Source: an uncultured Clostridia bacterium
Lineage (GTDB): Bacteria; Bacillota; Clostridia; Oscillospirales; Ruminococcaceae
DNA length: 40,302 nt
Direction: 5' to 3'
Assembly (NCBI GenBank): GCA_947625915.1
Contig: CANQPX010000002.1
Span: 1 to 40,302 of the forward strand
Position 1 is the stretch's first letter. Each line of letters begins with the position of its first letter. Positions 1-40,302 of this stretch are shown here, piece by piece. The position numbers and the translations under genes are program-made. Under the pieces are notes generated by a model. The model did no database searches and was not told the DNA's origin. It worked only from the letters and a program-made list of their open reading frames with translations.

Positions 1-3
1 TTC

Positions 4-32
4 ATTATATCACATCCTCACTCGCTTGTCAA
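4..32 (-). promoter_or_regulatory. Leftward promoter P2 of a gene outside the window
   Basis: On the minus strand a perfect TTGACA (27-32) is followed after 17 bp by a perfect TATAAT (4-9). An A/T-rich stretch with ATTTTGAAAAA lies just upstream, like an UP element. Transcription would start a few bases beyond the left edge, so the product is not visible. Confidence 0.75.
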
Positions 33-102
33 GTACTTTTTCAAAATTTCTTTTCAGAATTTTTTCTAAGTCCCTCACGCCCTTCGTGAGTCAGCTTTTA
101 TA

Positions 103-131
103 TTCTACTACATTATGGGCTTTTTGTCAAT
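103..131 (-). promoter_or_regulatory. Leftward promoter P1, tandem with P2
   Basis: On the minus strand TTGACA (126-131), a 17-bp spacer and TAGAAT (103-108). The same ATTTTGAAAAA block precedes it as precedes P2, 99 bp away. Between the two promoters the transcript would carry a small hairpin (CTCACG/CGTGAG, about 75-90). Tandem strong promoters with repeated upstream blocks are typical of rRNA or tRNA operons in Clostridia; that assignment is inference. Confidence 0.7.
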
Positions 132-203
132 AGTTTTTTTCAAAATCGGCGAAATGTCCATGATGTTCGACTTTTTGCGCAGCTGTTATTGTGCAAACTG
201 TTT

Positions 204-226
204 AAAAACCGACGCTTTCGCGCCGG
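204..226 (-). terminator. Terminator of the antiporter gene
   Basis: Read on the minus strand: a 7-bp stem CCGGCGC/GCGTCGG (one G-T wobble) closed by a GAAA loop and followed by TTTTT. It lies 20 bp after the antiporter stop codon and separates it from the tandem promoters. Confidence 0.75.
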
Positions 227-245
227 CTTTCGCATATGCCGCTTA

Positions 246-1463
246 TTATGTACCAACCGTTTCGGCAGCTTTTTCTTCCGCTTTCGGCTCCGCATCGTTA
301 TCCTCACCGCGGTAAAGCAGCTTCATCACGATAGGCGTCGTTATCGACGAACATATTATCAGCAGTATGACCGATGCAAAATACACAGGGTCAAGAAGTC
401 CTACCGAAAGCCCCTTCTGCGAAACTATCAGCGCAACTTCTCCCCGCGTCATCATTCCGACCCCGACTTTGAGAGAATCTTTGCCTTTATATCCGAACGC
501 AAGCGACATCAGTCCGCAGCCTATTATCTTTGTTATCATCGCTACCAGTACAAATCCTATCGAGAACAGCAGCAGTTCAGGCGTAAATCCCGAAAACTCC
601 GTTTTAAGTCCTATGCTGGCAAAAAACACCGGTCCGAACAGCATATACGAGCTTATATCCATCTTTTCCGCAATATATTCCGAATCTTTCAGGCTGCAAA
701 GTATTATTCCCGCAACATATGCGCCTGTTATATCCGCAATGCCGAAATATTTTTCCGCAATATATGACATGGCAAAGCACAACGCAAGTCCGAGTATAGG
801 TATACGTCTCTGGTGAGGATACCTTTTGTCTATCATTTTGAAGATCTTGTATATGATGAAGCCCACAACTCCCGCGAACAGGAAGAACAGCACCGTACTG
901 ATGATCACCTGTAACGGGCTCGATTCGGGGTTTTTAAGACCTATAACAAATGTCAGCACTATAATTCCTATAACATCATCTATTATTGCCGCGCTGAGTA
1001 TGAGCGTACCGACTTTTCCCTTGAGTTTTCCGAGTTCGCGGAGAGTCTGTACGGTTATTCCCACCGATGTGGCAGTCATTATCACGCCTATAAACAGCGC
1101 GCGGTAGAACCCTTCCGAGCCTGCGGGAGAAAATCCGTAAAAGCACGAGTACAGCAGCCAGCCTCCCGCAAGCGGCACCGCAACGCCCGCACAAGCTATA
1201 GCCAACGCTGTGGGACCCGTTTTTATAAGATCTTTCAGATCCGTTTCAAGTCCCGCGGAAAACATCAGCAGCAAAACGCCTATCTCCGCCATTTGCGCCA
1301 GAAAATCCGATTGTCCAACAATTCCCAGAACGGAAGGACCTATTATAAGTCCCGCAACTATCTCGCCCACTACCTGCGGGGCTTTCAGCTTCTTTGCAAG
1401 CAGTCCGAAAAGTTTTGCGAACAGTATTATTATCGCAAGATCCTTAAATACGTTGATTGTCAT
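246..1463 (-). CDS. Cation:proton antiporter, CPA2 (KefB/NapA-like)
   Basis: A membrane protein of 405 residues expected to exchange Na+ or K+ for protons. It consists almost wholly of hydrophobic segments (about 12), beginning with the CPA2-type sequence KLKAPQVVGEIVAGLIIGPSVLG near residues 25-48, followed by repeated GAYVAGIIL and FFASIGL-type segments seen in this family. The C-terminus is a short acidic/lysine tail with no TrkA-N regulatory domain, so it is the short form. The ATG at 1463 is chosen because AAGGAAG lies 7 nt upstream; an in-frame TTG at 1484 would overlap that site. It has its own promoter and terminator and appears monocistronic. Ion specificity cannot be read from the sequence. 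Confidence 0.88.
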   Translation of the reverse strand: MTINVFKDLAIIILFAKLFGLLAKKLKAPQVVGEIVAGLIIGPSVLGIVGQSDFLAQMAEIGVLLLMFSAGLETDLKDLIKTGPTALAIACAGVAVPLAGGWLLYSCFYGFSPAGSEGFYRALFIGVIMTATSVGITVQTLRELGKLKGKVGTLILSAAIIDDVIGIIVLTFVIGLKNPESSPLQVIISTVLFFLFAGVVGFIIYKIFKMIDKRYPHQRRIPILGLALCFAMSYIAEKYFGIADITGAYVAGIILCSLKDSEYIAEKMDISSYMLFGPVFFASIGLKTEFSGFTPELLLFSIGFVLVAMITKIIGCGLMSLAFGYKGKDSLKVGVGMMTRGEVALIVSQKGLSVGLLDPVYFASVILLIICSSITTPIVMKLLYRGEDNDAEPKAEEKAAETVGT

Positions 1464-1518
1464 AGAAAAACTTCCTTTCGTCAATATTTATAATATGATA
1501 CTCAAAAAATCTTTTTGT

Positions 1519-1547
1519 ATTATATACCTATTTAATAGTAAAATCAA
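1519..1547 (-). promoter_or_regulatory. Promoter of the antiporter gene
   Basis: Minus strand TTGATT (1542-1547), 17-bp spacer, TATAAT (1519-1524), about 55 bp upstream of the ATG. Confidence 0.65.
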
Positions 1548-1645
1548 TTGCAAAATTGTTATTTTTGGTTATACAATTTATTTTTGTCACATAAGCTCAA
1601 ATTTACGGCAAAAGGTTAAAAATATATGTTCAAATTAAAACACTA

Positions 1646-1674
1646 TTGATTTTTTCGGCATCACGTTATATAAT
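1646..1674 (+). promoter_or_regulatory. Promoter of the GH26 gene
   Basis: TTGATT (1646-1651), 17-bp spacer, TATAAT (1669-1674). The expected start near 1681 falls on the first base of the GGGAGGG ribosome binding site, leaving a 5' leader of only about 13 nt. Confidence 0.7.
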
Positions 1675-1693
1675 TGTTATGGGAGGGATCATT

Positions 1694-2764
1694 ATGTTCC
1701 GTAAAATTTCATCTTTTTTATTGGCAATCGCCATAACAGCTTCATTGTCCGCCTGCAATAATAACAATAACAATAACAGCGCAGACGCACTTCAGACTTC
1801 GGGAACGGAAATATCCGCCGAAGAACAGCAGACCGCCGATCAGAACGGGCTTTCGCTTTCAAATCCCAACGCCACCGCCGAAGCAAAAGCCTTGTTTGAA
1901 TATATCTGCAATACCTACGGCAGCAGCATAATTTCCGGTCAGCAGGAGTCAACTTGGATGGGCAGTGAGCAATATGAGTTCGACTACATTTACGACAAGA
2001 CCGGAAAATACCCCGCCATACGCGGTCTTGACTATATGAACAACGATTTTGACGGCGTTGACCGCCGCGCGGAGGAATGGTTCAACAGGGGCGGGATAGT
2101 TACCATTTGTTGGCACTGCGGATGCGATTTTACCCACAGTTGGGACGAATGTATGAAGACCGAGCTTTCCGACTGGGACAAGGCTCTTACCGAGGGAACG
2201 GAAGAGTATGAACAGCTCCTTGCGGGCATGGACAGGGGCGCGGAAGCACTGAAAAAATTGCAGGAAAAAGGTATTCCCGTGCTTTGGAGACCTTTCCACG
2301 AACTTGACGGAGGCTGGTTCTGGTGGAGCAAAGGCGGCGCGGACAATTTCATAAAACTCTGGAAACTGATGTACGATCGTTACACCAATTATCACGGACT
2401 TAATAATCTCATCTGGGTATTCGCATATTCCGGCAACGGCAAAAATTATGACAAATGGTATCCCGGAGACGAATACGTGGACATAGTGGGTGCAGATTCC
2501 TACAAAGACGGAGCAAACGCGGATCTTTACGCGAAAGTCAAAGACGTTGCGGGAGAGAAAGTTCCCATATGTTTTCACGAATGTGGGCGCATACCGACAT
2601 CGGAGCAGCTGAAAGAAAGCGGAGCGCAATGGGTATGGTTCATGACATGGCACACCGACTACATCACATCGGGCAATGATGCGGAAGATCTTAATACTAT
2701 ATATAATGATGAATATGTAATAACGCTTGACGAATTGCCGCCAGATCTTTACGGAAAGAAATAA
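1694..2764 (+). CDS. GH26 family beta-mannanase-like lipoprotein
   Basis: A predicted surface lipoprotein of 356 residues. The first 21 residues form a lipoprotein signal with lipobox LSAC and Cys21, followed by an Asn-rich and then Ser/Glu/Gln-rich linker to about residue 60. The rest matches glycoside hydrolase family 26: WHCGCDFTH, then WRPFHELDGGWFWW (acid/base Glu203 after His202) and CFHECG (nucleophile Glu296). GH26 members mostly cleave beta-1,4-mannans, some beta-1,3-xylan or mixed-link glucan, so the substrate is inferred. No dockerin or carbohydrate-binding module is visible. The ATG at 1694 has GGGAGGG 6 nt upstream; an in-frame TTG at 1646 would lie in the promoter and is rejected. 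Confidence 0.9.
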   Translation: MFRKISSFLLAIAITASLSACNNNNNNNSADALQTSGTEISAEEQQTADQNGLSLSNPNATAEAKALFEYICNTYGSSIISGQQESTWMGSEQYEFDYIYDKTGKYPAIRGLDYMNNDFDGVDRRAEEWFNRGGIVTICWHCGCDFTHSWDECMKTELSDWDKALTEGTEEYEQLLAGMDRGAEALKKLQEKGIPVLWRPFHELDGGWFWWSKGGADNFIKLWKLMYDRYTNYHGLNNLIWVFAYSGNGKNYDKWYPGDEYVDIVGADSYKDGANADLYAKVKDVAGEKVPICFHECGRIPTSEQLKESGAQWVWFMTWHTDYITSGNDAEDLNTIYNDEYVITLDELPPDLYGKK

Positions 2765-2771
2765 GCAGCGC

Positions 2772-2794
2772 AAAAGGGGCTTTAAAGCCCCTTT
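2772..2794 (+). terminator. Terminator after the GH26 gene
   Basis: Symmetric hairpin with arms AAAGGGGC and GCCCCTTT around TTTAAA, ending in a short T run. A near copy stands on the other side of the repeat element at 3101-3126. Confidence 0.7.
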
Positions 2795-2795
2795 C

Positions 2796-3096
2796 AGTCT
2801 GTAGAAAAAGTATAATAGTATAGTTCGTTGTCAAACAACTCACAGGGTTGTTTGACAAGGGAAAAATAGAAATAATTTGTTAGTTTAAGGGGGCGCCCTC
2901 TATCGCAGGGCGCCCCCTCTTGCTGTCTACGACAGCAATTCACCCCTTGCGGAGCTCCTAAAGGCATTAGGGGATTTCGCCGTCTGCGGACGGCGACGAG
3001 GGCTCCGCCCCTCGACCCCGCCAGCGCGGCTGCGCTGGACCAGCTTTTCAATTTTGCGCTGCGCGCAAAATTGTTAAGAACTTTTTTCTACAGACT
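2796..3096. repeat. Multi-hairpin dispersed repeat, copy 1 (complete)
   Basis: A 301-bp element with terminal inverted repeats AGTCTGTAGAAAAAGT (2796-2811) and its complement with one extra T (3080-3096). Inside are consecutive hairpins: 2828-2858 (12 bp), 2889-2917 (11 bp, loop CTATCGC), 2920-2938 (8 bp, loop 3), 2943-2973 (CCCCT/AGGGG), 2978-2995 (7 bp, loop TGCG), 2997-3014 (6 bp), 3021-3038 (7 bp) and 3050-3072 (10 bp). A second copy lies at 31837. Stems differ between copies but keep pairing, which argues for selection on structure. There is no transposase. It lies between convergent genes. Whether it acts as DNA or RNA is unknown. Confidence 0.85.
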
Positions 3097-3100
3097 AAGC

Positions 3101-3126
3101 AAAAAGGGACTTTTAAAGCCCCTTTT
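3101..3126 (-). terminator. Terminator of the azlCD operon
   Basis: On the minus strand, arms AAAGGGGC and GTCCCTTT (one mismatch) around an A/T loop, followed by T residues, 8 bp after the azlD stop. It closely resembles the hairpin at 2772-2794. Confidence 0.65.
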
Positions 3127-3133
3127 GCATTTT

Positions 3134-3436
3134 TTATTTCAAAAATAACCCCGCGATAAACGCTGCCGCCGATGCCGACAACGCTACCACTATCAGCGGC
3201 AATCCAAAATACGAAAGTATCAGCGCCGCCGCAGTTCCCACTATGGCAGTAAGAACACTTCCCGTGCTGTAAAATATCGCCGGGATAGTCATGGCGCTAA
3301 GTACGGCATACGGTATGTAAAAAAGAAAACTCCTGAAAAACCGCGACTTTATTTTCTTACTGAAAAATGTGAACGGGATCGCTCTGACTAAATAAGTCAC
3401 TCCCGCCATCACGGCAATATATACGGCTAATTTCAT
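3134..3436 (-). CDS. azlD: AzlD-like branched-chain amino acid transport protein
   Basis: A small membrane protein of 100 residues, the usual AzlD length, with about four hydrophobic segments. It opens MKLAVYIAVMAGVTYLVRAIPF, the typical AzlD N-terminus, with the conserved basic stretch KKIKSRFFRSFLFYIPYAVL near residues 28-47. AzlC and AzlD together form an exporter of branched-chain amino acids and their analogues in the inner membrane. Its ATG overlaps the azlC stop codon as ATGA (3433-3436), so translation is coupled. A longer reading that starts in a different frame upstream is not used because it would overlap azlC almost entirely. Confidence 0.85.
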   Translation of the reverse strand: MKLAVYIAVMAGVTYLVRAIPFTFFSKKIKSRFFRSFLFYIPYAVLSAMTIPAIFYSTGSVLTAIVGTAAALILSYFGLPLIVVALSASAAAFIAGLFLK

Positions 3437-4128
3437 TCGCTTTCCTCCTTGATCGGGAAAAACGCAGCCCCGAGCATCGCTGCCGCCACTGCCGAAATTA
3501 TTACCGCAAATCCCGAAGATAATGTCGTTAAAACATATCTGAAAAATACGCTTATCCCCGCCGCTGTTATTACAACGATAAATACGCTCAGACTTTTCTT
3601 TGCCGGCGGAACTATTATCGCCAGAAACATTCCGTAAAGCACTATCCCCATTGCACTGCTTATCGCTGCGGGCAGCAATTCTCCCGCGGCTGCGCCGAGC
3701 GCCGTTCCGCCTACCCAGCCGAGAAACGCCGCAAATATCATTCCGTACATATATGAAGGCGTAACAGGTCCTTTCTGCGCCGAACAAACTGCAAATATCT
3801 CGTCCGTTATCCCGTATGACGCGGCAAGACGATGCGGCAAAGTGAATTTTTTGTCAAGCTTTTGCGAAAGTGAGATCGCCATAAGAGAATAACGTATATT
3901 TATCGTCAATTGTACAAGTATCATTTCAATTATCGTTCCGCCTGCCGCTATTATGTCAACGCCCGCAGCCTGCCCCGCCGAAGTAAGGTTCAGCGCAGAG
4001 ATCATTGCCGAAGAAAATACCGACAGTCCCGCGCCAACGGCTTTTATGCCGAATCCGAAGGATACCGACAGATAGCCTAAAGCGATAGGTATGCCGTGTA
4101 TCATACCTTTAGTGAGATCGCTTTTCAT
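3433..4128 (-). CDS. azlC: AzlC-like branched-chain amino acid exporter, large subunit
   Basis: A 231-residue multi-pass membrane protein. The opening G(I/M)PIALGYLSVSFGFG and the central QKLDKKFTLPHRLAASYGITDEIFAVC are typical of the AzlC family, the large partner of AzlD in branched-chain amino acid export. The start is taken as the ATG at 4128, because it overlaps the stop of the preceding aldo/keto reductase as ATGA, and GGAGG lies upstream (13 nt, a little far). An in-frame ATG seven codons earlier (4149) is possible but has no ribosome binding site. The gene is thus coupled both to the reductase before it and to azlD after it. Confidence 0.85.
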   Translation of the reverse strand: MKSDLTKGMIHGIPIALGYLSVSFGFGIKAVGAGLSVFSSAMISALNLTSAGQAAGVDIIAAGGTIIEMILVQLTINIRYSLMAISLSQKLDKKFTLPHRLAASYGITDEIFAVCSAQKGPVTPSYMYGMIFAAFLGWVGGTALGAAAGELLPAAISSAMGIVLYGMFLAIIVPPAKKSLSVFIVVITAAGISVFFRYVLTTLSSGFAVIISAVAAAMLGAAFFPIKEESE

Positions 4129-5159
4129 TTCTGCTTTTTTTCCTCCCATTCCGAAAGGATCTTTTTATAATCCTCATAATTCTTTTTAAGGAGTTCGGGA
4201 GTATTAAGTTCGTAGGGACATTTTTTTATGCACGCGCCGCAGCCTATGCAGTTTTCTGTCCTGCGCATTTCCTCCTGCATAGTCTCCGACAGCCAGCCTT
4301 CCATTGGCGCACGTCGGAGCATAAGCGATATTCTTGCGCATTGATTTATCATTATCCCTTGCGGGCAAGGCATACAATATCCGCAGCCGCGGCAGAAATC
4401 CCCGCAAAGTTCTTTCCGTTCATTTTCAATAAAAGCAGCCGTTTCCTCGTCCATAACAGCATCGTTTTCCATAAGAGCGAGCCACTCATCAAGTTCCGAC
4501 TCTCTTTGTATGCCCCATATCGGGAGAACATTGCCGAACTGCGTCATATATGCCATTGCGGCGCGGGAATTCCTTATCAGACCGCCCGCAAGAGCTTTCA
4601 TTGCAATAAAACCAACGTTTTTTTCACGGCAAAGCGAAACGAGTTCCAGTTCTTTATCCGAAGCCAGATAGCTGAACGGATACTGTAACGTTTCATAAAG
4701 ACCCGACTTTGCACATTCTTCCGCAACGCCGATCTTATGAGCCGTTATTCCGATATGGCGGATCATTCCTTTTTCCTTTGCTTCGAGAATAGCTTCGTAC
4801 ATTCCCGTACCGTCTCCCGGGGCATAGCAGCGATCCGCACAATGGAATTGATAGATGTCCAGATAGTCGCTTTTAAGGGCAGCAAGTGAAGTTTCAAGGT
4901 CTTTCCAAAATTTATCGGGCGTAACAGCCTGAGTTTTTGAAGCGATAAATATTTTATCGCGCATATTTTCAAACGCCGCACCGAGTTTTTCCTCGCTGTC
5001 GGTGTATGCCCGCGCGGTATCGAAAAAGCGCATACCGCCGTCATAAGCGCGTCTCAATATATGTACCGCGTCGTTTTTCGGTATACGCTGAACAGGCAGC
5101 GCGCCGAAAGCGTTCTGCGGCACGGTTATCCCGGTACTTCCCAAAGTGATATTTTTCAT
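4125..5159 (-). CDS. Aldo/keto reductase with C-terminal ferredoxin-type domain
   Basis: A 344-residue cytoplasmic oxidoreductase. Residues 1-240 form an aldo/keto reductase barrel with the catalytic tetrad visible: Asp47 (FFDTARAYTDSEE), Tyr52, Lys75 (ASKT) and His106 (YQFHCADR). The last 95 residues carry two cysteine clusters, CRGCGYCMPCP and CIGCGACIKKCP, expected to hold two [4Fe-4S] centres. Such fusions (COG1453 type) are common in anaerobes; their substrates are mostly unknown. It is the first gene of a three-gene operon with azlCD and has ATGA overlap with azlC, so a role in amino-acid or keto-acid redox balance is a guess from context only. Confidence 0.87.
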   Translation of the reverse strand: MKNITLGSTGITVPQNAFGALPVQRIPKNDAVHILRRAYDGGMRFFDTARAYTDSEEKLGAAFENMRDKIFIASKTQAVTPDKFWKDLETSLAALKSDYLDIYQFHCADRCYAPGDGTGMYEAILEAKEKGMIRHIGITAHKIGVAEECAKSGLYETLQYPFSYLASDKELELVSLCREKNVGFIAMKALAGGLIRNSRAAMAYMTQFGNVLPIWGIQRESELDEWLALMENDAVMDEETAAFIENERKELCGDFCRGCGYCMPCPQGIMINQCARISLMLRRAPMEGWLSETMQEEMRRTENCIGCGACIKKCPYELNTPELLKKNYEDYKKILSEWEEKKQK

Positions 5160-5205
5160 AGTATTTACCTTTCGTTAATAATGTCGGATATAGTATATTG
5201 CTCTA

Positions 5206-5234
5206 ATTATACATTATTATTTCCACTTTGTCAA
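5206..5234 (-). promoter_or_regulatory. Promoter of the aldo/keto reductase-azlCD operon
   Basis: Minus strand TTGACA (5229-5234), 17-bp spacer, TATAAT (5206-5211): a full consensus promoter about 47 bp before the ATG. Confidence 0.8.
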
Positions 5235-5286
5235 CAGCGCGGGGAACCGCTTTTTTATTCTTCGTGCAGTCATATTGAAAACTTAC

Positions 5287-5482
5287 TTAAGGCAACACCG
5301 CACAAAGACCGCCTTACGGCTTTGCCGCACATCTGCTTGCATATTTCCCGTCATATTGCACGAAAACTCCTTGACATACGACATGTATGCAAAAAGCTAA
5401 AGCTTTTGCGTCGTTTTCATACAATCTGACAAAAAATCTGACTGCGCATCTGCACGACAATCTTTGTGCGGTGTTGCCTTAA
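5287..5482. mobile_element. MITE with perfect 22-bp terminal inverted repeats
   Basis: TTAAGGCAACACCGCACAAA and two further bases at 5287-5308 are repeated as an exact inverse at 5461-5482, giving a 196-bp element with no coding capacity. If the outer TTAA is the target duplication, the inverted repeat proper is 18 bp and the element belongs to a TTAA-targeting group. Small internal dyads are present, e.g. CATAC/GTATG near 5378-5392. The right end lies 2 bp from the stop codon of the lipoprotein gene. Confidence 0.8.
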
Positions 5483-5484
5483 AT

Positions 5485-6297
5485 TTAAGACTCTGCTTGT
5501 AAATGATCAAACAATTCTGAACGCCACCCGTTATCTGTGCGTACAAGTTTTATAGGGTGTGTTTCTGTCCATTCGGTTTCATCATTTTTTTGATAAGCAA
5601 TATATTCAAATGAAATTTCATTATCATTTTTTTCAACTAATTGATATTTCCCTCCTTGAAAAAATATCGGACCGCCCTTTTCGCCCCATTCATAATATAA
5701 TTCATCGCCAATAAGTTTAAATCTCTTATCAGCCATTATTTCGTCAACGGCTTCTTGGGTAAAAATTGATCGAAGATATTCATAAAAACTTTGATAGGTC
5801 GAAACGTAATAATAGTCAGCGTACCCTTCAAATTCAATATAAAAATCACGCAATTCACCATTTTCATCAATATAATGAGTTGGTGTTTCACAAGTGCCAG
5901 GAATGATAAAATATTCTGTCTCATCAATAAATATCAAAGCTCTTATGTAAGTATCATATTGCTCATCACTTAAAAAGTCCAATTCATCTCTTACACGCCA
6001 ACTGCTTTTATCACACTTTTCAATATATTTTTCCAAATCAAACTCATATTCTCTTGATAATGCTGTTTCTTCGGAAAATTCTTTGGCAGTTGATCCTGTT
6101 GATTTTTCACCGGTTTTTATTAGCATAGTTGTTTCTGTTTCAATATTTTGACTTGCCTGTTTTGAAACAGCTGCTGTTTGCCGGTTTATATCATCTATCA
6201 ATTCTCCCTGCCCCGTGTCAGTATCAGCTTGACACCCGACCAAACCGCAGACTAAAGCAACCCCCGCAAGCAAAGATAAAAATTTGCTCTTTTTCAT
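5485..6297 (-). CDS. Lipoprotein of unknown function
   Basis: A 270-residue secreted lipoprotein not assigned to a family here. The signal peptide ends with lipobox LVGC and Cys22; residues 23-75 are a Thr/Ser/Gln/Glu-rich linker, and the remainder is an acidic, Tyr- and Phe-rich soluble domain with alternating strand-like segments (EYFIIPGTCETPTHYID, YYYVSTYQSFYEYL, GGKYQLVEKNDNEISFEYIAYQK). AGGAGG stands 9 nt before the ATG. It has its own consensus promoter with two phased upstream repeats. A MITE abuts its stop codon, so its native terminator may have been displaced. It is monocistronic, and its base composition is more A/T-rich than the sulfur genes beside it. Confidence 0.8.
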   Translation of the reverse strand: MKKSKFLSLLAGVALVCGLVGCQADTDTGQGELIDDINRQTAAVSKQASQNIETETTMLIKTGEKSTGSTAKEFSEETALSREYEFDLEKYIEKCDKSSWRVRDELDFLSDEQYDTYIRALIFIDETEYFIIPGTCETPTHYIDENGELRDFYIEFEGYADYYYVSTYQSFYEYLRSIFTQEAVDEIMADKRFKLIGDELYYEWGEKGGPIFFQGGKYQLVEKNDNEISFEYIAYQKNDETEWTETHPIKLVRTDNGWRSELFDHLQAES

Positions 6298-6347
6298 AAT
6301 AAAAGACCTCCTGAATTTACTTGAAGCGCGACCGCGCGTTCAAACAA

Positions 6348-6414
6348 ATTTTACATTTTTTTGAATAGTTTGTCAAGGGGTTTGCAGTAAACGCATTAAA
6401 AATTGCAGTAAACG
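6348..6414 (-). promoter_or_regulatory. Promoter with two phased direct repeats
   Basis: Minus strand TTGACA (6371-6376), 17-bp spacer, TAAAAT (6348-6353). Just upstream of the -35 the 12-mer CGTTTACTGCAA (minus strand) occurs twice, at 6382-6393 and 6403-6414, exactly 21 bp apart, i.e. two helical turns. This geometry is known from direct-repeat activator sites such as those of LytTR-type regulators; the regulator here is unknown. Confidence 0.7.
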
Positions 6415-6482
6415 ATTAAAATTTGGCATTAATTTGAATTGATATTAATAAATAGTTAAGAAAATTATTGCCCAAAAATAAT

Positions 6483-6514
6483 AGAGCTATTGTGTATCAA
6501 TGCACAATAGCTCT
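6483..6514 (-). terminator. Terminator of the sulfate-reduction operon
   Basis: A 12-bp perfect stem AGAGCTATTGTG/CACAATAGCTCT with an 8-nt loop, 12 bp after the cysN stop; on the minus strand it is followed by ATTATTTTT. Confidence 0.85.
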
Positions 6515-6525
6515 TTATATCGGCT

Positions 6526-8208
6526 CTATTTATCGGAATTCGGGAAAACCACTTTCCGATATGTATCAAATTTCATGCGGCGTCTGAAAAATTCGGGATC
6601 TTCAGGAGCATACTCTTCAAGCAAATGTTTTACATCTTCCTGAGAGGAAACCAGAATTTCAAATCCCCGCCCATTGACCACGGGAACGCCTGTATATGCG
6701 TATTCATCAAAGGAAGTGATCTGCGCGATCTTTCCGTTCCGCACCGTTACGGAAGCTTTATCACGGAGCACCAGAATATCAAAATTTTCAGGATAAGAAT
6801 AGCTTTCACCTTTTAACGGAATTGCGTCTCCGATGGTATAAGTCTCATGCACAGGCTGAAATTTCATCACATTAAAGCCGGAGATGTCATAGAAAAATTC
6901 CTCAAAAATATCTCCTCTTGCTGTGATCTCACCTGCGGCAAAGGCGGCTTTATTTGTCTGCTGCGTTTGCCGTTCCGCTTCAAGAACGATACCGCAGGCA
7001 GAGGTCATATTCGTTACACGGTCAATAAGTATAAATTCACCCAGAGTTTTATGATTTTTGAATGTATCCGCTGTGATACCTTCCGCAAGACGTATTTCAC
7101 AAACCGCAAGCCCGTTCTTTGAAAGGGTATGTACCGCTATTTTTTCACCTGTATTTACGTCCACCGCATGGCGGATCTCCGTCAGGATACCCGGAATGGT
7201 TTTTGTTCCGAGCTTTACAAGATACTCTTTTCCCGTAACAAGCGGTTCATCGTCCATCCAGAGAAGAGAAACATTCAGCTTTCCGCATACGGGAATATCC
7301 GTATCTTTTGTAAACACACAGCCTCTTGAAACGTCCACTTCTCTGTCAAGAGTTATGGTAACGGGCTGCCCCGTATGCGCTTCGGGAACTTGCCGATCGG
7401 TGACAAATATCGTTTTTATATGCGCCTTTTCTCCGCTGGGCAGAACAGTTATCTCATCACCAACACAAATACTTCCCGATTCGATCTGCCCCTGAGATCC
7501 GCGGAAAGTGCGGTCAGGACGGCATACACGCTGAACAGGCATATAAAAGCCCTGTTCACTTTCTTCCCCCACTATATCAACGTTTTCAAGATATTCAAGA
7601 AGCGGCTCGCCTTTGTACCATTCCATATTTTTTGACTTGGCGGTAACATTGTCGCCCTCTGTTGCGCTAAGAGGTATAATTTTAACATTCGCAAGCGAAA
7701 GTTCTTTGCCGAGTGCTCCGATCTGTTCTTCAATTTCACGGAAACGGGAAAGGTCATATCCCACCAGATCCATTTTATTTACCGCAAAAACAAAATACCT
7801 TATCCCCATAAGGCTGCATATCCTTGCGTGCCGCCTTGTCTGGACAAGTACGCCCTGTGAAGCATCCACCAGTATTACGGCAAGATCTGCAAAGGAAGCG
7901 CCTACCGCCATGTTCCGTGTGTATTCTTCATGCCCCGGGGTGTCTGCAACGATAAAGCTGCGTTTTTCCGTTGTGAAATAGCGGTACGCCACATCAATGG
8001 TGATACCCTGTTCCCGCTCCGCCATAAGACCGTCTAACAGAAGGGAATAGTCTATCTTACCGCCGCGGCTCCCCACTTTGCTGTCAAGAGCGAGCGCCTT
8101 TTCCTGATCGGCATAAAGAAGTTTTGCATCATACAGAATATGCCCGATAAGCGTTGACTTGCCGTCGTCAACACTTCCGCAGGTAATAAATTTCAGTAAC
8201 CCTTTCAT
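6526..8208 (-). CDS. cysN: Sulfate adenylyltransferase subunit 1 (CysN)
   Basis: The GTPase subunit of ATP sulfurylase, which with CysD makes APS from ATP and sulfate. At 560 residues it shows G1 GSVDDGKST (11-19), G3 DTPGHEEYTRN and G4 NKMD, followed by EF-Tu-like beta domains ending around FILIDRVTNMTSACG (about residue 430). Beyond this is an extra 120-130-residue C-terminal region that is not an APS kinase: no second P-loop is present. It ends with EFFRRRMKFDTYRKVVF. The ATG shares one base with the cysD stop (TAATG). It is the last gene of the operon before the terminator. Confidence 0.93.
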   Translation of the reverse strand: MKGLLKFITCGSVDDGKSTLIGHILYDAKLLYADQEKALALDSKVGSRGGKIDYSLLLDGLMAEREQGITIDVAYRYFTTEKRSFIVADTPGHEEYTRNMAVGASFADLAVILVDASQGVLVQTRRHARICSLMGIRYFVFAVNKMDLVGYDLSRFREIEEQIGALGKELSLANVKIIPLSATEGDNVTAKSKNMEWYKGEPLLEYLENVDIVGEESEQGFYMPVQRVCRPDRTFRGSQGQIESGSICVGDEITVLPSGEKAHIKTIFVTDRQVPEAHTGQPVTITLDREVDVSRGCVFTKDTDIPVCGKLNVSLLWMDDEPLVTGKEYLVKLGTKTIPGILTEIRHAVDVNTGEKIAVHTLSKNGLAVCEIRLAEGITADTFKNHKTLGEFILIDRVTNMTSACGIVLEAERQTQQTNKAAFAAGEITARGDIFEEFFYDISGFNVMKFQPVHETYTIGDAIPLKGESYSYPENFDILVLRDKASVTVRNGKIAQITSFDEYAYTGVPVVNGRGFEILVSSQEDVKHLLEEYAPEDPEFFRRRMKFDTYRKVVFPNSDK

Positions 8209-9107
8209 TAAAAATAGCCCTCTCTCTTTCTGCGTTCCATGCTTCCTGCCGCTTCGTTGTCGATAACTCTTGAAGTGCGTTCGGAAGAAACAGCACTCAG
8301 CGTTTCTTCAATAATTTCATCAAGGGTCGATGCCGTTGACTCCATTCCTCCCGTCAGGGGATAACAGCCGAGGGTACGGAACCTCACCGACTTGTATTCG
8401 GGTCTTTCTCCCTCTTTAAGAGGAAATCTGTCATCATCTACCATGATCAGCGCACCGTCCCGCTCTACAACAGGACGTACTGCCGCAAAATACAGCGGCA
8501 CGATCTCAATATTCTCGCGGCGGATATACTGCCATATATCCTTTTCCGTCCAGTTTGATATAGGGAAAACGCGTATGCTTTCTCCTTTGTTTATCTTGGT
8601 ATTATAAAGCTTCCACATTTCGGGACGCTGATTTTTCGGATCCCATGCCTGCGCCGAATTGCGGAAAGAAAAGATCCTTTCCTTGGCTCGTGATTTTTCT
8701 TCATCGCGCCGTCCGCCGCCGAAAGCTGCCGTAAATCCGTATTTTGTCAAAGCCTGCCTGAGTGCCTGTGTTTTCATGATATCCGTATATGCCGCGCCGT
8801 GGTCGAACGGATTGATGCCCTGTTTTACGCCTTCTTCATTGGTATAGACAAGCATTTCTATGCCGAGTTTCTTTGCGGTCTCATCGCGGAATTTTATCAT
8901 ATCATGGAATTTCCATGTGGTGTCTATGTGCAGAAAAGGGAACGGCGGCTTTTCGGGATAAAAAGCTTTCATGGCAAGATGCAGCATAACAGAACTGTCC
9001 TTGCCTATGGAATACAGCATGACAGGTTTTTCACATTCCGCAGCGACCTCACGGATAATATATATTGCTTCTGCTTCAAGTTCGTCAAGATGTGATAATT
9101 CACCCAT
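8208..9107 (-). CDS. cysD: Sulfate adenylyltransferase subunit 2 (CysD)
   Basis: The catalytic subunit of ATP sulfurylase, 299 residues, the normal length. It has the N-type ATP pyrophosphatase PP-loop [17 protein letters not shown] and the CysD-specific stretches [31 protein letters not shown] and [10 protein letters not shown], ending in ERRKREGYF as in most CysD proteins. The ATG at 9107 is chosen because AAAGGAG is 8 nt upstream; an in-frame GTG at 9116 would touch that site. It lies between aprB and cysN and fits sulfate activation for APS reductase. Confidence 0.95.
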
Positions 9108-9120
9108 ATCCTTCACTCCT

Positions 9121-9429
9121 TTAATACCGATTGGATTCTTTTCTGTTGATGCGGATCTCTTTTACGCTGCCGTCGGGACATTCCATTACCCATGTCAGGA
9201 TATCCCCCTGCTGCCTTGTATAAACAAGACTTCCTCTGCCGCCCATATCCGCGCCGAGAAAGAATTTCACTGCGCCTGCGGAACATTCTTTTATGCAGGA
9301 CGTGCAGCCCCAGCAGTCCTTGGGATATTTCATATATGCCTTGCTATCCATTACGATCAGATTTCCCGGACAAACTTCGGCACATCTGCCGCAGCCGATA
9401 CATTTTTCACTGTCGATCATTATGCTCAT
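9121..9429 (-). CDS. aprB: APS reductase beta subunit (AprB-like ferredoxin)
   Basis: A 102-residue iron-sulfur protein that should pass electrons to AprA. Two cysteine sets are seen: C10, C13, C16, C20 ([14 protein letters not shown]) and C39, C42, C45, C49 ([17 protein letters not shown]), the second with the CWGC form typical of AprB. The tail from residue 55 ([17 protein letters not shown]) is the short beta-strand module of AprB, but shorter than in dissimilatory sulfate reducers (about 150 residues). Its ATG lies 23 nt inside the aprA end in another frame, with GGAGG 9 nt upstream. Assignment rests on motif and on the aprA-cysDN context. Confidence 0.87.
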
Positions 9430-11095
9430 AGTGTTCGTCCTCCTTTACCGTTCTGCGCTTGATGATCTTTATCCTGCCGTTTTCAAGTTTTGAATTGATG
9501 TAGCAGAGGTAATTTTCATCGTCCCGTTCCGGGTAGTCAAGATTTTCCGCAAAGCTGTGCCAGCGGGTCTCCTTTCTTGCTTCAAGATGTGCGATAAGGC
9601 TTTTGCAGACAGTCAGCCTTTCCCGCAGTTCATAAATTGACATCAACTCATGCATATCATGTGCGCAAAGCGTCTCTGTCAGCGCTTCTATCTGTGATAT
9701 CCTCTCATTGGCAGCTGCAAGCTGCTTTTCGTTGTATCGGTAATTTGTGCGGATACCGCCCGCATATCTGTCCATTACCGTCTGCATGGCTTCTTCTAAC
9801 TGTTCACAGTCAAAACGTGCGTTTTCTCCATTAAGAAATTTCTCCGCTTTTGAAAAATGCCGTGAGATCTCTTCATCAACAACCTCATGAAGATCATGAG
9901 AGCATATATATTTTAATGCGGACCCTGCCGCGATCTTTCCCTCCGCCAACGCGCCTGTAACATATTTCTGAGGACAGCCGCCCGCCACATCTCCTGCGGC
10001 AAAAAGCCCGTGTATGGTGGTTTCCCTGTCGGTATCGACCCAATATCCGCTTGCGGTATGACCTCCCACGATATACGGCTCGGTACCTTCGATCTCAACA
10101 TTCTGCTGTGACGGCATTTTCCCGCTTTCCAGCCATTTTATGGTCTGAGAGGGCGCCATGTTCAGATATGCTTTCAATAACGCGTCGTCCTGCTCGGACG
10201 TGATTCCCTCTGTTTTCAGATAGCACGGACCTCTGCCGTTTAAATTCTCCATCACCGTGCCATGAACTCTCTGCGATGTGGTAAGACCGTACTTATTTTC
10301 ATATACTTCACCCAACGCGTTTACTTGTTTTGCACTTACGCCCTGTGCAAGTGTACCTGTTGGTGCAATAGTATCTTTACAGCGAAGTGCAATAAAACGC
10401 ATCTCAAATGTAGTCATTTCCGCGCCTGCACGGATCCCCATCGCATAGCCCGCGCCAGTATTGAAAGGCGGGTACCACATTTTATGGCGTGAAAAACCCG
10501 TGTTGTTGGGCTGATAAAGCCCTGCCGCTCCGCCTGTGCAGATAATTACGGCTTTGGCGGAAATGCTGTAGAAAATTTCCTTTTGCGTATTAAATCCGAA
10601 TGCGCCGTTTATACGATCATCCGTAACGGAAAAATCCGTCATGTTTATATGGTTCAGGACTGTAACATTTTTCAGACGATATACCGCATCAGCAAGCAAA
10701 GGTTTGATATTTTCGCCGTTGATCTTCAGATTTCGTTTTCCTCTTGTAACATAGTTCCCGTTTTCGTCTTTCAGTATGACCAGTCCCAGACGTTCCAGAT
10801 GTGCCGTAACCTCGTTAAGCTGTTCCGACATGGTAAGGAGCAGGTCGCCGCGAACGATACCCTCGGCGTCCTGCCTTGCATAGTCAACATAATCCTGCGG
10901 AGTATGCCCTTCCGTAATATAGGCGTTCAAAGCGTTTACGCCTGCGGCAAGGCAGCCGCTGCGGCGGATATTTGCCTTTTCACAGATGATAACATTTGTG
11001 TCGGGAGAATTTTCCGCGATCGTTATCGCCGCATAGCAGCCTGCCGTACCTCCGCCGATGATAAGCACATCGGTGTGCAATTTCTGTAATTCCAT
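9407..11095 (-). CDS. aprA: APS reductase alpha subunit (AprA-like flavoprotein)
   Basis: A 562-residue FAD enzyme of the fumarate reductase/succinate dehydrogenase flavoprotein family, expected to reduce APS to sulfite and AMP. The FAD dinucleotide motif GGGTAGCYAA is near residue 15 and RRSGCLAAGVNALNAYI follows, a hallmark of AprA. FNTGAGYAMGIRAGAEMTTFEMRF lies in the middle and GLFAAGDVAGG near residue 370, closing the FAD site. The C-terminal helical domain includes KETRWHSFAENLDYPERDD. It is shorter than dissimilatory AprA. The ATG at 11095 has GGAG 9 nt upstream; a much longer in-frame extension would run through trxB and is rejected. Partner aprB overlaps its end. Confidence 0.88.
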   Translation of the reverse strand: MELQKLHTDVLIIGGGTAGCYAAITIAENSPDTNVIICEKANIRRSGCLAAGVNALNAYITEGHTPQDYVDYARQDAEGIVRGDLLLTMSEQLNEVTAHLERLGLVILKDENGNYVTRGKRNLKINGENIKPLLADAVYRLKNVTVLNHINMTDFSVTDDRINGAFGFNTQKEIFYSISAKAVIICTGGAAGLYQPNNTGFSRHKMWYPPFNTGAGYAMGIRAGAEMTTFEMRFIALRCKDTIAPTGTLAQGVSAKQVNALGEVYENKYGLTTSQRVHGTVMENLNGRGPCYLKTEGITSEQDDALLKAYLNMAPSQTIKWLESGKMPSQQNVEIEGTEPYIVGGHTASGYWVDTDRETTIHGLFAAGDVAGGCPQKYVTGALAEGKIAAGSALKYICSHDLHEVVDEEISRHFSKAEKFLNGENARFDCEQLEEAMQTVMDRYAGGIRTNYRYNEKQLAAANERISQIEALTETLCAHDMHELMSIYELRERLTVCKSLIAHLEARKETRWHSFAENLDYPERDDENYLCYINSKLENGRIKIIKRRTVKEDEHYEHNDRQ

Positions 11096-11099
11096 AGTT

Positions 11100-12014
11100 T
11101 CAACTCCGTTTTTCAGATAAGAAGATCCTTGCCGACTCCACACAATTTGCACCGTCAGCCGCCGCAGTGATGACCTGCCGCAAAGTCTTTGTGCGCACAT
11201 CTCCTGCGGCAAATATGCCCTCTGCGGAAGTGATACCGTTCTCATCGGCAAGAATATATCCGTTTTTATCCATGCAGACAATATCTTTGAGAAGTCCGCT
11301 GTTGGGGATCCTTCCTACTGCAAGAAATACGCCGTCAACGGGAAGGCATGATTCTTTGCCGTCACGAAGATATTTCACGGCTTCAAGCTTTTTTCCGCCG
11401 ATAAATTCTGTTGGTACGGCATTCGGTATACATTCGATATTGGCGGTGTCTTTAACGGCTTTCTGCAATGCGGCGCTTGCACGAAAACTTTCCCTTCGAT
11501 GCAGGATATATACCTTTTCCGCTATGGCGGAAAGATACAGCGCATCGGATAATGCCGTGTCACCGCCGCCTATAACGGCAGCTTTTTTTTCGGAATAAAA
11601 CGCTCCGTCACATACGGCGCAAAAGGATATGCCATTAGACAAAAATTCGCTTTCTCCTTTTATGCCCAGCTGCCTGTGAGTTGTTCCCGCCGCATAAATT
11701 ATGGCGCGCGCCGAAATTTCCTGCCCGTCCGCAGCTTTTAAAAGGAAACTTTCCTTTTGCGGAAGTATCTCCACTATTTCCGCTTCTGTAAATTCTGTGC
11801 CGACATTCTCGGCATGGCGGCGGAATTTTTCACCAAGATCAAATCCGCTTTCTCCATACAGACCTAAATAATTGTCCACACGACTGCTTTCGGCGATCTG
11901 TCCCGTACCCATGTACTCTTTTTCGATGACGATGGCATTTAGTTCTGCTCTTTTTGCATAGACAGCGGCGGAAAGTCCCGCAGGTCCGCTGCCGATTATC
12001 GCAATATCATACAT
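11100..12014 (-). CDS. trxB: Thioredoxin reductase (NADPH-dependent type)
   Basis: A 304-residue flavoprotein with FAD motif GSGPAGLSAAVYA (8-20), redox pair C132-AVC135 followed by DG, NAD(P) motif GGGDTALSDALYL, HRRESFRA (the arginines typical of NADPH binding) and the closing GIFAAGDVR. It should reduce the thioredoxin encoded in the same operon, which could in turn feed sulfur-reducing steps. The ATG at 12014 is preferred because GAGGA lies 6 nt before it; an ATG two codons earlier (12020) gives an ATGA overlap with the JAMM gene but leaves no spacer. It is not known from sequence whether it serves AprBA or general thiol balance. Confidence 0.9.
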   Translation of the reverse strand: MYDIAIIGSGPAGLSAAVYAKRAELNAIVIEKEYMGTGQIAESSRVDNYLGLYGESGFDLGEKFRRHAENVGTEFTEAEIVEILPQKESFLLKAADGQEISARAIIYAAGTTHRQLGIKGESEFLSNGISFCAVCDGAFYSEKKAAVIGGGDTALSDALYLSAIAEKVYILHRRESFRASAALQKAVKDTANIECIPNAVPTEFIGGKKLEAVKYLRDGKESCLPVDGVFLAVGRIPNSGLLKDIVCMDKNGYILADENGITSAEGIFAAGDVRTKTLRQVITAAADGANCVESARIFLSEKRS

Positions 12015-12016
12015 TA

Positions 12017-12451
12017 TCATTCCTCAATGACAAGCTGTTCTTTTTCCGATGTTTTCGGATCATTTCCGGTTATCCTGAATGAATTGAGAACAGGTTTGTC
12101 ACGCTCCATAAGTGAAAGTATCATATAACTTGCCTTGCTGTCAAAGGCAAGACGTTTATCCTCTTCGGAAGGTCTTGACGGTGATTCCGGGTGGGAATGC
12201 CAGTTCCCCAGAGGAACAAGTCCCTTTGCCCGCATATCTTTTACAGCTGTCAGCTGTTCTTTCGGATCAAGGGAAAAATGTTCATTTGACGCGTCGGTAT
12301 TTGTCAGAAGATACACCGCTTTTATCTCCCGCACATTATCATTAACCGTACCTGCGATCAGTCCGCAGGCTTCATTTGGCAGACAGCTTTTTGCATGACC
12401 GAGTATTTTCTCAAAATCGGCTTTTTTCATTTTTATAACAGAGTTTTCCAT
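12017..12451 (-). CDS. hcyD: JAMM/MPN+ metalloprotease (HcyD/Mec+-like)
   Basis: A 144-residue zinc protease of the MPN+ family. The full JAMM signature is present: Glu27, then His85-Ser-His87 with Ser95 and Asp98 (HSHPESPSRPSEED). In bacteria such small JAMM proteins sit beside ThiS-like carriers and E1 enzymes: Mec+ releases cysteine from CysO, and HcyD of Wolinella removes a C-terminal extension from the carrier HcyS. Here the neighbouring carrier has three residues after its Gly-Gly-Gly, which fits the second role. The ATG at 12451 has GGAGAG 7 nt upstream; an upstream in-frame extension would overlap the E1 gene. Confidence 0.87.
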   Translation of the reverse strand: MENSVIKMKKADFEKILGHAKSCLPNEACGLIAGTVNDNVREIKAVYLLTNTDASNEHFSLDPKEQLTAVKDMRAKGLVPLGNWHSHPESPSRPSEEDKRLAFDSKASYMILSLMERDKPVLNSFRITGNDPKTSEKEQLVIEE

Positions 12452-12455
12452 AGAT

Positions 12456-13280
12456 TTACTCTCCGTCCGTAAGATGCACGCCGTCACATTCTGCCTGCTC
12501 ATAGTCTATGAGTTCCGTTATGGTCGGGTGATCTCCGCAAACGGCACAGCCTGCGGTGTTCTTTGGCAATTTTATTTTGCGGAATTCCATAGTCAGTGCG
12601 TCATAGGTAAGGAGCTGTCCTGTTAAAAGTTCTCCTTTTCCGATGATGTATTTTACGGCTTCCATAGCTTGTAAACTTCCGATAACACCGCCCATAGCAC
12701 CGATAACTCCTGCTTGTTTGCAGGTGGGAACAGCATCTTTCGGAGGCGGTTCCTTGAATACACAGCGATAGCATGGTCCTTGTCCCGGAACATATGTCAT
12801 AAGCTGCCCTTTGAACCGAATTATCCCTGCATGAGAAAAGGGCTTCTTTGCCATTACGCAGGCATCGTTTATAAGGAATTTTGCAGGGAAATTGTCAGTT
12901 CCGTCTATCACAAAATCATAGTCGGCGATAAGCTCCATAATGTTTTCGGAAGTGACGAATGTGCGGTAAGTATTCACTGTAATATCAGGATTTATCGCCT
13001 GCATGGTCTCCTTTGCCGACAGAACCTTTGCTTTACCGATATCCGCCGTGGTGTGGATTATCTGCCGCTGAAGATTGGAAAGATCCACTTCATCAGCGTC
13101 TGCAATACCTATAGTGCCCACGCCTGCTGCAGCAAGGTACATTGCCGCAGGAGCGCCCAGACCGCCTGCACCGATGATAAGTACCTTTGCATTTAACAGT
13201 TTTTTCTGTCCTTTTGCGCCTACTTCTTTTAGAATAATGTGCCGTGAATAGCGTTCCAGCTGTTCGTTTGTAAATGCCAT
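12456..13280 (-). CDS. hcyF: ThiF/MoeB-type E1 adenylyltransferase (HcyF-like)
   Basis: A 274-residue E1-like enzyme that should adenylate the C-terminus of the nearby sulfur carrier so that it can take up sulfide as a thiocarboxylate. It shows the nucleotide motif GAGGLGAPAAMYLAAAGVG (37-55), DADEVDLSNLQRQ with the catalytic Arg, DGTDNFPAKFLINDAC, the zinc pairs CYRC and CAVC, and PTCKQAGVIGAMGGVIGS. There is no rhodanese domain. MoeB and ThiF cannot be told apart by motif alone; the context (metY, sulfite reductase, JAMM protease) points to the homocysteine pathway described in Wolinella succinogenes. GGAGG lies 8 nt before the ATG. Confidence 0.88.
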   Translation of the reverse strand: MAFTNEQLERYSRHIILKEVGAKGQKKLLNAKVLIIGAGGLGAPAAMYLAAAGVGTIGIADADEVDLSNLQRQIIHTTADIGKAKVLSAKETMQAINPDITVNTYRTFVTSENIMELIADYDFVIDGTDNFPAKFLINDACVMAKKPFSHAGIIRFKGQLMTYVPGQGPCYRCVFKEPPPKDAVPTCKQAGVIGAMGGVIGSLQAMEAVKYIIGKGELLTGQLLTYDALTMEFRKIKLPKNTAGCAVCGDHPTITELIDYEQAECDGVHLTDGE

Positions 13281-13292
13281 TTCAGAATCCTC

Positions 13293-13505
13293 CTATCTGA
13301 CGCTTCCGCCGCCCATAAAATAGAGAAATTCCACCGTATCTCCGTCTTTCAGAACGGTACTGCCGATCTTGTCGCTGGCGATAAATTCGTCATTGACCGT
13401 AACGGTAACATATTCGGGCGTTTCCACATTTTCCGAAACTATCAGTTCGGATACGGTGGTGTTGTCCTTTATTTCCTTTTTTGTTCCTGCCACTGTTATC
13501 TGCAT
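13293..13505 (-). CDS. hcyS: ThiS/MoaD-like sulfur carrier (HcyS-like) with C-terminal extension
   Basis: A 70-residue beta-grasp carrier: MQITVAGTKKEI at the start, VTVNDEF in the middle, DGDTVEFLYFMGGG near the end. ThiS-type carriers normally end in Gly-Gly; here three residues (Ser-Val-Arg, 68-70) follow Gly65-67, so the protein must be trimmed before its Gly can be adenylated. The JAMM protease in the operon is the likely trimming enzyme, as for HcyS/HcyD in Wolinella. AAGGAGAG is 6 nt before the ATG. A thiamin role (ThiS) is less likely because no thi genes are near. Confidence 0.87.
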   Translation of the reverse strand: MQITVAGTKKEIKDNTTVSELIVSENVETPEYVTVTVNDEFIASDKIGSTVLKDGDTVEFLYFMGGGSVR

Positions 13506-13525
13506 AATGATCTCTCCTTATCTGA

Positions 13526-13834
13526 TTATCTGAGTTTATTTATTATTTCAAGGATCTCTGCTTTTTTCGCAGCACCTCTTATACGATCTGTTTCTGCTCC
13601 GTCCTTGAAAAATATAAGCGTGGGAACAGCCTGAACTTCATATTTTTCCGACAGAGAACTTTCAAAATTCACGTTTACTTTTACAAGCTTCACATCATCG
13701 TTTTCTTCTTCGATCTCCGCCAGAAGCGGCGACATACGCTTGCATGGAACACAGCTGTCGGAATAAAAATCGGCAATAACGACGCCTTTTTTTATTTCTT
13801 CTTCAAAATTATCTGCGTTTGCTCTTACCGACAT
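13526..13834 (-). CDS. Thioredoxin with CVPC active site
   Basis: A 102-residue thioredoxin fold protein. The redox motif is DSCVPCKRM (Cys28, Cys31), Val replacing the usual Gly, followed by the conserved cis-Pro in AVPTLIFFKDG. With the thioredoxin reductase three genes later it forms a complete NADPH-driven dithiol system inside the sulfate operon. The start is taken as the ATG at 13834, just after the tusA-like stop codon; an in-frame GTG at 13843 would overlap that gene. The upstream GGGTG is a moderate ribosome binding site. The target (AprBA, sulfite reductase, carrier chemistry, or general) is not evident. Confidence 0.88.
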   Translation of the reverse strand: MSVRANADNFEEEIKKGVVIADFYSDSCVPCKRMSPLLAEIEEENDDVKLVKVNVNFESSLSEKYEVQAVPTLIFFKDGAETDRIRGAAKKAEILEIINKLR

Positions 13835-13835
13835 T

Positions 13836-14081
13836 TCATTCACCCACTTTCTGAACTATCAGATCATAGGTGCCATCCTCATTGTCTATGAGTTTAAGGA
13901 TCTTGTGTCCCTCTTCCTTGATGCTTCGGGGAACATTCTGCACCGGCTCACCGTCATTCATTCTTATGGAAAGTATCTCGCCTTCATCAAGTTCTTCTAA
14001 TGCAACCTTTGCTTTTACAAAAGTGGTAGGGCATACCACATCGGTAATATCTACCCTTTCATTGATCTGAAACTCAGCCAT
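13836..14081 (-). CDS. TusA/YedF-family sulfur transfer protein
   Basis: An 81-residue TusA-like protein: VDITDVVCPTTFVKAKVALEELDEGEILSIRMNDGEP, with the active Cys17 in place. The usual CPxP motif is here CPTT, so the second proline is missing. TusA proteins carry persulfide or bind partner enzymes; small TusA-like proteins are common beside sulfite reductase and HcyS genes in anaerobes, suggesting delivery of sulfur to the carrier, but this is inference. GGAGG is 6 nt before the ATG, and the gene overlaps the end of the sulfite reductase by 8 nt. Confidence 0.85.
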   Translation of the reverse strand: MAEFQINERVDITDVVCPTTFVKAKVALEELDEGEILSIRMNDGEPVQNVPRSIKEEGHKILKLIDNEDGTYDLIVQKVGE

Positions 14082-14934
14082 GATAGACCTCCTCTATTTT
14101 TTCTCTGAATTTGTCAAAGCCTGTTCTCTCCAGACAAGAGCGGAACCTTTCTCCCGCATTGGCATTTTCCGCAAAATACGTTAGCGCCGCGTCGCATATT
14201 TCCATCAGTTTATCATGATCTTCGATAAACGGAATGATCGGTTCGCCTTTTGCTATGCTGTTGCCGAACAGACCGCCGAAAGATACGATATAGCCGTGAG
14301 TTTCCTCCCATGCTTCTGTGGGACAGGACTTGCAGCACCGTCCGCAGAAATTGCATTTGCTCTCATCAAGAGTTATCTTTCCGTCCTGTAAGGTCAGCGC
14401 ACCGCTCCGACAGGCTTTCACGCACACACCGCAGGCAATACAGTTTTCCTGTTTCCAATTAACTTTTATACCGCCCTTTATTCCAAGATCGTTTTCTTCC
14501 GCTTTCAGGCAGTTGTTCTGACAGCCCGTAATTCCGAATTTGAATTTGTGGGGCAGCTCTTTTGCAAAATATCTTTCGTCAAGTTCCTTTGCCAGAGCAT
14601 ATGTATCGATACAGCCGCTTGGGCATACGGCTTCTCCCTGACAGGCAGTGACCGTGCGAACTCTCGGACCGCAGACGCCCGGCTCTACGCCGCCCTCGGC
14701 AAGAGCAGCCTTTACCTTGTCAATATCTTCTAATTTCACAAATGGTATCTCCACGCTCTGACGTGATGTAAGATGTACATGACCGTCACCGAATGTATCG
14801 GCGACTTCCGCTATTTTAGCAAGCTGCTTTGCCGTAAGATTTCCGCCCACAACACGCAGACGGAGCGAAAAATTATTCTTCTGTTTCTGGCGCATAAATC
14901 CGCCTTTTTTTAGTGTTGCATAATCAACAGCCAT
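14074..14934 (-). CDS. Small siroheme sulfite reductase with ferredoxin domain
   Basis: A 286-residue enzyme expected to reduce sulfite to sulfide. The N-terminal part has the nitrite/sulfite reductase half-domain (GHVHLTSRQSVEIPF, 51-65), the siroheme-[4Fe-4S] cysteines C98-x5-C104 and C138-x3-C142 (GCQNNC), then a two-cluster ferredoxin insert (C165, C168, C171, C175 and C194, C197, C200, C204). The layout resembles AsrC-like and other small single-subunit reductases rather than CysI or DsrAB. It lies 2 bp after metY, has GGAGG 7 nt before the ATG, and its cofactor can be made by the hem/met8/cobA genes in the divergent operon. Confidence 0.9.
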   Translation of the reverse strand: MAVDYATLKKGGFMRQKQKNNFSLRLRVVGGNLTAKQLAKIAEVADTFGDGHVHLTSRQSVEIPFVKLEDIDKVKAALAEGGVEPGVCGPRVRTVTACQGEAVCPSGCIDTYALAKELDERYFAKELPHKFKFGITGCQNNCLKAEENDLGIKGGIKVNWKQENCIACGVCVKACRSGALTLQDGKITLDESKCNFCGRCCKSCPTEAWEETHGYIVSFGGLFGNSIAKGEPIIPFIEDHDKLMEICDAALTYFAENANAGERFRSCLERTGFDKFREKIEEVYHG

Positions 14935-14936
14935 AA

Positions 14937-16184
14937 CTATTCCTCCATACTATCTATTGCCTGTTTAAAATCGGCAATTATATCCTCCGCATCTTCAATG
15001 CCGATGCTTATCCGTATCAGATCGTCATAAACGCCTGCGGCTTCCCTTTGCGGCAGATCCGAATGTGCATATATCGTACTTGACGGGTGTATAACAAGTG
15101 TTCTGACATCGCCGATATTGGTAGCATTTACTGCATATTGCAGACGGTTTATGAGACGGAACGCTTTCTCCTTGCTGCCTGTGCGGATCGTCAGTATCGC
15201 GCCGCCTTTGCCGCCGAACTGCTGTTTTACAAGCGGATAATAGGGACTTGTTTCAAGAGCGGGGTAATTCACTTTTACCCGTCCGTCCTTTTCAAGGAAT
15301 TGCGCCAGTTTTAGCGCATTGCTGCAAAGGCGTTCCATTCTTAATCCAAGAGTTTCCATGCCCACTAAATTCATAAAGGCATTCATGGGGGATAAACACG
15401 CTCCCATATTGCGCCACAGTCCGTTTCTCAGCTTTGCAAGATAAGCAAATTTTCCATATTTCTTATATTCCGCAAAGCCCCTGTAACGCGTTTCGTCCCA
15501 GTGAAAGCTGCCGTTGTCTATGATAACGCCGCTGATGGAATTGCCGCCGCCGTTGATATATTTTGAAGAAGAATGGACAATGATGTCCGCCCCAAGATCA
15601 AATGCATTGACAAGATAGGGCGTTGCTGTGGTGCAGTCGGCAATGAACGGGATATTACGGCTGTGGAGCAGGTTCGTGACCTTTCGTATATCCACAACAT
15701 CAAGCGCAGGATTGCCGATGATCTCGCCGAAAACAGCTTTTGTCCTGTCGGTTATGAGCGGTCCAAGTGCTTCCGTGGTGATATGTTCCGCAAATTTTGT
15801 CTTTATGCCGAAAGCTTCCAGATCTCTGAAAAGATCTATTGTGCCGCCGAACAGACCCGCTCCTGCAATTATCTCATCACCGCTTTCCAGAACATTCAGA
15901 AGTGCGGCTGTGACTGCCGCCATACCCGATGAACAGGCAACAGCACCGATTCCTTTTTCTATGTATGCCATCTTTTTTTCAAAAGAATCCACAGTGGGGT
16001 TGCCGATACGCGAATAAGCAAATCCGCCCGCCTGATTATTGAAAACTTTTTCAAGCTGTTCCGCCGAACCGTGTTCAAAGGCACTTACCTGATAGATGGG
16101 TGTAAGTGTTGAGCCGAAGGGTTCATTTTCCTTGGGGCGTTCGGGGCGGGGCGGACGATGCAGCAGTGCCGTGTTGAATTTCAT
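14937..16184 (-). CDS. metY: O-acetylhomoserine sulfhydrylase (MetY-like)
   Basis: A PLP enzyme of the Cys/Met metabolism family, 415 residues. It shows YSRIGNPTVDSFEKKMAYIE, SSGMAAVTAALLN, the PLP lysine Lys208 in HSSSKYINGGG, and LVIHPSSTIYAHSDLPQREAAGV near the C-terminus, the last typical of O-acetylhomoserine aminocarboxypropyltransferase. It should make homocysteine from O-acetylhomoserine, with sulfur from free sulfide or from the thiocarboxylated carrier encoded downstream. It is the first of twelve genes. The ATG at 16184 has AGAAGAG 8 nt upstream; another ATG at 16190 is possible. Confidence 0.92.
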   Translation of the reverse strand: MKFNTALLHRPPRPERPKENEPFGSTLTPIYQVSAFEHGSAEQLEKVFNNQAGGFAYSRIGNPTVDSFEKKMAYIEKGIGAVACSSGMAAVTAALLNVLESGDEIIAGAGLFGGTIDLFRDLEAFGIKTKFAEHITTEALGPLITDRTKAVFGEIIGNPALDVVDIRKVTNLLHSRNIPFIADCTTATPYLVNAFDLGADIIVHSSSKYINGGGNSISGVIIDNGSFHWDETRYRGFAEYKKYGKFAYLAKLRNGLWRNMGACLSPMNAFMNLVGMETLGLRMERLCSNALKLAQFLEKDGRVKVNYPALETSPYYPLVKQQFGGKGGAILTIRTGSKEKAFRLINRLQYAVNATNIGDVRTLVIHPSSTIYAHSDLPQREAAGVYDDLIRISIGIEDAEDIIADFKQAIDSMEE

Positions 16185-16226
16185 TCCCATCACTCTTCTT
16201 TCCGATTTCCGAATCACAATAAAAAT

Positions 16227-16255
16227 AGTTTACCACTCTTTTCATAGCAAGTCAA
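16227..16255 (-). promoter_or_regulatory. Promoter of the metY-cysN operon
   Basis: Minus strand TTGACT (16250-16255), 17-bp spacer, TAAACT (16227-16232), about 43 bp before the metY start. The -35 box lies inside the shared operator motif. No other promoter is evident down to cysN, where all gaps are at most about 20 bp. Confidence 0.72.
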
Positions 16256-16271
16256 TAGGTTATGTATGTTT
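16254..16271 (-). promoter_or_regulatory. Putative Rrf2 operator, copy 2 (metY)
   Basis: Minus strand AAACATACATAACCTATT. It matches the copies before the rrf2 and cysP genes at 13 invariant of 18 positions (AAACAnAnnnAACCTAnT) and overlaps the -35 box of the metY promoter, a repressor-like position. Confidence 0.65.
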
Positions 16272-16330
16272 TCTATGTTTTGCACAGTTATCATTAAAAG
16301 AAAAATCATCAAGTTGTACGCTCTGACCAA

Positions 16331-16359
16331 TTGACAAGACGGAATATCAAGCGTATAAT
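16331..16359 (+). promoter_or_regulatory. Promoter of the Rrf2 regulator gene
   Basis: Full consensus: TTGACA (16331-16336), 17-bp spacer, TATAAT (16354-16359). Confidence 0.85.
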
Positions 16360-16361
16360 TT

Positions 16362-16379
16362 AAACATATTAAACCTATT
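16362..16379 (+). promoter_or_regulatory. Putative Rrf2 operator, copy 1 (autoregulation)
   Basis: AAACATATTAAACCTATT begins 2 bp after the -10 box and covers the expected transcription start. Same motif as at the metY and cysP promoters. Confidence 0.65.
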
Positions 16380-16408
16380 AACATGATATGAAATAAGGAG
16401 GGAAATCA

Positions 16409-16807
16409 GTGAGGATCACATCAAAGTCGGATTGTGCATTAAAAATTCTGGTAGATCTTGCCGAGCATCGCGAAAGCGGGTATATTTCACTGGCGGATAT
16501 TTCAAAGAGAATGAATATATCTAAAAAATATCTTGAACAGATCGTTCCCATGCTGACAAAAAGCGGTCTTATTCAGGCAAACAGAGGGAGCAGGGGAGGA
16601 TATGTGCTGAACGTTCCGCCGGAACGCTGCACTCTGATAGATATTCTGAAAGCAACGGAGGGAAACTTTTCCTCCACAGATGAAAATGATGACGATCTGC
16701 AATTTGTATGGCAGGATATGGAGAAAGCCATTGAAAAAGCCATAGGCGACATCAATTTGCAGTACATTATAGAACGCAGAAATCAAAGTTATACTTATTA
16801 CATTTAA
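16409..16807 (+). CDS. Rrf2-family transcriptional regulator (CymR-like)
   Basis: A 132-residue winged-helix regulator. It has the Rrf2 N-terminus (MRITSKSDCALKILVDLAEH), helix-turn-helix YISLADISKRMNISKKYLEQIVPMLTKSGLI, the wing RGSRGGYVL, and ILKATEG. The three-cysteine cluster of IscR/NsrR-type members is absent, so it is probably not an Fe-S sensor; this is like CymR, the cysteine-metabolism repressor of Bacilli that senses through CysK. It lies divergent from the sulfate-reduction operon and ahead of the sulfate-import operon. The start is a GTG with AAGGAGGG 6 nt upstream. Control of the three promoters carrying the shared 18-nt motif is inferred. Confidence 0.88.
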   Translation: MRITSKSDCALKILVDLAEHRESGYISLADISKRMNISKKYLEQIVPMLTKSGLIQANRGSRGGYVLNVPPERCTLIDILKATEGNFSSTDENDDDLQFVWQDMEKAIEKAIGDINLQYIIERRNQSYTYYI

Positions 16808-16814
16808 CTTAAAA

Positions 16815-16829
16815 GCAGGCTGAGCCTGC
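16815..16829 (+). terminator. Weak terminator-like hairpin after the Rrf2 gene
   Basis: GCAGGC/GCCTGC stem of 6 bp with a 3-nt loop, 7 bp after the stop. No proper T run follows (only TTTACTTTG and TTTTT further on), so termination is uncertain. Between here and 17040 I see only short A/T-rich dyads (GATTAAAT 16860 / ATTTAATC 16904). Confidence 0.35.
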
Positions 16830-17042
16830 ACGCTTTCAGGCTTTACTTTGTGATTTTTCGATTAAATATACCGTGCATTAAGTAAAGCTATATCTGAAAA
16901 AGCATTTAATCCGTAAAGATAAGCGTTACTGCAACAACTCCACTCTCAACTCTTTGTTATGATATAGTCTTGCAATATTTCCTAAAAAATACAGTAAAAA
17001 TATATGAAAACTATGCAATATCCCGAAATTCATAAGGTCCTA

Positions 17043-17071
17043 TTGACAAATGCGGTTTACGGTGATATGAT
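17043..17071 (+). promoter_or_regulatory. Promoter of the cysP-hemL operon
   Basis: TTGACA (17043-17048), 17-bp spacer, TATGAT (17066-17071). CCTATTGAC around the -35 repeats part of the operator motif as found at the metY -35, so a second, weaker site is possible there. Expected start near 17078, giving a 5' leader of about 160 nt. Confidence 0.82.
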
Positions 17072-17074
17072 ATA

Positions 17075-17092
17075 AAACACAGTAAACCTACT
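17075..17092 (+). promoter_or_regulatory. Putative Rrf2 operator, copy 3 (cysP)
   Basis: AAACACAGTAAACCTACT begins 3 bp after the -10 box, the same geometry as copy 1. It covers the expected transcription start. Confidence 0.65.
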
Positions 17093-17121
17093 TGTTTTAT
17101 AAGTATTAGAGGTGATGACAA

Positions 17122-17202
17122 ATGCATCGTTCCATTTTTGACTCCGCAGGAGGACTGATCCGATGCTGTGACTTCATTTTTCATTCGATAAATACAAGAT
17201 AA
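17122..17202 (+). CDS. Leader peptide with tandem cysteine codons
   Basis: A 26-codon ORF in the cysP leader, preceded by AGAGGTG with a 7-nt spacer, reading MHRSIFDSAGGLIRCC and then DFIFHSINTR, ending with TAA. The tandem TGC TGT codons are at 17164-17169. The next bases (17169-17179) are complementary to the cysP ribosome binding site region (17221-17231). The arrangement suggests that slow decoding of Cys codons controls cysP translation; polycysteine leader ORFs that act as cysteine attenuators are known from mycobacterial sulfur operons. It is too short to be judged by homology. Confidence 0.6.
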   Translation: MHRSIFDSAGGLIRCCDFIFHSINTR

Positions 17203-17231
17203 ATGCAAAATATTAAAATGAAATGAGGTCA
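17169..17231 (+). promoter_or_regulatory. Hairpin able to mask the cysP ribosome binding site
   Basis: TGACTTCATTT (17169-17179) pairs with AAATGAGGTCA (17221-17231) over 11 bp with one G-U pair; the second arm contains GAGG (17225-17228), the cysP ribosome binding site. The first arm begins at the last base of the second Cys codon of the leader ORF, so a ribosome stalled there would cover it. A competing 8-bp pairing (17173-17180 with 17215-17222) would leave GAGG free. The loop is long (41 nt), which lowers stability. Confidence 0.5.
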
Positions 17232-17236
17232 TTCAA

Positions 17237-18268
17237 ATGAAAAAAATAATATCTTCCGTGCTCGCTCTTTCCCTTGCCGCTGCCGCACTGCTTACCGGCT
17301 GCGGAAATTCCGATAATTCGGCTGACGCGGACAGTTCGGAAAAAGTAACCATAACCAATGTTTCTTACGATCCTACCCGTGAACTTTATGCAGCTTATAA
17401 CGAGATCTTTGCAGCACACTGGAAAGAACTCAAAGGACAGGACGTTGAAGTTACACAGTCCCACGGCGGTTCTGGCAAACAGGCTCTTGAAGTTGCCAAC
17501 GGTCTTGAAGCAGATGTTGTAACACTTGCGCTGGAATATGACGTCAATGCCGTCCGTGATGCAGGACTCATCGAGGACGGTTGGGTAAGTGAATTTGACA
17601 AGGACAGTTCGCCGTATACTTCTACCATCGTTTTCCTTGTCCGCAAGGGCAATCCCAAGGATATTCACGATTGGGACGATATTGTCAAAGAGGGCGTGGG
17701 AATTATAACGCCGAACCCCAAAACATCGGGCGGCGCAAGGTGGAATTATCTTGCGGCATGGGCATTTGCACAAAGACAGTTCGGCGATGATGAAGAACAG
17801 ATCAAAGACTTTATGAAAAAGCTGTTTGCAAATGTTCTTGTTCTGGATTCGGGCGCAAGAGGTGCAACTACCACATTTGTAGAAAACGGTCAGGGCGACG
17901 TGCTGCTTGCTTGGGAAAATGAAGCTTTCCTTTCCATACAGGATCACCCCGATGAATATGAGATCATCACACCGAGCATAAGTATTCTTGCGCAGCCGTC
18001 TGTAGCCGTTGTGGACAGTGTTGTTGATGAAAGAGGTACCAGAGAAGTCGCTACGGAATATCTGAGTTACCTGTATTCCGACGAAGCACAGCGTCTTGCG
18101 GGAGAAAATTATTATCGTCCGTCAACCCCCGATATACTGAATGAATTTTCTGATACTTTCGATCTTGACCTTGATCTTGTCACAATTGCGGATTTTGGCG
18201 GTTGGGACGAAGCGCAGGAAAAGCATTTTGCCGACGGCGGTATTTTCGATCAGATCTACGAGGAGTAA
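17237..18268 (+). CDS. cysP: Sulfate ABC transporter substrate-binding lipoprotein
   Basis: A 343-residue lipoprotein (lipobox LLTGC, Cys22) that should capture sulfate or thiosulfate outside the membrane. Family marks: VSYDPTRELYAAYN near the mature N-terminus, QSHGGSGKQA, EADVVTLALEYDV, and NPKTSGGARWNYLAAWAFA, the sulfate-binding signature of Sbp/CysP. It is first in an operon with the two permeases and the ATPase. Its GAGG ribosome binding site, 8 nt before the ATG, can be paired with the leader (see the hairpin entry). Sulfate versus thiosulfate preference cannot be decided from sequence. Confidence 0.93.
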   Translation: MKKIISSVLALSLAAAALLTGCGNSDNSADADSSEKVTITNVSYDPTRELYAAYNEIFAAHWKELKGQDVEVTQSHGGSGKQALEVANGLEADVVTLALEYDVNAVRDAGLIEDGWVSEFDKDSSPYTSTIVFLVRKGNPKDIHDWDDIVKEGVGIITPNPKTSGGARWNYLAAWAFAQRQFGDDEEQIKDFMKKLFANVLVLDSGARGATTTFVENGQGDVLLAWENEAFLSIQDHPDEYEIITPSISILAQPSVAVVDSVVDERGTREVATEYLSYLYSDEAQRLAGENYYRPSTPDILNEFSDTFDLDLDLVTIADFGGWDEAQEKHFADGGIFDQIYEE

Positions 18269-18282
18269 GGAGTAAACACGCG

Positions 18283-19110
18283 ATGAAACGATCGGGAAAA
18301 AGAGTGATACCCGGATTTGGTCTTTCAATGGGAGTCACGCTGACAATGGTAAGTCTTATTGTTATAATACCGCTGGCGTCTCTTGTGGTCTTTTCCGCAA
18401 AGTTAAGCCCTGCGGATATATGGGCGACTATCACAAGGGAACGTGTGCTTGCGAGCTTTGAAGTGAGTTTCCTGACGGCGCTTATTGCTTCGCTTATAAA
18501 TGCCGTTATGTGTGTGATACTTGCATGGGTGCTCGTGAGATATGATTTCCCTTTGAAAAGGCTGCTTGACGGGCTTATCGAACTTCCCTTTGCGATGCCT
18601 ACCGCCGTGGCAGGCATCGCCCTTACTTCGCTTACCTCGGATAAAGGTCTGATAGGTCAATTTTTTGCAAAGTTCGGGATAAAGATAGCTTATACAAGAA
18701 TAGGCATCACGGTCGCCTTGGTTTTTATCGGGATCCCCTTTGTGGTGCGCGCCGTACAGCCTGTGCTTGAAAAACTGGATCCTGCCTATGAAGAAGCCGC
18801 AGGTTCCATGGGAGCGTCGGGAGCGGCTATATTCAGGCGCATTATCCTGCCGGAGATACTTCCTGCGGCGACAACAGGCACAGGTCTGGCATTCGGCAGA
18901 TGTCTCGGCGAATACGGCAGCGTTGTATTTATTGCAGGAAATAAACCCTTTGAAACGGAGATAACTCCCTTGATAATCATGTCTGAATTGCAGGAATATG
19001 ACTATGCAAGCGCTTCGGCGATCGCACTTGTGATACTTTTGGCAGCATTCCTCATTCTGTTTCTTGTAAATCTTGTACAGTCAAGAAACAGTAAGATCCT
19101 CGGAAGGTAG
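18283..19110 (+). CDS. cysT: Sulfate ABC transporter permease CysT
   Basis: A 275-residue inner-membrane permease with about six membrane segments and the permease loop EEAAGSMGASGAAIFRRIILPEI that contacts CysA. PFAMPTAVAGIALTSLTSDKGLIG is typical of CysT (also called CysU). The ATG at 18283 has AAGGAG 10 nt upstream; a longer in-frame reading from 18202 would overlap cysP and is rejected. It is 14 bp after cysP and 10 bp before cysW. Confidence 0.92.
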   Translation: MKRSGKRVIPGFGLSMGVTLTMVSLIVIIPLASLVVFSAKLSPADIWATITRERVLASFEVSFLTALIASLINAVMCVILAWVLVRYDFPLKRLLDGLIELPFAMPTAVAGIALTSLTSDKGLIGQFFAKFGIKIAYTRIGITVALVFIGIPFVVRAVQPVLEKLDPAYEEAAGSMGASGAAIFRRIILPEILPAATTGTGLAFGRCLGEYGSVVFIAGNKPFETEITPLIIMSELQEYDYASASAIALVILLAAFLILFLVNLVQSRNSKILGR

Positions 19111-19120
19111 GCGTTCCAAT

Positions 19121-19948
19121 ATGAAAAGATCGGAGAATGGCATAATAAACCGGCTGCTCATCGGCATAAGTTTTTTGTTTATCATTGTAATGCTCGTGCT
19201 GCCGCTTATAACCGTCATTACGGAAGCCTTCCGAAACGGTTGGGCTGCCTATAAAGAAGCAGTGACAGATGAATATACCGTAAAAGCTACTCTGCTCACA
19301 CTGGAAGCAACATTTTTTGCCGTCCTTTTCAATACTGTTTTCGGGCTTTTTGCCGCTTGGGCTATAACAAAATTCCGTTTCCGCGGCAAAAAGATACTTA
19401 CCACGCTGATAGACATTCCCGTTACGGTATCTCCTATAATAGCAGGTCTGATATTTGTGCTGACTTTCGGCAGGCAGAGCGCTATTTACCCGCTGTTAAA
19501 AAAACTGGATATCGACATAGTGTTTGCAGTTCCGGGAATAGTGCTTGCTACCATATTTGTAACATTCCCCTTTATCTCCCGTGAACTGATACCCGTTCTT
19601 GAAGCGCAAGGCACGGACGAGGAAGAAGCGGCGGCGCTTATGGGAGAAAAGTGGTTCGGGATATTCCGTAAGATCACTTTCCCGCATATCAAATGGGCAT
19701 TTCTGTACGGCATAGTACTTTGCACCGCAAGAGCTATGGGAGAATTCGGCGCAGTCTCGGTACTTTCAGGACATCTTCGCGGAAAGACCAATACACTTCC
19801 GCTCCATGTGGAGATACTTTTCAATGAATTTAAGTATGTACCGGCATTTGCGGTGTCATCTATCCTTGTGATGATCGCTGTGGTGATACTGGTCATCAGG
19901 AGCGTTATCGAATATATCGGAAAGAGGAACAGTGAAGATGTACGTTGA
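19121..19948 (+). CDS. cysW: Sulfate ABC transporter permease CysW
   Basis: A 275-residue membrane permease, partner of CysT. It shows LIDIPVTVSPIIAGLIFVLTFG, the ATPase-contact loop EEEAAALMGEKWFGIFRKITFPHI and ARAMGEFGAVSVLSGHLRGKTNTLPLHVEILFNEF, the last strongly CysW-like. The ATG at 19121 is used; the GGAAGG upstream is somewhat distant. Its end overlaps the cysA start by 11 nt. Confidence 0.92.
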   Translation: MKRSENGIINRLLIGISFLFIIVMLVLPLITVITEAFRNGWAAYKEAVTDEYTVKATLLTLEATFFAVLFNTVFGLFAAWAITKFRFRGKKILTTLIDIPVTVSPIIAGLIFVLTFGRQSAIYPLLKKLDIDIVFAVPGIVLATIFVTFPFISRELIPVLEAQGTDEEEAAALMGEKWFGIFRKITFPHIKWAFLYGIVLCTARAMGEFGAVSVLSGHLRGKTNTLPLHVEILFNEFKYVPAFAVSSILVMIAVVILVIRSVIEYIGKRNSEDVR

Positions 19949-20996
19949 ACTAAAAAATATAAATAAAAGTTTCGGTGATTTCAAAGCGTCGGATAACGTT
20001 AGCTTCGGCATAGAAAAGGGAAGCTTTATCGGACTGTTGGGTCCCAGCGGCAGCGGCAAGACTACCATACTCCGCATGATCGCAGGTCTTGAAACTCCCG
20101 ACAGCGGCGAGATAATTATTGACGGTAAAGTCGTCAATGACATTCACCCGAGCAAACGCGGCATAGGATTTGTATTCCAGAACTATGCGCTGTTCCGTTA
20201 TATGACCGTATATGATAATATTGCCTTTGGTCTGAAAGTCCAAAAAGCCGACAAAAAACAGATACAGGAACGTGTGACGGAACTCGTTGAACTTATCGGA
20301 CTGAAAGGACTTGAAAAACGTTATCCCAGTCAGCTTTCGGGCGGACAGCGCCAGAGAGTGGCTTTTGCAAGAGCCATTGCGCCTAATCCGCAGCTTTTGC
20401 TGCTTGATGAGCCTTTTGCCGCCATTGACGCAAAGGTAAGACAGGAACTGCGGACATGGCTCCGCGAGACGATCACAAAACTCGGCATTACAAGTATTTT
20501 TGTTACTCACGATCAGGACGAAGCCATAGAAGTTGCGGATAAGATCATAATCACGAACAAAGGCAGGATCGAACAGATCGGCACACCTATTGAAGTGTAC
20601 CGCGATCCGCAGACAGCATTTGCCGCTTCATTTTTCGGAAGAACATCATTCCTTACGGATTATCGGAAATTCAAGAGTTTTGACGATATGGAAAATGTGG
20701 AGCAAGCCATCGTTCGCCCCGAGTTCGTCAAGGTCGCAAAGTCGGACGAGAATATAGTATATCGCGCGTCGGCGTCGGAGGGCGTTGTTTTGCAGACAGC
20801 GTTCCGCGGAAATACCACAGAACTGACTATCGATGTGAACGGAAGTACTATCTATGCTCACCGCGGCTTGAATTCTCCCGAGATCAGAGTCGGAGAAAAG
20901 GTAAATGTATTTTTGTACCGCATATTTGTCACATCTGAAAACAAAGCATACTTGCTTGAAAACAAAACGCTTCACGATAATTCTGTAGTTATCTGA
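19938..20996 (+). CDS. cysA: Sulfate ABC transporter ATP-binding protein CysA
   Basis: A 352-residue ATPase that drives sulfate import. Walker A GPSGSGKTT, Q-loop FQNYALF, signature LSGGQRQRVAFARAI, Walker B LLLLDEPFAAID and the His switch THDQDEA are all present. The C-terminal 120 residues form a TOBE-like domain (EGVVLQTAFRGNTTELTIDVNG). The ATG at 19938 is chosen because GAGGA lies 9 nt upstream, whereas an in-frame GTG at 19932 has only a 3-nt spacer. hemA follows after 15 bp with no terminator, so import and siroheme genes are read together. Confidence 0.93.
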   Translation: MYVELKNINKSFGDFKASDNVSFGIEKGSFIGLLGPSGSGKTTILRMIAGLETPDSGEIIIDGKVVNDIHPSKRGIGFVFQNYALFRYMTVYDNIAFGLKVQKADKKQIQERVTELVELIGLKGLEKRYPSQLSGGQRQRVAFARAIAPNPQLLLLDEPFAAIDAKVRQELRTWLRETITKLGITSIFVTHDQDEAIEVADKIIITNKGRIEQIGTPIEVYRDPQTAFAASFFGRTSFLTDYRKFKSFDDMENVEQAIVRPEFVKVAKSDENIVYRASASEGVVLQTAFRGNTTELTIDVNGSTIYAHRGLNSPEIRVGEKVNVFLYRIFVTSENKAYLLENKTLHDNSVVI

Positions 20997-21011
20997 TCCG
21001 GAGAATTTACA

Positions 21012-22106
21012 ATGGACTGCATAAGTATAAATTATAAAAAAGCAAATGCACAGATCAGAGGGGCATTTGCTTTTTCCGCAGAAAAACAAAAACAGTTTTT
21101 ATACGATTTACGGGAAAAAAGTTCGGCATCGGCAGGTGTGATACTTTGCACCTGCAACAGAACGGAGCTTTATTTCTGCGGCGGAAAAGAAGAAAATATC
21201 CTCTCACTGCTTTCCCTGTATTCTGGGATAGATACCGAGACCATAAAACAGACCGCAATGTTTTTTTGCGGCGCAAAAGCAATATCTCATCTGTTTTGTG
21301 TTTGCTGTGGTGTGGATTCAATGGTCATCGGCGAGGACGAGATCCTCGGTCAGACAAAAAATGCTTATAAAAATTCCTGCGCATGGGGGAATTCCTGCCG
21401 CGAACTTAATGTGATATTCCAGTCGGCATTCGCCTGTGCAAAACAGATCAAAACAGAGACGGCACTTTCCAATGTTTCGGTATCTGCTGCAACTCTGACC
21501 GCCAATGCCGCTGCAAAAAGCGGCAGCAATATACTTATGGTAGGCGCATCGGGAAATATCGGGCGGATCATAGCCAAGGATCTTTTGTCACATAAAAATA
21601 TCAGCTTGACAATTACAGTGCGGGAACATTCTCCCGACAGTTATATTTTATCCGACAGCCGTGTAAGGACTGTACCGTATCGGGAAAGATACAAATATAT
21701 CGACGAAGCGGACTGTATCATCAGCACCACATCAAGTCCTCATTATATATTCACGCGTTCCGAAACGGAAAAGCATATACGCACTCCGAAAAACAGGCTG
21801 TTTATAGATCTTGCCGTACCGCATGATATTGACAGGGAAATTGCAGGACTGAAAAACATTTCTCTTATAGATATTGACCATTTCAGGAATATCGCCGCGG
21901 ATAATAATATCAAGAAAATGCACAGTGCGGAACTTGCAAAAAAGCTAATTGAAAAACAATGCGATGAGGTGCAGAAAACACTGGCACTGCAAAATTTTCT
22001 TGCCGAAAATAAGACCGCGGAAGATCGTGCTTTCTTGTATAAATTACGTCCTAACCTTTCTGCGGCGCAATTTGAAGCAGTGCTAAACGCGATAAAAAAG
22101 GAGTAA
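21012..22106 (+). CDS. hemA: Glutamyl-tRNA reductase
   Basis: A 364-residue enzyme that reduces glutamyl-tRNA to glutamate-1-semialdehyde, the first step of tetrapyrrole synthesis. The nucleophile Cys48 lies in CTCNRTELYF; GVDSMVIGEDEILGQTK is the substrate-binding stretch; the NADPH domain begins MVGASGNIGRIIAKDL near residue 178. The protein is shorter than most HemA (400-450), with a reduced C-terminal dimerisation helix, as in some clostridial forms. GGAGA lies upstream of the ATG. It opens the tetrapyrrole part of the operon. Confidence 0.93.
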   Translation: MDCISINYKKANAQIRGAFAFSAEKQKQFLYDLREKSSASAGVILCTCNRTELYFCGGKEENILSLLSLYSGIDTETIKQTAMFFCGAKAISHLFCVCCGVDSMVIGEDEILGQTKNAYKNSCAWGNSCRELNVIFQSAFACAKQIKTETALSNVSVSAATLTANAAAKSGSNILMVGASGNIGRIIAKDLLSHKNISLTITVREHSPDSYILSDSRVRTVPYRERYKYIDEADCIISTTSSPHYIFTRSETEKHIRTPKNRLFIDLAVPHDIDREIAGLKNISLIDIDHFRNIAADNNIKKMHSAELAKKLIEKQCDEVQKTLALQNFLAENKTAEDRAFLYKLRPNLSAAQFEAVLNAIKKE

Positions 22107-22110
22107 GGCT

Positions 22111-22797
22111 ATGGGATATTTTCCGCTTTCCGTAGATATTACAGATAAAAATTGTGTTGTTGTCGGCGGAGGAAATACGGCGGCAAGAAAGATCGGAAAA
22201 CTTTTGCTTTTTAATGCGCGGGTAACTGTCATTGCTCCTTTTATATGCAGGGAGATAGCAGAAACAAAAAATATTACCATAAAGAAAAGAAATTTCAGGG
22301 ACGAGGACGCAGAGGACGCATTTCTTGTTGTTGGCGCGGCAAATGACCGTAATGTAAATAAGCATATCTCGCAAATTTGCAGGAAAAAAAATATCCCCGT
22401 AAATATTGTGGACGATCCGTCACTTTGCAGTTTTTATTTTCCTGCGGTGGTAAGAAAAGCTCCCGTTACAGTTGCTGTTTCAACGGACGGAGAAGCTCCG
22501 CTGATCGCTCGTTTTCTGCGTGAAAAAATAGAAAACATGATCGACGATAATATAAAAAAGACTGCCGAAAAAATAGACGAATGTCGGAAAAAACTGCCCG
22601 AAATTTTCAAGGAAGAAACGGTCAGAAAAGCCATCCTTGAAACCTTGCTGCAAAGGTGTCTGACGGGTCAGCCGCCGAAAAATACAGATGATTTTTTGCA
22701 GGAAATGAGGGATATATATGACAATACGGATAGGTACGCGAAAAAGCCGTCTTGCCCTTGTACAGACGGAAATGGTATGCAGCGCGCTGAAAAATAA
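22111..22797 (+). CDS. Precorrin-2 dehydrogenase/sirohydrochlorin ferrochelatase (Met8/SirC type)
   Basis: A 228-residue siroheme enzyme that oxidises precorrin-2 and may insert iron. It has YFPLSVDITDKNCVVVGGGNTAARKIGKLL (NAD motif 18-25), VNIVDDPSLCSFYFPAVVRKAPVTVAVSTDGEAPLIA with the conserved Asp region, and a Met8-type helical tail. Its last 27 residues are read across the start of hemC in another frame, an 80-nt overlap that is unusually long; the tail (KKPSCPCTDGNGMQRAEK) is probably a by-product of a lost stop codon. No separate ferrochelatase is seen, so a bifunctional role is likely. Confidence 0.88.
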   Translation: MGYFPLSVDITDKNCVVVGGGNTAARKIGKLLLFNARVTVIAPFICREIAETKNITIKKRNFRDEDAEDAFLVVGAANDRNVNKHISQICRKKNIPVNIVDDPSLCSFYFPAVVRKAPVTVAVSTDGEAPLIARFLREKIENMIDDNIKKTAEKIDECRKKLPEIFKEETVRKAILETLLQRCLTGQPPKNTDDFLQEMRDIYDNTDRYAKKPSCPCTDGNGMQRAEK

Positions 22798-23581
22798 ATT
22801 TCCCGAAATAAAAACAGAGATCGTTCCCATTACCACAAAAGGCGATAAGATCCTTGACAAGCCCCTTACTCAGATCGGAGGAAAGGGTATTTTTATAACG
22901 GAGATCGAACAGGCTTTGCGGCAGAAAAGAATTGATATTGCCGTCCACAGCGCAAAGGATCTTCCCGTAGACATTCCCGAAGATCTTGCAGTTTCAGCCG
23001 TCCTGAAGCGGGGAGACCCGAGAGATGCGATGGTCACAAGGACGGGAGAAAATATCCGTGACGAGAAAAGTTTTACCGTCGGAACGGGCAGTGTAAGACG
23101 GAAAATGTTTATCCGTAAAATGTATCCCCAAGTATCTGTTTCGGATATTCGCGGAAATGTTGATACAAGAATAAAAAAGCTCCTTGACGGGAACTATGAC
23201 GCGCTCATTCTTGCGGCGGCAGGGCTTGAACGTCTTGGGATAAAAAATGATAACATATCTGTTTTAACTTTGGATATTGAAAAATGCCTGCCCGCTCCGT
23301 GCCAAGGAATAATAGCCATAGAAAGCAGGAAGAATGACAGTGCTGTTTGCGGGTATCTTTCTTCCATAAACGATACCGATACATTTTCTGTGTTTGAAAC
23401 GGAGCGGTATATCCTGAAACTGACAGGCGGGAACTGTGATCTTCCCCTCGGCGCATACGGTCATATTTCGGAAAATAAAATTTTCCTTACTTTATCGGAT
23501 AAAGCAGAAACGGCAGTAAAAGGCTTTGCGCCTGTTGAAGAAAGATATCGGCTTGCGGAAAGATTGGTGAAAGAACTTTGA
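22718..23581 (+). CDS. hemC: Hydroxymethylbilane synthase (porphobilinogen deaminase)
   Basis: A 287-residue enzyme that joins four porphobilinogens. The N-terminus MTIRIGTRKSRLALVQT is canonical; HSAKDLP, KRGDPRDAMV, TGSVRR and DIRGNVDTR follow in order, and the cofactor-bearing Cys is in GGNCDLPLGAYG. GAGGG lies 7 nt before the ATG inside the preceding gene. The end overlaps the next gene by four bases. Confidence 0.95.
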   Translation: MTIRIGTRKSRLALVQTEMVCSALKNKFPEIKTEIVPITTKGDKILDKPLTQIGGKGIFITEIEQALRQKRIDIAVHSAKDLPVDIPEDLAVSAVLKRGDPRDAMVTRTGENIRDEKSFTVGTGSVRRKMFIRKMYPQVSVSDIRGNVDTRIKKLLDGNYDALILAAAGLERLGIKNDNISVLTLDIEKCLPAPCQGIIAIESRKNDSAVCGYLSSINDTDTFSVFETERYILKLTGGNCDLPLGAYGHISENKIFLTLSDKAETAVKGFAPVEERYRLAERLVKEL

Positions 23582-25059
23582 GTACGGGTAAAGTATACAT
23601 GATCGGTGCGGGCTGCGGAAGCTATGATCTAATAACGATACGGGGCATGGAAGCACTGAAAAAATGCGATACAGTTCTGTATGACAGCCTGATAGATCCG
23701 CATCTTCTTGACCTTTTGCCAGAAAGCTGTGATAAGATCTATGTTGGGAAACGCGCGGGAATGCACAGCACCTCACAGGAAACCATAAATAAATTGCTTG
23801 TGCAAAAAGCAAAACATGGAAAGACCGCTGCACGTCTGAAAGGAGGAGATCCTTTCGTATTCGGGCGAGGCGGTGAAGAACTGCTTTTTCTTATGGAAAA
23901 TAATATCCCTTTTGAGATAATTCCGGGAATTTCTTCTGCTGTCGCCGTTCCCGAAATGGCGGGGATCCCTGTAACGCACAGGGAAGTCAGCAGAAGTTTT
24001 CATATTATTACTGGACACACAAAAGATGATCTGCTGCCCGAACAGTTCCGACTTTATGCAAAACTTAAAGGTACTCTTGTATTTCTTATGGGGCTTACTC
24101 ATATTGAACAAATTGCCCGAAATTTGATAGAATACGGAAGATCTCCCGACACACTTGCGGCGGTCATTTCCAATGGCGGAAAAGCATCACAGCATACCGT
24201 TCGGGGAAAACTTTCGGAAATTTCCCGAATTGCAGAGGAAAACAAAATATGTTCGCCTGCGGTGATAGTGGTGGGCGATACGGCTGCATTTGAACTGTGT
24301 TCTCCCGAAAAAAAGACGCTTGACGGAATTTCCGTTACCATTACGGGTACAAAAAATTTCGCTTATAAACTCTCCGAAATGCTTATCGGATACGGCGCAA
24401 ATGTAAATTGCGAAAACCTGTTTGATATTGTTTCATATGAAAATGAGGAAAGTATTTTTGAAACATTTGCGGACATTTTATCCTATACCATGATCCTGCT
24501 TACAAGTCGTAGCGGCGCGGAAATATTTTTTCGTATTCTCAAAAAAATGCGTATTGATTTAAGAAAATTATCTGGCATACGATTTGCCGTTATCGGGAAC
24601 GGAACGGCGGAAATTCTTGAAGAACACGGTATATATCCCGATATCGTACCGAAAAAATTTTCATCGGGATCTCTTGCGGAGGCTGTAATAAAAAATAAAA
24701 GATCAAAGGAAAAAATATTGTTGCCCCGTGCCGAGAAAGCTTCTCCTGTGCTTACGGATATTTTTCTGCAAAATGACATTCCGTTCAAAGAAGTGAATAT
24801 TTATGACGTGAAAAGCGAAAGGAACGGACAGCCGCGGGAGATAGATACGGATATTGTTGTGTTCGGCAGCCGAGCCGAAGCAATTGATCTTTACGAGCAG
24901 GGATATACGCTTTCGGCAGATACCACAGCGGTCTGCATTGGAGAGACCACAGCAGCCGAGGTAAAAACATTGTATGGCAAAAATACCGTGGTACCGAAAA
25001 TACAAAATGCAGAGGGCATTGTCGATTTTATAAAAGATCTGAAAGGAAGAATAAAATGA
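23578..25059 (+). CDS. cobA-hemD: Uroporphyrinogen-III methyltransferase/uroporphyrinogen-III synthase fusion
   Basis: A 493-residue two-domain enzyme. Residues 1-240 are the SUMT domain (VYMIGAGCGSYDLITIRGMEAL, YDSLIDPHLL, RLKGGDPFVFGRGGEE, GIPVTHR, FLMGL) that methylates uroporphyrinogen III on the way to siroheme. Residues about 250-493 are a diverged HemD domain (SVTITGTKNFAYKLSEML, LTSRSGAEIFF, RFAVIGNGTAEILEEHGI, CIGETTAAEV). Such fusions are usual in Clostridia. The start is TTG at 23578, overlapping the hemC stop; no ATG lies near enough to serve. It supplies siroheme to the sulfite reductase in the divergent operon. Confidence 0.92.
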   Translation: MSTGKVYMIGAGCGSYDLITIRGMEALKKCDTVLYDSLIDPHLLDLLPESCDKIYVGKRAGMHSTSQETINKLLVQKAKHGKTAARLKGGDPFVFGRGGEELLFLMENNIPFEIIPGISSAVAVPEMAGIPVTHREVSRSFHIITGHTKDDLLPEQFRLYAKLKGTLVFLMGLTHIEQIARNLIEYGRSPDTLAAVISNGGKASQHTVRGKLSEISRIAEENKICSPAVIVVGDTAAFELCSPEKKTLDGISVTITGTKNFAYKLSEMLIGYGANVNCENLFDIVSYENEESIFETFADILSYTMILLTSRSGAEIFFRILKKMRIDLRKLSGIRFAVIGNGTAEILEEHGIYPDIVPKKFSSGSLAEAVIKNKRSKEKILLPRAEKASPVLTDIFLQNDIPFKEVNIYDVKSERNGQPREIDTDIVVFGSRAEAIDLYEQGYTLSADTTAVCIGETTAAEVKTLYGKNTVVPKIQNAEGIVDFIKDLKGRIK

Positions 25060-26033
25060 AACGATTCAGACGACTTCGCAGCGGCGAACCTATACGGCGG
25101 CTCGTCCGAGAAACGCACATTGACAAAAGCGATCTTATTTATCCGATATTTATTGAGGAAGGCGAAAATATCAAAACGCCTGTGGACTCTATGCCGGGAA
25201 TTTTCCGCCGATCAATAGACCGACTGGACGAAATTCTTCTTCAAATTGAAAACAGTAAGATCGGAGGGATACTTGTATTCGGGATACCGAAGCACAAGGA
25301 CGAAACGGGCAGCGGTGCATACGATAAAAACGGCATTACACAGCGTGCAGTGCGGTATATCAAAAACAAATGTCCGGATATTCTGATAATTGCCGATGTC
25401 TGCCTTTGTGAATATACATCTCACGGACATTGCGGACTGGTTTGCGGCGGTGAGATACTGAACGATGAAACGCTTCCTTTGCTTGCGAAAATGGCAGTCA
25501 GCCTTGCGGAAAGCGGGGCGGACATAATTGCTCCGTCAGACATGATGGACGGAAGAGTCGCATACATAAGAAAAACCCTTGATGAAAGCGGTCACGTAAA
25601 TACGCCGATACTTTCATACAGTGCAAAATTTGCATCCGGGTATTATGCACCTTTCCGTGACGCAGCGGATTCTGCACCCGCTTTCGGAGACAGAAAGACC
25701 TATCAGATGGACTATGCAAACGGCAGAGAAGCCATAGGCGAAATTGCAGAGGACATTTCAGAGGGCGCGGATATGATAATGGTAAAGCCTGCCCTTGCTT
25801 ATCTTGACCTTGTACGCATGGCGCATGAAAAATTTGATCTTCCCCTTGCCGTTTACAACGTCAGCGGAGAATATGCAATGGTAAAAGCCACTGCGGCAAT
25901 GGGCTATATAAATGAAAAAAAGATCGTTCTTGAAAATATTACGGCAATGAAGCGAGCAGGTGCGGACATCATCATAACCTATCATGCTCTTGACATATGC
26001 AAATGGCTTGACGAGGAAAAAGGAGAGATCTGA
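25056..26033 (+). CDS. hemB: Porphobilinogen synthase (5-aminolevulinate dehydratase)
   Basis: A 325-residue enzyme condensing two aminolevulinates. DVCLCEYTSHGHCG holds the three zinc cysteines, so it is the Zn-dependent form; APSDMMDGRVAYIR and YSAKFASGYYAPFRDAA (first active lysine) precede MVKPALAYLDLVR (Schiff-base lysine). The ATG overlaps the preceding stop as ATGA. Confidence 0.96.
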   Translation: MKRFRRLRSGEPIRRLVRETHIDKSDLIYPIFIEEGENIKTPVDSMPGIFRRSIDRLDEILLQIENSKIGGILVFGIPKHKDETGSGAYDKNGITQRAVRYIKNKCPDILIIADVCLCEYTSHGHCGLVCGGEILNDETLPLLAKMAVSLAESGADIIAPSDMMDGRVAYIRKTLDESGHVNTPILSYSAKFASGYYAPFRDAADSAPAFGDRKTYQMDYANGREAIGEIAEDISEGADMIMVKPALAYLDLVRMAHEKFDLPLAVYNVSGEYAMVKATAAMGYINEKKIVLENITAMKRAGADIIITYHALDICKWLDEEKGEI

Positions 26034-26034
26034 C

Positions 26035-27306
26035 TTGAAAACAAATTGTTCTGACGCTCTTTATCATCGCGCGGTGAAACTCATGCCGGGAGGTGTGAAC
26101 AGTCCCGTGCGTGCCTTTCGGAATGTGGGACGGGATCCGTTGTTTATAGATCATGCAAAGGGCAGCTATATTTATGATGCGGACGGAAATAAATTTATAG
26201 ATTATGTGTGTTCATGGGGACCTGATATTTTCGGTCATGCTTATCCGCCGATCGTAGAAGCTGTAAAAAAAGCCTGTGAAAAAGGACTGACATTCGGAGC
26301 GTGTCATGAAGGGGAAATTGTTCTTGCGGAAAAGATAATTTCTCATTTTCCGTCTGTCGAAATGGTTCGGCTCGTTAATTCAGGCACGGAAGCTGTCATG
26401 AGTGCGATCCGCGCCGCAAGAGGGTCAACAGGCAGAGATAAGATAATTAAATTTGAAGGGTGTTATCACGGACATTGTGATCCGCTGCTTGTAAAAGGCG
26501 GTTCGGGTCTGATGACCCATGCCGTTCCCGACAGCACAGGCGTGCCGAAAAGTTTTACCGAGCATACATTGCTCGCAAAATACAACGATAAGAGATCGGT
26601 ATCGGATCTGTTTGAAACATATCCCAATGAGATCGCGTGCATTATTGTTGAGCCATGTGCCGCAAATATGGGAGTAGTTCCGCCGCAAAAAGGATATTTA
26701 CAATATCTTCGCGAAATTTCAAAAAAATATGGAGCGCTGCTTATCTTTGATGAAGTGATAACGGGCTTTCGGCTTTCAGACGGCGGAGCGCAAAAGTTTT
26801 ACGGAGTAAATGCGGATATGACTGTCCTTGGAAAGATAGTAGGCGGCGGAATGCCTTTGGCAGCCTATGGCGGCAGACGTGATATAATGGAATGTATCTC
26901 GCCTTTGGGTCAGGTTTATCAAGCGGGAACGCTTTCGGGGAATCCCGCTGCCACTGCCGCAGGAATTGCTGCATTGACTGCCATTGAGCAGGATCCTTAT
27001 TTATATGACAAGCTGGAAATAAGATCGGAAAAGCTTGAAACCGCCATGAGAAAAGCGGGGTTAAATGTAAATCGTGTCGGTTCATTATTGACGGCATTTT
27101 TTACCGACAAAGCGGTAACAGACTATGAAAGTGCGTGTACTTCGGACAGAGGTAAATATGCCGCATATTTTAATTTTCTGCTTGAAAACGGTATCTATAC
27201 AGCGCCTTCTCAGTTTGAAGCAATGTTTGTTTCGGCGGCACATTCCGATGAGGATATTGATATTACCTGCAATGTTATCGAAAAAGCAGGAAAAATGCTG
27301 CATTAA
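26035..27306 (+). CDS. hemL: Glutamate-1-semialdehyde 2,1-aminomutase
   Basis: A 423-residue PLP enzyme, the normal length, making 5-aminolevulinate from the HemA product. It has LMPGGVNSPVRAFRNVGRDPLFIDHAKG, VNSGTEAVMSAIRAARG, FEGCYHGHCDPLLVKGGSG, FDEVITGFR and the PLP lysine in TVLGKIVGGGMPLAAYGG. The start is TTG at 26035 with AGGAG 9 nt upstream, 1 bp after the hemB stop. It is the last gene of the operon; with hemA and hemB it completes the C5 route to siroheme. Confidence 0.94.
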   Translation: MKTNCSDALYHRAVKLMPGGVNSPVRAFRNVGRDPLFIDHAKGSYIYDADGNKFIDYVCSWGPDIFGHAYPPIVEAVKKACEKGLTFGACHEGEIVLAEKIISHFPSVEMVRLVNSGTEAVMSAIRAARGSTGRDKIIKFEGCYHGHCDPLLVKGGSGLMTHAVPDSTGVPKSFTEHTLLAKYNDKRSVSDLFETYPNEIACIIVEPCAANMGVVPPQKGYLQYLREISKKYGALLIFDEVITGFRLSDGGAQKFYGVNADMTVLGKIVGGGMPLAAYGGRRDIMECISPLGQVYQAGTLSGNPAATAAGIAALTAIEQDPYLYDKLEIRSEKLETAMRKAGLNVNRVGSLLTAFFTDKAVTDYESACTSDRGKYAAYFNFLLENGIYTAPSQFEAMFVSAAHSDEDIDITCNVIEKAGKMLH

Positions 27307-27389
27307 ATATAATTTTAATGCAAAATATAAAGAACGGAAAGGATCATTTGATCCATTTTGAAAGGCTATAATACGTTATTCCGAAAAAA

Positions 27390-27430
27390 CCAAAGCCGTA
27401 ACATCTTGCTTTAAGATGTTACGGCTTTGG
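27390..27430 (+). terminator. Strong terminator of the cysP-hemL operon
   Basis: An 18-bp perfect stem (27390-27407 with 27413-27430, core GCCGTAACATCTT) and a 5-nt loop, followed by CTTTTCCTT. Confidence 0.85.
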
Positions 27431-27503
27431 CTTTTCCTTGTCGGATCTTATTGTTCATTGCAGCAAAGAAAAATGATTTACGGGATTGTCTGAAAAATTA
27501 GTG

Positions 27504-27532
27504 TTGCAATTTTCAGAATGATGGTGTATAAT
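27504..27532 (+). promoter_or_regulatory. Promoter of the sigma factor gene
   Basis: TTGCAA (27504-27509), 17-bp spacer, TATAAT (27527-27532), 38 bp before the ATG. A dyad CTGAAAAATT/AATTTTCAG (27490-27516) spans the -35 box. This is a housekeeping-type promoter. Confidence 0.65.
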
Positions 27533-27569
27533 ATCCTTAAAAATATTTCTTCGTGAAAGGACGATAGGT

Positions 27570-28115
27570 ATGCTTGCAGCTTGTCTTGCCCTGATAGATG
27601 AACCAACCGACAGGGAAAAATTTGAAAATTTGTATTATACATACAAGGATATGATGTTCAAACTTGCAATGTCCATTCTTCACAATGACGCTCTTGCGCA
27701 GGAAACCGTACAGGATTGTTTTCTGAAACTTGCCGAAATGATAAAGGAAGTTCCTGATGTTCCAAGTAAACGCGCAAAAGCAATGATAATAACTATGGTA
27801 AAAAACAAAGCAAGAAATAATCTTAAAGCAGAACATTATGACAAAAATGAAATTTTTGAGGAAGATGAAATATCCGATAAGATCATAAATGATATATTAT
27901 CAGATATAGGATACGAGGAACTTGTTAAAATGATTGATGAACTCGAACCTCTGTATAGAGATGTCCTTGTTTTGAGAATTTTAAATGAATTAAGCGTCGG
28001 CGAAGTTGCGCAAGCGCTTGAGCTTCCGTATCGGACCGTTGAAACGCGACTTTTGCGGGGCAGGAAAATTTTGCAGAAAAAACCGGAGGGGATCAATAAT
28101 GAATGCGGCAATTAA
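27570..28115 (+). CDS. ECF-type RNA polymerase sigma factor
   Basis: A 181-residue sigma-70 family protein with only two regions. Region 2 covers FENLYYTYKDMMFKLAMSILHNDALAQETVQDCFLKLAEM (18-60) and region 4 YRDVLVLRILNELSVGEVAQALELPYRTVETRLLRGRKILQK (130-172). It should direct RNA polymerase to a small set of promoters. It overlaps the downstream membrane gene by 17 nt, the usual arrangement of sigma and anti-sigma pairs. The two secreted proteins that follow are its likely targets, but no shared non-housekeeping promoter motif was found by eye. Confidence 0.87.
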   Translation: MLAACLALIDEPTDREKFENLYYTYKDMMFKLAMSILHNDALAQETVQDCFLKLAEMIKEVPDVPSKRAKAMIITMVKNKARNNLKAEHYDKNEIFEEDEISDKIINDILSDIGYEELVKMIDELEPLYRDVLVLRILNELSVGEVAQALELPYRTVETRLLRGRKILQKKPEGINNECGN

Positions 28116-28797
28116 AAAACAAATATTCGATATAGTTTTGAAAGAAGCACTAAGGGACAGCATGGAGAAAGAATTCAAAAAAATCGACGAAATGGTTATT
28201 GATGAGCCTTACGAATTTTCATCAGAATTTGAAAAGAAGATGAAAAAGCTTATAAATTCTATCGGACGAAAGGACAGAATAAAAAAATTCAAACATATTG
28301 CTGTGCGGACGATCGTATCGGCTGCGGCTGTTTTCGGCGTAATATTTGGCGGACTTCTTACTCAGCCGGAAGTTTATGCAGCTGTGCAGCACGTTTTTCG
28401 AAGCGTTTTTGACACACACGACAAATACGAATTTGTTAGCGATGAATTGACAATTGACAATTTTAATAATAACATTAGATTGGGATATGTTCCGGAAGGA
28501 TATTACTTATCGGAGGGATTTTATACTACGATAAACGTATCCCTTTGCTATAAAAATGAAACAGATGATATTACATTTGAATATGGAATATCAAATTTTA
28601 TTAGCACTTCATATGATAATGACCATAATTCATATAGCTCATTTTATAATAATGATATAGAATATCATTATTATGAAAGTAGTGACGATGATTTTACAAA
28701 TAAACTTATTTGGTATAAAGACGGATATTTTTTTGGTATTTATGCACATTTATCTAAAGACGAACTTGTCAAAATTGCTGAAAATTTAGAAAAATAA
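28099..28797 (+). CDS. DUF4367-type membrane protein, putative anti-sigma factor
   Basis: A 232-residue protein: residues 1-70 are a charged cytoplasmic helical region, about 71-90 one membrane segment (TIVSAAAVFGVIFGGLL), and the remainder an extracellular domain with IRLGYVPEGYYLSEGFY, the mark of DUF4367. Such proteins accompany ECF sigma factors in Ruminococcus-type genomes and probably hold them at the membrane. GGAGGGG lies 7 nt before the ATG. The outer domain is rich in Asn, Asp, Tyr and Ser (SYDNDHNSYSSFYNNDIEYHYYES), and the gene is A/T-rich. Confidence 0.75.
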   Translation: MNAAIKKQIFDIVLKEALRDSMEKEFKKIDEMVIDEPYEFSSEFEKKMKKLINSIGRKDRIKKFKHIAVRTIVSAAAVFGVIFGGLLTQPEVYAAVQHVFRSVFDTHDKYEFVSDELTIDNFNNNIRLGYVPEGYYLSEGFYTTINVSLCYKNETDDITFEYGISNFISTSYDNDHNSYSSFYNNDIEYHYYESSDDDFTNKLIWYKDGYFFGIYAHLSKDELVKIAENLEK

Positions 28798-28868
28798 AAA
28801 TTTTTTGACGTGATTTCTCTTTCTGCGTGGTCTATTATATAGAGGCAGATAATTTAAGGAGGGATTGT

Positions 28869-29276
28869 ATGCCAAAAAAAGTCAAAAGCTTAACTTCAAT
28901 TCTTTTGTCAATATTAGTAATATTCAGCTTAATAGTATCTGTAGATGCAATAGAGCCTCGATACTCTGATACGGATAGTATAACCATTGGTCTTGGGATT
29001 ACAGGTACAACTGCAAGTTGCACTGTTATGATTTACGGTGCCGATGGAACAACGAGTATTGATAAAGTAAATATTACTTTGAAAGACAGTAAAGGTAATG
29101 TTAAGGGAGAATGGAAGAATTTATCTACTAACTCCAGAAAGTTTACATTCTTCGAAACAGTTTCTAATTTAATTGTAGGAGAAAGCTATACTCTTGAGTT
29201 TTCGGCAAACATTAATAGAAGAACAGGTGTAGAGACTATCAAAGATAGTCGTACAGCAACTTGTTCCGGCAAATAA
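28869..29276 (+). CDS. Small secreted protein, function unknown
   Basis: A 135-residue protein with a signal peptide (KKVKSLTSILLSILVIFSLIVSVDA, likely cut after VDA). The mature part, about 110 residues, reads as a beta-sandwich-like repeat of strands (SITIGLGITGTTASCTVMIYG, KVNITLKDSKGNVKGEWKNL, YTLEFSANINRRTG) and has two cysteines (TASC, TATC) that could form a disulfide. I do not recognise the family. AAGGAGGG is 6 nt before the ATG. It follows the sigma/anti-sigma pair and lies before a large secreted protein. Confidence 0.72.
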   Translation: MPKKVKSLTSILLSILVIFSLIVSVDAIEPRYSDTDSITIGLGITGTTASCTVMIYGADGTTSIDKVNITLKDSKGNVKGEWKNLSTNSRKFTFFETVSNLIVGESYTLEFSANINRRTGVETIKDSRTATCSGK

Positions 29277-29353
29277 AAACTATAATAAAAACTGCCTCTA
29301 ATCGTTTTAATGGTAAAATCTACATACCGTGTATCGGTGGAAAGGAAAATGTT

Positions 29354-30889
29354 ATGAAAGTCAAAAAATTTTTGAGTGCGGTGATTAGTGCGGCTATGTG
29401 CTTGTCAATTGTCACAGCTAATGTTTCCGCAGATGATAGCATTTTTATAGAAACATCTGAAAGTGCAATTGAAATGGTTAGCGAGAAAAGTGATGACTTT
29501 CAGTCTATAAGTGAGTTAGGTGCTGCATATCGTCTGGAAGATGTTGCCAAGGATTTAATCACGCTTAATTCCATTTCATCAAAAACAAACGATGTTGCAG
29601 CTTATTCTGCAAATTCTGCTCCGGTTGCAGGACTTTCAACAATGGTTGTCAATCCAGAAACGCTTTTGAACGGCAGCATGACAACTGAAACAGTGGTTTA
29701 TTGGCTGTGGTATGACGGTGAGACTTATTATTCATACGATCCGGACGGAGACGAAATCGTTAATTATTATGTCTCTGGAATTAACGATTATATTTTGGGA
29801 ACAGTAACACTTGACGGTGAAGCAATTGGATTTGCTACACAGATAACAGTGGCTGCTGAGTATGATCTGCTTTTTCAAGTTGAGGATTCCAATGGCGAGT
29901 TATCCAATGTGCTTGACTACGTTCTGATGGTTGAACCTGCTGATGGAAATACAAGACCTATATGTAATATAATAGTTTCAAACTCAACTCCAACAGTAAA
30001 CTCAAACGTACTCTTTGACTGGTCTACGTCAACCGATGCAGACAGCGATGACTATATCGCAGGCGTTAAAGTCAGAGTAATTCATGGTGCAAGTGATGTG
30101 CTTGTTGACACAAGTAGCAAATATTATGCCGGCATGACCAATTATGGTATTCTCCTAACATTTGACGAAGTTGGAACATATGATGTTTGGATTTCAATGA
30201 GTGACAATCATAATGCATGGTCTAACTGGAATATTAATACTATTAATGTAACTAAAGAAATAACATATGTTTTGGACAATGTTATACTTACATCTAGTGA
30301 TGTAAATAATACGAATAGTACACGTTTTACATGGGGCAATTATAAAGAAGCCGTTGAACTTCAGTATCAGACAAATTTGCCAGAGGCATTATTTGATTTG
30401 GTTACTACAAATTCCGTTCCGTCAGAATTACAAAGCAGAACAATAATAGGTGCTGAATGGACATTAAGCGGGCGTGTAAAAACATCATCTGGAAATCCGT
30501 TGTCTAATGCGACAGTTCGAATCTTTATTCCTATGAAGTATAACGGTAGTTTTACGGCATCAGTGACAACAAATTCGTCTGGCTATTTCTCATACACTTG
30601 TGACAGCTTGACACAATGGTTTGATGCAATGAATGTATATTATATAGCGCAAGTGCCTGTGGATTTAAATTTATACGGCTCAACATCTGATTGGTGTAGA
30701 TATGGCGATTTATTGACAACTTCATGGTATGAACCAACAGATATGTATGTAATATGTGATTCTGCTTTAGTTAGGACAACAATTCCGGTAACTGCACTTT
30801 GTGGATGTTCATTCGCAAAATGGCTTGGTTATCGGTGGACTTATGGCATCCCTGGCGATTCAGGTTGTGGTTGGTTTGATTGGGGTTAA
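29354..30889 (+). CDS. Large secreted multidomain protein, function unknown
   Basis: A 511-residue exported protein. The signal peptide (KVKKFLSAVISAAMCLSIVTANVSA) is followed by two or three Ig/PKD-like strand-rich segments: WYDGETYYSYDPDGDEIVNYY, PICNIIVSNSTPTVNSNVLFDWSTS, YDVWISMSDNHNAWSNWNINTINV. Then WTLSGRVKTSSGNPLSNATVRIFIP is a carboxypeptidase-regulatory-like fold, a common surface module. The C-terminus is short, aromatic and Cys-rich (CGCSFAKWLGYRW, GDSGCGWFDWG). No LPXTG or dockerin is seen, so how it is held is unclear. AAAGGA precedes the ATG. No enzymatic motif was found. Confidence 0.75.
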   Translation: MKVKKFLSAVISAAMCLSIVTANVSADDSIFIETSESAIEMVSEKSDDFQSISELGAAYRLEDVAKDLITLNSISSKTNDVAAYSANSAPVAGLSTMVVNPETLLNGSMTTETVVYWLWYDGETYYSYDPDGDEIVNYYVSGINDYILGTVTLDGEAIGFATQITVAAEYDLLFQVEDSNGELSNVLDYVLMVEPADGNTRPICNIIVSNSTPTVNSNVLFDWSTSTDADSDDYIAGVKVRVIHGASDVLVDTSSKYYAGMTNYGILLTFDEVGTYDVWISMSDNHNAWSNWNINTINVTKEITYVLDNVILTSSDVNNTNSTRFTWGNYKEAVELQYQTNLPEALFDLVTTNSVPSELQSRTIIGAEWTLSGRVKTSSGNPLSNATVRIFIPMKYNGSFTASVTTNSSGYFSYTCDSLTQWFDAMNVYYIAQVPVDLNLYGSTSDWCRYGDLLTTSWYEPTDMYVICDSALVRTTIPVTALCGCSFAKWLGYRWTYGIPGDSGCGWFDWG

Positions 30890-30902
30890 TGGAGGTGTTA
30901 AA

Positions 30903-31730
30903 ATGATAATTAGAAATACCGGAGTAAACAATTTTGCAGCTATAAATAATATGCTGCAAAGGAAAAACAATGCAAATCCTATTTCGGGAACACCTTTTAC
31001 AAAGCGGTTTGATACACTTGTATTGAGTGATTTATTTAAGCAGTATTCCGATACTAAAGAAAGCGATAATGATATTTCGGCAATTCAAAAAATGTTATCT
31101 GAAACAAATAATAATTTAGATAAGAAAACTGCTGCAGGAACAGCAGGTCTCATTTATATGCAGGGTGCTTTAGCGCAGGAAATGATGTATACTGCTACAG
31201 TCGGCTATCAATTTGCGCAATGTACAGAAGAAAAAGCATATTATCAAAGCTTGCTGAATGAAGCTGACAGAACTGCAAAAAGTGATCCCGTACCACCGAC
31301 GCAGGATTATTTTGAATATAAATGTCCTGACGGCGGAGAGATAGATCGTGAAAAGGTTGAAAAAGCTCTTGCAAATGTACAGAGCCGTATTGACAACTTC
31401 ATTAATAATAATTCGGATTTAGTGAGAAAACCTGAAAGAAATATGGAAATTTATAATCAGTGTGCAAGTGCATTTGCAAATGCGTTTGATGTTGATGGAT
31501 CCGATGTAATTCTTGATGAAGAAGATAATAACAAGCTGTTCGGAGAAATTAAAGCGGACGAAGAAAGTTTCCTGCAAAAATGTAAGGACAAAATGCAAGA
31601 TCTTAGAGATCGTTACAATTCATTAGATAAACTTATGGAGGACAGCATAAAGAAAATGCGTTCTGAAAGCGGCGGAGAAAAACGTGCTGCCGCCATTGAA
31701 AAGGCGATCAATGAACTTTCTTTACAATGA
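30903..31730 (+). CDS. Helical protein of unknown function
   Basis: A 275-residue soluble protein without signal peptide, 13 bp after the large secreted protein and with GGAGGTG before its ATG, so probably co-translated. The first 40 residues are polar (RNTGVNNFAAINNMLQRKNN); the rest is predominantly helical and charged, e.g. EKVEKALANVQSRIDNFINN and ESFLQKCKDKMQDLRDRYNSLDKLMEDS, coiled-coil-like near the end. I do not recognise the family. Its place suggests a partner, chaperone or non-classically exported component of the secreted protein system; that is a guess. Confidence 0.68.
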   Translation: MIIRNTGVNNFAAINNMLQRKNNANPISGTPFTKRFDTLVLSDLFKQYSDTKESDNDISAIQKMLSETNNNLDKKTAAGTAGLIYMQGALAQEMMYTATVGYQFAQCTEEKAYYQSLLNEADRTAKSDPVPPTQDYFEYKCPDGGEIDREKVEKALANVQSRIDNFINNNSDLVRKPERNMEIYNQCASAFANAFDVDGSDVILDEEDNNKLFGEIKADEESFLQKCKDKMQDLRDRYNSLDKLMEDSIKKMRSESGGEKRAAAIEKAINELSLQ

Positions 31731-31812
31731 CTGATCAAGCTTACAATACCAAATGCGGTTTAAAGTGAGCTGCATAATTAACTCCATCTGTTTTTTCAAT
31801 TTCTCGATAAAC

Positions 31813-31835
31813 AAAAGGGAACACGATGCGTTCTT
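31813..31835 (+). terminator. Imperfect terminator-like hairpin
   Basis: GGGAACACGATGCGTTC (31817-31833) can form GAACACG/GCGTTC with a mismatch and is followed by TTC and the repeat element. It resembles the left arm of the perfect palindrome at 32163-32194 beyond the repeat. From 31731 to 31812 I see nothing else. Confidence 0.4.
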
Positions 31836-31836
31836 C

Positions 31837-32110
31837 AGTCTGTAGAAAAAGTATTTACGAAGAATAGTATAGTTCGTTGTCAAACAACTCACAGGGTTGT
31901 TTGACAAGGCTTAGATGGTATTTAATCGTTAATTCCAAGGGGGAAGCCCTCTATCGCAGGGCTTCCCCCTCTTTACGCCTGCGGCGTAAATTCACCCCCA
32001 GCGGAGCTCCTGAAGGCATTAGGGGATTTCGCGCTCTGCGGAGCGCGACGAGGGCTCCGCCCCTCGACCCCGCCAGCGCGGCTGCGCTGGACCAGCTTTT
32101 CGGGCAAGAC
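31837..32110. repeat. Multi-hairpin dispersed repeat, copy 2 (3' end diverged)
   Basis: It begins with the same AGTCTGTAGAAAAAGT (31837-31852) as copy 1. Hairpins: 31877-31907 (identical), 31939-31969 (12 bp, same loop CTATCGC but different stem), 31972-31990 (8 bp, loop 3, largely different stem), 32030-32047 (7 bp, two base pairs inverted), 32049-32066 and 32073-32090 (identical). The last hairpin and right terminal repeat of copy 1 are missing; homology fades at about 32100. It again lies between convergent genes. Confidence 0.82.
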
Positions 32111-32162
32111 TTTGTTTTTCGTTTTTTAGTTTGTCCGCGCCTATTTTTTCAGCTTTTTGACA

Positions 32163-32194
32163 AATAAAAGGGAACGCGCGCGTTCCCTTTTATT
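32163..32194 (-). terminator. Terminator of the pilB-pilT operon
   Basis: A perfect 32-bp palindrome, AATAAAAGGGAACGCG and its complement, 12 bp after the pilT stop; on the minus strand the arm ends in TTTTATT. It could work in both directions. Confidence 0.75.
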
Positions 32195-32205
32195 GATATG
32201 TTTAA

Positions 32206-33306
32206 TTAGTGCGGGGATTTGAGATAACGCTCAAATTCGTTTATGTCAAGGCTCTTCTCGCGTGCGTGCATCTCAGTTATAACGCCTTCCTTTACAAGAC
32301 GTGCAAGCTCTTGGTCAAGACAAACCATTCCGTCTTTTTTACCTGTCTGTATTGCAGTCTGGATAAGGTGTACCTTGTTGTCACGAACCATAGCCTTTAT
32401 GGAGTCGGTAGCATTGAGTATCTCCAGTGCCGCAACACGTCCCGTTCCGTCAGCTTTCGGGATAAGCGTCTGAGCGATAATTCCTACAAGAACAGTCGCA
32501 AGCTGCGTCCTGATCTGGGATTGCTGATGCGATGGGAAAACGTCGATGATACGGTTGATAGTATCTGCGGCACAAGTTGTATGCAGTGTGGACATTACAA
32601 GGTGTCCTGTTTCAGCAGCCGTTACGGCAGCGTTGATAGTTTCAAAATCACGCATCTCTCCTACGAGGATAACGTCCGGGTCTTCACGAAGTGCGGCTCT
32701 CAGTGACATTGCAAAAGATTCAACGTCATCGCCGACCTCTCTTTGGTTCACCATGCAGCGCTTATGCTCATGAACATATTCGATAGGGTCTTCGATAGTG
32801 ATGATATGTGCGGAACGGTTGATATTTACATAGTCGATCATTGCCGCAAGAGTCGTGGATTTACCTGAACCTGTAGGGCCCGTTACAAGTACAAGTCCTC
32901 TCGGACGGAGAGCAAACTCTCCGAGGATAGGCGGAAGATCGAGATCTTCAAGTGTAGGAATATCATTTCTCAGCAGACGGATAGCGATAGCCGTATTTCC
33001 TCTCTGGTGATAAACATTGACTCTGTGACGGTAGCCGCGCCTTGTTACATATGAAAAGTCGGCGTCGACCTTATTCTTGATGTTTTCCATATTACGTCCG
33101 CCTGTCATCTGCTCGCATATCTTCATAATAGCGGCTTCTGTCATTTCGGGGTAAGAACTGAGCTTACGGAGAGATCCGTGCAGTCTTACTACAGGCGAGA
33201 TCTTAGTTGTAAAATGAACGTCGGAACATCCGAGAACACGCGCCTCGTCAAGTATTTTGTCAATGCTTATAACGACTTTGTCCTGTGGTTTTTTCTCAAT
33301 ATCCAT
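32206..33306 (-). CDS. pilT: Type IV pilus retraction ATPase PilT
   Basis: A 366-residue hexameric ATPase that drives pilus disassembly at the inner membrane. It shows the PilT N-terminal domain (DEARVLGCSDVHFTTKISPVVRLHG), Walker A GPTGSGKST, Asp box ITIEDPIEYVH, Walker B DPDVILVGEMRD, and the His box LVMSTLHTT. The PilT-specific tail (AALEILNATDSIKAMVRDNK, DQELARLVKEGVI) separates it from PilB. It starts at the ATG at 33306 with AAAGGA upstream and lies 63 bp after pilB. Confidence 0.95.
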   Translation of the reverse strand: MDIEKKPQDKVVISIDKILDEARVLGCSDVHFTTKISPVVRLHGSLRKLSSYPEMTEAAIMKICEQMTGGRNMENIKNKVDADFSYVTRRGYRHRVNVYHQRGNTAIAIRLLRNDIPTLEDLDLPPILGEFALRPRGLVLVTGPTGSGKSTTLAAMIDYVNINRSAHIITIEDPIEYVHEHKRCMVNQREVGDDVESFAMSLRAALREDPDVILVGEMRDFETINAAVTAAETGHLVMSTLHTTCAADTINRIIDVFPSHQQSQIRTQLATVLVGIIAQTLIPKADGTGRVAALEILNATDSIKAMVRDNKVHLIQTAIQTGKKDGMVCLDQELARLVKEGVITEMHAREKSLDINEFERYLKSPH

Positions 33307-33369
33307 AGCACACGATCCTTTCAGATTTTATTTTCAGCATAATTCCATATGCAAGTTTCTTAGAAAATT

Positions 33370-35058
33370 TTATACAGCGTATGTAACTCTTACAAGTTCG
33401 TCCATAGTGGTCTTGCCTTCCTGAACGAGTTCGGAAACGTTGTCACGGAGCATTTTGGTTCCCTGCTGACGGCAAAGAGCCGATATCTGATCTACCTTTC
33501 CGCCTGCCGCGATAAGCGCGCTCATTTCGGGAGTACAGAGCAATATCTCGTGTATAGCGGTACGTCCGGAATAACCTGTGTTGTTGCACTTCGGACAGCC
33601 GCAGGCGTCATATACCGTAATATGCTCGCTTATGCCCATAAGTTTATCTTCTTCATCGGTGGAAACTCTCGGTGTACGGCATTCCATGCATATCTTTTTA
33701 ACAAGACGCTGTGCAACGATACCGATAAGCGAAGTTGCGACCATGTACGGAGCAACGCCCATATCCACCAGACGGGTAACAGTTGACGGAGCGTCGTTTG
33801 TATGCAGTGTTGAAAGAACCATATGTCCCGTGATAGCGGCACGGATAGCGATCTCGGCAGTTTCTTGGTCACGCATCTCACCGATCATTACTATATCAGG
33901 ATCCTGACGGAGGATAGAACGCAGCGCCGCAGCGAATGTCATACCTGCTTTTGCGTTTACCTGACACTGATTTATGCCTTCGATATTCTTTTCGACAGGG
34001 TCCTCAACGGTGATAACGTTAACGTTAGGCTTTGCGATCTCACCGAGCGCGGCGTAAAGAGTAGTTGTTTTACCGGAACCTGTAGGACCCGTTACAAGAA
34101 CAACGCCTTGCGGAACTTTAAGCAGTGAAGCAAATCTTTCGTAGTTATAAGCCGTCATGCCGAGGTCTGTGATCTTTCTTACGCCCACATCACCTGTAGC
34201 AAGTATACGTATAACGACTTTCTCGCCGTTTACCGTAGGAAGGTTAGAAACACGGACATCTATTGTTGTTCCGTCAACTACCTGAGTGAAACGACCGTCC
34301 TGCGGTATACGTTTTTCGGCGATGTTCATGCCGCTTATGATCTTCAGACGGGTAACAAGCGAGTTATGAACAACGTTTGAAATGTTCATCAGTTCGATAA
34401 GATCGCCGTTAACACGTATACGAATACGCGTATGAGTTTTGAACGGCTCGATATGGATATCCGTTGCGTCCGCACGGAAAGAGTTTTCAACGATAGTCGT
34501 TGCAAGTTTAACGATAGGCGCGCTATCGATCCTCTCTGCGGAATCCTCATCTATACCGAAAGCGTTGTCATCAACGAACTGGTTCTCAACGGAGTCGATA
34601 AGTGATGTAGTGTTCTGCATTGAATAGCATTTGCCTATCTGCTTTGTTATCGCAGCCTTAGTGGCAAGCACAGGAACAACGTCCATACCGGTAGTAACTT
34701 TTATATCCTCAAAGATGTAGAAGTTTACCGGGTCGTGAGTTGCAACGGTAAGTCTTTTACCGGTTATTTTGATAGCGATAATGGTATGTTTTTTAGCGAG
34801 CTGTTCCGGGATCTTTTTTACAGCTTCTATATTAATGGCAAATTCCGGATCGTTCAGATCGACAAAAGGAACATTAAGTTTTTTGGCAAGTACCTGACCG
34901 AACTGTACATCAGTAACATAACCAAGTTCAATAACATAATCTCCGAAATATTTTCCGGGGATATTTTCTTCTTTCTTCTTGTCAAGTACGGCTTGAAGCT
35001 GTTCTTCGGTAATTACTCCTTCATTTACCATATACTGACCTATAGGAATATTTTTCAT
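33370..35058 (-). CDS. pilB: Type IV pilus assembly ATPase PilB
   Basis: A 562-residue ATPase for pilus extension. The N-terminal MshEN-type domain (IGQYMVNEGVITEEQLQAVLDKK, LGYVTDVQFGQVLAKKLNVPFVDL) is followed by the GspE core: RADATDIHIEPF, Walker A GPTGSGKTT, ITVEDPVE, Walker B DPDIVMIGEMRD, LSTLHTNDAPS, and the zinc tetracysteine CMECR/CGCPKC. The ATG at 35058 has GGAG 8 nt upstream; an in-frame TTG at 35064 touches that site and is rejected. With pilT it forms a two-gene operon. Confidence 0.94.
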   Translation of the reverse strand: MKNIPIGQYMVNEGVITEEQLQAVLDKKKEENIPGKYFGDYVIELGYVTDVQFGQVLAKKLNVPFVDLNDPEFAINIEAVKKIPEQLAKKHTIIAIKITGKRLTVATHDPVNFYIFEDIKVTTGMDVVPVLATKAAITKQIGKCYSMQNTTSLIDSVENQFVDDNAFGIDEDSAERIDSAPIVKLATTIVENSFRADATDIHIEPFKTHTRIRIRVNGDLIELMNISNVVHNSLVTRLKIISGMNIAEKRIPQDGRFTQVVDGTTIDVRVSNLPTVNGEKVVIRILATGDVGVRKITDLGMTAYNYERFASLLKVPQGVVLVTGPTGSGKTTTLYAALGEIAKPNVNVITVEDPVEKNIEGINQCQVNAKAGMTFAAALRSILRQDPDIVMIGEMRDQETAEIAIRAAITGHMVLSTLHTNDAPSTVTRLVDMGVAPYMVATSLIGIVAQRLVKKICMECRTPRVSTDEEDKLMGISEHITVYDACGCPKCNNTGYSGRTAIHEILLCTPEMSALIAAGGKVDQISALCRQQGTKMLRDNVSELVQEGKTTMDELVRVTYAV

Positions 35059-35165
35059 CGGCAATGCTCCGTTTCTCCGCAGATTGATAAATGCAAATAA
35101 GGGGATTTCCCTGCGGCGAAATCCTTTTCTATGAGAACATCAAAAGATGTTAACAACACTTTAAT

Positions 35166-35330
35166 AGTTTTGAGAGTTGAGAGTAGAGAGTTGAGATTTT
35201 ATCCCCACCCCCTGCCCCTCCCCAAGAGGGGGGGAGAGCACGCTCCGTTTCAAAAGAGGTGTAAAAGCACGTGCGGAGAAAAGAACACTGACAGTTTATG
35301 TCAATAACTCAACTCTTAACTCTAAAAACT
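35166..35330. repeat. Inverted-repeat element with a G-quadruplex motif
   Basis: The stretch AGTTTTGAGAGTTGAGAGT at the left (35166-35185) recurs in imperfect inverse at the right end (35306-35330, complement AGTTTTTAGAGTTAAGAGTT). Between them, 35203-35223 has four C runs of at least four (CCCC, CCCCC, CCCC, CCCC) spaced by 1-2 nt; on the minus strand this is a compact four-tetrad G-quadruplex motif. A G7 run follows at once and could compete by hairpin pairing. It lies between pilB and pilD, which diverge. Looks like a small MITE; no coding capacity. Confidence 0.55.
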
Positions 35331-35333
35331 GAC

Positions 35334-35362
35334 TTGAAATTTCTGAAAAAATATGTTAAGAT
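35334..35362 (+). promoter_or_regulatory. Promoter of the prepilin peptidase gene
   Basis: TTGAAA (35334-35339), 17-bp spacer, TAAGAT (35357-35362), 40 bp before the start codon and immediately right of the inverted-repeat element. Confidence 0.65.
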
Positions 35363-35401
35363 ATAAATATCGAATTTTCATTATTAAGGAGATGTTTCGT
35401 T

Positions 35402-36397
35402 TTGGATCTTATAAGCATAATGAACATCGGAACTCACATTATGGTTTTCCTCTTCGGAATAACCATAGGAAGTTTCCTGAACGTCTGTATCTACAGACTC
35501 CCCGCGGGCGAATCCCTCACAAAGAAAAATTCCCACTGCATGACCTGCGGAACACCAATAAAATGGTATGATCTCGTTCCGGTATTCAGCTGGCTGTTTT
35601 TACGGGGAAAATGCCGTGCCTGCGGTTCAAAAATATCTTCAAGATATATAATCGTTGAATCGCTGACCGGGATACTTTTCGTGCTTACGTTTCTCAGGTT
35701 CGATACTATAATCGACGGGCTGATATATCCCGCGCTTTGCTGTTTGTTTATTGCGGGGCTTATAGTTATCGGCTTTGAGGACTACGACACAAGCGAAATG
35801 ACCGTAGGCGTTCTGTTATATCTTGCGATAGTCGCATTTGTAACAAGAGTTCTCACCGCCTTGAACGGAAAAATGTTCAGAGCCTGTGAAATTTCCCTCG
35901 CGGACGGGATCATAGGAATGTTCGCAGTAAGCGTACCGTTCCTGTTTTTCGGATTTGTTATCACGCCGCTGATATACAATTTCATTGACGAGGATCGCAA
36001 AGCTGCCCGCAAAATAAGAAAGCGCCTTAAAACACAGAAGCTCGACCGTTCCGAAGAACGCAAACTTGAAAAAACTCTTGCGGAACATCTTTCCGCGATA
36101 AAGGAAAAAGGACCTGTTTTCGGTTTTGGAATGGGAGATGTTCTGCTGATGGCTGCGGGAGGACTTATGTACGGCTGGAAAGCCGCTGTTGTCGCCGCAT
36201 TCATCGCAATAATTTCCGGCGCAGTTTACGCCGTTATCCTTAAAGTCCGCGCCGCACGAAATGATGAAGAAAGCGTAAAAGCCTTTTCATTCGGACCGTT
36301 CCTCACTATCGGGCTCGGCATAGCTTCATTTTTCGGAACTCGGCTAATGGATATGTACATTGATTTCCTCACCGTTCCGCAAATTCCTGTTCAATAA
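35402..36397 (+). CDS. pilD: Prepilin peptidase (PilD/GspO family)
   Basis: A 331-residue membrane aspartyl protease that cleaves and N-methylates prepilins. The N-terminal half has GITIGSFLNVCIYRLP and the two CxxC pairs CMTCGTPIKWYDLVPVFSWLFLRGKCRACGSKIS (zinc/methylase domain). The catalytic aspartates are in VIGFEDYDTSEMT and FGFGMGDVLLMAAGG. A charged cytoplasmic insert (about 195-230, KRLKTQKLDRSEERKLEKTL) lies between them, longer than in proteobacterial PilD. The start is TTG at 35402 with AAGGAG 10 nt upstream; the next ATG (35420) has no site. It should process the two prepilins encoded next door. Confidence 0.93.
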   Translation: MDLISIMNIGTHIMVFLFGITIGSFLNVCIYRLPAGESLTKKNSHCMTCGTPIKWYDLVPVFSWLFLRGKCRACGSKISSRYIIVESLTGILFVLTFLRFDTIIDGLIYPALCCLFIAGLIVIGFEDYDTSEMTVGVLLYLAIVAFVTRVLTALNGKMFRACEISLADGIIGMFAVSVPFLFFGFVITPLIYNFIDEDRKAARKIRKRLKTQKLDRSEERKLEKTLAEHLSAIKEKGPVFGFGMGDVLLMAAGGLMYGWKAAVVAAFIAIISGAVYAVILKVRAARNDEESVKAFSFGPFLTIGLGIASFFGTRLMDMYIDFLTVPQIPVQ

Positions 36398-36410
36398 AAA
36401 ATAAATTTTA

Positions 36411-36454
36411 TTTTCGGGTACGCGCTTTCGTAAACGCGCACCCGAAATTTTTTT
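36411..36454 (+). terminator. Terminator between convergent pilD and prepilin genes
   Basis: TTTCGGGTACGCG (36412-36424) pairs with CGCGCACCCGAAA (36435-36447) with one mismatch; T7 follows. On the other strand the flank is also A/T-rich, so it may act both ways. Confidence 0.8.
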
Positions 36455-36462
36455 GCATAAAA

Positions 36463-37293
36463 TTATGTTGTCGCTTCTACAATGTCTTTTGCGTCGCCGT
36501 CAAGCCATACAATGTAAACTTTTGTGCCGGGAGCGATGGGAGAAGAACCGGAAGTGATATCTTCCGTATCATATAAACCGATCTTGCTTACATCGCTTGT
36601 AAGGTTCCTGCAATAAACATATGCCGGAGTGCTTACGAACTTACTTGTATCATCATCTTTATTTAATGATCTGCTAAGTCCGTATCTGGCTGTCGAAGAT
36701 ACTCTTACGCCTATTCCGTCGGCTGCGGAATCTGTCACCGTAAGCTGTATGGCGTAATCACTTCCGCCGTAGTAAGCCGCGCCGAGAGCCATTCTGCATT
36801 TTTCGCTATTGCTTATACTCTCATAACCGTTGTCAATTACCGCCGGAACACCGCTGCCGTCGAGCACAAATTTTCTTCTGAGTAACCTTCCGGTATAAGT
36901 GTCACCGTTGAACTCATAAGCGTCTGCGGTGTTGTCGATTATTATTACATCGGCATACTCTTGAATGGCTTTTTTCTTATTGGCATAGCTTGGATCTGTA
37001 GTGCTTATTCCCACATGATCGAGGTATTTATCCGCAAACTCATTTACCGCGCCTGTGATGCTGCCTGCCCCGCTCTTGGTGTACAATCCCAGATCCGTCG
37101 CAAACCTTATCGACTCGGTTATATACTGTGTAACGCCTGTCTGTGCATTTCTGCGGCTCTCGATAAGCGTTGAGTCAACATATGTCTCGCGTATCGGCTT
37201 GAACATCTGCATTATGCCCGCCATGAGTATGGAAAGTATCGCCATAACTACTATAAGCTCAATAAGGGTAAAGCCTTTTAAAAGTTTTTTCAT
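36463..37293 (-). CDS. Type IV prepilin-like protein (PilW-like)
   Basis: A 276-residue protein with a class III signal: MKKLLKG then FTLIELIVVMAILSILMAGIM, cleavage after Gly7, Glu at +5. The rest (IRETYVDSTLIESRRNAQTGVTQYITESIRFATDLG) resembles minor pilins of the PilW/PilV kind. It ends the pilin operon, 13 bp after the previous prepilin. AAGGGGG precedes the ATG. The C-terminal half is strand-rich and not assigned. Confidence 0.85.
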   Translation of the reverse strand: MKKLLKGFTLIELIVVMAILSILMAGIMQMFKPIRETYVDSTLIESRRNAQTGVTQYITESIRFATDLGLYTKSGAGSITGAVNEFADKYLDHVGISTTDPSYANKKKAIQEYADVIIIDNTADAYEFNGDTYTGRLLRRKFVLDGSGVPAVIDNGYESISNSEKCRMALGAAYYGGSDYAIQLTVTDSAADGIGVRVSSTARYGLSRSLNKDDDTSKFVSTPAYVYCRNLTSDVSKIGLYDTEDITSGSSPIAPGTKVYIVWLDGDAKDIVEATT

Positions 37294-37306
37294 TCAAAAC
37301 GCCCCC

Positions 37307-37762
37307 TTAACTCGAATGACCAAGGAGATACTTATATCTCAGGTTGTAATCTTTTTCGGTATAACCCGCGTCGCCCGAAACATTGAGCTGATTGCCTTGG
37401 CGGTCACGGCTGTAAAGAACGTAAATATCCACAGGATAACTATAAACTCCCTTGTCTGTAGCAACATTTCCTGTCACGGGATCTATCTTAGCGACCTGCA
37501 TATACAGCGGTGAAGGACTTCCCTTATGAGGCGGTGTAGTTGTAGATGTAGAACCTGCGTACGCTATCTCGACAGCATCTCCGCCGATCGCTTTTTCCAC
37601 ATATGCCATCTGGTTCGACAGACTTGTATTAACAAGGTTATTCATCTTGTTTCTTGTCGATACCGAAGCATATATCTGCGCCATTGTGAGGGAAGCTACA
37701 CCGAGTATTGCAAGAGCCACGATACATTCTATAAGGGTGAAACCTCTGAATTTATTTTTCAT
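37307..37762 (-). CDS. Type IV prepilin-like protein (minor pilin)
   Basis: A 151-residue prepilin: MKNKFRG then FTLIECIVALAILGVASLTMAQIYA, with the cleavage Gly7 and Glu at +5, followed by a soluble domain (NLVNTSLSNQMAYVEKAIGG, YPVDIYVLYSRDRQGNQLNVSGD). The unusual Cys next to the +5 Glu lies in the membrane helix. The ATG at 37762 is chosen because GGAGG is 8 nt upstream; one two codons earlier touches that site. Probably a minor pilin of the same pilus as its neighbours. Confidence 0.85.
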   Translation of the reverse strand: MKNKFRGFTLIECIVALAILGVASLTMAQIYASVSTRNKMNNLVNTSLSNQMAYVEKAIGGDAVEIAYAGSTSTTTPPHKGSPSPLYMQVAKIDPVTGNVATDKGVYSYPVDIYVLYSRDRQGNQLNVSGDAGYTEKDYNLRYKYLLGHSS

Positions 37763-37775
37763 AGTCATTCCCTCC

Positions 37776-40286
37776 TTAATTACGCGCATAACGATATGCA
37801 TTCCAACCGTGGATAGGATCTCCGGCGTTACCTTCATCATCAAGAGCAGGATTGATATATGCAATACCGGGCTTGTTAGGCATATTGAATTTAGCACACA
37901 ATACAGAACCTATCATATTAAATACAGGGCTTCCGCTTCCTGTTACTGTTGCACTGTTATAAGTAATATGCGATGTATCAATTCCACTGCCGTTAACAGT
38001 CGAGTTCAACTCAGTATTAGGTCCATAGAAATAACCTGTTAAGAAATACCTGTTACAAATTTCAATTGATGAAGCAACACTATAGATATTTATATGCGGA
38101 ACGAGTATTTTTTTAGTTGAATCAGCCATATGGTCACCCGCATGGAGTGTACCGGTTTTATCTTTCGCTGCTTTGCTTGTCGTAGTGTAGATCTCTAACC
38201 CATTACTAAATCTGCAAGCACCGGGATTTGCAAAATACAATACAAGTTCGGTTTTGTCAGAGTCATCTACAAGTATTGTAAATTGTTCATAACTGGTTCC
38301 TGTTAAAACGATCTCTGCTCTTCCGCCGCCTTTAATATTTAAATTAAAGGCACTGTAAGTATTATCAATATAATACTTTTTATCACCTGCTGAAGTGTCT
38401 ATTTCACTTACACCATTAAGCGGCAGCGCGTCAGATATAAAATCTGCCTGTGAAAAAATTTTTCCTGAATATGTTTCCGAATCTATAGGAAGATACTTAC
38501 CGGGATTTGAAGGATCGGGAACAAGGTTTCCGACATCATCTACCTGATAGTGCGAAGCAAAGTTATCATAGTGAGTCTTTAAAGTTTTCTTTACACTTCC
38601 GGGAAGGGATATTTCAAGATCTTGCTTATCATTTTTCGGATCCTGAATATCAGCGGCAGAGGGAAGTTCTATCTGTTCACTGGTTACCTTATTGAATTTA
38701 CCTGTAGAATCATGTGCTGCTCCGTCTATCAGATTAGTTGTCTTTGCTTCATCTTCATATACCCCGCCTTTACAGTATACTTTTCCTGTAACATTATTAA
38801 AATTATATGATGTGACTTCAATGTTTCCGTCCTCATCTCTGGTATAACTTATAGTAAAGTTGTTGTCACCGCCCGAGGTTTTTAAAATAATATCTCCGTC
38901 AACATAAAGGTCACCCTCTATTTTGACGTTTTGACAGTTGACCAAATTAAAATCGCCGTTGCAATAAATATTTCCTTTCCAGCCAAACTGATTTTCCAAA
39001 ACTTTTATACCTTTTTCTGTTATTACGTCAACATCCTTAAAATATGTCGTGCCATTATTCATATTGCCAATGACCATACTATAATCGGTATAAGTTTCTG
39101 TTCCATCGTTCTTAGAAGCATCTCCATCTATATAAACAAATGGCTTTTTATCAGCTGAACCGCTCTCGCCATAACCAATAAAAGCTGTGTGACCTCCTCC
39201 GGAATTCTGAATAAACAAACCATCTTTTATATATACGCTCTCGCCGTCTGTAATATGGAATTCCTGTCCGTTGTTTCCACTGCTGTATGCACCCTCAATA
39301 TATGAGTTACCATAAACAATACCATCGTTGGACGGTTTAGAATCGCCGCCCATGGAAAGACCGCCGAGTATACTCATATTATCTGCGCCGCCGCCGCCAA
39401 AGGACGTGATAGCATTAGAACTGTTATTCGGCATAGGTTCGTTTGTGTCATAAATAAGTACAGCCTTGCCCTCTACGCCCTCAAACGTAGTTGTAGCGGT
39501 TATTTTAAGCTTCATGGTGTCTTTTTTTCGTACACCGTTAAAGATAGCTTCGGCTTTCTGAGAGTCGCTTATTGACGAGTAGTTTGTGCCGCTCGGACCT
39601 TCTGTTCCCATTACAAAAGCTTTTTCGTCTCCCTCGGGAACAGTAGCCTCTGCACCGGAGGTATCGGTATAAGTACCGAGACCATAAGTTCTGTCCATGA
39701 CCTCGACTTTGATCTTAACGGTATTAAGATCGGCAGCACCTGTTCCGGAGAATTTTCCGTCAGGGTCGCTGTCTCCGTCATTTATTGCCGGGAGAGTGAT
39801 AAGATACTCCAGATAGGTAACATTTTCATCAGTAACGCCGAAATAAGTCTTGTATTCGTCCTTAGCTTCATCAGAACCGGACTTGCCGTCCGCATATGGT
39901 GTAAGTGCCTTCTGGAGAACATTTGCGCCAAGGTAATTTCCGGCATCATCTTTAAGAGTATTTATCGAATACAGATCAAGCTGTAAACCAAGACCCTGAG
40001 TCATCTTATCTGAAGTTACATTTTTTCCGTGAACATATTTTATGTCGCCCGAGCCGTCTTGAGCGTAGTATTTCTTATCCGAAAGCATATTTTTGGTAAA
40101 TACGTCCAGCGCCGATCTCGCGGTATAATAAGCTTGATTTTCTTCAAACTTAGTATAGATACGCTGATTTGCCGTTGTTACGACCGACAGCGTAGCCATA
40201 AGCATGATGATAAGAACGACCATGACCGTCAGTATCATGATAAGCACCGTACCGCTCAGACCGCGGTGCCGTTTCGGTCCTTTCAT
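37776..40286 (-). CDS. Large PilX-like pilus-associated protein
   Basis: An 836-residue protein with a short basic start (MKGPKRHRGLSG), one N-terminal membrane helix (TVLIMILTVMVVLIIMLMATLSVVTTANQ) and a stretch YYTARSALDVFTKNML typical of PilX-type minor pilins. The rest is a very large extracellular domain with parallel-beta-like runs (GNIYCNGDFNLVNCQNVKIEGDLYVDGDIIL) suggesting a beta-helix, as in some pilus-tip adhesins. No clear class III cleavage site follows the GLSG. Ribosome binding AGGGTGG lies upstream. It is the first visible gene of the pilin operon, which continues beyond the right edge. Function at the tip is inferred. Confidence 0.75.
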   Translation of the reverse strand: MKGPKRHRGLSGTVLIMILTVMVVLIIMLMATLSVVTTANQRIYTKFEENQAYYTARSALDVFTKNMLSDKKYYAQDGSGDIKYVHGKNVTSDKMTQGLGLQLDLYSINTLKDDAGNYLGANVLQKALTPYADGKSGSDEAKDEYKTYFGVTDENVTYLEYLITLPAINDGDSDPDGKFSGTGAADLNTVKIKVEVMDRTYGLGTYTDTSGAEATVPEGDEKAFVMGTEGPSGTNYSSISDSQKAEAIFNGVRKKDTMKLKITATTTFEGVEGKAVLIYDTNEPMPNNSSNAITSFGGGGADNMSILGGLSMGGDSKPSNDGIVYGNSYIEGAYSSGNNGQEFHITDGESVYIKDGLFIQNSGGGHTAFIGYGESGSADKKPFVYIDGDASKNDGTETYTDYSMVIGNMNNGTTYFKDVDVITEKGIKVLENQFGWKGNIYCNGDFNLVNCQNVKIEGDLYVDGDIILKTSGGDNNFTISYTRDEDGNIEVTSYNFNNVTGKVYCKGGVYEDEAKTTNLIDGAAHDSTGKFNKVTSEQIELPSAADIQDPKNDKQDLEISLPGSVKKTLKTHYDNFASHYQVDDVGNLVPDPSNPGKYLPIDSETYSGKIFSQADFISDALPLNGVSEIDTSAGDKKYYIDNTYSAFNLNIKGGGRAEIVLTGTSYEQFTILVDDSDKTELVLYFANPGACRFSNGLEIYTTTSKAAKDKTGTLHAGDHMADSTKKILVPHINIYSVASSIEICNRYFLTGYFYGPNTELNSTVNGSGIDTSHITYNSATVTGSGSPVFNMIGSVLCAKFNMPNKPGIAYINPALDDEGNAGDPIHGWNAYRYARN

Positions 40287-40302
40287 AGCTAACCACCCTT
40301 TC

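Follow-up and report, generated by a model that had tools for sequence, protein, structure and literature searches.

Judged from its sequence, the hairpin-rich element that is present twice in the window (the whole stretch of DNA analysed, 40,302 nucleotides) is very probably a non-autonomous transposon of the IS1182 family (MITE), which carries a multi-hairpin cargo and often duplicates a whole terminator-like hairpin. Its ends match those of IS1182-family insertion sequences (ISs), it is short (about 300 bp), it lacks a transposase gene (no ORF of at least 100 aa lies wholly within either window copy), it exists in many copies, and at some sites its target duplication is like that of the ISs. 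An earlier sequence-only reading of this DNA had suggested a mobile, MITE-like unit, and this suggestion was borne out by the terminal inverted repeats, the copy number, the target duplications and the IS1182-family ISs with the same ends.

Both element copies were found in the window where that reading had placed them (2796-3096 and 31837-32110), and the stems and loops it had quoted were correct: GGGGGCGCCCT/GGGGGAAGCCCT around CTATCGC, TTGCTGTC/TTTACGCC with a 3-nt loop and CGCCGTC/CGCGCTC around TGCG. Its borders needed revision, since copy 1 starts at 2795 and ends at about 3097, and the end of copy 2 at 32110 did not hold. Copy 1 sits between convergent ORFs ending at 2764 and 3134, and the ORFs on either side of copy 2 end at 31730 and 32206. 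The predicted fold of copy 1 reached -149 kcal/mol (shuffle mean -91; z -13; 0 of 100 shuffles as low), and that of copy 2 had a z of -6.7 (0 of 200 shuffles as low). The features of the two copies are as follows.

2772..2794, + strand: left-hand copy of the terminator-like hairpin duplicated around copy 1, AAAAGGGGCTTTAAAGCCCCTTT; directly adjoins the left end and is repeated at 3101-3126
2795..2811, + strand: left terminal inverted repeat of copy 1, CAGTCTGTAGAAAAAGT
2827..3050, + strand: multi-hairpin core of copy 1 (profile match L001:1532-1755)
2828..2858, + strand: hairpin A of copy 1, TTGTCAAACAAC / GTTGTTTGACAA
2888..2918, + strand: hairpin B of copy 1, loop CTATCGC
2920..2938, + strand: hairpin C of copy 1, TTGCTGTC / GACAGCAA
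2977..2996, + strand: hairpin E of copy 1, loop TGCG
2997..3014, + strand: hairpin F of copy 1, CGAGGGCTCCGCCCCTCG
3021..3038, + strand: hairpin G of copy 1, CCAGCGC / GCGCTGG
3049..3073, + strand: subterminal hairpin of copy 1, CAATTTTGCGCTGCGCGCAAAATTG; missing in copy 2
3080..3097, + strand: right terminal inverted repeat of copy 1; final base A, which is G in many other copies
3101..3126, + strand: right-hand counterpart, at copy 1, of the terminator-like hairpin at 2772-2794
31813..31833, + strand: remnant, to the left of copy 2, of the hairpin duplicated there, AAAAGGGAACACGATGCGTTC
31836..31852, + strand: left terminal inverted repeat of copy 2, CAGTCTGTAGAAAAAGT
31876..32101, + strand: multi-hairpin core of copy 2 (profile match L021:1540-1765)
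32150..32165, + strand: probable right end of copy 2, decayed; located by eye and missed by the end search
32166..32191, + strand: right-hand hairpin of copy 2, intact, AAAAGGGAACGCGCGCGTTCCCTTTT

The flanking terminator-like hairpin, which comes in two versions around each window copy, had been overlooked in the earlier reading.

The element was at first described as a two-copy one, and this description has to be given up. The genome to which the window belongs (G000) comprises 2.1 Mb in 73 contigs and is 89% complete. A search of it with copy 1, in which 40 of 171 candidates were scored, gave at least 45 matches, including partial and overlapping ones; one conserved hairpin pattern matched 87 times (45 + 42; control 0), and 55 distinct copies were extracted from the fetched loci. 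The sequence-only reading had also proposed looking for further copies in the genome and its relatives, and many were found, with covarying stems. Sixty relatives were searched, and a match was obtained in 18 of the 20 from the genus, 2 of the 16 from the family and 1 of the 24 from the order (weak, E 3.8e-4). The exact hairpin pattern occurred in 8 of 391 sampled genomes of the class, G000 included. Core-like hairpins were present in at least 113 stretches of named genomes; 80 among the matches listed were all from Clostridia, many from Oscillospiraceae, including Ruminococcus, Butyricicoccus pullicaecorum and Pseudoruminococcus. The core profile matched 104 of these 113 stretches directly and the full 113 when iterated once.

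The MITE copies carry CAGTCTGTMGAAAAAGT-type ends, or a second type of left end near CAGCTTGTCGATAAAGC. A transposase using the same terminal repeats, which the earlier reading had thought worth looking for, turned up in IS1182-family ISs of related genomes. For example, an IS from the same family (L087) has an end, CAGTCTGTCGAAAAAGT, identical to the end in MITE copies, and a 31-bp hairpin, ATACAGCATAGCTATCTTAACTATGCTGTAT, on both sides; another from the same genus (L084, in G012) has the ends CAGCTTGTCGAAAAAGC and CAGCCTGTAGAAAAAC, with one side cut by the contig end. The transposases of L087 and L084, which the scan covered, matched NCBIfam NF033551 'IS1182 family transposase' with 396 and 392 bits, respectively (cut-off 270), and were 73% identical to each other. 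The ISs with the same ends carry DDE-type domains, and only the terminal repeats were seen to be common to MITE and IS. IS1182-type transposases were present in 34 of 297 sampled genomes of the family and 16 of 394 of the order. Because the search of G000 (89% complete) yielded no IS1182-type transposase, where an autonomous partner in the same genome is common in such systems, though not obligatory, we can only infer mobilisation of the MITE in trans. Two other loci (L082 and L083; PF13751, match in 5 of 25 genomes) were tried as parents and rejected, their flanks being without the end pattern.

The core is separable from these ends, because another species of the genus (G013) has the same core between other inverted repeats, of the TAAATGATAATTTAGCG type; its distribution is also patchy, and it is not bound to a single kind of end. 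With at most one mismatch allowed, and IS1182-type ends given before the other type, G000 (45/0), G005 (26/0), G016 (10/0) and G018 (5/0) had only IS1182-type ends, G013 (0/51), G019 (0/77) and G002 (0/23) had only the other type, and G004 (17/2), G003 (2/5), G014 (1/6) and G001 (1/1) had both; small IS1182-type counts mean little, since backward controls gave up to 7 of that type (in G010) and 0 of the other type throughout. In the stretches from named genomes, an IS1182-type end (at most one mismatch) stood beside the core in 5 of the first 75 of 129 matches (L136, L163, L174, L198 and L224), and many of the 129 core matches are partial, so that ends could be missed.

Stem pairing was analysed in 53 cores (40 from G000 and 13 from relatives), chosen from 92 profile matches by leaving out duplicates, partial copies and longer insert-bearing copies. 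RNAalifold folded them into 51 pairs in six hairpins. Among 2687 stem cells 98.4% were paired (shuffles 85.1%), a two-sided change was seen at 33 of the 51 pairs (shuffles 20.4), and the covariation score was 0.375, against 0.131 in shuffles and at most 0.071 with slid structures; in the fifth measure, further pair types, the shuffles were not exceeded (56 vs 55.5). The paired stem changes first noticed between the two window copies are thus far beyond controls on four of five measures, in an alignment whose rows are related and from which the scored structure was itself derived, which favours the structure. From such changes the sequence-only reading had concluded that base pairing is kept. 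The paired changes stand, with the caveat that the stems look exchanged or corrected as blocks and not mutated stepwise, because 346 two-sided changes were counted against 26 one-sided ones and 42 unpaired cells and because the stem types recur in many different combinations. Selection may maintain the pairing, and so may palindrome correction, or both together.

It is possible, although we would stop short of calling it probable, that pairing is kept mutationally, through template-switch palindrome correction or conversion of stems between copies, with no selection on the fold. The two-sided changes occur nearly without intermediates (one pair, for example, is C-G in 25 copies and U-A in 25, with no wobble), and in the 40 rows from G000 each of the 15 pairings among the six hairpins displays the four possible combinations of two stem types, some combination being seen only once in 4 of the 15. 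Such shuffled combinations are as expected from stem exchange between copies; recurrent change could give the same. However, loops, linkers and hairpin order are conserved among the aligned copies, which suggests constraint, and old stem types inherited by descent would equally show no intermediates.

The same conservation, with several loops constant while the stems vary, bears on the rather unlikely reading of the core as a structured non-coding RNA selected for its fold, with the transposon ends as incidental vehicles. The high share of paired cells, the two-sided pairs and the covariation score would fit such an RNA, as would the presence of one core on two kinds of ends. Against it stand the dozens of copies per genome and the scarcity of one-sided intermediates. 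Rfam also speaks against it: no match at gathering score was obtained in the whole window, and 12 further loci, scanned with relaxed thresholds, yielded two weak matches below the gathering score, one tRNA and one weak tmRNA; one weak match below the gathering score overlaps the L001 core on the - strand (E 0.15). Promoter scans found nothing at either window copy, the scan being weak and little informative. A more speculative proposal, which we consider unlikely, is that the core exists in its own right as a structured cargo, RNA or DNA, of Oscillospiraceae-type bacteria. It would switch vehicles, with IS1182-type ends in certain species and unrelated ends in other species of that genus, renew its stems blockwise and spread cheaply by means of a terminator-copying vehicle.

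Returning to the IS1182-type MITE, the element and the ISs have in common an unusual target habit: both are found at terminator-like hairpins, often with one whole copy abutting each end. Both ends were readable at 24 IS sites, four of them in one genome and several degraded or shortened; IS loci that were cut by a contig end, had no recognisable ends or were second fetches of one site are outside this count. The same whole hairpin lay on both sides at 14 of the 24, with a likeness above any of 552 mismatched pairings, unlike palindromes lay on the two sides at 9 and an 8-bp repeat at 1; a stem of at least 8 pairs abutted both ends at 22. Recombination between IS copies may account for the unlike hairpins. 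At L237 the loop of one hairpin copy is inverted (AGAT vs ATCT), and the inverted alignment scored 64 against 56 for the direct one. A palindrome at both ends of nearly every site, the two being unlike at some, is also what would be seen if the flanking hairpins belonged to the element as its own terminators and were not duplicated host target. This is very unlikely, however, given that the hairpin varies between sites, yet is alike across one site, and that four IS copies in G872 that agree in length (1526) and score have different hairpins (L231, L245, L248 and L249).

The MITE sites were more mixed. Out of the 55 copies 29 qualified for the flank test, with both ends recognised and a flank of at least 40 bases; copies without both ends were not scored, and window copy 2 is outside the 29. 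The two flanks were more alike than every mismatched pairing in 10 of these (11 counting one inverted), and their likeness was at or above the 99th percentile in 16 and below it in 13. In the strong matches the repeat was a whole hairpin, for example AAACGGTGCAAGGCTTTTGCACCGTTT flanking L037 on either side and CGGCTGCTCATACGAGCAGCC at L036; at L018 the hairpin fits better with one copy inverted (3 mismatches vs 6), and L007, L008 and L014 have a whole hairpin on one side and part of it on the other. Where hairpins were missing, several copies had direct repeats of about 8-14 bp instead, and short repeats were seen at L029 (TTTATTAT), L026 (AAAAATTAT) and L005 (AATATTCT). Taken together, the MITE and IS sites outside the whole-hairpin ones showed short repeats, half-hairpins, unlike hairpins or nothing clear. 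A stem of at least 8 pairs abutted both ends in 9 of 29 copies and one or both ends in 18, compared with 7 of 254 random stretches from the same loci. In a wider cut of 39 copies, which includes window copy 2, 9 were above all 1482 mismatched pairs; the direct-repeat scores were 35 for copy 1 and 39 for copy 2 (mismatched maximum 31). The ORF context was convergent for 21 MITE copies, codirectional for 14 and divergent for 4 (39 scorable of 43), by crude calls without a genome-wide baseline.

IS1272 was found to replace stem-loops, and the authors drew a pathway b, a hypothetical one, that would duplicate the whole stem-loop by joining at the 5' feet of a cruciform (Wan 2017, PMC5678879). Many sites here look like the product of pathway b. 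An IS1182 transposase would act in trans on the MITE, the target hairpin would extrude as a cruciform, and joining at the 5' feet of the cruciform would duplicate the whole stem-loop, if the chemistry follows this pathway. The element would end up between genes with a hairpin on each side, and the cost to the host should fall. Landing on a terminator and keeping a hairpin on each side probably lets the element settle without breaking genes. Hairpin-rich and intergenic as it is, the element is most improbably a single-strand (IS200/IS605) or REP-type one, and the folded single-strand DNA unit contemplated in the earlier reading was not supported, for it has terminal inverted repeats and direct repeats from target duplication, and the ISs that share its ends carry DDE-type domains and match the IS1182 model.

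Related behaviour has been described in other systems. Insertion in hairpins, several of them confirmed terminators, with partial deletion, is reported in one account (Furi 2016, PMC4923244), and IS1182-related transposases are described in another as working with or without target duplication and as possibly recognising DNA structure (PMC12056078). IS1272/TnSha1 of staphylococci shares with our system the transposase family of the likely parents and the stem-loop targets without sequence consensus; however, the stem-loop there is reported to be removed with no target duplication, whereas here it is often duplicated whole (PMC4923244, PMC5678879). The IS1272-type replacement of a stem-loop does not describe the 14 of 24 ISs that have a hairpin on both sides. 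Bacterial MITEs, according to a review, are likewise short, gene-less, intergenic, multicopy and strongly folded, with terminal inverted repeats and direct repeats, but the present element differs from those reviewed in its mosaic cargo of at least six hairpins, its two kinds of ends and its repeat, which is often a whole terminator-like hairpin (PMC10969869). IS1182 occurs 0 times in the main text of that review. REP elements are also palindromic intergenic repeats, though of 20-40 bp according to one source (PMC3733652), while the element here has 300 bp and terminal repeats. REPs are also marked by a GTAG or CGTC tag. bcr1 of the Bacillus cereus group is similar in being a repeated family with a predicted common structure and, by a cited title, mobile traits (PMC2267715). 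It is found in another host group than the element here. We know of no IS1182-type ends or terminator duplication in bcr1.

In titles and the starts of abstracts, neither an observed duplication of a whole stem-loop nor this element was found; ISfinder, TnPedia or subscription papers may have it. The element is best described as an IS1182-type MITE that combines a portable hairpin core with frequent duplication of whole terminators. Its sites and those of the ISs supply numerous natural cases of transposition with duplication of a complete stem-loop, which the IS1272 papers, in the passages considered here, draw as a pathway and do not report as observed, and target choice by DNA structure in the IS1182 family becomes directly testable. 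They also suggest how a transposon could keep its cost low, namely by inserting at terminators in such a way that each side retains one. The core, in turn, provides a test case for whether covariation stems from selection on an RNA fold or from palindrome correction or conversion, a question that bears on new RNAs claimed from covariation in repeated elements.

In G000 one MITE copy lies downstream of trpS, for which a match was found in 19 of 21 genomes of the genus. No core match was found downstream of trpS, within the locus, in the 18 other genomes, two of whose loci extend just 206 and 269 bases beyond the gene. By eye, one hairpin follows trpS in the close relatives G019, G013, G014 and G016. 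The search for a strict empty site at this position gave none, because the next gene differs.

Two sites in the window's own genome (G000) each hold two copies of the element, arranged head to head: L003 (contig C8:40043-40696) and L004 (contig C31:11420-12014). At L003, a terminator-like hairpin separates the two copies. From their sequences, the double copies at both loci look as if two insertions had entered the same terminator. In the assemblies of same-genus relatives, many element matches fall at contig ends; the repeat therefore seems to break assemblies, and copy numbers should be read as lower bounds.

In the window, copy 1 carries a subterminal hairpin close to its right end:
3049-3073, CAATTTTGCGCTGCGCGCAAAATTG
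Judged by its sequence, this hairpin may be a relic of nesting. Hairpins adjoining the other end type, i.e., different terminal inverted repeats around the same core, in the same-genus genome G019 resemble it. At locus L251 of G019, a bare palindrome of ~40 bp was observed near 3768-3806, and it consists of two other-type ends joined without the core.

A different palindrome was present at each end of the IS1182-type copies L085, L090, L092, L099, L231, L233, L236, L238 and L246, for which recombination between copies is one reading. At L237 (an IS1182-type insertion sequence site) and L018 (a MITE copy), one duplicated hairpin of each pair aligned better when inverted relative to its partner.

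Elsewhere in the window (6526-27306 and 32206-40286), ORF translations inspected by eye revealed putative genes for sulfate assimilation and transport, putative haem biosynthesis genes and putative type IV pilus-like genes.
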